In this document: piece after piece, positions 1 to 64,000 of the stretch
Layout of the letters: each line of letters starts with the position of its first letter
How positions within the stretch are numbered: the stretch's first letter is position 1
Assembly: GCA_038049695.1 (NCBI GenBank)
Contig: CP142456.1
Coordinates: 42,512,001 to 42,576,000 of the forward strand
Source: Cinnamomum chago
Taxonomy: Eukaryota > Streptophyta > Magnoliopsida > Laurales > Lauraceae
Direction: 5' to 3'
Length of the DNA: 64,000 nucleotides
Made by a program: the position numbers and the translations under genes
The notes under the pieces: generated by a model
What the model was told of the DNA's origin: nothing
Databases searched by the model: none
Seen by the model: only the letters and a program-made list of their open reading frames with translations

Positions 1-90
1 CAAAAGCCCAAAACTAGAAGAAAACCATTCTAGCTCACAAATTCAACCCAACAACCACTAATCCAAGAGATCAGGGGTCGGGTTCTCACA
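1..90 (-). mobile_element. Long-LTR family element, terminal fragment cut by the window edge
   Basis: On the minus strand this piece starts TGTGAGAACCCGACCCCTGA at position 90 and runs off the left edge. It matches the starts of the complete elements at 2927 and 11295 (subfamily 1). It lies inside the related minus-strand element at 91-2781, whose sequence continues directly at 91. The expected TSD would be AGTAC (91-95), but its partner is outside the window, so insertion is inferred from the homology break. Confidence 0.8.
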
Positions 91-283
91 AGTACAATCC
101 AAAATAATCCCTCAAAAGAATGAGTTAGACAATTCCCCAAAATGTTACGTCTCTCGTGGCAACTAAATGTCTAAATGACTTCATCCGCATGCCACTCAAC
201 TAAACGTTGCGGTTCACCGACCGCCTCCTCAAGCTCCGTCTCGGGATAAACAGCGTCTGCACCTATGTACCAGAGAAAAGGAT

Positions 284-299
284 CAGACACGACGGTCTG
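284..299 (-). other. Conserved hairpin CAGAC-N6-GTCTG of the long-LTR family
   Basis: The 16-bp word CAGACCGTCGTGTCTG (minus strand here) forms a 5-bp stem with a 6-nt loop. It recurs unchanged in six other copies (6666, 14979, 22662, 33278, 34146, 38481) although the surrounding LTR sequence differs, so it is likely functional for the element. Confidence 0.6.
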
Positions 300-574
300 G
301 CAGGCAGGTGAAACGATGCAACGATATATAATAATTGAAATACCTTGGAAAAAATTTAAACCTGTTTAAACAATAAGTTCCATCAAGGAAAAGGATCATT
401 TACTGGAAAACAAATATATATTGTAAAACATGCAAGGTATCCAAGGAATCGGGAAACAAACAAAATGGTAATCACACAAAGTTAAGTCCTCTATCACCGA
501 AGTGACAAGAGTATATCGGGGAGTCGATCTCAGTCACACGAGGTGAGGAGATTCAACGAAAAATACATATACAA

Positions 575-655
575 TATAAATATACGGGACAGGACCACAA
601 CAGCGATCCGGGTATCGGGACGGGACCACGGTAATAAACCGAGCATCGGGATCCA
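575..655 (-). repeat. 30-bp minisatellite of the long-LTR family, about 2 units
   Basis: Units resemble TCCCGATACCCGGTTATTAC plus CGTGGTCCCG on the minus strand. Each carries a CGGT...ACCG inverted pair. The same block occurs in every long-LTR copy with differing unit number. Confidence 0.6.
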
Positions 656-1253
656 AAGTGCAGCTGGCGGGACGGGAGGGGGATCTCCAAGTCGGTGGAT
701 CAAACCGACAAGGTCATCCAAGCTTAGTGATGCTGACTCGTAGGTCGTATGCGAGAAATCGGGACATGTATAAAATACATATGATGCAATTGTATAAATG
801 GGCAGGACGAGAGTGCTCAAAGGCACAAATATCACTTTGTTTCGAGTAGTTCATGACAGGCTAGCAAAGTGCTAAAATACAATTTCAGTGTTTTCGGGAT
901 TTCAAATCATATAGTATAAATTTTGGTAAGTGTACATCACAAATTCGGGAACAATAAAACATCATTGAATTTCAATCTTTCCTAGGCTGGGCGTCGGGGT
1001 TCAAGATTTAATGAAATGTGGAGAGGAGTCTTGTATGTCGAATTCAATATAAACTTGGTACTCCTTGAGGTTTGAAGACATTCCGAGCATCCAATTCACA
1101 TTGATAATTCGAGAGTCCTCAACGTATTTCCAGGATGAGATTTTCTCTCTAAATTCCCAAACAGTCCTTCCTAACCATTTCCTACACATTTGGTTCGAAA
1201 CAGTTCTTTTCCTCATTCTCAATTTTCGGGATTTTCTGGGGGGTCGGTCTCCT

Positions 1254-1420
1254 TGGCGGTTAATAGGCGGCTAGCCGACTGGTGACCGCCTGGTGACCGC
1301 CCCTGCAGAACCAAAATCTCTGCTTATTGATATGCTAACCGCCCCTGAGCGATCACCAGGTCGGTGACCAGTCGGCTAGCCGATTGGAGACCGCCTGCTG
1401 TCCGCCCAGTCAGCGGGCAG
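1254..1420. repeat. Palindrome cassette, GGCGG/CTAGCC/ACCGCC type
   Basis: G+C-rich island in AT-rich DNA with repeated inverted words such as CGGCTAGCCG and GGTGACC and many GCGG/CCGC pairs. It sits where the other family copies carry different palindromes. Confidence 0.7.
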
Positions 1421-2267
1421 TGCAAATTTTTGACTGATTTCAATTCCCTTTTCCTCCAATACATTTCTCCTATAATCCATCTCCTTCCCTGCAAGAAATT
1501 GAGCTCAAAAGCTCCTCCAATACATCATTAAACACTTCCATTCTCTTCATTTCAATTTCCTCCCAAACACCTCCATTCATTTCACATTCAATCACCAAGA
1601 AAGGAAAGAAATCCAACATTTTCAAGAATTCATTTGTATCAAAATCAAGTATGAAATAAAAGCTATAGGAGTCAATATAATTGAGAGTTAAACAGCTAAC
1701 AAGATTCATTCATGAACATTTGTTTCAAAATCAATGCAAGTTAAATGAATAGTGAAATCATCTACATTGTTAAAAAAAATCATTTAATGTTCAAAATATC
1801 TATTCATCCACTTGCCTTGGGTCCAAGCTAGTAAATCAAGCCTCTAATCACACTCTTAAGCTCAAATCACCAATCTACACAAAAACCCCAAAATACAACC
1901 ATTTACAAACCCTAAATAGTCAAAACAATGGAATAGAAGGAGGGAACTTTCAATAATGGAGATGGAGCTTCTCTAGGGTCACAAGAATACATATCTAGGA
2001 GATGGAGATGATTACTTACTTGGAAGGTCCTCTAATGGCAAGAGTTAGCTCAAGGAGAGTCTCAATGTTGGTGGATTTCTCTTCTAATGGCATCCATGGA
2101 AAGCTTACAAGGTGGAGAAGAAGAAGATGAAACCCATTTTTCTATTTGACAAAGGTTGGTGGTGTATTGAGGAGGAAGAAAGCAAGAAGAAGAAGAAGAG
2201 AAAACCCTAGGTAGTTTCACTTTTGAGCTGGAAAAGGAGAAGGGGAAGAAAAGGAATGGGTTCCCTC

Positions 2268-2274
2268 TTTTATA
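2268..2274 (-). promoter_or_regulatory. Putative LTR TATA box
   Basis: Minus-strand TATAAAA within CTATAAAAGAGGGAA, at the position where the other family copies carry TATATAAG or TTATAAGAGG. Confidence 0.5.
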
Positions 2275-2781
2275 GAAAATGAAGGTGGGTCCCACAACTA
2301 ACATGACTTGTTGGGCTAGAAACATGTTTCTTGGCGTCTCGGATGAGTTCGACGAAGAAGGAAGAAATGATCGCTGAAATATCTAGTTTCTAAAAAGTAT
2401 ATATTTCGCGGGTTTCGGAGACAGTGAAAACAGTGTCCAGATTTTCATGTAAAAGGACTATTTTGCCCCTAACATTAGAAAAGTAGGGTTTCGGGGTCTC
2501 GAATGGGGATGAAGTAAATACGAAAATTGTAGAGATTAACAAGATAAGTAAAACGAGGCTAAAACAAGAATTATAGGAAACTCAAATGATCTCCCAATCA
2601 CACACAAAGTCACTAAAAGAACCCGCAAAGGGTCCCACTAATCACAAATGCACTCAAAATTCTCCAAAGCTGTAACAAAAACTATTCTAATCCCATCTTA
2701 ACCAAAATTCACTAATCTCACTTGGAGCTAAAACATAACTTAATTAACTCTAATCGAGGTCACTTAGGTCGGGGTCTTATA

Positions 2782-2926
2782 GTTACGAACAGGCTTGAAT
2801 CCCAAGATATTAGTTACTATGTTAGTTACAAACGGGCTTAAATCCCACGAGATTAGTTACAGGCCATTGATCGCACAAAATTTGTTGTTTGTCAGTTACG
2901 AACGGGTTTAAATCCCACGAGATTAG
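2782..2926. repeat. Satellite array, segment 1
   Basis: Short piece of the array between two insertions. The phrase 'gttacgaacgggttta..cacgagattag' appears three times in a row with changes, so it also holds a local short duplication. It is continuous with 7191 once the 2927-7190 element is removed: ATTAG is repeated at 2922-2926 and 7191-7195. Confidence 0.85.
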
Positions 2927-3437
2927 TGTGAGAACCCGACCCCTAATCTCTTGGATTAGTGTTGTTTATTTGTGGATTAGTTTCTTTTAGTGGGATTAGT
3001 ATTTTTTGGGTTGAGTTTGTGAGCTAGAATGGTTTTTCTCTAGTTTTAGGGAATTTTGAGTGCCTTTGTGATTAGTGGGACCCTTTGGGGGTTCTTTTAG
3101 TGACTTTGCGCGAGATTGGGAGATTATTCGAATTCCTGATAATTCTTGTTTTAGCCTCATTTGACTCATTTTGTTAACCTCTACAACTTTCGTGTTCACT
3201 CCGTGCCCATTCGAAGTTCCGAAAATCAGTTTTTCCAGCCCGGAGGGCAAAACAGTCTTTTCACACCAAATCTGGACCCAAATTTCGAGATCCCAGAACC
3301 ATGCCAAAGTTATACTTTTTGAAAACTAGATTTTATGAGAAACATTTTTCTCTTCTTCGTCGATCGCATCCGAGGCCCACAAATAGATGTTTTACCCTTG
3401 GCAAGTGTTAAGTGAAGTGGGACCCACACCCACCCAT

Positions 3438-3444
3438 TATATAA
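3438..3444 (+). promoter_or_regulatory. LTR TATA box
   Basis: TATATAA in CCCATTATATAAGTGACTCC, followed at the usual distance by a pyrimidine-rich start region. The same block recurs at 11807-11813. Confidence 0.65.
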
Positions 3445-4665
3445 GTGACTCCACTCTCTTTCTCCCTCATTTCCTCAACCCCCAACGTCTGCAACTCCAT
3501 AGCTACAGTGCCAGCAGCCCCTCTTCTCCATTTCTTCCATTTCTCTTGCTCTTATGGAGCCTCCAAGCCACCAATCCGACGAGGAAACTCCGGCAACTTG
3601 CTCTCCTTCATCTCCTCTCTTGTTTGACACCATTTTTTGTGGGAAACCAAGGTGGGCAGCCCCTATTGCAAGCTTCTTCTTGTTCATTCATGGCCTTAGA
3701 GGTAAAGACTCCTTCCCATCTTCCCTTTTTGTGCAATGACTTTCCCTCAAGTTCTATTTCCTAGCTTGGTATGAGCCCATTCATTGTCTTCCTTTGTTTA
3801 ACCCATTTTAGGGTTTGTTTTGGGGGTTTTTGTAGAGATTGTTGATCTTGAGCTTGAGAGGTGATTAGAAGCTTGATTTGCTAGCTTGGGACCCAAGGCA
3901 AGTGGATGAATGGATGGTTTGAATGTTATCAAAGTTTTATGAGAAAATCCTAAGTTTTATTACTTGTCCTTGATCATTGGATACATGTTTTCACATATGC
4001 TTCTTGCCACATATATATTGATTTCGAAGTTTGCATATCAATGGTTGTTTCTCTCTTGTTAATTTCTTGGAAAGATATGCTTTCAAATTGTCAAAGTTGC
4101 TCACATGGTCTTGAAATGAATGGGGTTGGTTTCCCCACCCATGTTTATGTTTACTAGCTTGTATGGATTTGAAATAGAAGCTCATTTAAAGAGTTTGGCC
4201 AACTAATCTATTGTCTTGGAAATGGGATCAATGGTTTTTAATTACCCCTTGATTATGGCAAATGGACCCTTGTATACAATGGGGATTCTCCCCTTTGGTT
4301 TGGTTTTAAGTGAGAAGAAAGGAGATGTTTAGTTTTACTTTTTCATTGGAGCTTTCATGAGGAATGTGGTTGGCTAAGTCATTTAATGTTTTGTAAACAT
4401 GTTGGTTTAGCATGTATTGTCCTTTGGTTATATCCTATATGAATGCTTGTGAAATGGTTTCCTTCTTTCTTTAATTGCATTGGATTTGATATTGATGGAA
4501 GAAGTGATGGAATGAACACATGATGGAGTAATGGAGAAGTGTAGATGGATGCATTGGAGGAGCTCTTAGCTCAATTTTCTTGTAGGGACTCAGTAAAAGT
4601 GGGGAGAATGGTTTTAAGGAGGAGAAATGGCTAAAAATCTGATTACAGTGGGTGTTCCCGCACCT

Positions 4666-4976
4666 GGCGGTCAGCCTGCGGTCACCTTGCGGCTAGCCGC
4701 CTGGTGACTGGCGGCTAACCGCCAGCTAGCCGAAATGTCACGGTGGCTTTTCCAGAGAGCACACTTCTTCTCCTCAAAACTCAGTCAGCTTCACGGTTGC
4801 CCAGCGGCTAACCGCCGAATGCATCGGCGGCTAACCGCCAGGTAACCGCACTTGGCGGTCAGCTTTCCAGTAAGCTGCATTTCTGTAGCCCAGCCGCGGT
4901 CAGCTGTGCGGTCATCCAGCGGCCAGCCGCCTGCCCCAGCGGCGGCTAACCGCCAACTGACCGCCAGGTAACCGAA
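4666..4976. repeat. Palindrome cassette, GCGGCTAACCGC type
   Basis: At least two long units built from GGCGGCTAACCGCC-like palindromes, many CGGTCAGC/GCTAACCG words and the linker 'ttccag(a/t)..agc'. The related copy at 12886-13312 has three clearer units of about 118 bp. Confidence 0.8.
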
Positions 4977-5002
4977 ATTCCCCAGATTTCGAAAAGTTCC
5001 CC

Positions 5003-5032
5003 GCTCGAACGAACTCTCCGGTTCGTTCGAGC
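5003..5032. other. Perfect 12-bp inverted repeat
   Basis: GCTCGAACGAAC (5003-5014), a 6-nt loop, then GTTCGTTCGAGC (5021-5032). The copy at 11295 keeps only the right arm. The arms resemble the palindrome words of the cassette at 21294. Confidence 0.7.
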
Positions 5033-5550
5033 GTTGAGCTTTGTCAATCGAAGGGGATTCACTAGGCATTGCTTGATGCCATCCGAGAAAGAAACCATAT
5101 CACAAATATGTCATTCGAAATTTTGGAAAAATCGTAGGAGTGCATAAGGAGCCCGGAATGTCTCAAAACTCAAAGAGTACCAAGTAAGGGCTATAATAGA
5201 CATACGGGACCCCTATTCACTTAATTGGATTTCTAAATTGATATTTTACCCGAATTTCATTATAGTGTATTGTTTCACCTCATTCCCAGGAATTTCATCG
5301 CACGACTTGTTTTCTCGAAAGCTTTGGAGCTACAATAGTAACAGTGAATTGCCCCGAAATGTATTGCCCGATATGGAAAGACAGTGTGCCCTTGAGCACC
5401 CCCGTTTTACCGTTTATTTACTGTACTTGAATACTTGATATGCCTCGATGAGTTTTATCCTATGTGTCGGCATCACTAAGCTTGGATACTTTGTCGGTCT
5501 GATCCACTGACTTGGAAATCCTTCTCCCGTCCCGCCAGCTGCAGTTTGGA

Positions 5551-5613
5551 TCCCGATACCCGATCTAATACCGTGGTCCCGTCCCGATACCCGGTTCGCT
5601 ACCGTGGTCCCGT
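5551..5613 (+). repeat. 30-bp minisatellite, 2 units
   Basis: Two adjacent units of the pattern CCCGATACCCG...TACCGTGGTCC. Confidence 0.7.
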
Positions 5614-5884
5614 TCCGTGTATTTATATTGTATATATGATTTACGTTGAGTCTCCTCACCTTGTGTGACTGAGACCAACGTCCCGCTCTTGTCACTTCGG
5701 TGACAGAGGACTTAGCTTCTTGTGATTGCCATCTTGCCAGTTCCCGACTCCTTGGACACCCGACATGGTTTATATTGCTTACTTGTTTTCAGTTAAATGA
5801 TTCATTGCTTTTATGAAAGTTGTTATTTAGATAAGTGTTAATGCTCTCTATTGTAAATTCAGTCACTGTTATATTGTTTTATGT

Positions 5885-6560
5885 CCTTTGCACACGTACA
5901 TGTTTTACATGAATGCCGGTTGGGTGAATACCCATGCTTTTACATATGGTTCCAACGATCGATGGTTTTGCTAGAGTTATATGATTACACATGTTTTAAA
6001 ATGAATACCCGAGTTATTAAATGTCCATGCTTTGGAATGCGTTTTAAACGACACTCGTTTTGTTAGATCCCGATGTTTATACATGTTTTAAGTGAATACC
6101 CGGATTGCTAAACATTCGTGCTTTGTTTTAAATGATACTTGTTCTGCTAGGTCACTATGTTTATACCGATTTCAAATGAATACCCGATTTGTTAAATATC
6201 CCTGTTTTGAAATATGTTTTAAATGACACGTGTTTTGTCAGGTTCTATGTTTATACCTGTTTCAAATGATTACCCGAGTTATTTAACATCCATGCTTAAG
6301 AATATGTTTTAAATGACACGCGTTTTGCCAGATCCCTATGTTATACCTGTTTTAAAGGAATGCCCGATCTGTTGAAGATCCATGCTTTGAAATATGTTTA
6401 AATGAACGTGGTTTTGCCAAACTCCCATATTCATACTTGTTTTCCACGAACACCCGATTGTCAAATATCTATGCTTTTATAGATGATGTAAATGAACACA
6501 TGCTTTATTAGATCTTCCTGTTTTAACCATGTTTGAAAAGAATACATGTTTTATCCGAGA
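5885..6560 (+). repeat. Degenerate tandem block, period about 105 bp
   Basis: Recurring phrases (ATGTTTTAAATGA, ACCCGATTTGTTAAATAT, CATGCTTTGAAATATG, TGTTTTGCCAGATC) return about every 105 bp. Equivalent blocks occur at 14345-14870 and, on the minus strand, 34270-34830. The block is absent from subfamily 2, which explains part of the 4.2 versus 3.0 kb size difference. Confidence 0.65.
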
Positions 6561-6665
6561 TTCCTGAGTTTTCACCCGTTTAATTATATGCGGCATTTTG
6601 AGCAAATAGCATGATTTATCATTTGTATTATTATTCGCTATATTGTATTCTTTTCATCCACCTGC

Positions 6666-6681
6666 CAGACCGTCGTGTCTG
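6666..6681 (+). other. Conserved hairpin CAGAC-N6-GTCTG
   Basis: Identical 16-bp stem-loop word shared with six other copies; lies just before the 'tttggtactcagg' block. Confidence 0.6.
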
Positions 6682-7190
6682 ACCCACTACTTTTGGTACT
6701 CAGGTTCAGATTTATTCGCCCCGAGTTGAGTGTTTTGTTGGCTTTGGAGCCATACCTTGCAGGTTGTTTTGTCGGCTATGTCATGTAGACATTGAGTCTG
6801 ACATCGGAGCTACGTCACATTTGGGTAGTAGTTTATAGCTTATTGTTGTATGGCTTTTGTTAGCCCTTTTCCTTGGAATTCTTAATTAATGTACATTGAT
6901 AATTGTAACTTGAACATATTTGGGAATGCAATATCCTGTTACTGTCAGCTCTGTAAATTATTGTGATGGTTACCCCAGTCTGGTATGATTCTTGATATAA
7001 TAGCTATGGGCTAAAGGTTGAGTGCGACGCGGAATCCGATGGCCACGGACTTCGGGTCGCAACGCCACAAATGCTTCCGCAAAATATTCAGAATGTGTTG
7101 TCTTCACACACGCGGATCTTGGGAGAAGTGAAATACATTCATACTTAATCCCATCTCCCGCCCCCGAGGTTTCGGTTCGGGGGCGTGACA

Positions 7191-10100
7191 ATTAGTCATT
7201 ATGTCCTAATTTTTCTTAAACATGTTTTAGAGTAAATAGATGTCAAAAAATTTGCTAGAGCGCGTCTTTCAACAGTGAATTGTGTGTAACGCTGCTCGAA
7301 GCACGGGTCTCAGTCTTAGACAACCCTGATTCTCTGCAACACATTCCTCACCCGAAATCCATTTGAAAGAAAAACGTATCTTAGAACCTCCTAAATTACA
7401 TATTTCAGCCAAGAATAGTAAAAATTACAATTGAAAAGCATTTTCACCGAAATATACGCTATTGATCACACCAAATACGGTTTGCAGTCAGAAATGGCTC
7501 AAGATCCAATGAGAATCCACCTTAATCGCTAATTTTCGTGAAACTCATTTTAAAGGAAAAGGATATCTCAGAATTTCTAGAGCGCGTCTTTGAACAGGCG
7601 AATTGCGTGAAACTCGGTTTGGAGCCAACATTTTCCTAAAGCCGCATAAAATGCGATTTCATAATAAAATAGCCCTCGAATTGCCCGAAGCATTCGTTTC
7701 GGTCTTAAACAACCCTAAATCCCTTTTAAAACACTCCAAAACCTACAATCGCCTGAAACCAATTTTAAAACAGAAAAGTATATCTGAATATACAAAAATG
7801 TGTTTTTCAGTTATAAATGGCTCAGAGTCCCACGCATTAGTTTTTATGCCTGAATTTACCTAAATATCGATTTAAAAGGAAAAAGATATCTCAAAATTTT
7901 CTAAAGTGCACCTGTCAACCGTGAATTGCGTGAAATACGATTTGGAGCCACCATTTTCCCAGAGCTGTCTAGAATCCATACTACCGCCCGAAGCACAGGT
8001 TTCAATCTTAAACAACCCTTAATCCCATGTAATGCGTTCCTAACCCTAGTATCGCCTGTGAAACCCATCTTAAATAGGAATGTATCTCAAAAAATCCTAA
8101 ATTGCATATTTCAGCATAGATTCGTACGAATGCATTTCAATGCAAAAAGATTATTCCTTAATACACTAAAATGTCACGGAATCATTCAGCACCCATTTTT
8201 ATCGAAATATAGGCTATTGATATTATACAAAATACGTTGTTTCTCAGTTAGAAACGACATTGAATCCATTAGATCAGTTCTTATGCCCTAATTTACCAGA
8301 AACACGTTTTAGAGTAAAAAGATAACATAGAATTTTCTAGAGCGTGATATCATTCATGGACTACATGAAACGCAATTAACACCCACAATTTTTCGAGAGC
8401 CGCCGAGAATCCCTTACAAACTAACCGCCCGAAGCACGACTTTCCGTCTTAGACAACCCTTAATCCCCTACAATCGTTCCTAACCCTAAAATCGAGTGAA
8501 AACCATTTTAAAAGAAAAATGTATCTCGAGATATACTAAAACTCGTATTTCAGCATATATTTGTATAAAACACATTTAGAGTAAAAGATTAGACCATTAA
8601 ACCCTTAAATGCCCTAAAATAATGTAGCACGCTTTTTCATCCAAATATTGGCTATTGATTGCACAAAATACGATTTTCACTTAGAAATGGCTCGGAACCC
8701 AACAAAATTAGTTATTAAGCCCGGATATGCTGGAAACACATTTTAAGGAAAAAGATGTCCCTGAAATTTTTTGTCTGCGTCTTTCAACCACAAATTACAT
8801 GAAACGTGGTTTGGAGCCAACATTTTCCTAGAGCCGAGTAGAACACAATTTAATTTTAAAATAGCCCTCGAACTGCCCAAAGCACGCGTTTCGATCTTAA
8901 CAATCCTAAATCCCATTTAGAGCGTTACAAACCCAACAATCACCTGAAACCAGTTTTAGAATAGAAAAGTATCTCAAGATATCTGGAATGAATGTTTTAT
9001 CATAGAATCACATGAAATGCAATTCAAAGCAAAAGACTAGACCGGAATACCCTTAAATAACCTTGAATCATCCAACATGCGGTTTTATCTAGTTACAGGC
9101 TATTTATCGCTTGAAATATGTTTGTCCGTTACGAACAGGCTTGAATCCCATGAGACTAGTTATTAAGTCCTAATTTTTCCTAAACAAGTTTTAGAGTAAA
9201 TAGATATCACATAATTTAATAGAGCGCATCTGTCAACCGTGAATTGGGTTAAATGCGGTTTACCCCCAACATTTTCGCAGAGACGGCTAGGAATTCCCCT
9301 TCGAACTGGTCGAAGCACGGATTTCAGTCTTAAACAACCTCGATCCCCTGCAACACGTTCCTAGCCCTAGAATCACGCGAGACCCATTTGAAAGGAAACG
9401 TATCTTAGAATATCCAAAAATGCATATTTCAACCAAGAATTGTAAAAAACGCAATTCAAAGGAAAGACGAAACCATAATTCCCTGACATGCCCTAGAATC
9501 ACCCAGCATGTGCTTTCATCAAAATATACGTAGCAGTTGCACCAAATATGGTTTGCAGTGAGAAACAACTAAAAATCCCATGAGAGTACTCCTTAATCCC
9601 CAATTTCCGAGGAACTCGCTTTAAAGGAAAAAGATGTCGCTGAATTTTCTAGAGTGCGTCTTTCTAACCCGAATTGCTTGAAAAGTTGTTTGGAGTGAAC
9701 ATTTTCCTAGAGCCGCATAAAACACAATTTAATTTTAAAATAGCCCTCGAATTGTCTGAAGCATGCGTTTCGGTCTTAAACAACCCTAACTCCCATTTAA
9801 AGAGTTTCAAACTATACAATCGCCTGAAACTTGTTTTAAAATAGAAAAGTATCTCAAGATCTCTAAAATGCATGTTTCAGCATATAATTTCATGAAACAC
9901 ATTTCAAAATAAAAGACTAGACCAGAATACCCTTAAATATCCAAGAATGATCTAGCGCGCAGTTTCATCTAGTTACACGCCATTGATCGCACGAAATGTG
10001 TTGCCGGTCCGTTACGAACAGGCTTGAATCCCACGAGATTAGTTATTGAGTCCTAATTTTTCTTAAACATATTTTAGAGTAAATAGATATCACAGAATTT

Positions 10101-10290
10101 CCTACAGCATGTCTTTTAATCGTAAATTGTGTGTAACACAGTTTACCTCCAACAGTTTTGCAAAGACGACCAGGAAATCTCCTTTGAACTGCTCAAAGCA
10201 CGAGTTTCAGTCTTAGACAACCTTGACCCCTGTAACACGTTTCTAACCCTAGAATCACGTGAAATCCATTTGAAAGAAAACGTATCTTAG
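7191..10290. repeat. Satellite array, segment 2: monomers F G A B C D E F
   Basis: Tandem monomers anchored on the word 'ttttctagagcg(c)gtct' at about 7250, 7575, 7900, 8335, 8775, 9215, 9645 and 10095. Same-phase monomers are much more alike than neighbours: the F-type at 7250 and 10095 share the 'gtgtgtaac' start, 2845 bp apart. X-type monomers (C, E, G) share 'ttaaacaaccctaaatccc'; Y-type (A, B, D, F) share 'gttcctaaccctag'. There is no coding region; open frames here are repeat frames. The segment ends where a LARD-like element enters (TSD CTTAG at 10286-10290). Confidence 0.85.
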
Positions 10291-10315
10291 TGAAAAGTCC
10301 TGGGATTCGAACCCT

Positions 10316-10329
10316 AGAGGGGGGGGGGT
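10316..10329. repeat. Poly-G tract near LTR end
   Basis: About 10 G in a row following CCTAGA. The partner LTR has 12 (around 26152-26164) and the younger LARD has 7 in both LTRs, so the tract length varies between copies. Confidence 0.75.
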
Positions 10330-11806
10330 GAATAGGGTGAGCTTCATTTATGACCAATTTTAACCAATTTTAACTTCTTTAAAACAAACTAGTCACAAGT
10401 GATGATTATCAAACAAAATGCGGAAGCATAATAAAAACATCACCACAAAGCAATCACCATCACACAAGGATTTATAGTGGTTCGGCCTCAATGCCTACAT
10501 CCACTGCCGGCTTGTGATCCAACACCCCACCGGATTTCCACTACTTATGATTTTCAATAGGCTAAGCAATAACCTTTACAATATGCTTTTCAAGGCTAAG
10601 CAATAACCTTTACAATGATGTTTTTCAAGGCTTAACATCAACCTATACATTATGCTTTTATAGGCTAAGCAATAACCTCTTCAACCACAAGGTTGGTTAT
10701 CTCACTAAGTTAGTGTCTATAATACACTTGATGGAGATTCAATTAAGCTGATTACAACGCCTCTAAATTAGGAGGATATGGAAGTGAAAAACTAACTCAC
10801 ACAAACACTTAATGAATGCAAAGATGTATGCTCATGATGTGTATGTGTGATGTCCTCAATCATTTTGAAAATGAAAGCTCATAAATGTATGCCTAAGGCT
10901 TTTGAAAGTTTTAGCTCATAAAACATTTATGATTGAGGAAATGCTAATCACATGTAAAAACTAACTTGTAAAAGATATACAGTTGTATCCTAAACAAGTT
11001 GTGAAAATTCAAAGACCAAAACATGTGAAGCATAGGGATGTCAATCAAATCAACAATGTAGCTAAAAACATAAAAATAGATTTGATTGAAATTAGGGGAC
11101 AAATCATATGTAATTATAAATACAACTTGAAAATGATATACCTATCAAAGTAAGGCAAGTTGTGAAACTTTAAAACAATAATACATATGATTTGTAAAGT
11201 TTGTTGAATCCAAAACATAAGATACATTTGAAAGAGATTTTCTTATGATGGAAAACAACAACCAAAGATTCAACCAAGTATATGAATCATGTTATGTGAG
11301 AACCCGACCCCTAATCTCTTGGATTAGTGTTGTTTATTTGTGGATTAGTTTCTTTTAGTGGGATTAGTATTTGTTGGGTTGAGTTTGTGAGCTAGAATGG
11401 TTTTTCTCTAGTTTTGGGGAATTTTGAGTGCCTTTGTGATTAGTGGGACCCTTTGGGGGTTCTTTTAGTGACTTTGCGCGAGAGTGGGAGATTATTCAAA
11501 ATTCCTGATAATTCTTGTTTTAGCCTCATTTGACTTATTTTGTTATTCTCTACAACTTTCGTGTTGACTCCGTACCCATTCGAAGCTCCGAAAATCAGTT
11601 TTTCCAGCCCGGAGGGCAAAACAGTCTTTTCACACCAAATATGGACCCAAATTTCGAGATCTCGAAACCATGCCAAAGTTATACTTTTTGGAAACTAGAT
11701 TTTTTGAGAAACATCTTTCTCTCCTTCGTCGATCGCATCCGAGGCCCACAAATAGATGTTTTACCCTTTGCAAGCTTTGAGTGTAGTGGGACCCACACCC
11801 ACCCAT

Positions 11807-11813
11807 TATATAA
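11807..11813 (+). promoter_or_regulatory. LTR TATA box
   Basis: TATATAA within the same block as 3438-3444. Confidence 0.65.
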
Positions 11814-12885
11814 GTGACTCCACTCTCTTTCTCCCTCATTTCTCCATCCCATCGACTGAAACCTCCATAGCTACAGTGCCAGCAGCCCCTCTTCTCCGTT
11901 TCTTCCATTTCTCTTGCTCTAATGGAGCCTCCAAGCCACCAATCCGACGAGGGAACTCCGGCAACTTCTTCTCCTTCATCTCCTCTCTTGTTTGACACCA
12001 TTTTTGTGGGAAACCAAGGTGGGCAGCCCCTATTGCAAGCTTCTTCTTGTTCATTCATGGCCTTAGAGAGATTGTGGATCTTGAGCTTGAGAGGTGATTA
12101 GAAGCTTGATTTGCTAGCTTGGGACCCAAGGCAAGTGGATGAATGGATGGTTTGAATGTTATCAAAGTTTTATGAGAAAATCCTAAGTTTTATTACTTGT
12201 CCTTGATCATTGGATACATGTTTTCACATATGCTTCTTGCCACATATATATTGATTTCGAAATTTGCATATCAATGGTTGTTTCTCTCTTGTTAATTTCT
12301 TGGAAAGATATGCTTTCAAATTGTCAAAGTTGCTCATATGGTCTTGAAATGAATGGGGTTGGTTTCCCCACCCATGTTATGTTTACTAGCTTGTATGGAT
12401 TTGAAATAGAAGCTCATTTAAAGAGTTTGGCCAACTAATCCATTGTTTTGGAAATGGGATCAATGGTTTTAATTACCCCTTGATTATGGCAAATGGACCC
12501 TTGTATACAATGGGGATTCTTCCCTTTGGTTTGGTTTTAAGTGAGAAGAAAGGAGATGTTTAGTTATTTGTTTTCATTGGAGTTTTCATGAGGAATGGGG
12601 TGGGCTAAGTCATTCAAGGTTTTATAAACATATTGGTAGAGTACTTATCATCCTTGTGATAGCCTTTATGAATGTTGTGAAATGGTTTCCTTCCCTTTTT
12701 CTTTGCATGGGACTTGACATGGAAGTAGTGATGGATAGAACTCAAATGGGGATTTGGAGAGGTATAAAGAGATGCATTGGAGGAGCTATTAGCTCAATGT
12801 TATTGTAAGGACTTGTGGATGTGAGGAAGAGGGTTTTGAGGAGGAAAATGGCTCAAAACTGAACACAGTGAGCATTTTCGTAACT

Positions 12886-13312
12886 GGCGGTCAGCTCACG
12901 GTCAGCCAGCGGCTAACCGCCGAGTGCATCGGCGGCTAACCGCCAGCTAACCGCGCACCGCGGCGACTTTTCCAGAGAGCATCGTTTTCCCCCTCAAAAT
13001 ACGGCCAGCCTCACGGTTAGCCAGCGGCTAACCGCCGAACACATCGGCGGCTAACCGCCAGACAACCGCCCACTCACGGTTACCTTTCCAGAAAGCATCA
13101 GATATCCCACTTGAAAACTCGGTCAGCTTCACGGTTGCCCAGCGGCTAACCGCCGAATGCATCGGCGGCTAACCGCCAGGTAACCGCATTTGACGGTCAG
13201 CTTTCCAGTAAGCTGCATTTCTGCAGCCCAGCCGCGGTCAGCTGTGCGGTCAGCCAGCGGCTAGCCGCCTGCCCCAACGGCGGCTAACCGCTAGCTGACC
13301 GCCAGGTAACCG
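12886..13312. repeat. Palindrome cassette, three tandem units of about 118 bp
   Basis: Each unit has two GCGGCTAACCGCC palindromes separated by 'gaa/gtgcatcg' and a linker 'tttccaga(g/a)agc'. Units begin near 12905, 13020 and 13138. The relative at 4666 has about two units. Confidence 0.8.
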
Positions 13313-13877
13313 AGATTCCCCAGATTTCGAAAAGCTCCCCGGTTCGTTCGAGCGTTGAGCTTTGTCGATCAAATGAGATTCACTAAGCATTGTATGAGGC
13401 CATTCGAGAAAGAAACCATATCACAAGGATGTCATTCGAAGTTTTGAAAAGTGTAAAAGTGCATAAGGAGCCCGGAATGTCTTCAAACTCAAGGAGTACC
13501 AAGTCATTTCAATAATCGACATACGGGACCCCTATTCACTTATATAGATCTTGAAATCAATATTTTACCCGAAATTGTTATAGTTCATGGTTTCACCTCT
13601 TTTCCCGAGATTTGCATTACATGACTTGTTTTCCCGAAAGCATTGGAGTTACTCTAGTAACAGTTACTTGTCCCGAAGTGCATTGCACCACATGATATGT
13701 CAGTGTGCCCTTGAGTACCCCCGTCTTGCCCGTTTGATTATGTATTTACACTTGATTTACTTGCATTGTCTCGATTGGATTTGACCTATGAGTCGGCACC
13801 ACTAAGCTTGGATAACCTTGTTGGTCTGATCCACCGACTTGGAGATCCCCCTCTTGTCCCGCCAGCTGCAGCTTGGA

Positions 13878-14000
13878 TCCCGCTACCCGGTTATTACCGT
13901 GGTCCCGTCCCGATACCCGGTTATTACCGTGGTCTTGTCCCGATACCGCAGATTGCTACTGTGGTCCCCGATGCCCGGCTCGCTACCGTGGTCATGTATA
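13878..14000 (+). repeat. 30-bp minisatellite, 4 units
   Basis: Four consecutive variants of CCCGATACCCGGTTATTACC plus GTGGTC; the highest unit count in the window. Confidence 0.75.
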
Positions 14001-14019
14001 GTATATGTATATGCATTCA

Positions 14020-14135
14020 TGAGATCCCCTGTTTCTCCTCACCTCGAGTGACTGAGATCAGGGCCTAGTATATGTATATGTATTGATATGAGATCCCCTG
14101 TTTCTCCTCACCTCGAGTGACTGAGATCAGGGCCT
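14020..14135 (+). repeat. 63-bp tandem duplication
   Basis: 'gagatcccctgtttctcctc' to 'gatcagggcctag' occurs twice in a row. The same duplication is in the minus-strand element at about 35037-35145, so the two copies share ancestry for this part. Confidence 0.8.
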
Positions 14136-14344
14136 AGTTATTGCTCTATCGCTTTAGTGATAGAGGACTTAGCTTCTTGTGGTTGCCATCTTGCCAGTTT
14201 CCGATTCCTTGGATACCCGACATGTTTTATATTGCTTATTTGCTTTCCGATAAATGATTCATTTTCTTTATGAAAGTTGTTATTTAAACAAGTGTTAATA
14301 TTCTCCAATGTAAATTCAGTTATTATTATATTGTCTTCTGTTCT

Positions 14345-14870
14345 TTGTACCCGCACATGTTTTAAATGAATGCCGGTTGGGCGAATACCCATGCTTTTAC
14401 ATATGTTTCAAACGATCGATTGTTTTACTAGATTTATGTGATTACACATGTTTTAAATGAACACCTGAATTGTCAAATACCCATGCTTTGAAATATGTTT
14501 CAAATGACACTTGTTTTGCCAGATCACTGTGTTTATACCGGTCTCAAATGAATATCCGATTTGTTAAATATCCCTGCTTTGAGATATGTTTTAAATGAAC
14601 ACCCAGTTTTATTAAATACCTGTATTTTCACATATCTTTCAAATGGACTTTGGTTTTGCCAGACTGCTATGGATACCCGATTTGTTGTACACTTGTGTTT
14701 TTACTTAAGTTTCAAATGAACGTTTGTTTTGTCAAGCCACTATATTTATACATGTTCTAGACGAACACCCGATTGTCAAATATCTATGATTATAGATGAT
14801 GCAAACGAACACATGTTTTATTAGATGTTCATGTTTTACCCGTGCTTGAAATGAATACAAGTTTTCCCCG
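14345..14870 (+). repeat. Degenerate tandem block, period about 105 bp
   Basis: Same block as 5885-6560. Confidence 0.6.
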
Positions 14871-14978
14871 AGATTCCCGACTTTGCACCCGTTTAATTAT
14901 ATGCAGCATTTTGAGCAAATAGCACGATTTATCATTTGTATTATTATTCGCTATATTGTGTTCTTTTCATCCACCTGC

Positions 14979-14994
14979 CAGACCGTCGTGTCTG
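14979..14994 (+). other. Conserved hairpin CAGAC-N6-GTCTG
   Basis: Identical to the word at 6666. Confidence 0.6.
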
Positions 14995-16180
14995 ACCCAC
15001 TACTTTTGGTACTCAGGTTCAGATTCCTTGCCCCGAGTTGAGTGTCTTGTTGGCTTTGGAGACATGCCTTGCAGGTTGTTTTGTCGGCTATGTCATGTAG
15101 ACATTGAGCTTGACATCGGAGCTACGTCACTTTTGGGTAGTGGTTTATAGCTTCTTGTTGTATGGCTTTTGTTAGCCTTTTCTTGGGATTCTTAATTAAT
15201 GTACATTGATAATTGTAACTTGAACATATTTGGGAATGCAATATCCTGTTACTGTCAGCTCTGTAAATTATTGTGATGGTTACTCCAGTCTGATATGATT
15301 CTTGATATAATAGCTATGGGCTAAAGGTTGAGTGCGACGCGGAATCCGATGGCCACGGACTTCGGGTCGCATCGCCACAAATGCTTCCGCAAAATATTCA
15401 GAATGTGTTGTCTTCACACACGCGGATCCTGGGAGAAGTAAAATACAAATTATTCCTTAATCCCATCTCCCGCCCCCGAGGTATCGGTTTGGGGGCGTGA
15501 CATGTTACATATAATTTCAAAGATTCTTTCATTAACATGATCTACTTAGATTTACCAAATAAAGTACTACTTGGATTGAATCAATGGTGATGCATCCAAA
15601 ACGATAGATCAATTCAAAACATAAAACATGCTAAGGACACAACACATCATAGTTTAACATGTTACTAAAGATTTACCAAAGATAAAACAAAAACTTGAAA
15701 ACATATGATTTGTAAAGATGTTGAATCCAAAACATAAGATAGTTTTGAAAGTGATTTTCTTATGTTGAAAAACAACAACCATAGATTCAACCAAGTATAG
15801 GAATCATGTTACATATAATTTCAAAGATGTTTCCATTAACATGATCTACTTAGATTTACCAAAAATAAAGTACTACATGGATTGAATCAAATGGTGATGT
15901 ATCCAAAACAATAAATCAACTCAAACCATAAAACATGTTAAGGACACAACACTTCATACATAGTTTATCATGCTACAAAAGATTTACCAAAAGTAAAACA
16001 AAGCATGAAAACATATGATTAAGGAAAGTAGAGCCTACTTGGTGATTTAACTTCATTAATCCAAGCTTTAGCTTTCCTAATGATCCCCTTCTTCCCTTAG
16101 TTCATTTCCCTTTTATTTGCCTCAAAACCCCTCAAGGAGGGCCTTAAAATTCCCAACTTTTGGCAAAGGAAAGAACTCAT

Positions 16181-16187
16181 ATTTATA
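16181..16187 (-). promoter_or_regulatory. LARD LTR TATA box
   Basis: Minus-strand TATAAAT in GGCTATAAATATGAG. The palindrome cassette starts about 25 bp upstream of it. Confidence 0.6.
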
Positions 16188-16212
16188 GCCAAAACAGCCC
16201 AACGGCTAGTCC

Positions 16213-16314
16213 CCGGTCGACCTGGCCTTCACAACGGCTATATTTCTGACCGTTTGAAAAATGGCCAACGGGAGTGTACCGGGTCGACCGGGCCCCTTAC
16301 CCGGGTCGACTTGG
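16213..16314. repeat. Palindrome cassette, GGTCGACC type (LARD 3' LTR), interrupted by an insertion
   Basis: Contains CCGGTCGACC, CGGGTCGACCGGG and CCCGGGTCGAC, with arms AACGGCTA/TGACCGTT around them. The element at 16315 entered the last palindrome (TSD CTTGG/CCTGG). The intact copy is at 27821-27922. Confidence 0.8.
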
Positions 16315-17529
16315 TGTAAGACCCCGACCCGAGTGATCCCGATTAGTGCTAATTAAGTTGCGTGTTAGTGCTAAGCTTGATTAGTGTTTTTGGTTAAGTT
16401 GGGTTTGGAATAGTTTTGATTCTAGTTTTGGGCTTTTGAATGCTTTGGTAGCTTGTGGGGCCCTTTGGGGGTTCCCTTTTCTGCTTTGCTTTTGCTTGGT
16501 GGATTTTCCCGATTTGTTTCGTATTGTGTTTTTGGCCCGTTGCATTCATCTTGTGGATTCTTACAACTTTCATGTTGATCCCGTGTTCATTTGAGGCCCC
16601 GAAACCCGATTTTCATAGCCCGGAGGGCAAAACAGTCATTGTACACCAAATCTGTACCCAAAACTCATTATTCTCGAAACCCGCGAAACATACACTTTTT
16701 AGAAACTAGATATTTCGACGAACATTTCTTCCTTCTTCGTCGAATTCATCCGAGGACCCGAGAGAGATGATTTCAGCCCATTTAGTTCATTAAGTTGTGG
16801 GACCCAACCTTCCCTTTGTTAGCAAAGAAGAACTCACCCTCCATTTGCAATTCATTCTCCATTTTCCAGCACAAGAGAAGAGTCTAGGGTTTTCCTTGGT
16901 TTTCTCTCCTTCTTCTTGCTTCTCCATCTCAAAGCCTCACCAATCTTGCACCAAACTCAAAATGGAGATCATCTTCTTCTTCCTCATCTTGCAAGCATTC
17001 CATTGATACCATTTGTAAAGAGGACCCTCCATCACAAGACCTTCTTTGAGCTCATCATTGCCATTAGAGGACCTTAAAGGTAAGAGATCATCCCCATCTC
17101 CTAGATTAGTGTTCCTTTAGTTCTTGTTAAGCTACATTTCCATTTTTGAAAGGTTTCCTAGTCATTATATTGTTTGACCCATGTTAGGGCTTTTATTTGG
17201 GGATTTTGCATTGTAGCTTGGACCATTTTCTTGGAGGACTTGATAGAGCTTAATATCATTAATTGAAGACTTGAGGCAAGTGAATGTTTGGAGGTTTTTA
17301 AGTTTCAAATGATTTGGTGAAACATTGATGGATTTTTATGCTTTCATTGATTGCATTTATTGATTTTTCATGGTTGCAATAAATGATATTTATGCATCTT
17401 GATAGCCTCATTTAATGTCTTGGAATCATGTGTTTTAGTCATCTTGATCATAGTTCTATGTGGTTGTTGAAGTGTTGGAAAGAAAGGAACAAAAAGGAGA
17501 AAAATCCAAGTCCCGGACCTGCACTGCGC

Positions 17530-17646
17530 CCAGGACCGATCGATCGGACGTGCAGACCGATCGATCGGTCTGTCAGTAACTGTAAGGGTTTTTGGACCGA
17601 TCGATCGGGCCCTGTGTAGAAATTTCGGGCGATCGATCGGTCCCTG
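17530..17646. repeat. Palindrome cassette, CCGATCGATCGG type
   Basis: Four copies of CGATCGATCG with flanking C/G, spaced by 9-30 nt, inside a leader-like region that otherwise aligns with 37150-37400. Confidence 0.85.
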
Positions 17647-18456
17647 TTCAGAAAATTTTGGGACTTTGAGGAGGAGCGTCAGTTTGAGTCCGGTGGATTT
17701 TGAGATTTTTATTTTTTCCTTAGTGCTAGATGGGACCTTGGCTACCCTTTTTGGACTAATTGGACTATGGGTGAGATGTCTTGAGCCGACGCTTCTCACG
17801 GTTAGTTTGGTGGCATCGAAGTTCAATCCGTTTCAATCTTGAACGGGATGGAATGACGCGATAACTTCTTTATATCCAAATATAAGTCTTTTGCCTTGGT
17901 TATCGCGAATTCCATTCCTTTCGATGACTGAATAGGTTGGTCGATGTTTCCGAATTAACGTCATGCCTAGGATGGACCGTCTATAACCTTGATTTTCCTA
18001 GTATGAAATCTAGTTATAACCATAAGCTCATTTTAAGTTTTGAAAATCGTAAGAGTGCATAAGGAGCCCGGAATGTCTTCAAACTCAAGGAGTACCAAGT
18101 TATATCTAAAATCGACATACGGGACCCCTATCCACTCAAATAGATCTTTAAATCATCATCTTTCCCGAATTGGTATAGTTCATCATATTTCTCTATTTCC
18201 AAGCATTACTTGACATGAATCGTTTTCCCGAAAGCATGATAGTAGTATTGACTTGTCCAGATATGTATTGCCCGACATGAGATGACAGTGTGCCTTGAGC
18301 ACCCCCGTTTTCCCCGTTTATTTATTGTACTTGATTTACTCATATATGTCTCGATTGGTTTTATCCTATGTGTCGGCATCACTAAGCTTGGATACCTTGT
18401 CAGTCTGATCCACTGACTTGGATATCCCTCTCCCGTCCCGCCAGCTGCAGTTTGGA

Positions 18457-18520
18457 TCCCGATGCCCGGTTTATCACCGTGGCCCCGTCCCGATACCCGG
18501 TTCGCTACCGTGGTCCCGTT
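18457..18520 (+). repeat. 30-bp minisatellite, 2 units
   Basis: Two units of the CCCGATGCCCGG...CACCGTGG pattern. Confidence 0.6.
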
Positions 18521-19857
18521 CCCGTATTATTATATTGTATATATGTATACGTTGTTTCTCCTCACCTTGTGTGACTGAGATCAACGTCCCGTGATACTGT
18601 TGTCACATTAGTGACAGAGGACTTAGCTTTATGTGATTGCCACCTTGTTATTCCCGATTTCCTTGGTTACCTCTTATGTTTCATCTTGTTTACTTGTTTT
18701 ATAGCAAATGATTTATCTGTTTTATAAGAGTTCTTGCTTAAACAGATTTATATGCTTTTCAAGGTATTTTCCCCTATTATATGTTGTTGTATCCTTTGCT
18801 TTGGTACTCAGGTCCCGTTGCCGGCTTCTTTGAGGAGGAGCCAGAGGAGGCGGTAGGAGAGCCGCAACCTCTAGTTGAGTGGCGTGCTGACGATGTCATG
18901 TAGACATCGGGTTGCTACGAGAGACGTACATTTTGGGAGCTATACTTTAACCATTCTTTTGGGTTATTATTTTGTTCTTATTGGCCTTTATTGGCCTCTC
19001 TTTTTGGGGATTGTAACTAAATGATAACTTGTCTAACTTTAACAACTTTTGGGAAACATTGCTATATATATCATTGCTCATTTTGATACAGTCTTTCATA
19101 CTCATGTTATTGTTATGATCTTCATGACTAATGATAGTTGGACTATTTGATTTGCTACACGCTTCCGCACTCAAAAAGAAATGTTCATTGATGTTTGTGA
19201 TATCCTCACCGCGGACACCTGTGGGAAATTAAATAAAAAAACGTGTGTGTTGTTGGTTCACGACACACACTTAATGTCCCGATCCCGGATTGGTCCGTCC
19301 TTCGGGGATTTCCCGGTCCGGGGTCGCGACACCTGGTACACAACGTTTCTGGCCCGGAACCAAAATTCCCAAAATTGCATATTTTTGCATATTTCAAAGT
19401 CTTTTCAAGTGGGAATTTTTGGGCCATTAAATCAAGCTTGGAAACATGTTTTAAATTATTCTAAGGGTTTTAAAACATGAAACATAAAAAGCCTAAAAAT
19501 GATTCGAAACTTTAAAACCAATGGCTTGCTTGATTTCTAAAAACTCTTTTCACATTTAAATGCATACAAAAATGATTCTGAAAGTGATGAATGTATGCAA
19601 GGCACAAACCTAAATCCTCATTTTGATTTCTCAAAAGTAATTCACAAAGAATTAGGTTTTCAAAAGAGTTTGGATTCTAAAACAATGCATCCAAGTTTAA
19701 CAACAAACATGCATAAATCATTAATTCTACAAGTCTAAAATCCAATGCATGTATAAAACCAGATTTCAAGATTTTCTAAAACAATGCATGTGTGAAAATT
19801 CAAATGATGCTAAAGTGAAAATGCATCCATCAAATTGAAAATACAAAATCCCTAACA

Positions 19858-19871
19858 ATCTCCCCCTTTGC
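19858..19871 (-). other. Polypurine tract of the older LARD
   Basis: Minus-strand GCAAAGGGGGAGAT abuts the 3' LTR start (TGTTAGGG). Confidence 0.75.
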
Positions 19872-21293
19872 AATTTGATGGCAACTTACTCATCATTGAA
19901 ATTACACACAAAGTCTTCAGCTCCCCCTAAGCTGGACAAGTCTTGAAATCTTCTTGGATGCTCCTTGTAAGACCCCGACCCGAGTGAGCCCGATTAGTAC
20001 TAATTAAGTTGCGTGTTAGTGCTAAGCTTGATTAGTGATTTTTGGTTAAGATGGGTTTGGAATAGCTTCTGATATAGTTTTGGGGATTTTGATTGGCTTT
20101 GTGTTAGTAGGGCCCTTTGGGGGTTCCTTTTCATGACATTGCATATGTTTGAGGATTTATCGGAGGTTTTTACATTCATGATTTTAATCCCATTTTACTC
20201 GCTTTAATGATCCCTACAACTTTTATGTTGATCCCGTTTTCGTTTGAAATCCCGAAACCCGAATTCTTGGCCTTGAGGGCAAAACAGTCATTTCACACCA
20301 AATATGTACCCAAAACTTAGTATTCTCGAAACCCGCGAAACATATACTTTTTAGAAACTAGATATTTCGACGAACAATTCTTCCTTCTTCGTCGAATTCA
20401 TCCGTGGACCCGAGAGAGATGATTTCAGTCCATTTAGCTTCTTAAGTTGTGGGACCTACCCAACCCAATTCTTTGTTAACAAGGGAAGCCATTTCCCTTC
20501 TTCTCCATTCTTCTTTTCCAACTCAAGAGGGAAAGCTAGGGCTTTGGGAGGAACTCTTCTTCTTCTTGCTCTTGCCTTTCATCACTCAATCCAACCCCAA
20601 GCTTGCACCAAAGGAAGATTGGAGATCATCATCTTCTTCCTCATCACCTTAGCTCTCCATTGACACCATTGCTAGAGAAAAGCATTCATCACAAGACCTT
20701 CCTTGAGCTCACCATTGCCATTAGAGGACCTTGCAAGTAAGTAACCCCCTTCATCTCCTAGATTGGTGTTCCTCTAACCCTATAGGAGCTTCACCTTCAT
20801 TATTGGAAGGTCTCTTTGTGATTTCATTGTTTGACCATGTTAGGGTTTTATTTGGGGATTTTGCCTTGTAGCTTGGATTCATTGTCTTGGAAGACTTGAC
20901 CGAGCTTGATTTCTTTGTTAGAAGACCTAAGGCAAGTGAATGAATGATGTTCCTAAGCTTTTATTGATTTTTGGACATTTTCCATTAATGTGCATTTATT
21001 GCTTTGTTTTGAAATGAATGCTCATAATAAGTGTTAATGACCCATTTATAATCTTGGAGAAGTAGTGGTTTATGGCATTGAATGTCTCATTATTTTGTTC
21101 AAATGTATATATATTGTGAAGTGATTTCCTTCTCCTTTTTCCTTGTGTTGGATGTATGGTTGATGGAGGAGAATGTGATTGATTAAATGGAGGATTGGTT
21201 GTAGTTTGGGGGGAGAAATAGGCTCCTCATTTGATGTGTAAGAAGGGCTAAAGGAAGGTTGTAAAAAGGAAGAGAAGGAGGACAGCTGAACTG

Positions 21294-21500
21294 GTCCGGA
21301 ACTCATTTCTGGACAGTTCGCTCGAGCGACCATGACAGTTCGCTCGAGCGACCTGCCCAGAAAAGGAGTCGGGAATTCCAGTGGCTTGGTCGCTCGAACG
21401 CATTTTAATAACCGCTCGACCGATGGGTTCGCTCGAGCGAACTCCCAGATTCGCTCGAGCGATGCGGTCTGCCTGGCATGATGCGGTCTGCCTGGCATGA
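21294..21500. repeat. Palindrome cassette, TCGCTCGAGCGA type
   Basis: Four TTCGCTCGAGCGA palindromes plus two imperfect ones (TCGCTCGAACGC, CGCTCGACCG). The right side has a tandem doublet of 'atgcggtctgcctggc'. Confidence 0.85.
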
Positions 21501-22286
21501 TGCATTCAGTTTGAGTCCAGTGGGTTTTGAGATTTTTTTTTTTGTGGACCTTGGCTACACCCCCCTTGGACTCACTTGACCATATGTGAGAGCGTCTTGA
21601 GCCGATGCTCTTCACGGTTGGTTCGGAATGTATCGAAGTTCAATCTATTCAATCTTGAACGGGATGGAGCGACACGATATCCTCTTCATACCTAAATGCA
21701 ACGTCTATTTCCTTGGGTATCGCGAGTTCTATTCCTTTCGGTGACTGAGTAGGTTGCTCGATGGTTCCGGGTTGACAACATACTTAGGATGGACCGTGTA
21801 TAGTATTGATTTTTCTATCATAACATCTAGTTATAACCATAAGCTCATTTTAAGTTTTGAAAATTGTAAAAGTGCATAAGGAGCCCGGGATGTCTTCAAA
21901 TTCAAGGAGTACCAAGTCATATCTATGATCGACATACGGGACCCCTATTCACTCAAATAGATCTTAAAACATTTATCTTTCCCGATTTGGTATAGTGCAT
22001 TATATTCTTCATTGCCCAGTTTTACAGTACATGACTTGTTTTCCCCGAAAGCATAGTGTATACTTGAAATGGTTACTTGACCCGAAGTGCATTGCACCAC
22101 ATGATATGTCAGTGTGCCCTTGAGCACCCCCGTCTTGCCCGCTTGATTATATATAATTGTACTTGATTTATTTGCATTGTCTCGATTGTATTTGACCTAT
22201 GAGTCGGCACCACTAAACTTGGATAACCTCGTTGGTTTGATCCACCGACTTGGAGATCCCCCTCTTGTCCCGCCAGCTGCAGTATG

Positions 22287-22375
22287 GATCCCGATACCCG
22301 GTCATTACTGTGGTCTTGTCCCGATACCGCAGATTGCCACTGTGGTCCCCGATGCCCGGCTCGCTACCGTGGTCA
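22287..22375 (+). repeat. 30-bp minisatellite, 3 units
   Basis: Three CCCGATRCC...CYGTGGTC units. Confidence 0.65.
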
Positions 22376-22661
22376 TGTATAGTATATGTATTTATATGAG
22401 ATCCCCTGTTTCTCCTCACCTTGAGTGACTGAGATCAGGGCCTAGTTATTGCTCTATCACCTTAGTGATAGAGGACTTAGCTTCGTGTGGTCGCCATCTT
22501 GCTTGTTCCCGATCCCTTGGTTACCTCATATGTTTTATCTTGTTTACTTGTTTTATAGCAAATGATTTACCGGTTTTATGAGAGTTCTTGTTTAAACAGA
22601 TTTCTATGCTTTTCGAGAGATTTCATCTATTATATATTGTTGCATCTTTTCATTCTCTTGC

Positions 22662-22677
22662 CAGACCGTCGTGTCTG
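22662..22677 (+). other. Conserved hairpin CAGAC-N6-GTCTG
   Basis: Same 16-bp word as 6666. Confidence 0.6.
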
Positions 22678-25600
22678 ACCCATTTGCTTTGGTACTCAGG
22701 TCCCGTTGCCGGTTTCCTTGAGGAGGAGCCGGAGGAGGCAGTAGGTGAGCTGCAACCTCTAGTTGAGTGGCGTGCTGACGATGTCATGTAGACATCGGGT
22801 TGCCAAGAGGCGTAACATTTTGGGGAGAACTTATTAACTATTCTTTTGGGTTATTCTTTTGTAGTATTGGCCTTTGTTGGCCTCTATTGTGGGAATGTAA
22901 TTAACTGATATTTTTTTTAACTTTGACAACTTGGGGAAACTTGCTATATATATCATTGCTCATTCTGATACAGTAATTATACTTATTGTTATGGTCTTCA
23001 TGACTAATGATAGTTGGACTATTTGATTTACTACATGCTTCCGCACTCAAGAAGAAATATTCATTGATTGTTGTGATATCCTCACCTCGAACACCTGTGG
23101 GAAATTGAATACAAATGTGCATGTTATCATTCCTTATTTATCATTATCGTCCCGATCCCGGATTAGTCCTACGGGCCGGTCCGGGGTCGCGACACTCCTT
23201 TTCTTGGCTTGGGCTCTTGGGCTTTTTCTTCAATCTTCTTGATGCTTGGAGCTTGATCATTCTTCAAGCTTTCTTTTCATCTTTCCTTCTCTAGCCAAGC
23301 ATCTTCTTTAGCTCCCAAGCTTTCTTTCTTCTATTTGCTCTCCCCCTTTGACCATGTCTCTCTCTCCATTTGGCAAGATATGCATTCTCTCCCCCTGTAG
23401 AAGATCATACAAAATCTCCCCTTAGGAAGCTTGGACATTCTCTTCACCCTTTTGAGAACTTGAATGCTCTCTCCCCCTTTGCCATTAAATTGCAAAGGTA
23501 CCTACACACATGAAATAAGGAAAATACCTTTAGTAGCACCTGTTAACAAAAGAAATCGGAAATGAAAATCATAACAGGCTATCATGTATGGAAGTTATCT
23601 CTAAGGGTTCAAAGGCAATCCAAGGGTGAATTTGATCAAAACTAATACTTCCTATGAAGGTTTACACTCCCCCACAATCCATTCTCTCCTTTTGTCAACA
23701 TATTGACAAAGATTTAACTATTAGATGCAAGAAGAAGATGGTTTAACCAAATGAGGGTCAGCTTCAAGGAAAGGGATTAGATTCATTTAACTATAAAGCT
23801 CAATATGATCAAATTACCAAAAGAAAACAAGGTCAAGGAGAAAAGCAATCATGGATACCAATTGGAAAAACAAAGGATACCAATTGAGATTCAAAGATAA
23901 GTCTTATTAAAACAATCACTCTAAAATGGATTTAAAAATATAACTATTAGGAAATATCCAAATTAGAGCTATCCATGATGAAATGGGGTTTATTAAACAT
24001 AGCATCAATCAATTTAACTATGAAAAACATATGTTATGAAGGTTTTGAAATCATTTCATTCAATCAATAAATATGACTTATTAAAGTGCAAGATGAGTGA
24101 AATGAAATTCAAACATGAAGCCTACCTCAACAATTAACCAACCAATATTATGAACACATAAACATAGTGGTCATGAGATTTACCTATAAGAGCAAGTGAG
24201 GAGGCAATCATGAAAATTATGATGCTAATGGTGTGTGACATGGAACAAATATATAACTATCAAGTTCAATCCAATGTACACAAGGTCTATCACATTCACA
24301 AGAAAACAAATCAATCGAAAATTATACCAATTGAAACCAATTGAATTTGACAACATGATTAAGAGCAAGAATGTGACAAACACAAAATTCCATCAAGCAT
24401 CATAAATGGATATTCATCACTTTTAAAGATATAACTAATGAGCAAAGTGATGAACAAGATAAATTGCAATGCAAAAGGATATAACTTTGTAATGCATGCA
24501 ATTTTCAAAGTGTCAAAATCATATGAATTCAACAAGATATCCATCAAACATATAGAAATACGAGGAATGGATTTCAAAGAGTTTCATATGATCAAGATCA
24601 CTACTATGAAGTTGACACATGTAAGGATGATATCACTTAGAGAAAATACATGAATCAACATCATAACCATCCAAAAAAAAATATGACTAGAAAGCATAGA
24701 GGATGGATTTTAGTTCTAGTAAGGTTTCTACAAATATAATAAATAACACAACCATACATAGAACGATTTGACATTTGCAAAGAGATGATCAATCAACACT
24801 CAAGATCTAACTCATACCATATCATCAATAAAAAATATAACTATGTAATCACAAGAAAGTATGAAGTTAAAGGGATCAATCTATCATGTAACATCTCCAC
24901 TCTTAGCAAATGTACTAAGCTTACAATGCAATGGAAAATGGATATGAGGTTTAAACCAAATGAACTTGGCACATAAAATCACATATGTACTTAAAAAGCT
25001 CAAATACAAGATTTTACTATAAAGCACATAAACAATCATCAATTTGCATTAATGAAAAATATACCAAGTTAGGCACAAACATGCAAATCAATGAAACCAT
25101 ATCCAACCAAGCAATGTAAGACATCAAAATCAATTTGCATAAAGAATGTAACTAAATGAGCAAAGATGCAAATTGTTTGTAAAAATTATTTCCTTCCAAA
25201 TGATATGATCATAATTAGGCACAAGGAAATAGATTTAAGGAAAATGCTTCTATAAATACAAACAATAAAGCTTAGAACATTTTCCAAAGTTTCTCAAATC
25301 ACTTCAATATTCGAAAATTCAACAAAGAATCATTTATAGAATTAAGAGCAAGTGATTTTGAAAAACAAGAAAGTTTCAATTTGTATTTTAAATATGACAA
25401 TAGACACTCATACAAATTGAACACATATTTTCCATATCAAGAGATATAACTTGAAAAATCAATGGAAAACTTAAATAGATTCAAATCATTTGATTTACAA
25501 AAAGGAACTAACTATGACAATCATCAAATGATTTTCCAACATCAATTGATCATGAAAAAACTAGCTATGAAAGCTTTTGTAATCATAATCAATTGATCAT

Positions 25601-26109
25601 GAATAGATAAGCACTACAAGAGATATAACTATATGAACAAAATGCAAATCCATCATGAAAATATTGCAATCAAAGGATTTTGAAAACCAAGAGATATAAC
25701 TTATACGTTCATGAAGACAAAATCAAATGATCACAAAGAAAAATTGCATTTTAAAAGATGTGACTATAAAGAAACAAAATGCAAATGTAACATGACCAAC
25801 ACAAAGATTTAACTATAAAAGAATAGGTTGGTCTAGAGAGGATCAAGGCCTTAAGGTTAGTCTAAATGTGTACCAATGAAGATTTACCTAAGGTCTTGAT
25901 AAGGATGTCCTTGAGAGTTCACTTAGAGGACTCACCAACTCTTGAAGATATAACTTGAAAAAGTCTTAGAGTGGTGCAATGAAGCTAGGAGAAATTTCAT
26001 TTTCAATCATAGTGGAAATCATTAAAAAGATATGCAATAAATCACAACACTAGGGTTCTAATCTACCAAGGATCAACTCCGGGTTGTTAATCCCTAAAAT
26101 GGAGTAACC

Positions 26110-26122
26110 GGCTCTGATACCA
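26110..26122 (-). other. Primer-binding site of the older LARD (initiator Met-tRNA)
   Basis: Minus-strand TGGTATCAGAGCC, two bases after the 5' LTR end; the standard plant tRNA-iMet complement. Confidence 0.9.
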
Positions 26123-27022
26123 ATTGAAAAGTCCTGGGATTCGAACCCTAGAGGGGGGGGGGGGCTGAATAGGGTGAGCTTCATTTATGACCAATTTTAA
26201 TCAATTTTAACTTCTTTAAAACAAACTAGTCACAAGTGATGATTATCAAACAAAATGCGGAAGCATAATAAAAACATCACCACAAAGCAATCACCATCAC
26301 ACAAGGATTTATAGTGGTTCGGCCTCAATGCCTACATCCACTACCGGCTTGTGATCCAACACCCCACCGGATTTTCACTATTTATGCTTTTCAATAGGCT
26401 AAGCAATAACCTTTACAATATGCTTTTCAAGGCTAAGCAATAACCTTTACAATGATGTTTTTCAATGCTTAACATCAACCTATACATTATACTTTTATAG
26501 GGTAAGCAATAACCTCTTCAACCACAAGGTTGGTTATCTCACTAAGTTAGTGTCTATAATACACTTGATAGAGATTCAATTAAGCTCATTACAATGCCTC
26601 TTAATTAGGCGGATATGGAAGTGAAAAACTAACTCACACAAACACTTAATGAATGCAAAGATATATGCTCATGATGTGTGTGTGTGTGATGTCCTCAATC
26701 ATTTTGAAAATGAAAGCTCATAAATGTATGCCTAAGGCTTTTGAAAGTTTTAGCTCATAAAACATTTATGATTGAGGAAATGCTAATCACATGTAAAAAC
26801 TAACTTGTAAAAGATATACATTTGTATCCTAAACAAGTTGTGAAAATTCAAAGACCAAAACATGTGAAGCATAGGGATGTCAATCAAATCAACAATGTAG
26901 CTAAAAACATAAAAATAGATTTGATTGAAATTAGGGGACAAATCATATGTAATTATAAATACAACTTGAAAATGATATCCCTATCAAAGTAAGGCAAGTT
27001 GTGAAACTTTAAAACAATAATA

Positions 27023-27625
27023 CATATGATTTGTAAAGTTTGTTGAATATAAAACATAAGATACATTTGAAAGAGATTTTCTTATGATGGAAAACAACAA
27101 CCAAAGATTCAACCAAGTATATGAATCATGTTACATATAATTTCAAGGATTCTTTCATTAACATGATCTACTTAGATTTACCAAATAAAGTACTACTTGG
27201 ATTGAATCAATGGTGATGCATCCAAAACAATAGATCAATTCAAAACATAAAACATGTTAAGGACAGAACACATCATAGTTTAACATGTTACTAAAGATTT
27301 ACCAAAGATAAAACAAAAACTTGAAAACATATGATTTGTAAAGATGTTGAATCCAAAACATAAGATAGTTTTGAAAATGATTTTCTTATGTTGAAAAACA
27401 ACAACCATAGATTCAACCAAGTATAGGAATCATGTTACATATAATTTCAAAGATGTTTCCATTAACATGATCTACTTAGATTTACCAAACATAAAGTACT
27501 ACTTGGATTGAATCAAATGGTGATGTATCCAAAACATAAAACATGTTAAGGACACAACACTTCATACATAGTTTATCATGCTACAAAAGATTTACCAAAA
27601 GTAAAACAAAGCATGAAAACATATG
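27023..27625 (-). repeat. Tandem duplication of about 300 bp in the LARD LTR
   Basis: 'catatgatttgtaaag..gttgaat' starts at 27023 and again at 27329, with a partial third start at 27620. The same two-and-a-bit units occur in the younger LARD LTRs (54205-54805, 59523-60123), so the duplication predates their split. In the minus orientation it lies upstream of the TATA box, as U3 repeats often do. Confidence 0.75.
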
Positions 27626-27788
27626 ATTAAGGAAAGTAGAGCCTACTTGGTGATTTAACTTCATTAATCCAAGCTTTAGCTTTCCTAATGATCCCCTTCA
27701 TTCCTTAGTTCATTTCCCTTTTATTTGCATCAAAACCCCTCAAGGAGGGCCTTAAAATTCCCAACTTTTGGCAAAAGAAAGAACTCAT

Positions 27789-27795
27789 ATTTATA
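27789..27795 (-). promoter_or_regulatory. LARD LTR TATA box
   Basis: TATAAAT, equivalent to 16181-16187. Confidence 0.6.
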
Positions 27796-27820
27796 GCCAA
27801 AACAGCCCAACGGCTAGTCC

Positions 27821-27922
27821 CCGGTCGACCTGGCCTTCACAACGGCTATATTTCTGACCGTTTGAAAAATGGCCAACGGTAGTGTACCGGGTCGACCAGG
27901 CCCCTTACCCGGGTCGACCTGG
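27821..27922. repeat. Palindrome cassette, GGTCGACC type (LARD 5' LTR, intact)
   Basis: Three GTCGAC-centred palindromes between inverted arms AACGGCTA and TGACCGTT, directly upstream of the TATA box on the minus strand. Confidence 0.8.
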
Positions 27923-28446
27923 TACACAGCGTTTCTGGCCCGGGACCAAAATTCCCAAAATTGCATATTTTTTGCATATTTCAAAGTCTTTTCAAGTGGG
28001 AATTTTTGGGCCATTAAATCAAGCTTGGAAACATGTTTTAAATTATTCTAAGGGTTTTAAAACATGAAACATAAAAAGCCTAAAAATGATTCGAAACTTT
28101 AAAACCAATGGCTTGCTTGATTTCTAAAAACTCTTTTCACATTTAAATGCATACAAAAATGATTCTGAAAGTGATGAATGTATGCAAGGCACAAACCTAA
28201 ATTCTCAATTTGATTTCTCAAAAGTAATGCACAAATAATTAGGTTTTCAAAAGAGTTTGGATTCTAAAACAAATGCATCCAAGTTTAACAACAAAACTTG
28301 CATAAATCATTAATTCTACAAGTCTAAAATCCAATGCATGTATAAAACCAGATTTCAAGATTTTCTAAAACAATGCATGTGTGAAAATTCAAATGATGCT
28401 AAAGTGAAAATGCATCCATCAAATTGAAAATACAAAATCCCTAACA

Positions 28447-30600
28447 CTTAGAACATCCTAAATTACATATTTCAGCCAAGAATCATAAAAATTGCAATTC
28501 AAAGTAAAATACTAAACCATAATTCACCGACATGTTGCGTTTTCACCGAAATATCTACTATTGATCGCACCAAATACGGTTTGCAATCAGGATCGGCTCA
28601 AAATCCAATGAGAATCCACCTTAATCCCGAATTTTCATGAAACTCGTTTTAAAGGAAAAAGATATCTCAGAATTTTCTAGAGTGTGTCTTTGAACAGGTG
28701 AATTGCTTGAAAAGCAGTTTGGAGCCAACATTTTCCTACAGCAGCATAAAACACGATTTCATAATAAAATAGCCCTCAAACTGCCCGAAGCATATTTTTC
28801 GGTCTTAAACAACCCTAAATCCCGTTTAAAGCGCTCAAAACCCTACAATTGCCTGAAACATTTTTTAAAATAGAAAAGTATCTCTGAATATACAAAAAGT
28901 GTATTTCAGTTAGAAATGGCTCAGAGTCACACGCGATTAGTTTTTATGCCCAAATTTACCTAAATATCGATTTAAAAGGAAAAAGTTATCTCGAAATTTT
29001 CTAAAGCGCGTTTGTCAACCGTAAATTGCGTGAAATACGATTCGGAGCCTCCATTTCCCCAGAGTTATCTAAAATCCCCTACTTCAAGCCCAAAGCACGG
29101 GTTTCAGTCTTAAACAATCCTTAATCCCATGCAATGCGTTCCTAACCCTAGTGTCGCCTATGAAACCCATCTTAAATAGGAAAGTATCTAAAAAGATTCT
29201 AAAATATGTATTTCAACATAGAAAAAGGATTATTCCTGAATACACTAAAATGCCACGGAATCAATCAACACCCATTTTTATCGAAATATAGGCTATTGAT
29301 TATACAAAATACGTTGTTTGTCAGTCACAAATGGTATTGAATCCATTAGATCAGTTCTTATGCTCTAATTAGCCATAAACCCATTTAAAAGTAAAATGAT
29401 AACAAAGAATCACACAAAACCCATTTGAAAGAAAAACTTATCTTAGAATATCCTAAAATGCATATTTCAGCCAAGAATCTTTAAAAAAGATATTCAAAGT
29501 GAAAGACAAAACCATAATACCCCGACATTCCCTAGAATCACCCAGCATGAGTTTTCATCGAAATATATGCAACAATGGCACCAAATACGGTTTGCAGGGA
29601 CAAACCGCTCAAAATCCCATCAAAGTTCTCCTTAATCCCATATTTCCACAAAACTTGTTTTAAAGGAAAAAAGATATCCCTGGATTTTCTAGAGCTCGTC
29701 TTTCTACCACGAATCGCGTGCAACGCGGCTTGGAGCGAACATTTTACTAGGGCCACATAAAACATGATTTCTTATAAAAATAGCCCTCAAACTGCTCGAA
29801 GCACGTGTTTCGGTCTTAAACAACCCTAAATCCCATTTAATTAAAGAGTTTCAAACTCTACAATCGCATGAAACCGGTTTTAAAATAGATAAGTATCTCA
29901 AGATCTCTAAAATGCATGTTTCAGCATATATCACAAGAAACACATTTCGAAACAAAAGACTACACCAGAATACCCTTAAATATCCTAGAATAATCCAGCG
30001 CGCGGTTTTATCTAGTTACAGGCTATTGATCGCACAAAATATGTTGTTTGTCCATTACGAACTGGTTTGAATCCCACGACATTAGTTATTAAGTCCTAAT
30101 TTTTCTTAAAATGTTTTAGAGCAAGTAGATATCATAGAATTTTCTAGAGTGAGTCTTTGAATCGTGAATTGTGTGTAACGCAGTTTACCTCCAACATTTT
30201 CACAAAGACGGCGAGGAAGTGTCCTTCGAACTGCTTGAAGCACGGCTTTCAGTCTTAGATAACCCCAATCCCCTACAACAAGTTCCTAACCCTAGAATCA
30301 CGTGAAATCCATTTGAAAGAAAAAAGTATCTTAGAACATCCTAAATTACACATTTCAGCCAGGAATCGTAAAAATTGCAATTCAAAGTAAAATACTAAAC
30401 CATAATTCACCGACATGATGCGTTTTCATCCAAATATACACTATTGATCGCACCAAATACGGTTTGCAGTCGGAAACATCTCAGAATCCAATGAGATTAC
30501 ACCTTAATCCCTATTTTTTGTTAAATTCATTTTAAAGAAAAAAGATATCTCTGAATTTTCTAGAGCGTGTCTTTGAAACGCGAATTGCGTGAATTTGGAG
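28447..30600. repeat. Satellite array, segment 3: monomers F G A (deletion) D E F G
   Basis: Resumes monomer F in phase after the LARD. G starts near 28680 and A near 28996. The sequence then passes from the A/B boundary straight into the middle of D near 29400, so B, C and part of D (about 1.1-1.2 kb) are missing from this HOR copy. E starts near 29682, F near 30135 and G near 30556. The segment ends at the insertion with TSD TGGAG (30596-30600). A 75-residue open frame near 29540-29765 is repeat sequence. Confidence 0.85.
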
Positions 30601-31104
30601 TGTGAGACCCCGACCCGAGTGGACCCCATTAGTGTTAATTGGGTCTTGTGTTAGACTTAAGCGTGATTAGTAGTTCTTGACTAAGTTGGGTTTGGAATAG
30701 CTTTTGACATAGTTTTGGAAAATTTTGATTGCTTTGTGATAGTGGGGCCCTTTGGGGGTTCCTTTTCATGACTTTGCATGTGCTTGAGGATTTATCGGAG
30801 ATTCTTGCATTCATTGTTTTTATCCCGTTTCATCTGTCTCATTAATCCCGACAACTTTCATGTTGATCCCGTTTTCATTCGAGGCCCCAAAACCCAATTT
30901 ACTAGCCTTGAGGGGCAAAACAGTCATTTTACACTAAATCTGTACCCAAAACTTGATATCCCCGAAACCCGTGAAACATATACTTTTTGGAAACTAGATA
31001 TTTCGACGATCATTTCTTCCTTCTTCATCGAATTCATCCGAGATCCCGAAAACCATGATTTCAACCCAAAGAGATTTTCTAGTGGTGGGACCCATTCTCA
31101 TTTG

Positions 31105-31113
31105 CTTATAAGA
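31105..31113 (+). promoter_or_regulatory. LTR TATA-like box
   Basis: CTTATAAGA in GTGGGACCC...CTTATAAGAGG, the family position for the promoter. Confidence 0.5.
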
Positions 31114-31987
31114 GGAACTCATCTCCCTTCTTTTCCATCTCCATTTTCCAGCACAAAAGGCAGCCTAGGGTTTTTCTCTTGCAACCTTCTCTTCTTCTTC
31201 TTGCTCTCTCCATCTCCAATCCACACCAAACCCGCATCAATCAAGAAATGAAGGTCACCAATCTCTTCCTCACCTTGCAAGCTTCCTTTTGATACCATTT
31301 GTGGAGAAATCTTCCAACCTTGAGATCTTCTTTGAGCTAGTTCTTGCCATTTGAAGGACATCCAAGTGAGTAATCCTTCCCATATTCTAGATTAGTATTC
31401 TTCTAGCCTTAGGGAAGCTCCATTTTTCATTATTGAAAGTTCTTTCTTCTTCATTCATGGTTTGACCCATTTTAGGGTTTGTTTTGGGGGTTTTTTCTTG
31501 TAGCTTGGATTTTGAGCTTGAGAGGTGATTAGAGACTTGGATTTTCTTGATTAGAGACAAAGGCAAGTGGATGAATGGATAAGTTTTTGAACATTTACAT
31601 GTTTCATGGAAATCTCTTGTTTTACACTATTGGTTCTTAATGATTTTTACATGTGTTTTCATAGTTTTCCTTGCCTTGATTTCTATTACTTTTGAAATGC
31701 ATATTGATGAGTTGATTTCTCTATTATACATCTTGATAAATGTATCCATTATGTTGTTAAAGTGTAGATGAATCTTATGGATAGTGGTTTTCTTTTTTTT
31801 GATGTTTGAATGCGAAGAAGAAGGTGTTTGGATTTAATGTTCATTGAAGTTTGATGGGAGTTTTTATTTTAGTTTGGATGTTTGTTGAAGCAAGGAAAAG
31901 CTCAGTTGTATAAGAGTGCAAGTGGAAGAGAAAGGAGGGAAAGGATATAAAAAAAATAGCAAAATTTCGGATGCCTGGGAGGTTTCT

Positions 31988-32100
31988 GCCCGGACGCCAG
32001 GTTTCGGGCGTCCGGACGCTAGGAGACAGAGACCTGGGCGCCCTTTTCTGCTTCCGGGCGTCCGGACGCCGGGAACCTGCAAAAAAAAAAAAAAAAAAAA
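31988..32100. repeat. Palindrome cassette, GGCGTCCGGACGCC type, followed by A20
   Basis: GGGCGTCCGGACGC at 32006-32019 and 32056-32069 plus partial copies (CCCGGACGCC, GGGCGCCC). A run of 20 A (32081-32100) follows directly, where relatives have GTTTGAGTCC. Confidence 0.85.
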
Positions 32101-32999
32101 GGGCCACTTTGAAACGCCTATAACTTTTGATTTCCATATCGGATTTGGAAGTTCTATATACCGTTGGAAAGCTCTTGAAGCAAGGAATCCAATGGTATTC
32201 TTATCTTAGTGATCAAAGATTGAAAAATGAAGTGGATATTTGAACCAATGAAAGCCAGTATGTGATTAAGAGTTTTTAGCTTGATATTGTGCATTTGAAA
32301 ATCGTAAAGTGTATAAGGAGCCCGGAATGTCTTCAAACTCAAGGAGTACCAAGTTATCATTACAATCGACATACGGGACCCCTATTCACCTTAAACAAAT
32401 CTTGAAATCATTATTTTTCCCGGAATTGTATTAGTTCATTGTATTTCCTCATTTCCAAGATTTACATTACATGACTTGTTTTCCCGAAAGCATTGAAGTT
32501 ACATTAGTAACAGTTACTTGTCCCGAAATGCACTACATCCCATGAAATGGAAATTAGTCCTTGAACATACTTGCCCCGCATGGTTATTTCACTTGCATTT
32601 GATTTACTCGTTCATGTCTCGATTTGTTATTTGACCTATGTGTCGGCATCACTAAGCTTGGATAACCTTGTCGGTTTGATCCACCGACTTAGAGATCCCT
32701 CTCCCGTCTCGCCAGTTGCAGTTTGGATCCTGATGCCCGGTTTATTACCGTGGTCCCGTCCCGTAAATTTATATTGTATATGCTTTTCGTTGAATCTCCT
32801 CACCTTGTGTGACTGAGACCAACGTCCCGTTATACTTTTGTCACTTTGGTGATAGAGGACTTAGCTTTATGTGATTGCCACTTTGTTAGTTCCCGATTTC
32901 CTTGGATACCCGTACATGTTTTATACGGCATTATGTTTTCAGTAAATGATTCGTTTCTTTTATGAAAGTTATTGATTGAATAAGTTAAATGCTTTTACA

Positions 33000-33180
33000 G
33001 ACGTTTTACATGAATATATGATTTGTCAAATATCCATGTTTTACAGACGTTTTACATGAATATATGATTTGTCAGATATCCATGTTTTACAGACGTTTTA
33101 CATGAATATATGATTTGTCAGATATCCATGCTTTACACCCGTTTTACATGAATACATGATTTGTCAGATATACATGATCT
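33000..33180 (+). repeat. 46-bp minisatellite, about 4 units
   Basis: 'ttttacagacgttttacatg' plus 'aatatatgatttgtcagata' repeated four times with few changes. It replaces the 105-bp block of subfamily 1. Confidence 0.8.
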
Positions 33181-33277
33181 TTCCACCCGTCTTATTTATA
33201 TGCAGCATTTGATCAAATAGCATGATTTATCACATGTTTTATTCTTTAGTATATTTATTATCTTTTCACTCACCTGC

Positions 33278-33293
33278 CAGACCGTCGTGTCTG
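33278..33293 (+). other. Conserved hairpin CAGAC-N6-GTCTG
   Basis: Same word as 6666. Confidence 0.6.
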
Positions 33294-34145
33294 ACCCACT
33301 ATTTTGGTACTCAGGTCCAGATTTCTTTGTCCCGAGCTGAGTGTTTTTGTTGGCTGTGGAGCCATGAGTTGCAGGTTGTTTTGTTGGCTATGTCATGTAG
33401 ACATTGGGCTTGACATCGGAGCTACGTCATATATGGTCTAGTGGTTAATAGCTTATTGTTGTATGGCTTCTATTAGCCTTTTCTTGGGATTCTTAATTAA
33501 TGTACATTGATAATTGTAACTTGAACATATTTGGGAATGTAATATCATGTTACTGTAAGCTGTGTACTTTGTTGTGATGGTTTACTCCAGTCTGATATGG
33601 TTCTTGATATAATAGCTATATGCTAGTGTCACGCCCCCGAACCAAAACCTCGGGGGCGGGAAATGGGATTAAGCATAGATATATTTTACTTCTCCCAGGA
33701 TCCGCGTGTGTGAAGACAACACATCCCAACACATTCTGAATATTTTGCGGAAGCATTTGTGGCGTTGCGACCCGAAGTTCGTGGCCATCGGATTCCGTGT
33801 CGCACTCAACCTTTAGCACATAGCTATTATATCAAGAATCATATCAGACTGGAGTAACCATCACAATAAATTACAAAGCTGACAGTAACAGGATATTACA
33901 TTCCCAAATATGTTCAAGTTACAATTATCAATGTGCATTAATTAAGAACCCCAAGAAAAAGGCTAATAGAAGTCATACAACAATAAGCTATAAACTACTA
34001 CCCAAATGTGACGTAGCTCCGATGTCAAGCTCAATGTCTACATGACATAGCCGACAGAACAACCTGCAAAGCATGGCTCCACAGCCAACAAAAACACTCA
34101 ACTCGGGGCGAAGAAATCTGAACCTGAGTATCAAAATTAGTGGGT

Positions 34146-34161
34146 CAGACACGACGGTCTG
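34146..34161 (-). other. Conserved hairpin CAGAC-N6-GTCTG
   Basis: Minus-strand copy of the 16-bp word. Confidence 0.6.
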
Positions 34162-34269
34162 GCAGATGGATGAAAAGATAACAAATATACTGAAGAATAA
34201 AACATAAGGTAAATCAGGCTATACGATCAAATGCTGCATATAATTAAACGGGTGCAAAAGTCGGAAATC

Positions 34270-34830
34270 TCGGGGAAAACCTGTATTCAGTTCAAGCATG
34301 GGTAAAAACATGAATATCTAATAAACATGTGTTCGTTTACATCATCTATAATCATAGATATTTGACAATCGGGAGTTCGTCTAAAACATGTATAAATATA
34401 GTGGTATGGCAAAACAACGTTCATTTGAAACTTAAGTAAAAACATGAGTATACAACAAACCAGGTATTCATAGCAGTCTAGCAAAACCAATGTCCATTTG
34501 AAACCTATGTAGAAATGCGGATATTTAACAAACCGGATATCGTTTAAAACAGGTATAAACGTAGGGATCTGGCAAACCGGTGTCATTTGAAACATATTTC
34601 AAAGCATGGATACTTAACAAATCGGGTATCATTTAAAAACAGGTATAAACATAGATATCTGACAAACCAAATGTCTTTTAAAGCAAGCTCGGATATTTAA
34701 CAATTCGGGTATTCCTTTAAAACATGTGTAATCATATAAATCTAGCAAAATCATTGATCGTTTGAAACATAGGTAAAGGCATGGGTATTCACCCAACCGG
34801 CATTCATTTAAAACATGTGCGTGTACAAAG
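34270..34830 (-). repeat. Degenerate tandem block, period about 105 bp
   Basis: Minus-strand equivalent of 5885-6560. A 102-residue open frame across it is repetitive and not a protein. Confidence 0.6.
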
Positions 34831-35167
34831 GACAGAAAATAATATAATAATAACTGAATTTACATTGGAGAATATTAGCACTTGTTTAAATAACAACTTT
34901 CATAAAGGAAACGAATCATTTATCGGAAAGCAAGTAAACAATATAAAACATGTCGGGTAACCAAGGAATCGGGAACTGGCAAGATGGCAACCACACGAAG
35001 CTAAGTCCTCTATCACTAAAGCGATAGAGCAATAACTAGCCCCTGATCTCAGTCACTCGAGGTGAGGAGAAATAGGGGATCTCATATAAATACATATACT
35101 AGGCACTGATCTCAGTCACTCGAGGTGAGGAGAAACAGTGGATCTCATGAATGCATATACATATACT

Positions 35168-35273
35168 ATACATGACCACGGTAGCGAGCCGGGCATCGGG
35201 GACCACAGTAGCAATCTGCGGTATCGGGACAAGACCACGGTAATAACCGGGTAGCGGGATCCAAGCTGCAGCT
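35168..35273 (-). repeat. 30-bp minisatellite, about 3 units
   Basis: Minus-strand units as at 13878-14000, one unit fewer. Confidence 0.65.
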
Positions 35274-37207
35274 GCGGGACAAGAGGGGGATCTCCAAGTC
35301 GGTGGATCAGACCAACAAGGTTATCCAAGCTTAGTGGTGCCGACTCATATGTCAAATACAATCGAGACATATGCAATTAAATCAAGTACACTAGATATAC
35401 GGGCAAGACGGGGGTGCTCAAGGGCACACTAACATTTCATGCCGGGCAATACATCTCGGGACAATTCACTGTTACTAGTGTAACTCCAATGCTTTCGGGA
35501 AACAAGTCATGTAATGCAAATCTCGGGAAATGAGGAAATATAATGCACTATACCATTTCGGGAAGAATATTGATTACAAGATCTATTTAAGTGAATAGGG
35601 GTCCCGTATGTCGATTAATAATAATTACTTGGTACTCCTTGAGTTTGAAGACATTCCGGGCTCCTTATGCACTTTTACTATTTTAAAATCTTAACATGAG
35701 CTTATGGGTAGTACTAGATGTTACAATAGCAAGAATCAAGATTATAAACGGTCCATCCTAGGCATGACATTAATCCGGAAACATCGAGCAACCTATTCAG
35801 TCACCGAAAGGAATGAAATTCGCGATAACCAAGGGAAAGACTTGTGTTTAGATATAAAGAAGATATCGCGTCGTTCCATCCCGTTCAAGATTGAAATGAA
35901 TTGGACTTCGATGCCACCGAACCAACCGTGAGGCGTATCGGCTCAAGACATTCTCACACACGGTCCAAACAGTCCAAAAAGGGTAGTTGTAAGACCCCGA
36001 CCCGAGTGAACCCGATTAGTGCTAATTAAGTTGCGTGTTAATGCTAAGCTTGATTAGTGTTTTTGGTCTAGTTGGGTTTGGAATAGCCTTGATTCTAGTT
36101 TTGGGCTTTTTAGAGTGATTGATAGCTTGTGGGGCCCTTTGGGGGTTCCCTTTTCGGCTTTGCATTTTCTTGTGAAATTTTCCCGATTGGTTGTGAATTG
36201 TGTTTTTGGCCCGTTGCATTCATCTTGTGGATTCTTACAACTTTCATGTTGATCCCGTGTCCATTCGAGGCCCCGAAACCCGATTTCATAGCCTTGAGGG
36301 TAAAACAGTCATTTCACACCAAATCTGTACCCAAAACTTAATATTCTCGAAGCTCGCGAAACATACACTTTTTGGAAACTAGATATTTCGACGAACATTT
36401 CTTCCTTCTTCATCGAATTCATCCGAGGACCCGAGAGAGATGATTTCAGCCAACGTAGTTCTTTAAGTTGTGGGACCCAACCACCCAAGTGTTAACAAAG
36501 AGGAACCCTTCCCTTCCTTCTCCATTTTCATGTTCCAGCTCAACTATTGAGTCTAGGGTTTTTTTTTTCATTGCTTTTCTCTTCTTCTTCTTGCTTCTCC
36601 ATCTCCAAGCCTCACCAAGAGCTCATCAATCAAGGAATGGAGATTACCAATCTCTTCCTCATCTCTCAAGCTTCCTCTTGATACTATTTTTAGAAGAATC
36701 CATCAACTTTGAGACTTCCCTTGAGCTTACCTTGTCCATTAGGGGACCTTGCAAGTAAGTGATCTTATTCATCTCCTAGATTAGTGATCTTCTAGCCTTA
36801 GGGAAGCTACATTTGCATTATTGGAAGTTCTTTCATTTTCATTCTTTGTGTAACCCATTTTAGGGTTGTTTTTGGGGTTTTTGATTGTAGCTTGGCTTTG
36901 AGCTATTGAAGTGATTTGAGGCTTGTTTTTGGCTAGCTTGGACTTGAGGCAAGTGAATGTTTGGATGTTTTTAAGTTTGAAATGGTTTGGTGATGCATTT
37001 ATGGTTTTCATGCTTTCATTGATTTCTTCATTGATTTTTCCATGGTTGAAATAAATGATCTTTACACATCTTGATAGCCTCATTTAATGTCTTGGAATCA
37101 TGTGTTTAAGTCTCCTTGTTCATAGTTAATTGTGGTTGTTGAGGTGTTGGAAGGAAAGGAAACAAGAAGGAGAAAAATCAAGTTCCCGGGCATGCTTCAC
37201 GCCCAGT

Positions 37208-37352
37208 GCCGATCGATCGGACCTACAGGCCGATCGATCGGTCTGACTTTTAACAGTAAGGCTTTTTGGGCCGATCGATCGGCCGATCGATCGGACCCTG
37301 TGTATTTCTGGTACAGAAATTTCGGCCGATCGATCGGACCGATCGGATCGAT
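37208..37352. repeat. Palindrome cassette, CCGATCGATCGG type
   Basis: Five or six GATCGATC palindromes, two of them directly abutting (about 37271-37294). Strongly alike to 39238-39320 in the host element, including the spacer 'ctttttgggcc'. Confidence 0.85.
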
Positions 37353-38128
37353 CAGTTTGAGTCCAGTGGGTTTTGAGATTTATTTTTTTTGTGGACCTTG
37401 GCTACCCTCCTTGGACTCACTTGACCATATGTGAGAGCGTCTTGAGCCGATGCTCTTCATGGTTGGTTCGGAATGCATTGAAGTTCAATCTATTTCAATC
37501 TTGAACGGGATGGAACGACACGATACCTTCTTCATACCTAAATGCAAAGTCTATTTCCTTGGGTATCGCGAATTCAATTCCTTTCGGTGACTGAGTAGGC
37601 TGCTCGATGGTTCCGGGTTGACATCATACTTAGGATGGACCGTTATAGTCTTGATTCCTCTATCATAGCATCTAGTACTATCCATAAGCTCATATTAAGT
37701 TTTAAAATTAGTAAAAGTGCATAAGGAGCCCGGAATGTCTTCAAACTCAAGGAGTACCAAATTATTTCAATAATTGACATACGGGGACCCCTATTCACTT
37801 AAATAGATCTTGAAATCAATATTTTCCCGAAATTGTAATAATTCATTTTATTTCTTCTTTTCCAAGATTTACTTTACATAATCTGTTTTCCCAAAAGTTT
37901 GATGGTTACACTAGTAACATGGACTCGTCCCGAAGAGTATTGCCCGATATGAAATGAAAGTTATATATTGAATATTCTTGCACGTTCATTGATTTACTTG
38001 CACTTTATTTACTTGCATATGTCTCGATGTGTTATTTATCCTATGAGTCGGCATCACTAAGCTTGGATACCTTGTCGGTTTGATCCACCGACTTGGAAAT
38101 CCCTCTCCCGTCCCGCCAGCTGCAGTTT

Positions 38129-38195
38129 GGATCCCGATACCCGGTCATTACCGTGGTCCCGTCCCGATACCCGGTTCGCTACCGTGGTCCCGTTC
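38129..38195 (+). repeat. 30-bp minisatellite, 2 units
   Basis: Two CCCGATACCCGG...TACCGTGGTCCCG units. Confidence 0.65.
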
Positions 38196-38480
38196 CCGTA
38201 TATTTATATTGTATATATGTTTACGTTGCTTCTCCTCACCTTGTGTGACTGAGATCAACGTCCCGTGATACTGTTGTCACTTTAGTGACAGAGGACTTAG
38301 CTTTATGTGATTGCCACCTTGTTATTCCCGATTTCCTTGGTTACCTCATATGTTTTATCTTGTTTACATGTTTCTAGCAAATGATTTATCTATTTTATGA
38401 GAGTTTTTGCTTAAACAGATTTCCTTGCTTTTCGAGATATTTCATCTATTACATGTTGTCGTATCTTCTCACTCTCTTGC

Positions 38481-38496
38481 CAGACCGTCGTGTCTG
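38481..38496 (+). other. Conserved hairpin CAGAC-N6-GTCTG
   Basis: Same word as 6666. Confidence 0.6.
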
Positions 38497-39237
38497 ATCC
38501 TTTGCTTTGGTACTCAGGTCCCGTTGCCGGTTTCCTTGAGGAGGAGCCGGAGGAGGCGGTAGGTGAGCTGCAGCCTCTAGTTGAGTGGCGTGCTGACGAT
38601 GTCATGTAGACATCGGGTTGCCAAGAGGCGTAACATTTTGGGGAGGACTTGTTAACCATTCTTTTGGGTTATTATTTTGTAATATTGGCCTTTGTTGGCC
38701 TCTAATTTTGGGGAATGTAACTAAATGATATTTTGTCTAACTTTAACAACTATTGGGAAACATGCTATAGATCATTGCTCTTTCTGATACAGTTTTGATA
38801 TTAGATGTTAATGCTTGCATGACTAGAGACAGTCTAACTATTTGATTTGCTACACGCTTCCGCACTAAAAGAAATATTCATGCAAGGTTGTGAAATCCTC
38901 ACCGCGGACACCTGTGGGAAATTAAATAAATTGTATATTGTGGATGTAGATAATCCTCTTGAATAATCATTACACACTAATGTCCCGATCCCGGATTGGG
39001 ATTCCCGGTCCGGGGTCGCGACAGTAGTCAGGGTCCCACCTAAAACCAAGAATTAGTGTCTAATCAACACCATTCTTTTCTTTTAGTTCCCTAGTCTTAG
39101 AGACCTTAGATTAGGGTATAATTGGTCTTAACACTAAGGTATATACCCCTAGGACTCATAGAAAGCCCAAAAGTTTCCAAAAAAAACACAATATCAAATT
39201 TCACTGGACTCGAAATTTCTGTACCAGAAATGCACAG

Positions 39238-39320
39238 GGTCCGATCGATTGGCCCAAAAAGCCTTACTGTTAAAAGACAGGCCGATCGATCGGCCTGTAG
39301 GTCCAATCGATCGGACCTGG
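39238..39320. repeat. Palindrome cassette, CCGATCGATCGG type, minus-strand element
   Basis: Three palindromes (CCGATCGATTGG, GGCCGATCGATCGGCC, CCAATCGATCGG); two have one-base changes that still pair partly. Spacers match those at 37220-37300. Confidence 0.8.
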
Positions 39321-40170
39321 GCGTGCAGCAGGTCCGGGACACTGATTTTTCCTCCTCTTTTTCCTTTCCTTTCCAACACTTACACAATCACATAGAACTA
39401 TAAACAAGATGGTTTAAATATATGTTTCCAAGACATTAAAATGAGCTAAAGAGCTCCTCATTTCAAGTTTCTCCTTTTCCATTCTTTCCATTCACAATAA
39501 ATCTCAAGGTGGAGAAAACTCATTCATGTGAAACCATTTGAAACCTTGACAATATGATGCATACATTTTCCAAGCATGAACAAGAGGGAAATAACTCATC
39601 AATAAGCACATTTCGAAATCAATATTAATCATAGTAAAGACAACTACTAAAATCACCAAAACCCTTAATGAAACAAGATTTTTCTCACAAAACATGTTAA
39701 TAATCAAAATGATCCATTCATCCACTTGCCTTGGGTTCCAATCTAGCAAATCAAGCTCCTAATCACCTCTCAAGCTCAAGATCCACAATCTCTACAAAAA
39801 CCCCCAAAACAAACCCTAAAATGGGTTAAACAATGAAATGACAAGGAAACCTTTCAATAATCAAGGTGGAGCTTCTCTAAGGCTAGAAGATTACAAATCT
39901 AGAAGATGAAGAAGAACACTTACTTGCAAGGTCCTCTAATGGACAAGGTAAGCTCAAAGGAAGTCTTGTGATGGAGGGTTCTCTTCACAAATGGTATCAA
40001 TGGAAAGCTTGCAAGATGAGGAAGAAGAAGGTGGTCTCCATTGCTTGATTGATGAACTATTGGTGTGGCTTGGAGATGGAGAAGCAAGAAGAAGAAGAGA
40101 AACACAAGGGAAAAACCCTAGGTTCAGCTGGAACAATGGTGAATGAAATGAATGAAGGAGATGGGTTCCT

Positions 40171-40180
40171 CTTATAAGCA
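40171..40180 (-). promoter_or_regulatory. LTR TATA-like box
   Basis: Minus-strand TGCTTATAAG, as at 31105. Confidence 0.5.
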
Positions 40181-40875
40181 AGTGAGGTTTGGGTCCCACA
40201 ACTTAAAGAACTTGGGTGGCTGAAATCATCTAATTCGGGACCTCGGATGGATTCGACGAAGAAGGAAGAAATGATCGTCGAAATGTCTAGTTTTCAAAAA
40301 GTATATGTTTCACGGATTTCGAGAATATCGAGTTTTGGGTACAAATTTGGTGTGAAAAGACTGTTTTGCCCTCAAGGCCAAGAAATCGGGTTTCGGGTTC
40401 TCAAATGGATACGAGATCAACATGAAAGTTGTAGGATTCCTCAAGATGAATGCAACGGGCCAAAAACACAATACGAAACAAATCGGAAAAATCTCACAAG
40501 TAAATGCAAAGCCGAAAAGGGAACCCCCAAAGGGGCCCACTAGCTACTAAAGCACTCAAAAGCCCAAGACTAGAAGAAAAACCATTCTAGCTCACAAACT
40601 CAACCCAACAACTACTAATCCCACTAAAAGAACTAATCCACCAATAAAACAACACTAATCCAAGAGATTAGCGGTCGGGTTCTCACAGCTAGGGGTTGAG
40701 TGCGTCGCGGAATCCGATGACTACGGACTCCGGGTCGCAACGCCACGAAAGCTTCCGCAAAAATATTCAGAATGTGTTGGAATGTGTTGTTTTCACACAC
40801 GCGGATCTTGGGAGAAAAATATATTTATGCTTAATCCCATTCGTGCCCCCAAGGTTCCGGTTTGGGGGCGTGACA

Positions 40876-43800
40876 TGGAGCCAACATCTTCTAACTGCCC
40901 GAAGCATATGTTTCAGTCTTAAACAAACCTAAATCCCTTTTAAAGCGCTCCAAACCCTACAATCGCCTGAAATCAATTTTAAAACAGAAAAGTATCTCTG
41001 AATATACAAAATTGAGCATTTCAGTTAGAAATGGAATAGAGTCCCACGCGATTAGCTTTTAAGCCCGAATTTACCTAAATATTGATTTAAAAGGAAAAAA
41101 GATATCTCAGAATTTTCTAAAGCGCATCATTAAACCATTAATTGCGTGAAATGCTATTTGGAGCCAACATTTTCCCAGAGTTGTCTAGAATCCCTTACTA
41201 CTGGTCCGAAGCACGGATTTCAGGCTTAAACAACCCTTAATCCCATGTAATGTGTTCCAAACCCTTGTATCGCCTGTGAAACCCATTTTAAATAGGAAAG
41301 TATCTCAGAAAATCCTAAATTGCGTATTTTAGCATAGAATCGCACGAATGCATTTCAATGCAAAAATATTATTCCTGAATATGCTAAAATTCTGCAAAAG
41401 ATCATTCAGCATGCGTTTTAAACGAAATATAGGCTATTGATTATACAAAATATGTTGTTTGTCAGTTCAAAACGGTATTGAATCAATTAGATCAGTTCTT
41501 ATGCCCAAATTTCCCAGAAACACGTTTTAAGGAAACAAAGGATTTTCTAGAGCGAGTTTTCAATCGTGAAACGTAGTTTACACTCAGCATTTTTTCAGAC
41601 TCGCCTAGATCCCTTACGAACTAACGTTTGAAGCACAGCTTTTCATCTTATACAACCCTTAATCTCCTACAATGCGTTCCTAACCCTAAAATCATGTGCA
41701 ACACATTTTGAAAGAAAAAGTATCTCGACATATCCTAAAACTTGTATTTCAGCATATATTGGCTATAAAACACATTTAGAGTAAAAGATTAGACCATTAA
41801 ACCCTTAAATGCCCAAAAATCATCTAGCACGCTTTTTCATCCAAATATTGGCTACAAATTGCACGAAATACGATTTTAACTTAGAAATGGCTCGGAACCC
41901 CACAAGATTAGTTATTAAGCCCGGATATGCCCGAAACACATTTTAAGGAAAAAGAAGTCCCTGAATTTTTTAGGGTGTGTCTTTCAACCACGAATTGCGT
42001 GAAACGCTATTTGGAGCCAACATTTTCCTAGAGCCGAATAGAATGCGATTTTATTTTAAAGTTGCCATCGAACAGCCCGAAGCATGCATTTGGATCCTAA
42101 CAATCCTAAATCCCATTTAAAGCGTTTCAAACCATACAATCACCTGAAACTAGTTTTAAAATATAAAAGTATGTCAAGATATCTAAAATACATGTTTCAG
42201 CATAGAATAACATGAAACACATTTCAAAGCAAAAGACTAGACCATAGTACGCTTAAATATCCTAGAATCATCCTGCAAGCGATTTTATCTAGTTGTAGGC
42301 TATTGATCACGCGAAATACGTTTGTCTGTTACGAACGGGCGTGAATACAATGAGATTAGTTATTAAGTCCTAATTTTTCTTAAACATATTTTAGAGTAAA
42401 TAGATATCACATAATTTAATAGAGCACGTCTGTCAAACGTGAATTGCATGAAATGCGGTTTGCCCCCAACATTTTAGCAGAGACTACTAGGAAATCCCCT
42501 TTGAACTGCTCGAAGCACGGGTTTCAGTCTTAAACAACCCCGATCCCCTGCAACACGTTCCTAACCCTAGAATCACGTGAAATCCATTAGAATATCCAAA
42601 AATGCATATTTCAGCCAAGAATTGTAAAAAAAGGAATTCAAAGTAAAAGGCAAAACCATAATTCCCTGACATGCCCTAGAATCACCAAGCATGTGTTTTC
42701 ATTGAAATTTACGTAACAATCGCACCAAATACGGTTTGCGGTGAGAAACCGCTCAGAATCCCACGAGATTTCTCTTTAATCCCCAATTTCCGTGGAACTC
42801 GCTTTAAAGGAAAAAGATATTCCTGAATTTTCTACAGCGGGTCTTTCTACCGTGAATTCCGTGAAATGCGGTTTGGAGCGAACATTTTCCTAGAGCCGCA
42901 TAAAACGCGATTTGATGTAAAAATAGCCCCCAAACTGCCCGAAGCATGCATTTCGGTCTTAAAATACCCTAAATCCCATTTAAAGAGTTTCAAACTATAC
43001 AATCGGAAGAAGCCAATTTTAAAGTAGAAAAGTATCTCAAGATCTTTAAAATGCATGTTTCTACAAATAATCACATGAAACACATTTCAAAACAAAAGAC
43101 TAGACCAAAATACGCTTAAATATTCTAGAATGATCCAACGCGCGGTTTTATGTAGTTACAGGCTATTGATCGTACGAAATATGTGGTTTGTTCGTTACGA
43201 ACGGGTTTCAATCCCACGAGATTAGTTATTAAGTCCTGATTTTTCTTAAACATGTTTTAAAGTAAATAGATATCACAAAATTTTATAGAGCGCGTCTTTG
43301 ACTCATGAATTGTGTGTAACGTGGTTTACCTCCAACATTTTCGCAAAGATGGCTAGGAAATCTCCTTCGAATTGTTCGAAGCATGGGTTTCAGTCTTAGA
43401 CAACCCCGACCCCCTACTACACGTAACCCTAGGATCACGCGAAATAAATTTTAAGAAAAATGTATCTTAGAACATCCTAAATTACATAATTCTGCCAGGA
43501 ATCGTGAAAATTGCAATTCAAAGTAAAATACTAAACCATAACTGACCGACATGATGTGTTTTCATCCAAATATATGATATTGATCACACCAAAAACGGTT
43601 TACAGTTAGAAACAACTCAGAATCCAATGCAAATACACCTTAATCCCTAATTTTCGTGAAACTCGTTTTAAAGGAAAAAAGATATCTCAAAATTTTCTAC
43701 CACAAATTGCATGAAACGCGGTTTGGAGCCCGCATTTTCCTACAGCCGCATAAAACGCGATTTCATATTAAAATATCCCTCGAACTGCGTGAAGCATATG

Positions 43801-44219
43801 TTTCGGTCTTAAACAACCCTAAATCCCTTTTAAAGCACTCCAAACCCTACAGTCGCCTGAAATCAATTTTAAAAAAGAAATGTATCTCTGAATATACAAA
43901 ATTGAGTATTTTAGTTAGAAATGGCTTAGAGTCCCACGCAATTAGTATTTCTGCCTGAATTTACCTAAATATCGATTTAAAAGGAAAAAAGATATCTCAA
44001 AATTTTCTAAAGCGCATCTTTAAATCGTTAATTGCGTGAAATGCTATTTGGAGCCAACATTTTCCCAGAGCTGTCTAGAATCCCTTACTACTAGCTCGAA
44101 ACAACGATTTCAGGCTTAAAACAACCCTTAATCCTATGTAATGTGTACCTAACCCTTGTATTGCCTTTGAAACCATTTAAAATAGGAAAGTATCTCAGAA
44201 ATCCGAAGTTGCATATTTT
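40876..44219. repeat. Satellite array, segment 4: monomers G A B C D E F G A
   Basis: Continues monomer G after the 30601 element. Anchors: A near 41110, B 41541, C 41968, D 42414, E 42825, F 43280, G 43690, A 44000. This is a full HOR turn with all seven types. G-to-A spacing is about 310 bp; the others are 410-455 bp. It is interrupted at 44220 by the copia element (TSD ATTTT, 44215-44219). Confidence 0.87.
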
Positions 44220-45962
44220 TGTTGGAAGTAGGTGGGCCTTTCAGATATGTTTCAAAAACTTTTGACCCGCTTGATGCTTGGATCAACTATCTAGAAGGCA
44301 ACGACCCCAATCCAGGATGCAATTCCCCAAACTCATAAATCATGTACAGCAATATAACCTATCTAGAAGATAGAAAACAGTACCTAAACATGCAACCATG
44401 AAATCTACAACATACAAGGAAGTAGATTATACCTTTGGAGCTTAGTAGTGCTCTAATGGAGAATTTGAATTCTTTCTTTGATGATGAACACCTTCACTAA
44501 TCAAATCAGAATCTCCAACACCTTTTGATCTTCCACGCCATGACCCGTATCAGATTCTCTTTTCTCAAGAAGATGGTGGAATCTCCAAGAGAAAACCCTA
44601 AAGGAAACTAGAAGAGAACTAGAAGAGGGAGAGGAAGAGGAGTGCGCAACACTTGCACAATACTAGGCTTGGGCGTGAATTCCAATAGTGGAATTGTGCA
44701 TAGGGAACGTCGAAGGCACTCCTCTCCTCTTTTATAGCACTTAAGCAGCCTCCGCTTGCTAATTGAAATAGAACTCTTACTTCCATAATAATTAGTTGCT
44801 TACTAAATCACAATTAGAAGTCTCACTTCAAATATGATTAGTAACTTTCTCTTTTTCTAACTAAAATAGAAGTCTCACTTCCATTAATAATTAGTAACTT
44901 ACTATTACGACTACTAGACATCTGACTTCAAATAGAAATAGTAACTTTCTATTTCCTTTTAGAGTTCTACTATAATTAGTATCTTTCTAATATCTTGGGA
45001 TAGCGTGGGGACCACTAAGGATTCCTTAGAAAGCTGGCTCCAACTGGAACACGTGACCCCACAGTTAATTGAAAATAACTCCACTATATAAATGCAATTG
45101 AACTCCAGTCTTAGGAATAAATTACAATGAAGACCCTAAACTTCCCAATTACCACAAATAGGCCCCTCCATCTATATCCATGGATCAATTGGACTTGTCC
45201 ACCAAAATAGATCCATATCTTATTATCCTTGAGCCCCAATTAATTATAGTGATCATTTGGTACCGATCCAATTAAATTAACTATTAATCGGGATGGGTGC
45301 GCACTTACCAATTATAAATCCATTAATTGGCACAAGGGGATATTAAAGATAGATTCCATCTTGACCATTGAATGTTCCCACAGCTCTACTACCACGTACC
45401 CAAATCACCGAGGTGTTGACCTACAATTGGCCTCACTCATTGGTGGCTCAAAGCAAATGAATAGATTGAAACTTGAGTTCATTAATGTCTCAGGGTTGTG
45501 AGCCTATTGCTAGGGAATTATGAGAACAGACCTTAAAAGTAAAGACAGTGTATATAAGGTGTTTCTCATGGTCCTTCAATACATCCAATGTATCAGCACC
45601 ATGATCCAGAATCTTACATTCTGATGATCGAGGCAAATCACACTATCTCAAAGTGATCAAAGTACTGCAACCTTGTCAAATGAGTTGCCCAATCTCATTA
45701 CTGGTTGTGAAGATATTTAATTATAAGATTTGCAATACATGTCTCATGTTTGTGGGTGTCATCCATACCATTGTATTACATCTAGTATACTTGTGGACTC
45801 CGATTCATTTCATGAACCATTATGTCATTCGTATTGGTTATGTGCAAGTATATAATTAAACACCATTCATCTCATGAAAGGAAAACATGATTGTATTGAT
45901 AAATAAAGAAATTAATCAATTTATTACATCATATACTTGGTATTGAGACCATAAAACTAACA
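44220..45962 (-). repeat. Copia 3' LTR (1743 bp)
   Basis: Ends TGTTGGAAG.../...ACTAACA on the plus strand; aligns with 51699-53315 plus 60852-60972. It contains a minus-strand TATAAAA (44730-44736). Confidence 0.93.
44730..44736 (-). promoter_or_regulatory. Copia LTR TATA box
   Basis: Minus-strand TATAAAA in GTGCTATAAAAGAGGAG; the partner LTR has the matching position at 52210-52216 with one change. Confidence 0.6.
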
Positions 45963-45975
45963 ATCTCCCACTTGG
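45963..45975 (-). other. Copia polypurine tract
   Basis: Minus-strand CCAAGTGGGAGAT directly before the 3' LTR. Confidence 0.75.
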
Positions 45976-46112
45976 GCTCAATGCCAATCAGGATTGAATC
46001 TCATGCCCATCCCATCTACCTGCTGCTCAAAGTCTTTGGTGGTGAAAGGCTTAGTAAAAGGATCTGCCAGATTATTCGTAGAAGCTATCTTGGTGATAGC
46101 AATGTCACCTCT

Positions 46113-46671
46113 CTACACAATCTCTCTGACCAAGTGATACTTCCTCTGTACGTGCTTTTGGCTTTTATGGCTCCTGGGTTCCTTTGGACTGAGCGACTGC
46201 CCCGCTGCTATCATAGAAAACTGTGAGCGGCTGTCGCGCCAAAGGTACCACTCCAAGTTCCAAAAGGAATCTTTTGAGCCATACTGCTTCCTTAGCTGCT
46301 TCACAAGTCGCTACCTATTCATCCTCAGAAGTGGAATCAGGGGTACATTCCTGTTTAATACTCCTCCAGCTGATAGCTCCTCCGCCAAGCATAAACACAT
46401 AACCAGAGGTGGATTTCCCGGAATCCTTATCTGACATGAAGTCAGAATCTGTGTATCCGACTAGAATCAGCTCATCACTGCCGTAAATCAACATGTAATC
46501 TCTAGTCCTTCTCAAGTACTTGAGGTTACATTTTACAGCAATCCATTGGTCAGGACCTGGGTTAGACTGATATCTGTTGACTAAGCCCACTGCATGACAG
46601 ATATCCGGTCTAGTACATAGCATAGCATAAATGAGGCTACCAACAGCCGAAGCGTATGGAATTGCTCTCAT
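46113..46671 (-). pseudogene. Copia RNase H domain remains
   Basis: Shows the usual copia RNase H landmarks: a GYTDSDF motif with the first catalytic Asp, KSTSGYVFML, and AISWRSIKQ, preceded by the connection-domain phrase SAVGSLIYAM. It follows the RT domain on the minus strand and ends near the polypurine tract. Broken fossil. Confidence 0.85.
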
Positions 46672-46701
46672 CTGCTCCTTTTCCTCCGGGGTCTTGGGAC
46701 C

Positions 46702-47540
46702 CTAATCCTTGGAAAGGTGTACTCCATGCCTAAAAGGTGTGATACCCTTCTTGGAGTCTTGCATAGCAAACCGTACCAATACCTTATCTATGTAAGCAGC
46801 TTGAGATAAGCCAATCATCCTATTTTTTCGGTCTCGATGGAGTTTGATCCCTAGGATGTAACTAGCTTCTCCCAAGTCCTTCATATCAAAAGTCTTTACT
46901 AACCAAACTTTAACTGTTGACAACATTCCTATATCTTTCCCAAGGAGAAGGATGTCGTCGACATATAAAACCAGAAAAACTACCCTGTCACCTTCATTTT
47001 TCATGTACACATATGACTCATCCGGATTTTGACTAAAACCAAATGATTTGATTGCTCGGTCAAAACGGATGTTCCAGCTTCGGGATGCTTGCTTCAGTCC
47101 ATAAATAGACTTCTGCAGCTTGCAAACTCTTTGCTTTTGGTTACTACCTATAAAACCGTCAGGCTGCATCATATAGATGTCTTCCTCAAGATGGCCGTTG
47201 AGAAACCCCGTCTTGACATCCATTTTCGAAATCTCGTAATCGAGATGAACCGCTATGGATAAGAGTATCCGGATGGACTTGAGCATGGCTATCAACAAGA
47301 AGGTTTCCTCATAATCGATACCCTCTTTCTAAGTATACCCTTTCGCAACAAGCCTGGCCTTAAAGGTCTCAACTCTTCCATCTGGTCCACTCTTTCTCTT
47401 GTAGACCCACTTGTAGCCAATAGGTTTGATATTGGTAGGCAAGTCCACAAGTGTCCAGACCTGATTAGAGTACATAGACTCCATCTCAACTTTCATAACA
47501 TCTTGCCAATGTCCCGAATCTATGTCATTAATTGCTTCAT
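46702..47540 (-). pseudogene. Copia reverse transcriptase remains
   Basis: RNA-dependent DNA polymerase of Ty1/copia type (RVT_2). It opens with the typical WQDVMKVEMESM...VWTLVDLP...GYKWVYKRK segment, continues with KTGFLNGHLEEDIYMMQPDGF and KLQKSIYGLKQASRSWN, and shows the catalytic box FLVLYVDDILLLG. It lies between integrase and RNase H. Broken fossil. Confidence 0.93.
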
Positions 47541-48460
47541 CATAGTTACATGGATCATGTTCCAGTTCTTTCGGGATAGCCTCGTAAGACTCTCCCAAGA
47601 ACGAGAACCTGTCAGGGGGCCTGACTATTCTCCCACTACGACGAGGCAGTGGTGTGACTACTGGGTCTGGTAAGGGCGGTTCTTCCTCAAGTTCGGTCAT
47701 ACTCGGATTTGGAATTGATAGCTCTTGAATCTCTTCCAAAATCACATTTTCTAAAGATTTTCGGTCCATCATATAATCTTCCTCCAGAAAAACCGCATTG
47801 GTGCTCACCAGCACTTTCTGCTCTCTGAGATTATAGAATAACCAACCTTTAGTTCCTTTAGGATATCCTACAAACGTGCATACTTCCGACTTCGTTTCCA
47901 ACTTATCTATCTTAACCTTTAGTACGTGTGCCGGACAACCCCAAATGTGTAAATGTTGTAGACTAGGCTTTTGCCCAAACCACAACTCCCGGGGAGTCTT
48001 AGGTACAAACTTAGATGGTACGAGGTTTAGTATGTACATCACAGTATCCAAGGTGTATCCCCAAAAGGATAAAGGTAATCCTAAGAAACTCAGCATAGAC
48101 CTAATCATATCTAAAAGAGTCTGGTTCCTTCTTTCCGTTACTCCATTCTGTTGAGGCATACCAGGAGCAGACAACTGGGATAGAATCCCATTTTCTGATA
48201 AGTATCCCATAAAATCACCAGAGAGATATTCCTCTCCTTGATCTGATCGAAGAGTCTTGACACTTTTACCAAATTGTTTTTCCGCTTCCGCTCGAAACTC
48301 TTTGAACTTTTCAAAAGCCTCGGACTTGCGGTGCATAAGGTATATGTATCCAATCTGGAGTAGTCATCTTTAAAAGTGATGAAGTACTCACATCCTCCTC
48401 TGTCTCTAACATTAATGGGTCCACACACATCAGTATGCACTAATTCCAATAAATCTTTGG
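47541..48460 (-). pseudogene. Copia integrase remains
   Basis: The catalytic triad context is visible: HTDVCGPI (first Asp), TLRSDQGEEYLSGDF (second Asp) and QQNGVTERRNQTLLDM (Glu). Downstream are the copia-specific WGCPAHVLK and CTFVGYPKGTKGW segments and a linker rich in acidic and proline residues before RT. Broken fossil. Confidence 0.92.
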
Positions 48461-49033
48461 CCCATTGCCCTTGGATGAAAAGGGTCTTTTAGTCATTTTG
48501 CCTTCCAGACAGGACTCACAGACAGGCATTGGTTTTACAACCAATGAAGGCAAGATACCATTTTTCACTAGCCTGTCAATCCTATTTAGGTTTATATGAC
48601 CTAGCCTCAAGTGCCAAAGTTTTGTTGGATTAGATGAAGGTGATTTTCTCTTTAATGATGGCCTATTAATTATTTCGGTATCATGTATCTCATACATTGT
48701 GGGAGTTAACAGATAAAGTCTGTTGGTTACCTTGCCAGAACATATAAAAGCACCCTTCCTCTTTATGAAAACTTGAGTACCAAAAGTAATGGAATAGCTT
48801 TTATTCACCAAACTAGAAACTGAAACTAAATTCCGTCTGAATGACGGTACATATAGAGTGTCTGATAAAACCAACTTATTATCTTGAAAACATAAAGTAA
48901 TAACTCCTACTGAGACCGCATCCGCCTTAGCATCAGATTCTAGGTTGACAATGATTTCGCGGTCACTGAGTCTCCTGGTTTTCCGGAACCCCTGCAACGA
49001 ATTACATATGTGATTAGTTGCCCCGGAGTCCAC
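48440..49033 (-). pseudogene. Copia protease and pre-integrase zinc-binding region
   Basis: Begins with the aspartic protease active-site motif DSGATNHIC, then the NLVSVSSLV strand typical of copia proteases. The C-terminal part has the HHCC pre-integrase region: LWHLRLGHIN...CESCLEGKMTKRPF. Part of the broken polyprotein. Confidence 0.92.
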
Positions 49034-49079
49034 ACACCAAGATTATAAAGTACCAGTTGCAAAACTAACTTCAGAAACA

Positions 49080-49335
49080 AGTGACTCAATCATACCTGAG
49101 GTCTTCTTCTTAGACAGATAATCTGGACAATTCCTTTTCCAATGTCATGTCATGCCACAATGAAAACACTTTCCTTTTGTCCCCGACCCCTTAGCCTTGC
49201 CAACACCACCATTAGGACCATTCTCCACCTTAGGACCCTTCGGAACTGATTTCTTCTTGCCTTTCCGCCCTTAGCAAATGACTTTTCTGTCATCAGGGCA
49301 GTTGGCTTCTTCTTCATAATCCCTTCAGTCACCAC
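49080..49335 (-). pseudogene. Copia gag C-terminus with CCHC zinc knuckle
   Basis: Minus-strand reading shows a lysine/arginine-rich stretch and a C-x2-C-x4-H-x4-C knuckle (CFHC ... NC) just before the protease. Part of the broken polyprotein. Confidence 0.7.
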
Positions 49336-49338
49336 CAG

Positions 49339-49950
49339 CTAGCTAGAAAGCTCAGTTAGAGTCAAATTCATCTTATTCATATTATAATTGACCTTGAAAT
49401 TGTTGAATGACTCTGGTGACTCAAGGATTATGTCAATCTGCGATTCTGCATCAATCGCAACCCCCAGTACATCTAACTCATTCAATGAGTCCATCATTTT
49501 CAACATGTGCTCCTGTACTGGTGTGCCTTCAGCCATCTTGGTGCTTATAAGCACCCTCATAGCAGCATGTCTAGCAGGCCTGCCCTGTTCCGCAAACATC
49601 TCCTTTAAGTTTGATATAATATCATATGCAGTCTTATAGGATTGATGTTGGTGTTGCAAAACACTAAACATGGATGCCTGTATGTAACATCTGGCCATCT
49701 CATCATCTTTGGCCCATTTGATGTAAAGTTCCTTTTCTTCCTGTGATGCTTCCAGCACTGGCTCATCAAGGGGGGGGGGGGGGGGGGGTTTGGTAAGGAC
49801 ATATTTATATCCTGAAGCTGTCAGGACTATATCCGGGTTTCGTTTACAGTCTACATAGTTGGATCCCACAAACTTATTCTGGTTGAGGATGGTCGCAAGT
49901 GGATTGAAAGTATTTGCATTCATGCTAGAAATATTGTAGCACGTAACCAT
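49339..49950 (-). pseudogene. Copia gag (UBN2-like) domain
   Basis: About 203 residues. The start region MNANTFNPLATILNQNK, then ELYIKWAKDDEMARCYI, AYDIISNLKEMF, AAMRVLISTKM, HMLKMMDSLNELDVLG and ILESPESFNNF match the plant copia gag pattern. Near residue 57 a proline run is encoded by a G19 tract on the plus strand (49770-49788). Capsid-like structural protein of the element. Confidence 0.9.
49770..49788. repeat. G19 homopolymer within the copia gag region
   Basis: Nineteen G in a row (C on the coding strand). Length is likely polymorphic and error-prone in sequencing. Confidence 0.85.
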
Positions 49951-50555
49951 ACATTCAATTAATGAATTTAAATGACATTAGGGTTTAGTATTCTACCAAA
50001 TTTATATGGAATCCTCATAACCATTAAATTCAGAATACATCGGAATTCCAATCCCCGGGGTATGCCTCCTTGGGGAGTGCAAATACCACCTAGATTGGTG
50101 CGAATCAAGGTTGGTAAAAATTTGAGATTAAGACTAACTATCCATGATCCCCATCATTCATTATTATCTAGGCATCTCATACCAAATAGTGAATAACTCC
50201 CGATTAGCTTCGGTTTCTAAAATACATGAGGCAAATCCTTGGGGATACTACATCATTATTTTAGTTAAGTATGACCCACCAACTAGCATTGCATGACAAT
50301 CGTTGCAGGCAGCTCCTCCTTAGGGAGTGGGCCCCTGCCCCGTCTCACCAACACTATCCTAAGGAGATCCATTTCTAGTAACCGGAGAAACAAAAGCCCT
50401 CCGTGGGGAACGACCATTCTCAAGATGGCGCGATGCTAATACTTTCCTTACAATGGACCTATGGTGGAAAACCATGGGGATTTCTCAATTTAAATGCCCC
50501 GTTCCCACCTAATATTTTATAATTGAGAATCTCCTTGTAAGGTATTAGGGCCCAC

Positions 50556-50573
50556 ATATATATATATATATAT
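50556..50573. repeat. (TA)n microsatellite
   Basis: About nine TA units in the copia leader. Confidence 0.8.
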
Positions 50574-51348
50574 GAACATCAAATCATCTTATGATATGAT
50601 CAAAGATTGGTTCCAAGTCAAGTTATTTTAAGGAAAGTCCAGTTGCTTAAATTAGTGTTACCAATGTGTCCATCTCATGGGTCATCAACACTAATTAAAA
50701 CTCTTTCCAAAAATTAATTTGATTTGACCAATTTTAGTAACTTGCTATGTTTGGATCAAATTTGGAAATATTCTAAATTAAGCATGCATCCATAAATAGA
50801 AAGTGCTGAAATTAGAAACTGGTCCTCTCCTCCACATGGCCCTAACGGAATAGACTTCTTGGACTTCTAGACTTTCCAAAACTTTGGAATTCCCCAAACT
50901 ATTTGGGCAACTCCAAAACTCTTTTGGTAATCTTCAAGCTCTTTGATTACAAGTCCAACATCGCTTTCCTTCTTCGTCTCGGACATTGCCAGAATTTACA
51001 AATTTAGAAAAATTACATAAATTCCTATGCCTCGATTATGAGACTTACATGGTTATCTAAACATGGAAATAAAAAGGGCTATAGGGAAATTCATCATGCC
51101 TTGCCCTTTCACGGGAAACCAAGGAAACCATGATGCCCTTTACACTTAGCCTTAAATAAACCAATAACCACAAATAGAAAGCAAAAGACTTGTGGGCCAT
51201 ATGGAGAGGACATAATCATCTGCAAGTTAGTATCTCATACAACCATACAAATCACAAAAATAGGTTACCAAATAATGTTGGAAAAATAGGATGTAATAGA
51301 ACACCCAAAACTGAAAAATCCAATTTCTGCAACCTGCTGTACAATGTC

Positions 51349-51428
51349 CTTGGTCGACAGGCCAGAGGGCTCGGTCGACCGACCTGCAAGTGCTCGGTCG
51401 ACCGAGCACGAGTCTCGGTCGATCGAAC
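51349..51428. repeat. Palindrome cassette, CGGTCGACCG type, in the copia leader
   Basis: TTGGTCGACAG, GCTCGGTCGACCGACC, GTGCTCGGTCGACCGAGCAC and TCTCGGTCGATCGAA in a row, spaced by about 10 nt. The central one is a perfect 20-bp palindrome. The words match those of the younger LARD, although the element family is unrelated. Confidence 0.85.
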
Positions 51429-51683
51429 TGACGGAAACTTGCAACTTGGGTTTCGGCAGTTCGTGTCCAATCTTCACCAAATCACTTCTAAAGTGTTCCA
51501 ATGGCTTCGTACCATCCTTCCATCATTATTAAACCCTTTTGTGACTATCCAAACATGAATCTACTATCAAACCAAGTAAATTCATCAAAACTGATCCTTA
51601 CATAGCCCTTGCTCTATCTTCTTCGCATCTCATGCAAAGATTAGAACAAGCTTAATGATCTAACATGAATAGAGATGAGGTAT

Positions 51684-51696
51684 GGCTCTGATATCA
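51684..51696 (-). other. Copia primer-binding site (initiator Met-tRNA)
   Basis: Minus-strand TGATATCAGAGCC, one base off the usual TGGTATCAGAGCC, two bases from the 5' LTR end. Confidence 0.85.
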
Positions 51697-54204
51697 ATTG
51701 TTTGAAGTAGGTGCACCTTTCACATAGGTTTCAAAAACTTTTGACCCACTTGATGCAGGGATTAACTATCTAGAAGGCAACGAACTCAATCCAGGATGCA
51801 GTTCCTCAAACTCGTAAATCATGTACAATAATATAACCTATCTAGAAGATAGAAAACAACACCTAAACATGCAACCACGAAATCTAAAGCATACAAGGAA
51901 GTAGATTATACCTTTGGAGCTTAGTAGTGCTCTAATGGAGAATTTGAATTCTTTCTTTGATGATGAACACCTTCACTAATCAAATCAGAATCTCCAACAC
52001 CTTTTGATCTTCCACGCTATGGCCCATATCAGCTTCTCTTATCTCAAGAAGATGGTGGAATCTCCAAGAGAAAACCCTAAAAGAAACTAGAAGAGAACTA
52101 GAAGAGGGAGAGGATGAGGAGTGTGCAACACTTGCACAATACTAGGCTTGGGCGTGAATTCCAATAGTGGAATTGTGCATGGGGAACGTCCAAGGCACTC
52201 CTCTCCTCGTTTATAGCACTTAAGCAGCCTCCTCTTGCTAATTGAAATAGAAGTCTTACTTCCATAATAATTAGTTGCTTACTAAATCACAATTAGAAGT
52301 CTCACTTCAAATATGATTAGTAACTTTCTCTTTTTCTAACTAAAATAGAAGTCTCACTTCCATTAATAATTAGTAACTTACTATTACGACTACTAGACAT
52401 CTGACTTCAAATAGAAATAGTAACTTTCTATTTCCTTTTAGAGTTCTACTATAATTAGTATCTTTCTAATATCTTGGGCTAGCGTGGGGACCACTAAGGA
52501 TTCCTTAGAAAGCTGACTCCAACTGGAACACGTGACCCCACAGTTAATTGAAAATAACTCCACTATATAAATGCAATTAAACTCCAGTCTTAGGAATAAA
52601 TTACAATGAAGACCCTAAACTTCCCAATTACCACAAATAGGCCCCTCCATCTATATCCATGGATCAATTGGACTTGTCCACCAAAATAGATCCATATCTT
52701 ATTATCCTTGAGCCCCAATTAATTATAGTGATCATTTCGTACCGATCCAATTAACTATTAATCGGAATGGGTGCGCACTTACCAATGATAAATCCATTAA
52801 TTGGCACAAGGGGATATTAAAGTTAGATTCCATCTTGACCATTGAATGTTCCTACAGCTCTACTACCACGTACTCAAATCATCGAGGTGTTGACCTACAA
52901 TTGGCCTCACTCATTGGTGACTCAAAGCAAATGAGTAGATAGAAACTTGAGTTCATTAATGTCTCAGGATTGTGATCCTATTGCTAGGGAATTATGAGAG
53001 CAGACCTTAAAAGTAAAGACAGTGTATATAAGGTGTTTCTCATGGTCCTTCAATACATCCAATGTACCAGCACCATGATCCAGAATCTTACATTCTGATG
53101 ATCGAGACAAATCACATTATCTCGTAGTGATCAAAGTGTTGCAACCTTGTGAAATGAGATGCCCAATTTCATTATTGGTTGTGAAGATATTTAAGTATAA
53201 GATTTGCAATACATGTCTCCTGCATGTGGATCTCATCCATACACATGTATTACATCTAGTATACTTGTGTACTCCGGTTCATCTCATGAACCATTATGTC
53301 ATTCGTATTGGTTATTGTAAGTCCATGGGGATCCGAACCCTAGAGGGGGGGTGAATAGGGTGAGCTCCAATTATGACCAATTTTAACAATTTTAACTTCT
53401 TAAAAACAAACTAGTCACATGTGATGATTTATCATACAATATGCGGAAGCTAACAAAAACAATCACCACAAAGCAATCACCATCACACAAGTATTTATAG
53501 TGGTTCGGCCTCAATGCCTACATCCACTACCGGCTTGTGAACCACCACCCCACCGGATTTCCACTATTTATGCTTTTCAAATAGGCTAAGCAATAACCTT
53601 TACAATATGCTTTCCAAGGCTAAGCAATAACCTTACAATGATGCTTTTCCAAGGCTAAACATCAACCTATACACTATGCTTTTAAAGGCTAAGCAATAAC
53701 CTCTTCAACCACAAGGTTGGTTATCTCTCTAATTTAGTGTCTTTAATACACTTGATGGAGATTCTATTTAGCTCATTACAATGCCTCTTAAATAGGCGGA
53801 TATGGAAGTGAAATACAAATACACACTCACACTATGAATGCAAAGATGAAAACAAATGAAGTGTGTGTGTGTGGTCCTCAATCATTTTGAAAATGAAAGC
53901 TCATAAATGTATGCCTAAGGCTTTTGAAAGTTTTAGCTCAAAAACATTTATGATTGAGGAAGTAATGCAATCACATGTTAAAAGTAACAACTTGTTAATG
54001 ATATCAAAGTTACACAAGTTGTATGAAATGGATTAGCTCTAAACATGTGATGCATAGGGATGTCAATCAAATCACCAATGAAGCTCAAAACATAAAAATA
54101 GATTTGATTGAAAAGAGGGGACAAATCATATGTAATTATAAATACAACTTGAAAATGATTTACCTATCAAAGTGATGCAAGTTGTGAAACTTTAAAACAA
54201 TAAT

Positions 54205-54805
54205 ACACATATGATTTGTAATGATGTTGAATCCAAAACATAAGATACATTTGAAAGAGATTTTCTTATGATGGAAAACAACAACCAAAGATTCAACAAA
54301 GTATATGAATCATGTTACATATTTCATTAACATGATCTACTTAGATTTACCAAAGATAAAGTACTACTTTGATGAATCAATGGTGATGTATCCAAAACAA
54401 TAGATCTATTCAAAATATAACACATGCTAAGGATACAACACATCATAGGTTAACATGTTACTAAGATTTACCAATGATAAAACAAAACATGAAAACATAT
54501 GATTTGTAAAGAAGTTGAGTCCAAAACATAAGATACTTTTGAAAGTGATTTTCTTATGATGGAAAACAACAACCAAAGATTCAACCAAGTATAGGAATCA
54601 TGTTACATATGATTTACCAAGTTTCTTTCATTAACATGATCTACTTTGATTTACCAATTCAAGTACTACTTGGATTGAATCATATGATGTTGTATCCAAA
54701 ACAATAAATCAACTCAAAACATAAAATATGTTAAGGACACAACACAAACATAGTTTAACATGCTAGAAATGATTTACCAAAAATAAAACAAAAGCATGAA
54801 AACAT
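54205..54805 (-). repeat. Tandem duplication of about 300 bp in the young LARD LTR
   Basis: Starts of 'catatgatttgtaa' at about 54208 and 54498, with a partial third at 54798; same structure as 27023-27625. Confidence 0.75.
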
Positions 54806-54973
54806 ATGATTAAGGAAGGAAGAGCCTACTTGGTGGTTTAACTTCATTAATCCAAGCTTTAGCTTTCCTAATCATCCCCTTCATCCCTTGGTTCTTTTCC
54901 CTTTTGATATGCCTCAAATCCTCTCAAGGAGGGGCTCTAAAAATTCCCAACTTTTGGTAAGGGAAAGAACTCA

Positions 54974-54980
54974 TTTTATA
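54974..54980 (-). promoter_or_regulatory. Young LARD LTR TATA box
   Basis: Minus-strand TATAAAA in GGCTATAAAATGAG; the cassette lies about 25-170 bp upstream. Confidence 0.6.
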
Positions 54981-55005
54981 GCCAAAAAGGTCCAACGGCT
55001 ATATC

Positions 55006-55150
55006 CTCGGTCGACCGGCACACAGGCCTCGGTCGACCGGGAAGGCACAACGGTCAGATTTCTGACCGTTGGAGGTTTCAGTGCAAAAATGCAGTTTTTA
55101 CCTCCAGTTGTCTCGGTCGACCGAGACCTGTGTCTCGGTCGACCGGCGAC
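55006..55150. repeat. Palindrome cassette, CGGTCGACCG type (young LARD 3' LTR)
   Basis: Four CGGTCGACCG palindromes in two pairs (about 55007-55040 and 55112-55146) around a hairpin made of AACGGTCAGA/TCTGACCGTT. Confidence 0.85.
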
Positions 55151-55528
55151 ACTGCCGGGACTCCCCCCTATTTGCAAAAAATGCAACTTTTGCATATTTG
55201 AAGGTTTTTCTTTGGGGGACCTTTTGGCCACTAAATCAAGCTTGGAAAACATGTTTTAAAGATTCTAATGGTTTTTAAAACATGACATAAAAAGCCTAAA
55301 AAGATTCAAAACTTTTAAAACAAAGGCTTGCTTGATTTCTTGAAAACTCTTTTCTAAAACAAATGCATCCAAGATTTAAAAACAAATCATGCATAAAACA
55401 AGATCTTAAAAACAATGCATGAATAAATCAAGATTTCAAGTTTACTTTAAAACCAATGCAAGTGTGTAATTCAAATGATGCTAGAATGAAATGCATCCAT
55501 CAAATTGCAATCTAGAAAATTCCTAACA

Positions 55529-58500
55529 ATCTCCCCCTTTGCAATTTGATGGCAAACACACTCACCACTGAACATACACACTTAGTCTTCAGCTCCCCCT
55601 CAGCTGGACAAGGCTTGAAATCTTCTTGGATGCTTCTTCTTATAGCTTGGGCTCTTGGGCTTCAATCTTCATGATGCTTGGAGCTTGATTAACCTTCAAG
55701 CTTTCTTTCTTCTTTCTTTCTTTATCCAAGCATATTCTTTAGCTTCCAAGCTATCTTTCTTCTATTAGCTCTCCCCCTTTGACCATGCCTCTTTCTCCCT
55801 TTGGCAAGGTATGCATTCTCTCCCTTTGTAGAAGATCATACATAACTCTCCCCTTTGGAAGCTTGGACTTTCTCTTCACCCTTTTGAGAACTTGCATAAT
55901 TTCTCCCCCTTTGCCATTAAATTGCAAAGGTACCTACACACATGAAACAAGGAAAATACCATTAGTAGCACCTGTTAACAAATGAAATCGAAGATGAAAT
56001 CCATAACAGGCTATCATGTGAGGTAGTAGTCTCTAAGGGCTCAAAGGCAATCCTAGGGTCAATTTGATCACAACTAATACTTCCTATGAAGGTTTACACT
56101 CCCCCTCAATCCATTATCTCCTTTTGTCAAACTTTTGACAAAGATTTAACTATTAGGTACAAGAAGAAGATGGTTTAACCAAGTGAGGGTCAACTTCAAG
56201 GAAAGGATTAGATTCATATAACTATAAAGCTCAATATGATCAAATTACCAAAAGAGAGCTAGGTCTATGGGAAAAGCAATCATGGATATCAATTGGACAA
56301 ACAAGGAATACCAATTGAGATTTAGGATATGACTTAATAAATCAATCACTCTAAAATGGATTTAAAAGTATACCTATTATGAGAAATCCAAATTAGAGCT
56401 ATCCATGATATGGGGTTTACTCAAACATAGCATCAAACAATATTACTTAAGAAAAACATATGCTATGCAAGATTTTGAAAATCATTTCATTCAATCAATA
56501 AATATGACTTATAAAGTGCAAGATGAGTGAAATGAAATTCAAACATGAAGCCAACCTCAACTAATAACCAACCAATATTATGAACACATAAACATGGTGG
56601 TCATAAGATATACCTATATGAGCAAAAGAGGTGGCAACATGAGCATTATGATGCTAATGGTGTGTGACATGGGACAATCATATTACTTATCAAGTTCAAT
56701 CCAATGCACACAAGTTTTATCACATTCACAAGAAATCAAATCAATCAAACAATATACCAATTGAATCCAATTGAATTTGATAACATGATAAAGAGCAAGA
56801 ATGTGACAAAATTCCATCAAGCATCATAAATGCATATTCATCACTTTTAAAGATATAACTATTGAGCATAGTGATGAACAAGAGAAATTGCAATGCAAAA
56901 AGATATGACTTGGTAAAGCATGCAATTTCCAAAGTGTCAAAATCATATGAATTCAACATCTAAGATATCCATCAAACATATAGAAATATGAGAAATGGGT
57001 CTCAAAGAGTTTCATATGATTAAGAACACTACTATGAAGTTGAAACATGTATAAGGATGATATCACTTAGAAAATACACATGAATCAACATCATAACCAT
57101 CCAAATAGAAATGACTATAAAGCATAGAGGATGGATTTGAGTTCTAGTATGGTTTCTACAAATATAATAGATAACACAACCATACATAGAACAATTGTCA
57201 TTTGCATAGAGAGGATCAATCAACACTCAAGATCTAACTCATACCATATCATCAATAAAGAATATAACTATGTAAGCACAAGAAGGTATGAAGTTAGAGA
57301 GACATCATGGATCACATAAAGATGAAGATGGACCACATAAATGGATATACCTATTAAGAACAATGGTTAATTCCAATTCATCTAAAATGATTCATTAAGC
57401 TATCATGTAACATCTCCACTCTTAGCAAATGCACTAAGCTTACAATGCAATGGAAAAAGATATGAGGTTTATACCAAATGAACTTAGCACATAAAATCAC
57501 ATATGTACCTAAAAAGCTCAAATACAAGATTTTACTATAAAGCACATAAACACTCATTAATTTGCATTAATGAAACTATATACCAAAAAAGGCACAAACA
57601 TGCAAATCAATGAAATCATATCCAACCATGCAATGTAAGACAACAAAATCAATTTGCATAAAGAATGTAACTAAAAGAGCAAAGATGCAAATAGATTGTA
57701 AAAATTATTTCCTTTCAAATGATATAATCATAAATAGGCACAAGGAAATAAATTCAAGGAAAATGCTTCTAAAAATACAACCAATAAGGCTTAGAACATT
57801 TTCCAAAGTTTCTCAAATCACTACAATTTATGAAATTCCAACAAAGAATCATTTATAGAATTAAGAGCAAGTGATTTTGAAAAACAAGAAGTGTACTATT
57901 GTAAAGTTTTCAAATTATAAAACAATAGACACTTACTAAGTTTCCATACCAAGAGATATAACTTTGAAAACTCAATGGAAAACTAAAATAGCTTCAAATC
58001 ATTTGATTTACAAAAAGGATGTAACTATGACAAACATCAAATGATTTTACAACATCAATTGATCATGAAAAACTAGCTATGAAAGCATTTGTAATCACAA
58101 TCAATTGATCATGAATAGATATGCACTACAGGAGATATAACTATATGATCAAAATGCAAATCCATCATGAAAGTATTGCAATCAAAGGATTTTGAAAACC
58201 ATGAGATATAACTTTAAAAGTTCATGAAGACAAAATCAAATGATCACAAAGAAACATTGCATTTTAAAAGATGTGACTATAAAGAAACAAAATGCAAATG
58301 TAACATGACCAACAAAAAGATATAACTAAAAAGCATAGGTTGGTCTAGTGGGATCAAGGCCTTAAGGTTACTCAAATAGTCTACCTTTGAAAATTCACCT
58401 AAGGTCTTGAAAAGGTGTCCTTGAGAGATCACTTTGAGGACTCACCAACTCTAGAAGATATAACTTGGAAAAGTCTTAGAGTGGTGCAATGAGGCTAGGG

Positions 58501-58633
58501 AAATTTCAATTTCAATCACAGTGGAAATCTTTAAAAAGATATGCAATAAATCACAACACTAGGGTCCAAATCTAGCAAGGATCAACTCCGGGTTGTTAAG
58601 CCCTAAAATGGAGTAACCCGCTCTGATACCACT
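55529..58633 (-). other. Non-coding interior of the young LARD
   Basis: 3.1 kb of AT-rich sequence with no recognised domain and no long open frame. Some eighteen variants of GATATAACTAT are strewn through it (for example 56855, 57259, 57950, 58133, 58203, 58316, 58455), most at the same relative places as in the older copy. The purine tract is at 55529-55542 and the primer-binding site at 58620-58631. Confidence 0.85.
58620..58631 (-). other. Primer-binding site of the young LARD (initiator Met-tRNA)
   Basis: Minus-strand TGGTATCAGAGC, two bases from the 5' LTR end. Confidence 0.92.
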
Positions 58634-60846
58634 TGTAAGTCCATGGGGATCCGAACCCTAGAGGGGGGGTGAATAGGGTGAGCTCCAATTATGACCAATT
58701 TTAACAATTTTAACTTCTTAAAAACAAACTAGTCACATGTGATGATTTATCATACAATATGCAGAAGCTAACAAAAACAATCACCACAAAGCAATCACCA
58801 TCACACAAGTATTTATAGTGGTTCGGCCTCAATGCCTACATCCACTACCGGCTTGTGAACCACCACCCCACCGGATTTCCACTATTTATGCTTTTCAAAT
58901 AGGCTAAGCAATAACCTTTACAATATGCTTTCCAAGGCTAAGCAATAACCTTACAATGATGCTTTTCCAAGGCTAAACATCAACCTATACACTATGCTTT
59001 TAAAGGCTAAGCAATAACCTCTTCAACCACAAGGTTGGTTATCTCTCTAATTTAGTGTCTTTAATACACTTGATGGAGATTCTATTTAGCTCATTACAAT
59101 GCCTCTTAAATAGGCGGATATGGAAGTGAAATACAAATACACACTCACACTATGAATGCAAAGATGAAAACAAATGAAGTGTGTGTGTGTGGTCCTCAAT
59201 CATTTTGAAAATGAAAGCTCATAAATGTATGCCTAAGGCTTTTGAAAGTTTTAGCTCAAAAACATTTATGATTGAGGAAGTAATGCAATCACATGTTAAA
59301 AGTAACAACTTGTTAATGATATCAAAGTTACACAAGTTGTATGAAATGGATTAGCTCTAAACATGTGATGCATAGGGATGTCAATCAAATCACCAATGAA
59401 GCTCAAAACATAAAAATAGATTTGATTGAAAAGAGGGGACAAATCATATGTAATTATAAATACAACTTGAAAATGATTTACCTATCAAAGTGATGCAAGT
59501 TGTGAAACTTTAAAACAATAATACACATATGATTTGTAATGATGTTGAATCCAAAACATAAGATACATTTGAAAGAGATTTTCTTATGATGGAAAACAAC
59601 AACCAAAGATTCAACAAAGTATATGAATCATGTTACATATTTCATTAACATGATCTACTTAGATTTACCAAAGATAAAGTACTACTTTGATGAATCAATG
59701 GTGATGTATCCAAAACAATAGATCTATTCAAAATATAACACATGCTAAGGATACAACACATCATAGGTTAACATGTTACTAAGATTTACCAATGATAAAA
59801 CAAAACATGAAAACATATGATTTGTAAAGAAGTTGAGTCCAAAACATAAGATACTTTTGAAAGTGATTTTCTTATGATGGAAAACAACAACCAAAGATTC
59901 AACCAAGTATAGGAATCATGTTACATATGATTTACCAAGTTTCTTTCATTAACATGATCTACTTTGATTTACCAATTCAAGTACTACTTGGATTGAATCA
60001 TATGATGTTGTATCCAAAACAATAAATCAACTCAAAACATAAAATATGTTAAGGACACAACACAAACATAGTTTAACATGCTAGAAATGATTTACCAAAA
60101 ATAAAACAAAAGCATGAAAACATATGATTAAGGAAGGAAGAGCCTACTTGGTGGTTTAACTTCATTAATCCAAGCTTTAGCTTTCCTAATCATCCCCTTC
60201 ATCCCTTGGTTCTTTTCCCTTTTGATATGCCTCAAATCCTCTCAAGGAGGGGCTCTAAAAATTCCCAACTTTTGGTAAGGGAAAGAACTCATTTTATAGC
60301 CAAAAAGGTCCAACGGCTATATCCTCGGTCGACCGGCACACAGGCCTCGGTCGACCGGGAAGGCACAACGGTCAGATTTCTGACCGTTGGAGGTTTCAGT
60401 GCAAAAATGCAGTTTTTACCTCCAGTTGTCTCGGTCGACCGAGACCTGTGTCTCGGTCGACCGGCGACACTGCCGGGACTCCCCCCTATTTGCAAAAAAT
60501 GCAACTTTTGCATATTTGAAGGTTTTTCTTTGGGGGACCTTTTGGCCACTAAATCAAGCTTGGAAAACATGTTTTAAAGATTCTAATGGTTTTTAAAACA
60601 TGACATAAAAAGCCTAAAAAGATTCAAAACTTTTAAAACAAAGGCTTGCTTGATTTCTTGAAAACTCTTTTCTAAAACAAATGCATCCAAGATTTAAAAA
60701 CAAATCATGCATAAAACAAGATCTTAAAAACAATGCATGAATAAATCAAGATTTCAAGTTTACTTTAAAACCAATGCAAGTGTGTAATTCAAATGATGCT
60801 AGAATGAAATGCATCCATCAAATTGCAATCTAGAAAATTCCTAACA
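58634..60846 (-). repeat. Young LARD 5' LTR (2213 bp)
   Basis: Same length as 53316-55528 and almost the same sequence; TATA box at 60292-60298. Confidence 0.95.
60324..60468. repeat. Palindrome cassette, CGGTCGACCG type (young LARD 5' LTR)
   Basis: Duplicate of 55006-55150. Confidence 0.85.
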
Positions 60847-60972
60847 GTTATGTGCAAGTATATAATTAAACACCATTCATCTCATGAAAGGAAAGCATGA
60901 TTGTATTGATAAATAAAGAAATTAATCAATTTATTACATCATATACTTGGTATTGAGACCATAAAACTAACA

Positions 60973-62783
60973 ATTTTAGCATAAAATCGCACGAATGCAT
61001 TTCAATGCAAAAAGATTATTCCTGAATACGCTAAAATGTCGTGAACTCATTCAGCACGCGTTTTTATCGAGATATAGACTATTGATTATACAAAATACGT
61101 TGTTTGTCAGTTAGAAACGGTATTGAATCCATTAGATCAGTTCATGTCCCCTAATTTGCCAAAAACCCGTTTTAAAGTAAAAAGAGAACAAAGAATTTTC
61201 TAAAGCAAGTTTTCAATTGTGAAACGCGGTTTATAGCCAGCCTTTATCCAGACCTGCCTAGAATCCTTTACGAACTAACCGCCCGAAGCACGGCTTTCCA
61301 TCTTTTACAACCCTTAATCCCCTACAATGCGTTCCTAACCCTAAAATCACGTGAAACACATTTTAAAAGAAAAACATATCTCAAGATATCCTAAAACTTG
61401 TATTTCAGCATATATTCATATAATTCACATTTAGAGCAAAAGATTAGAACATTAAACACTTAAATGCCCTAGAATCATCTAGCACGCTTTTTCATCCAAA
61501 TATTGGATATTGATTGCACGAAATACAATTTTAACATAGCAATGGCTCGGAACCCCACAAGATTAGTTATTAACCCCGGATTTGCCCGAAACAAATTTTA
61601 AGGAAAGAGAAGTCCCTGAATTTTTTAGGGTGCGTCTTTCAACCGCGAATTGCATGAAACGCTGTTTGGAGCCAACATTTTCCTAGAGCCGAATAGAACG
61701 CGATTTTATTTTAAAATTTCCATCGAACTACCCGAAGCACGCATTTGGACCCTAACAATCGTAAAACCCATTTAAAGCGTTTCAAACCCTACAATCGCCT
61801 GAAACAAGTTTTAAAATAGAAAAGTATCTCAAGAAATCTAAAATACATGTTTTAGCATAGAATCACGTGAAACGTATTTCAAAGCAAAAGACTAGACCAA
61901 AGTACCCTTAAATACCCTAGAATCATCCAACACGCGGTTTTATCTAGTTACAGGCTATTGATTGCGCGAAATACGTTTGTCTGTTAGGAACGAGCGTGAA
62001 TACCACGAGATTAGTTATTTAGTCCAATTTTTTTGATACATGTTTTAGAGTAGATGGATATCACATAATTTAATAGAGCGCGTCTGTCAACCGTGAATTG
62101 CGTGAAATGAGGTTTACCCCCAACATTTTTGCAGATATGCTAGGAAATCCCCTTCAAACTACTCGAAGCACCAGTTTCAGTCTTAAATAACCCCGATCCC
62201 CTACAACACATTCCTAACCCTACAATCACGCGAAATCCATTTGAAAGAAAAACGTATCTTAGAATACCCAAAAATGCATATTTCAGCCAAGAATTGTAAG
62301 AAAAGAAATTGAAAGTAAAAGACGAAACCATAATTCCCCGACATGCCTTAGAATCACCCATCTTGTGTTTTCATCGAAATATTCGTAACAATCGCACCAA
62401 ATACGGTTTGCGGTGAGAAACCGCTAGGAATCCCATGAGAGTAGTCCTTAATCCCCGATTTCCATGGAACTCAAATTAAAGGAAAAGGATGTCCCTAAAT
62501 TTTCTAGAGCGCGTCTTTCTACCGCGAATTACGTGAAACGCGGTTTGGAGTGAACAATTTCCTAGAGACGCATAAAACGCAATTTGATATAAAAATGGTG
62601 CTCGAACTGCCCGAAGCATGCGTTTCGGTCTTAAACAACCCTTAGTCCCATTTAAAGAGTTTCAAACTGTACAATCGCATGAAACTAGTTTTAAAATAGA
62701 AAAGTATCTAAAGATCTCCAAAATGCATGTTTCAGCTTATCACATGAAACAAATTACAAAAAAAAAAGACTAGACCAGAATAC
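60973..62783. repeat. Satellite array, segment 5: monomers A B C D E
   Basis: Resumes monomer A after the copia element (compare 41330-41540). B starts near 61195, C 61620, D 62066 and E 62500, the same order as segments 2 and 4. It ends at the insertion at 62784; the interrupted word 'ccagaatac..ccttaaat' is intact in other E monomers. Confidence 0.87.
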
Positions 62784-64000
62784 TGCAAGACCCTGTCCCG
62801 AGTGACCTCTATTAGTGTTAATTAAGTCATGTTTTAGTTCTAAGCGTGTTTAGTATGTTTTGACTAAGTTGGGAATTTTAAGTGCCTTTGTGACTAGTAG
62901 GACCCTTTGGGGGGTTCCTTTTATGACTTTGCGTTTACTTGGGGGAATTATCTGAGATTCCAACGATTTTTATTTTTTTAACCCAGTTTTATTTGTCTCA
63001 TTAATCTCTTAAACTTTTATGTTGATCCCGTGCCCGTTCGAGATCCCGAAACCCGACTTTCCTAGCATTGAGGGTAAAACAGTCTTTTTACACTAGATTT
63101 GTACCCAAAATTTGATATCCCCGAAACCCGCGAAACATATACTTTTTGGAAACTAGATATTTTGACGGTCACGTTTCTCTTCTTGGTCGAATTCGTTCGA
63201 AGTCCCAAAAACCATGATTTCAGCCCACAAAGATTTCTAGTGGTGGAACCCACTCTTGACTTGTATATAAGGAGACTCCTCTTCTTTTTCCCCTTTTCGT
63301 TTTTCAGCACAAACCTCACGCTAGGGCTTTTTCTCCTCTTCTCCTTCTCTTGCTTTTCCATCACCAAATCACCACCAACCTTGCACAAATTGAGAAGTAG
63401 AGATCATCATCTCCTTCCTCACCCTTAGAGCTTTCCATTGACACTATTCTTTGAGGAAACCTTCCATTTCAAGACTCTCTTTGAGCTCACCTTGTCTATT
63501 TGAAGATTACAAGTAAGCTCCCTCCCTAACCTCTTATATTTGTGTTCCTCTAGCTTTAAAGCAGTTCCATCTCCATTATTGTAAGCTTTCTCTTTCAATT
63601 CCTTGAGTTGACCCATTTAGGGTTTGTTTTGGGGGTTTTTCTTGTAGCTTTGGATCTTGGCTTGGAAGTGTTTAGAGCTTGTTATTGATTAAGGTTGGAC
63701 CTAAGGCAAGTGGAAGAATGGGTAGCTTGAGCATTAAATAGTTTTATGAGAAATGTGGTTGGTATTGTTGTTTTCCATTCATGTTTATTTATGTGCATTG
63801 ATTTGAAATAAATGCTCATGAAAGAGTTTTATTAGTGCATTTAATGTCTTGGAAATGTGTTAGTCCATAGCTTTCATTTATCTTTTGTTCATAGCTTAAT
63901 GTAATCTTGTGTGTAGTGATTTCCTTTCCTTCTTTCTTTATGATTGGATGTGATATGATTCGAGGAGGATGGAATGGATGTTGTAGGAGATTTAATGATG
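62784..64000 (+). mobile_element. Long-LTR family element, 5' part, cut by the window edge
   Basis: Starts TGCAAGACCCTGTCCCGAG, a variant of the subfamily 2 start. It continues with the family's leader blocks: TATATAA (63264-63270), a pyrimidine-rich leader, and the 'gtaag' word near 63512. The 3' end and the right TSD lie outside; AATAC (62779-62783) is the expected left TSD. The cassette position is not reached. Open frames here are leader sequence. Confidence 0.8.
63264..63270 (+). promoter_or_regulatory. LTR TATA box
   Basis: TATATAA in CTTGTATATAAGGAGAC, at the family position. Confidence 0.6.

Follow-up and report, generated by a model that had tools for sequence, protein, structure and literature searches.

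Why do short, CpG-rich palindromic arrays recur in LTR retrotransposons that otherwise share little? This question is raised by a 64,000-nucleotide stretch of Cinnamomum chago DNA (contig CP142456.1, positions 42,512,001 to 42,576,000), hereafter the window. The initial annotation listed 13 such islands; we checked all 13 and found each in place, as an array of palindromic or near-palindromic CpG words in non-coding control sequence. The regular spacing and conservation of the 13 arrays suggest protein binding sites, not chance.

Palindromic islands and the elements that carry them

Perfect palindromes of at least 10 bp, containing CG and with a GC content of at least 0.5, number 31 in the window versus 6.0 ± 2.1 in 20 local dinucleotide shuffles; for those of at least 8 bp the figures are 60 versus 25.5 ± 4.4. 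Pooling the 13 islands gave 39 perfect CG 8-mer palindromes versus 7.9 on average, and at most 20, among 500 dinucleotide shuffles, which bears out the proposed excess over composition-matched sequence. Taken singly, the islands show only a modest excess (p < 0.05 for near-palindromic 10-mers in 8 of 13 and for perfect 8-mers in 9 of 13). Perfect CG 8-mers are absent from the three GGCTA-type islands (1254, 4666, 12886), and for 1254 neither measure reaches significance. Most words are self-complementary, as first described, but GCGGCTAACCGC is only quasi-palindromic.

The islands are divided among three families, four in F1, eight in F2 and one in F3 (Table 1). These can be told apart, as had been claimed, but F1 and F3 are both Ty1/copia. 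Nor are the islands independent: eight of the 13 sit in one homologous LTR family (F2), about 1.2-2.0 kb into the LTR. The F3 island belongs to the leader, not the LTR.

Table 1. Arrays and element features in the window (gaps in bp between word centres; TSD as found).
Feature	Positions	Strand	Details
F1 element	53316-60846	-	LTRs 53316-55528 and 58634-60846; TSD GTTAT
F1 cassette, 5' LTR	60324-60468	-	four CGGTCGACCG words; gaps 22, 84, 22
F1 cassette, 3' LTR of the same element	55006-55150	-	
F1 cassette, second F1 element	27821-27925	-	GGTCGACC words; gaps 67, 22
F1 cassette, partner LTR of second element	16213-16314	-	cut at 16315 by inserted F2 LTR
F1 TATA box GGCTATAAAATG	60292-60299	-	nearest word 26 nt away
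F1 primer-binding site TGGTATCAGAGC	58620-58631	-	
F1 polypurine tract AAGGGGGAG-AT/TG	55529-55539	-	inverted repeat on both sides, as in Sireviruses
F2 cassette	17530-17650	+	CGATCGATCG words; gaps 21, 40, 32
F2 cassette	37208-37360	+	CGATCGATCG words; gaps 21, 41, 12, 43
F2 cassette	39238-39325	-	CGATCGATCG words; 2 of 3 decayed by one base
F2 cassette	21294-21470	+	CGCTCGAGCG words; gaps 22, 50, 22, 17, 22; 2 of 6 imperfect
F2 cassette	31988-32075	+	CGTCCGGACG, two perfect words 50 bp apart; gap 22 if up to 2 mismatches allowed
F2 cassette	4666-4980	+	pairs of GCGGCTAACCGC/GCGGCTAGCCGC words, 22-23 bp apart
F2 cassette	12886-13310	+	pairs of GCGGCTAACCGC words, 23 bp apart
F2 cassette	1254-1410	-	two CGGCTAGCCG words, 105 bp apart
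F2 solo LTR	16315-19331	+	TG..CA; TSD CTTGG/CCTGG
F2 solo LTR	19966-23194	+	TSD CTCCT
F2 solo LTR	35988-39023	+	TSD GTAGT
F2 solo LTR, longer subtype	2927-7190	+	TSD ATTAG
F2 solo LTR, longer subtype	11295-15502	+	TSD TGTTA
F3 copia element	44220-60972	-	F1 inserted in its 5' LTR; LTR copies 44220-45962 and 51699-53315 plus 60847-60972; gag, pol pieces 46702-49977
F3 cassette, leader	51349-51435	-	GGTCGACC words, 2 of 4 imperfect; gaps 21, 23, 21

Judged by its junction, polypurine tract and polyC signal, F1 is a Sirevirus-type Ty1/copia element. The Sirevirus 5' LTR/PBS junction CA/ATTGG/TATCAGAGC is exact in the second F1 element (26111, minus strand, TTTTCAATTGGTATCAGAGC), and the element at 53316-60846 carries a variant of it, ACA/AGTGGTATCAGAGC. 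The polypurine tract shows the AT/TG attachment and a flanking inverted repeat (CCATCAAATTGCAA ... TTGCAATTTGATGG), with another G-rich tract upstream of it. Near the LTR 3' end is a polyC-rich signal (TATTCACCCCCCCTCTAG), compared by description only with the motif published for 17 Sireviruses. The LTRs of the element at 53316-60846 are 99.955% identical, its internal part of about 3.1 kb has no ORF of at least 150 aa, and no pol was found in F1 within the window. In all four F1 LTRs, from two elements, 26 nt separate the end of the array from the TATA box downstream of it, the other three boxes lying at 54981, 27796 and 16188.

F2 is assigned to Ty3/gypsy, and probably belongs to Del/Tekay. 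In a coding copy outside the window (L062), whose LTR end matches F2, the domains follow the gypsy order (Retrotrans_gag, RVP_2, RVT_1, RT_RNaseH, Integrase_H2C2, SH3_Tf2-1, all over their cut-offs); the rve match in L062 (28.4 bits, cut-off 32.6) and the F2 match to a C-terminal chromodomain (Chromo, 1.3e-4, 22.2 bits, cut-off 25.1) fall under theirs. LTRs with the end GGGGGCGTGACA fit the type A U5 att (GGG at -8 to -10), and the end GGGGTCGCGACA has T at -8. A reading of the F2 copies in the window as complete elements was rejected: in 28 of the 30 best copies the LTR ends and different DNA follows each time, and the other two gave no match to the LTR end motif. In F2, a search for a TATA box at a constant distance from the array found none.

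F3, with the domains RVT_2 and Retrotran_gag_2, is filed only as copia. Its junction, CA/ATTGA/TATCAGAGC, is one base off that of Sireviruses (CAATTGGTATCAACGC in its relative L085), and the last 203 nt of its LTR contain no polyC tract. The cassette lies some 250-335 nt downstream of the primer-binding site (51685-51693). Such a position in the leader, and self-complementary words specific to a family or subfamily, would suit signals for dimerisation or packaging, by which two genomic RNAs of one family would pair. This role appears highly improbable, as the F1 and F2 arrays lie within the LTR, that of F1 upstream of the TATA box, and the GGTCGACC core common to F1 and F3 would spoil specificity.

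Spacing, constraint and exchange of the words

Four of the five words follow the scheme CG-NN-CG-N'N'-CG. Exact-word genome searches listed places with 62 word gaps of 10-60 bp (centre to centre), of which 43 measure 20-23 bp; the p-value for the gaps counts homologous arrays as independent. A gap of 21 occurs in all 16 GATC architectures, one of 22 in 19 of 20 with CTCGAG and in 21 of 36 with GGTCGACC, and one of 22 or 23 in all six with GGCTA; the spacers are equal in length and unlike in letters. CTCGAG arrays have further regular gaps of 17 and 50, and between perfect CGTCCGGACG words a gap of 22 occurs in only 2 of 12 cases, 48-50 or 70-72 being commoner. A clean 10.5-bp periodicity over all gaps was rejected: vector strength is 0.65 at period 10 and also high at 17 (0.57) and 13 (0.51), and the signal is therefore the 20-23 gap itself.

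Changes in words are shared in 11 cases and private in 58, versus 168 and 169 in spacers (Fisher p = 7e-8); at CpG sites alone the counts are 3/41 versus 14/26. Words mutate freely after insertion, in dead copies, and resist lineage change, in support of the earlier proposal that the cassettes are under selection. For F3 alone the test is non-significant (p = 0.13), and homogenisation of words inside arrays could be a partial source of the signal. Strand-asymmetric decay, with C->T tolerated via RNA G-U pairs, proved uninformative, the private word changes being balanced by strand (19 G->A, 17 C->T).

The initial annotation offered convergence or exchange. Exchange is seen inside F2, where 9 of the 39 arrays retrieved are mosaics of two words and the array is replaced together with adjoining sequence; between families, either may have operated. 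One shared ancestral insertion with ordinary divergence does not fit: the flanks remain homologous across copies in which the whole word has been replaced. Genome-wide, CGGTCGACCG has 48,732 sites in 1.06 Gb versus 37 for the same-composition dyad CGACCGGTCG, and CGCTCGAGCG has 35,424 versus 47 for CGAGCGCTCG.

Words could also have spread without function, by slippage, unequal exchange and fold-back priming in reverse transcription, with homogenisation keeping them alike. The highly variable array architecture, the frequent mosaics and the word pair that recurs every 115-118 bp in the 12886 array agree with such a process. However, words resist lineage change where spacers of the same arrays do not, spacing is constant despite unlike spacer letters, and the excess over a same-composition dyad reaches 1,300-fold, although a few amplified families could by themselves account for a large surplus. 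We consider a functionless origin quite unlikely.

Candidate roles: dimeric protein sites and RNA folding

We think it probable that the cassettes are regulatory arrays acting in cis, whose dyad-symmetric sites are recognised by a sequence-specific DNA-binding protein in homodimeric form. Such a protein may come from the host or act for the elements. Each word would comprise two CpG-containing half-sites, and words about two helical turns apart would place bound dimers on one face of the DNA, where they may cooperate. In F1, with the array directly upstream of the TATA box, it would most likely drive LTR transcription. The F2 array would act from the 5' half of the long LTR, and the F3 leader array may be a downstream enhancer; its place downstream of the promoter counts against the model, as does the negative result for a constant TATA distance in F2. 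Selection would keep the words in active lineages and let them decay after insertion, and F2 subfamilies would swap them as blocks, possibly by template switching. Of the roles first listed, factor binding fits best, and RNA structure is possible, mainly in F1.

If the arrays acted as RNA, the words would give rise to hairpins in the U3 or leader RNA, either useful to the element or cut into siRNAs by host Dicer. Such cutting has been proposed for maize Sireviruses, whose palindrome regions are reported as small-RNA hotspots in the available portions of PMC5311732 and PMC10760457. With 250-bp flanks, every one of the 13 islands has a 110-nt window at or below -48.9 kcal/mol (the latter paper uses a threshold of -40), and the arrays fold at z -2.5 to -12.3 against dinucleotide shuffles. 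Against a control that freezes the words and shuffles only the spacers, F1 and GGCTA arrays again fold beyond expectation (z to -6.4); spacers also pair in F1, where z is -6.35 for the array at 60324 and ranges from -1.6 to -5.1 in six more, and excess folding is also found at 39238 (z -3.9) and in two F3 copies (L094, z -3.1; L100, z -2.2). Binding of a protein to the words does not require this spacer pairing.

Against an RNA role, pairing beyond the words is non-significant in five arrays (17530, 21294, 31988, 37208, 51349; z -0.8 to -1.5, words frozen), and 20-23 bp spacing across different words is not predicted by RNA folding alone. An RNA stem is also disfavoured by the lack of clear compensatory covariation of half-sites beside the core. 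Core-flanking complementarity is close to its marginal expectation (0.38 versus 0.40 at F1 ±1; 0.67 versus 0.66 at F2 GATC ±1), with small excesses at F1 ±4 (0.38 versus 0.30) and CTCGAG ±1 (0.86 versus 0.66, N = 7). Action as RNA seems unlikely to us.

Beyond protein binding, it is conceivable, though we put it forward tentatively, that unrelated LTR retrotransposon superfamilies of one plant genome use a common grammar. CG-NN-CG-N'N'-CG dyads would stand two helical turns apart, their two-letter core an exchangeable address for a dimeric host protein family, and the array would be swapped as a module in a race over LTR control. The shared design that had been noted for unrelated families holds for Ty3/gypsy F2 and Sirevirus-type copia F1.

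Relation to known arrays

The cassettes are less novel than first implied, such palindromic arrays being published for Sireviruses. Their repeated motif (RM) boxes are CpG palindromes, each specific to its element, that recur several times within the LTR a short way upstream of TATA and form CpG islands; the available portions of the paper report them as Sirevirus-specific, absent from classic copia and present in at least eight copies per element, and name no binding factor as identified (Bousios 2010, PMC2829016). The topic of a 2016 follow-up is LTR palindromes. Of the published words, that of Vitis, CGGTCGACCG, matches the F1 word exactly and the core of Usier, CGGACGTCCG, conforms to the CG-NN-CG-N'N'-CG scheme; the fifth word type of the C. 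chago window falls under the Citrus core CGGCTWRCCG, and Tnd-1 CAATCGATTG resembles CGATCGATCG (PMC2829016).

The F1 array is likewise a CpG-rich set of CGG-CCG-core palindromes within the LTR and 26 nt upstream of TATA. It would work like an RM box, but we did not file it as one on copy number because the element at 53316-60846 has only four words per LTR and no perfect word in its internal part; F1 LTRs hold only 3-4. Unlike RM boxes, the arrays here also occur in a Ty3/gypsy LTR family and a copia leader, and fixed spacing, a word scheme, mosaics and a shared/private test were not found in the available portions of PMC2829016. New are the word scheme, the 20-23 bp spacing, the lineage constraint, the block exchange and the genome-wide word excess, the arrays themselves being known for Sireviruses.

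Del (Tekay) LTRs have a 'plastic' CpG island in their 5' half, variable in length and sequence, and none was found in the eudicot group, according to the available portions of Cruz 2014 (PMC4029996). F2 arrays, too, vary and occupy the 5' half of long LTRs, but in the window the island proves to consist of arrays of palindromic words, in a family only probably in Del; the main text of that paper has no word beginning 'palindrom'. A partial open-access literature search found no published description of palindromic arrays in gypsy LTRs.

Arrays of family-specific short motifs, recognised by a DNA-binding protein with an anti-silencing role, also occur as the VANDAL/VANC motif arrays and the Spm TnpA subterminal repeats; these are DNA transposons with their own protein, whereas F1-F3 are retrotransposons. 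With the design shared by a Ty3/gypsy family, a preferred spacing and a simple scheme, one could look specifically for a plant protein that binds such DNA as a dimer. Just three of the words have more than 100,000 sites in the genome, and retrotransposons would be a major share of the targets of such a factor.

Cassettes as insertion hot spots were not retained as a finding, the 28 F2 3' flanks, which lack a proper control, being suggestive only. Two of these flanks mark insertions that struck a cassette or its margin (L002 and L001, the latter being the window copy at 16315), and two others mark insertions 80-272 bp from one (L009, L017).

Palindromic cassettes and the elements that carry them

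The 13 islands are of a kind already known, the palindromic boxes of Sirevirus LTRs. We extend this kind to the LTRs of a Ty3/gypsy family and to the leader of a copia element, and describe a scheme for the words, the spacing they prefer and evidence that they are constrained. All 13 islands of the initial annotation are present in the window sequence at the positions it gave. The test it proposed, of palindrome density against shuffled controls, gave an excess for the 13 islands pooled and across the whole window, where CG-containing palindromes are in excess over dinucleotide shuffles, but only in part island by island: p<0.05 was reached in 8/13 for near-palindromic 10-mers and in 9/13 for perfect 8-mers, and island 1254 had no significant excess of either.

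Self-comparison, LTR ends, target-site duplications, junctions and Pfam sorted the islands into three families, whose lineages imply a plant host. F1, a non-coding Sirevirus-type Ty1/copia, combines LTRs of 2.2 kb with an internal part that lacks long ORFs; its PBS junction, polypurine tract, inverted repeat and polyC tract are Sirevirus-type by criteria from PMC2829016. The LTRs of F2 (3.0-4.2 kb) are for the most part solo, and their end was seen in 28 of the 30 best copies, with different DNA beyond it each time. A coding F2 copy outside the window, L062, is Ty3/gypsy by Pfam, with a sub-threshold chromodomain match; in L061, a further F2 copy outside the Pfam scan, the 1.8-kb internal part shows no recognised coding region. 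F3 is copia by Pfam; its PBS junction is one base off the Sirevirus type, and its LTR lacks a polyC tract.

Islands and associated features (window coordinates unless on C3)
Position	Feature	Family
16213	Island	F1
27821	Island	F1
55006	Island	F1
60324	Island	F1
1254	Island	F2
4666	Island	F2
12886	Island	F2
17530	Island	F2
21294	Island	F2
31988	Island	F2
37208	Island	F2
39238	Island	F2
51349	Island, array in leader	F3
60366-60389	Inverted repeat CAACGGTCAG/CTGACCGTTG within cassette; homologue near 55048	F1
16314/16315 and 19331	LTR inserted in or at edge of F1 cassette	F2
30601-33625	LTR, 20-A run just past its CGTCCGGACG cassette, usual end missing	F2
7191-10290	Satellite-like repeat	
28447-30600	Satellite-like repeat	
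40890-44218	Satellite-like repeat	
60974-62783	Satellite-like repeat	
C3:56839323-56866576	Six matches head-to-tail, one per 5,369 bp	F1
C3:75702813-75725768	At least five flank matches head-to-tail, 5,732-5,733 bp apart	F2

The regular matches on C3 of the same genome are probably LTR-internal-LTR tandems. F2 LTRs also lie in or at the edge of another F2 cassette (fetched copy L002) and of an F3 cassette (L093), and may prefer cassettes for insertion. The satellite-like repeats, which sit between and around nested elements, are diverged, with mutual matches at ~870-bp offsets and shorter subrepeats in self-comparison.

Word scheme, abundance and spacing

Four words (CGATCGATCG, CGCTCGAGCG, CGGTCGACCG and CGTCCGGACG) fit a common scheme, CG-NN-CG-N'N'-CG, and a fifth type has TA at its centre. 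In the Sirevirus table of 13 motifs in PMC2829016, the Vitis word and the Usier core match this scheme exactly, the Citrus core takes in the fifth type, and most other motifs have a longer centre. Exact one-strand matches in the genome number 48,732 for CGGTCGACCG, 35,424 for CGCTCGAGCG and 18,040 for CGATCGATCG, counted over all sites, the host element being known for fetched loci only; same-composition dyad controls gave 37 for CGACCGGTCG (against CGGTCGACCG) and 47 for CGAGCGCTCG (against CGCTCGAGCG). The excess of CGTCCGGACG is weak (1,737, reversed control 978).

At least one centre-to-centre gap of 21-23 bp occurs in 10 of 11 window arrays (all except 16213 and 55006), at 31988 only with two mismatches allowed; the exception, 1254, has just two words, 105 bp apart. 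Among window and fetched arrays in which two or more words lie no further than 130 bp apart, gap 21 was present in 16/16 GATC architectures, 22 in 19/20 CTCGAG, 22 or 23 in 6/6 GGCTA, and 22 in 21/36 GGTCGACC. Gaps of 32-33 and 40-41 also recur in GATC, as do 17 and 50-51 in CTCGAG. Spacers keep their length while their letters are unlike. Among the first matches listed in four exact-word genome searches, 62 gaps measured 10-60 bp, and 43 of them were 20-23 (CGGTCGACCG 17/17, CGATCGATCG 14/21, CGCTCGAGCG 10/19, CGTCCGGACG 2/5). There was no clean general periodicity in word gaps.

Exchange of words within F2

Comparable LTR positions in F2 islands are occupied by GATCGATC, CGCTCGAGCG, CGTCCGGACG or GGCTA-type words. 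Copies 16315 and 19966, whose words differ, align at ~78% on either side of the array block, and no alignment of at least 150 bp crosses this ~360-540-bp block in self-comparison. We retrieved further F2 arrays by a downstream-flank pattern, hand-picking 40 from the first 100 of 1,033 matches listed and discarding one that was a 27-bp match alone. These 39 comprised 12 with GATC only, 18 with CTCGAG only and 9 with both, which are shares of a hand-picked set skewed to one flank variant rather than genome frequencies. Different words between aligning flanks, together with the mixed arrays, indicate that the F2 word is exchanged as a module; exchange, which the initial annotation named beside convergence, is supported inside this family.

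Constraint on the words and their probable mode of recognition

Since copies decay neutrally after insertion, private changes reflect mutation and shared changes (those in three or more alignment rows) reflect what the lineage tolerates. Over four alignments, shared and private changes numbered 11 and 58 in words, and 168 and 169 in spacers (Fisher p=7e-8; the 10 word changes and 52 spacer changes present in exactly two rows were excluded). By group, p was 0.002 for F2 GATC (33 distinct of 45 rows after dropping identical ones), 0.014 for F2 CTCGAG (13/13), 0.13 for F3 (18/18) and 0.0003 for F1 (26/50). Per column, words and spacers carried private changes at about the same rate (58 in 152 columns of words, 169 in 493 of spacers), and mutation in words is thus not lower than in spacers. 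The GATC anchor, which included words, retained 30/30 of L001-L030, 12/12 GATC-only arrays and L116; L001 was taken out as a duplicate of the window copy. Of the 27 fetched arrays that contain CTCGAG words, the corresponding anchor retained 13; it did not recover the window copy. Anchors kept 18/21 rows for F3 and 50/51 for F1.

The words most likely act through a dimeric protein that binds them as DNA. Complementarity of the letters flanking the core is mostly no higher than letter frequencies predict, as expected if one subunit reads each half-site. Better folding than for the same words with shuffled spacers (z below -2) was seen in F1 and GGCTA arrays, at 39238 and in two of the four additional F3 copies, so that a role in RNA, perhaps alongside DNA binding, is possible there. 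Folded as RNA, the complete F1 cassette is predicted to form a single long branched hairpin.
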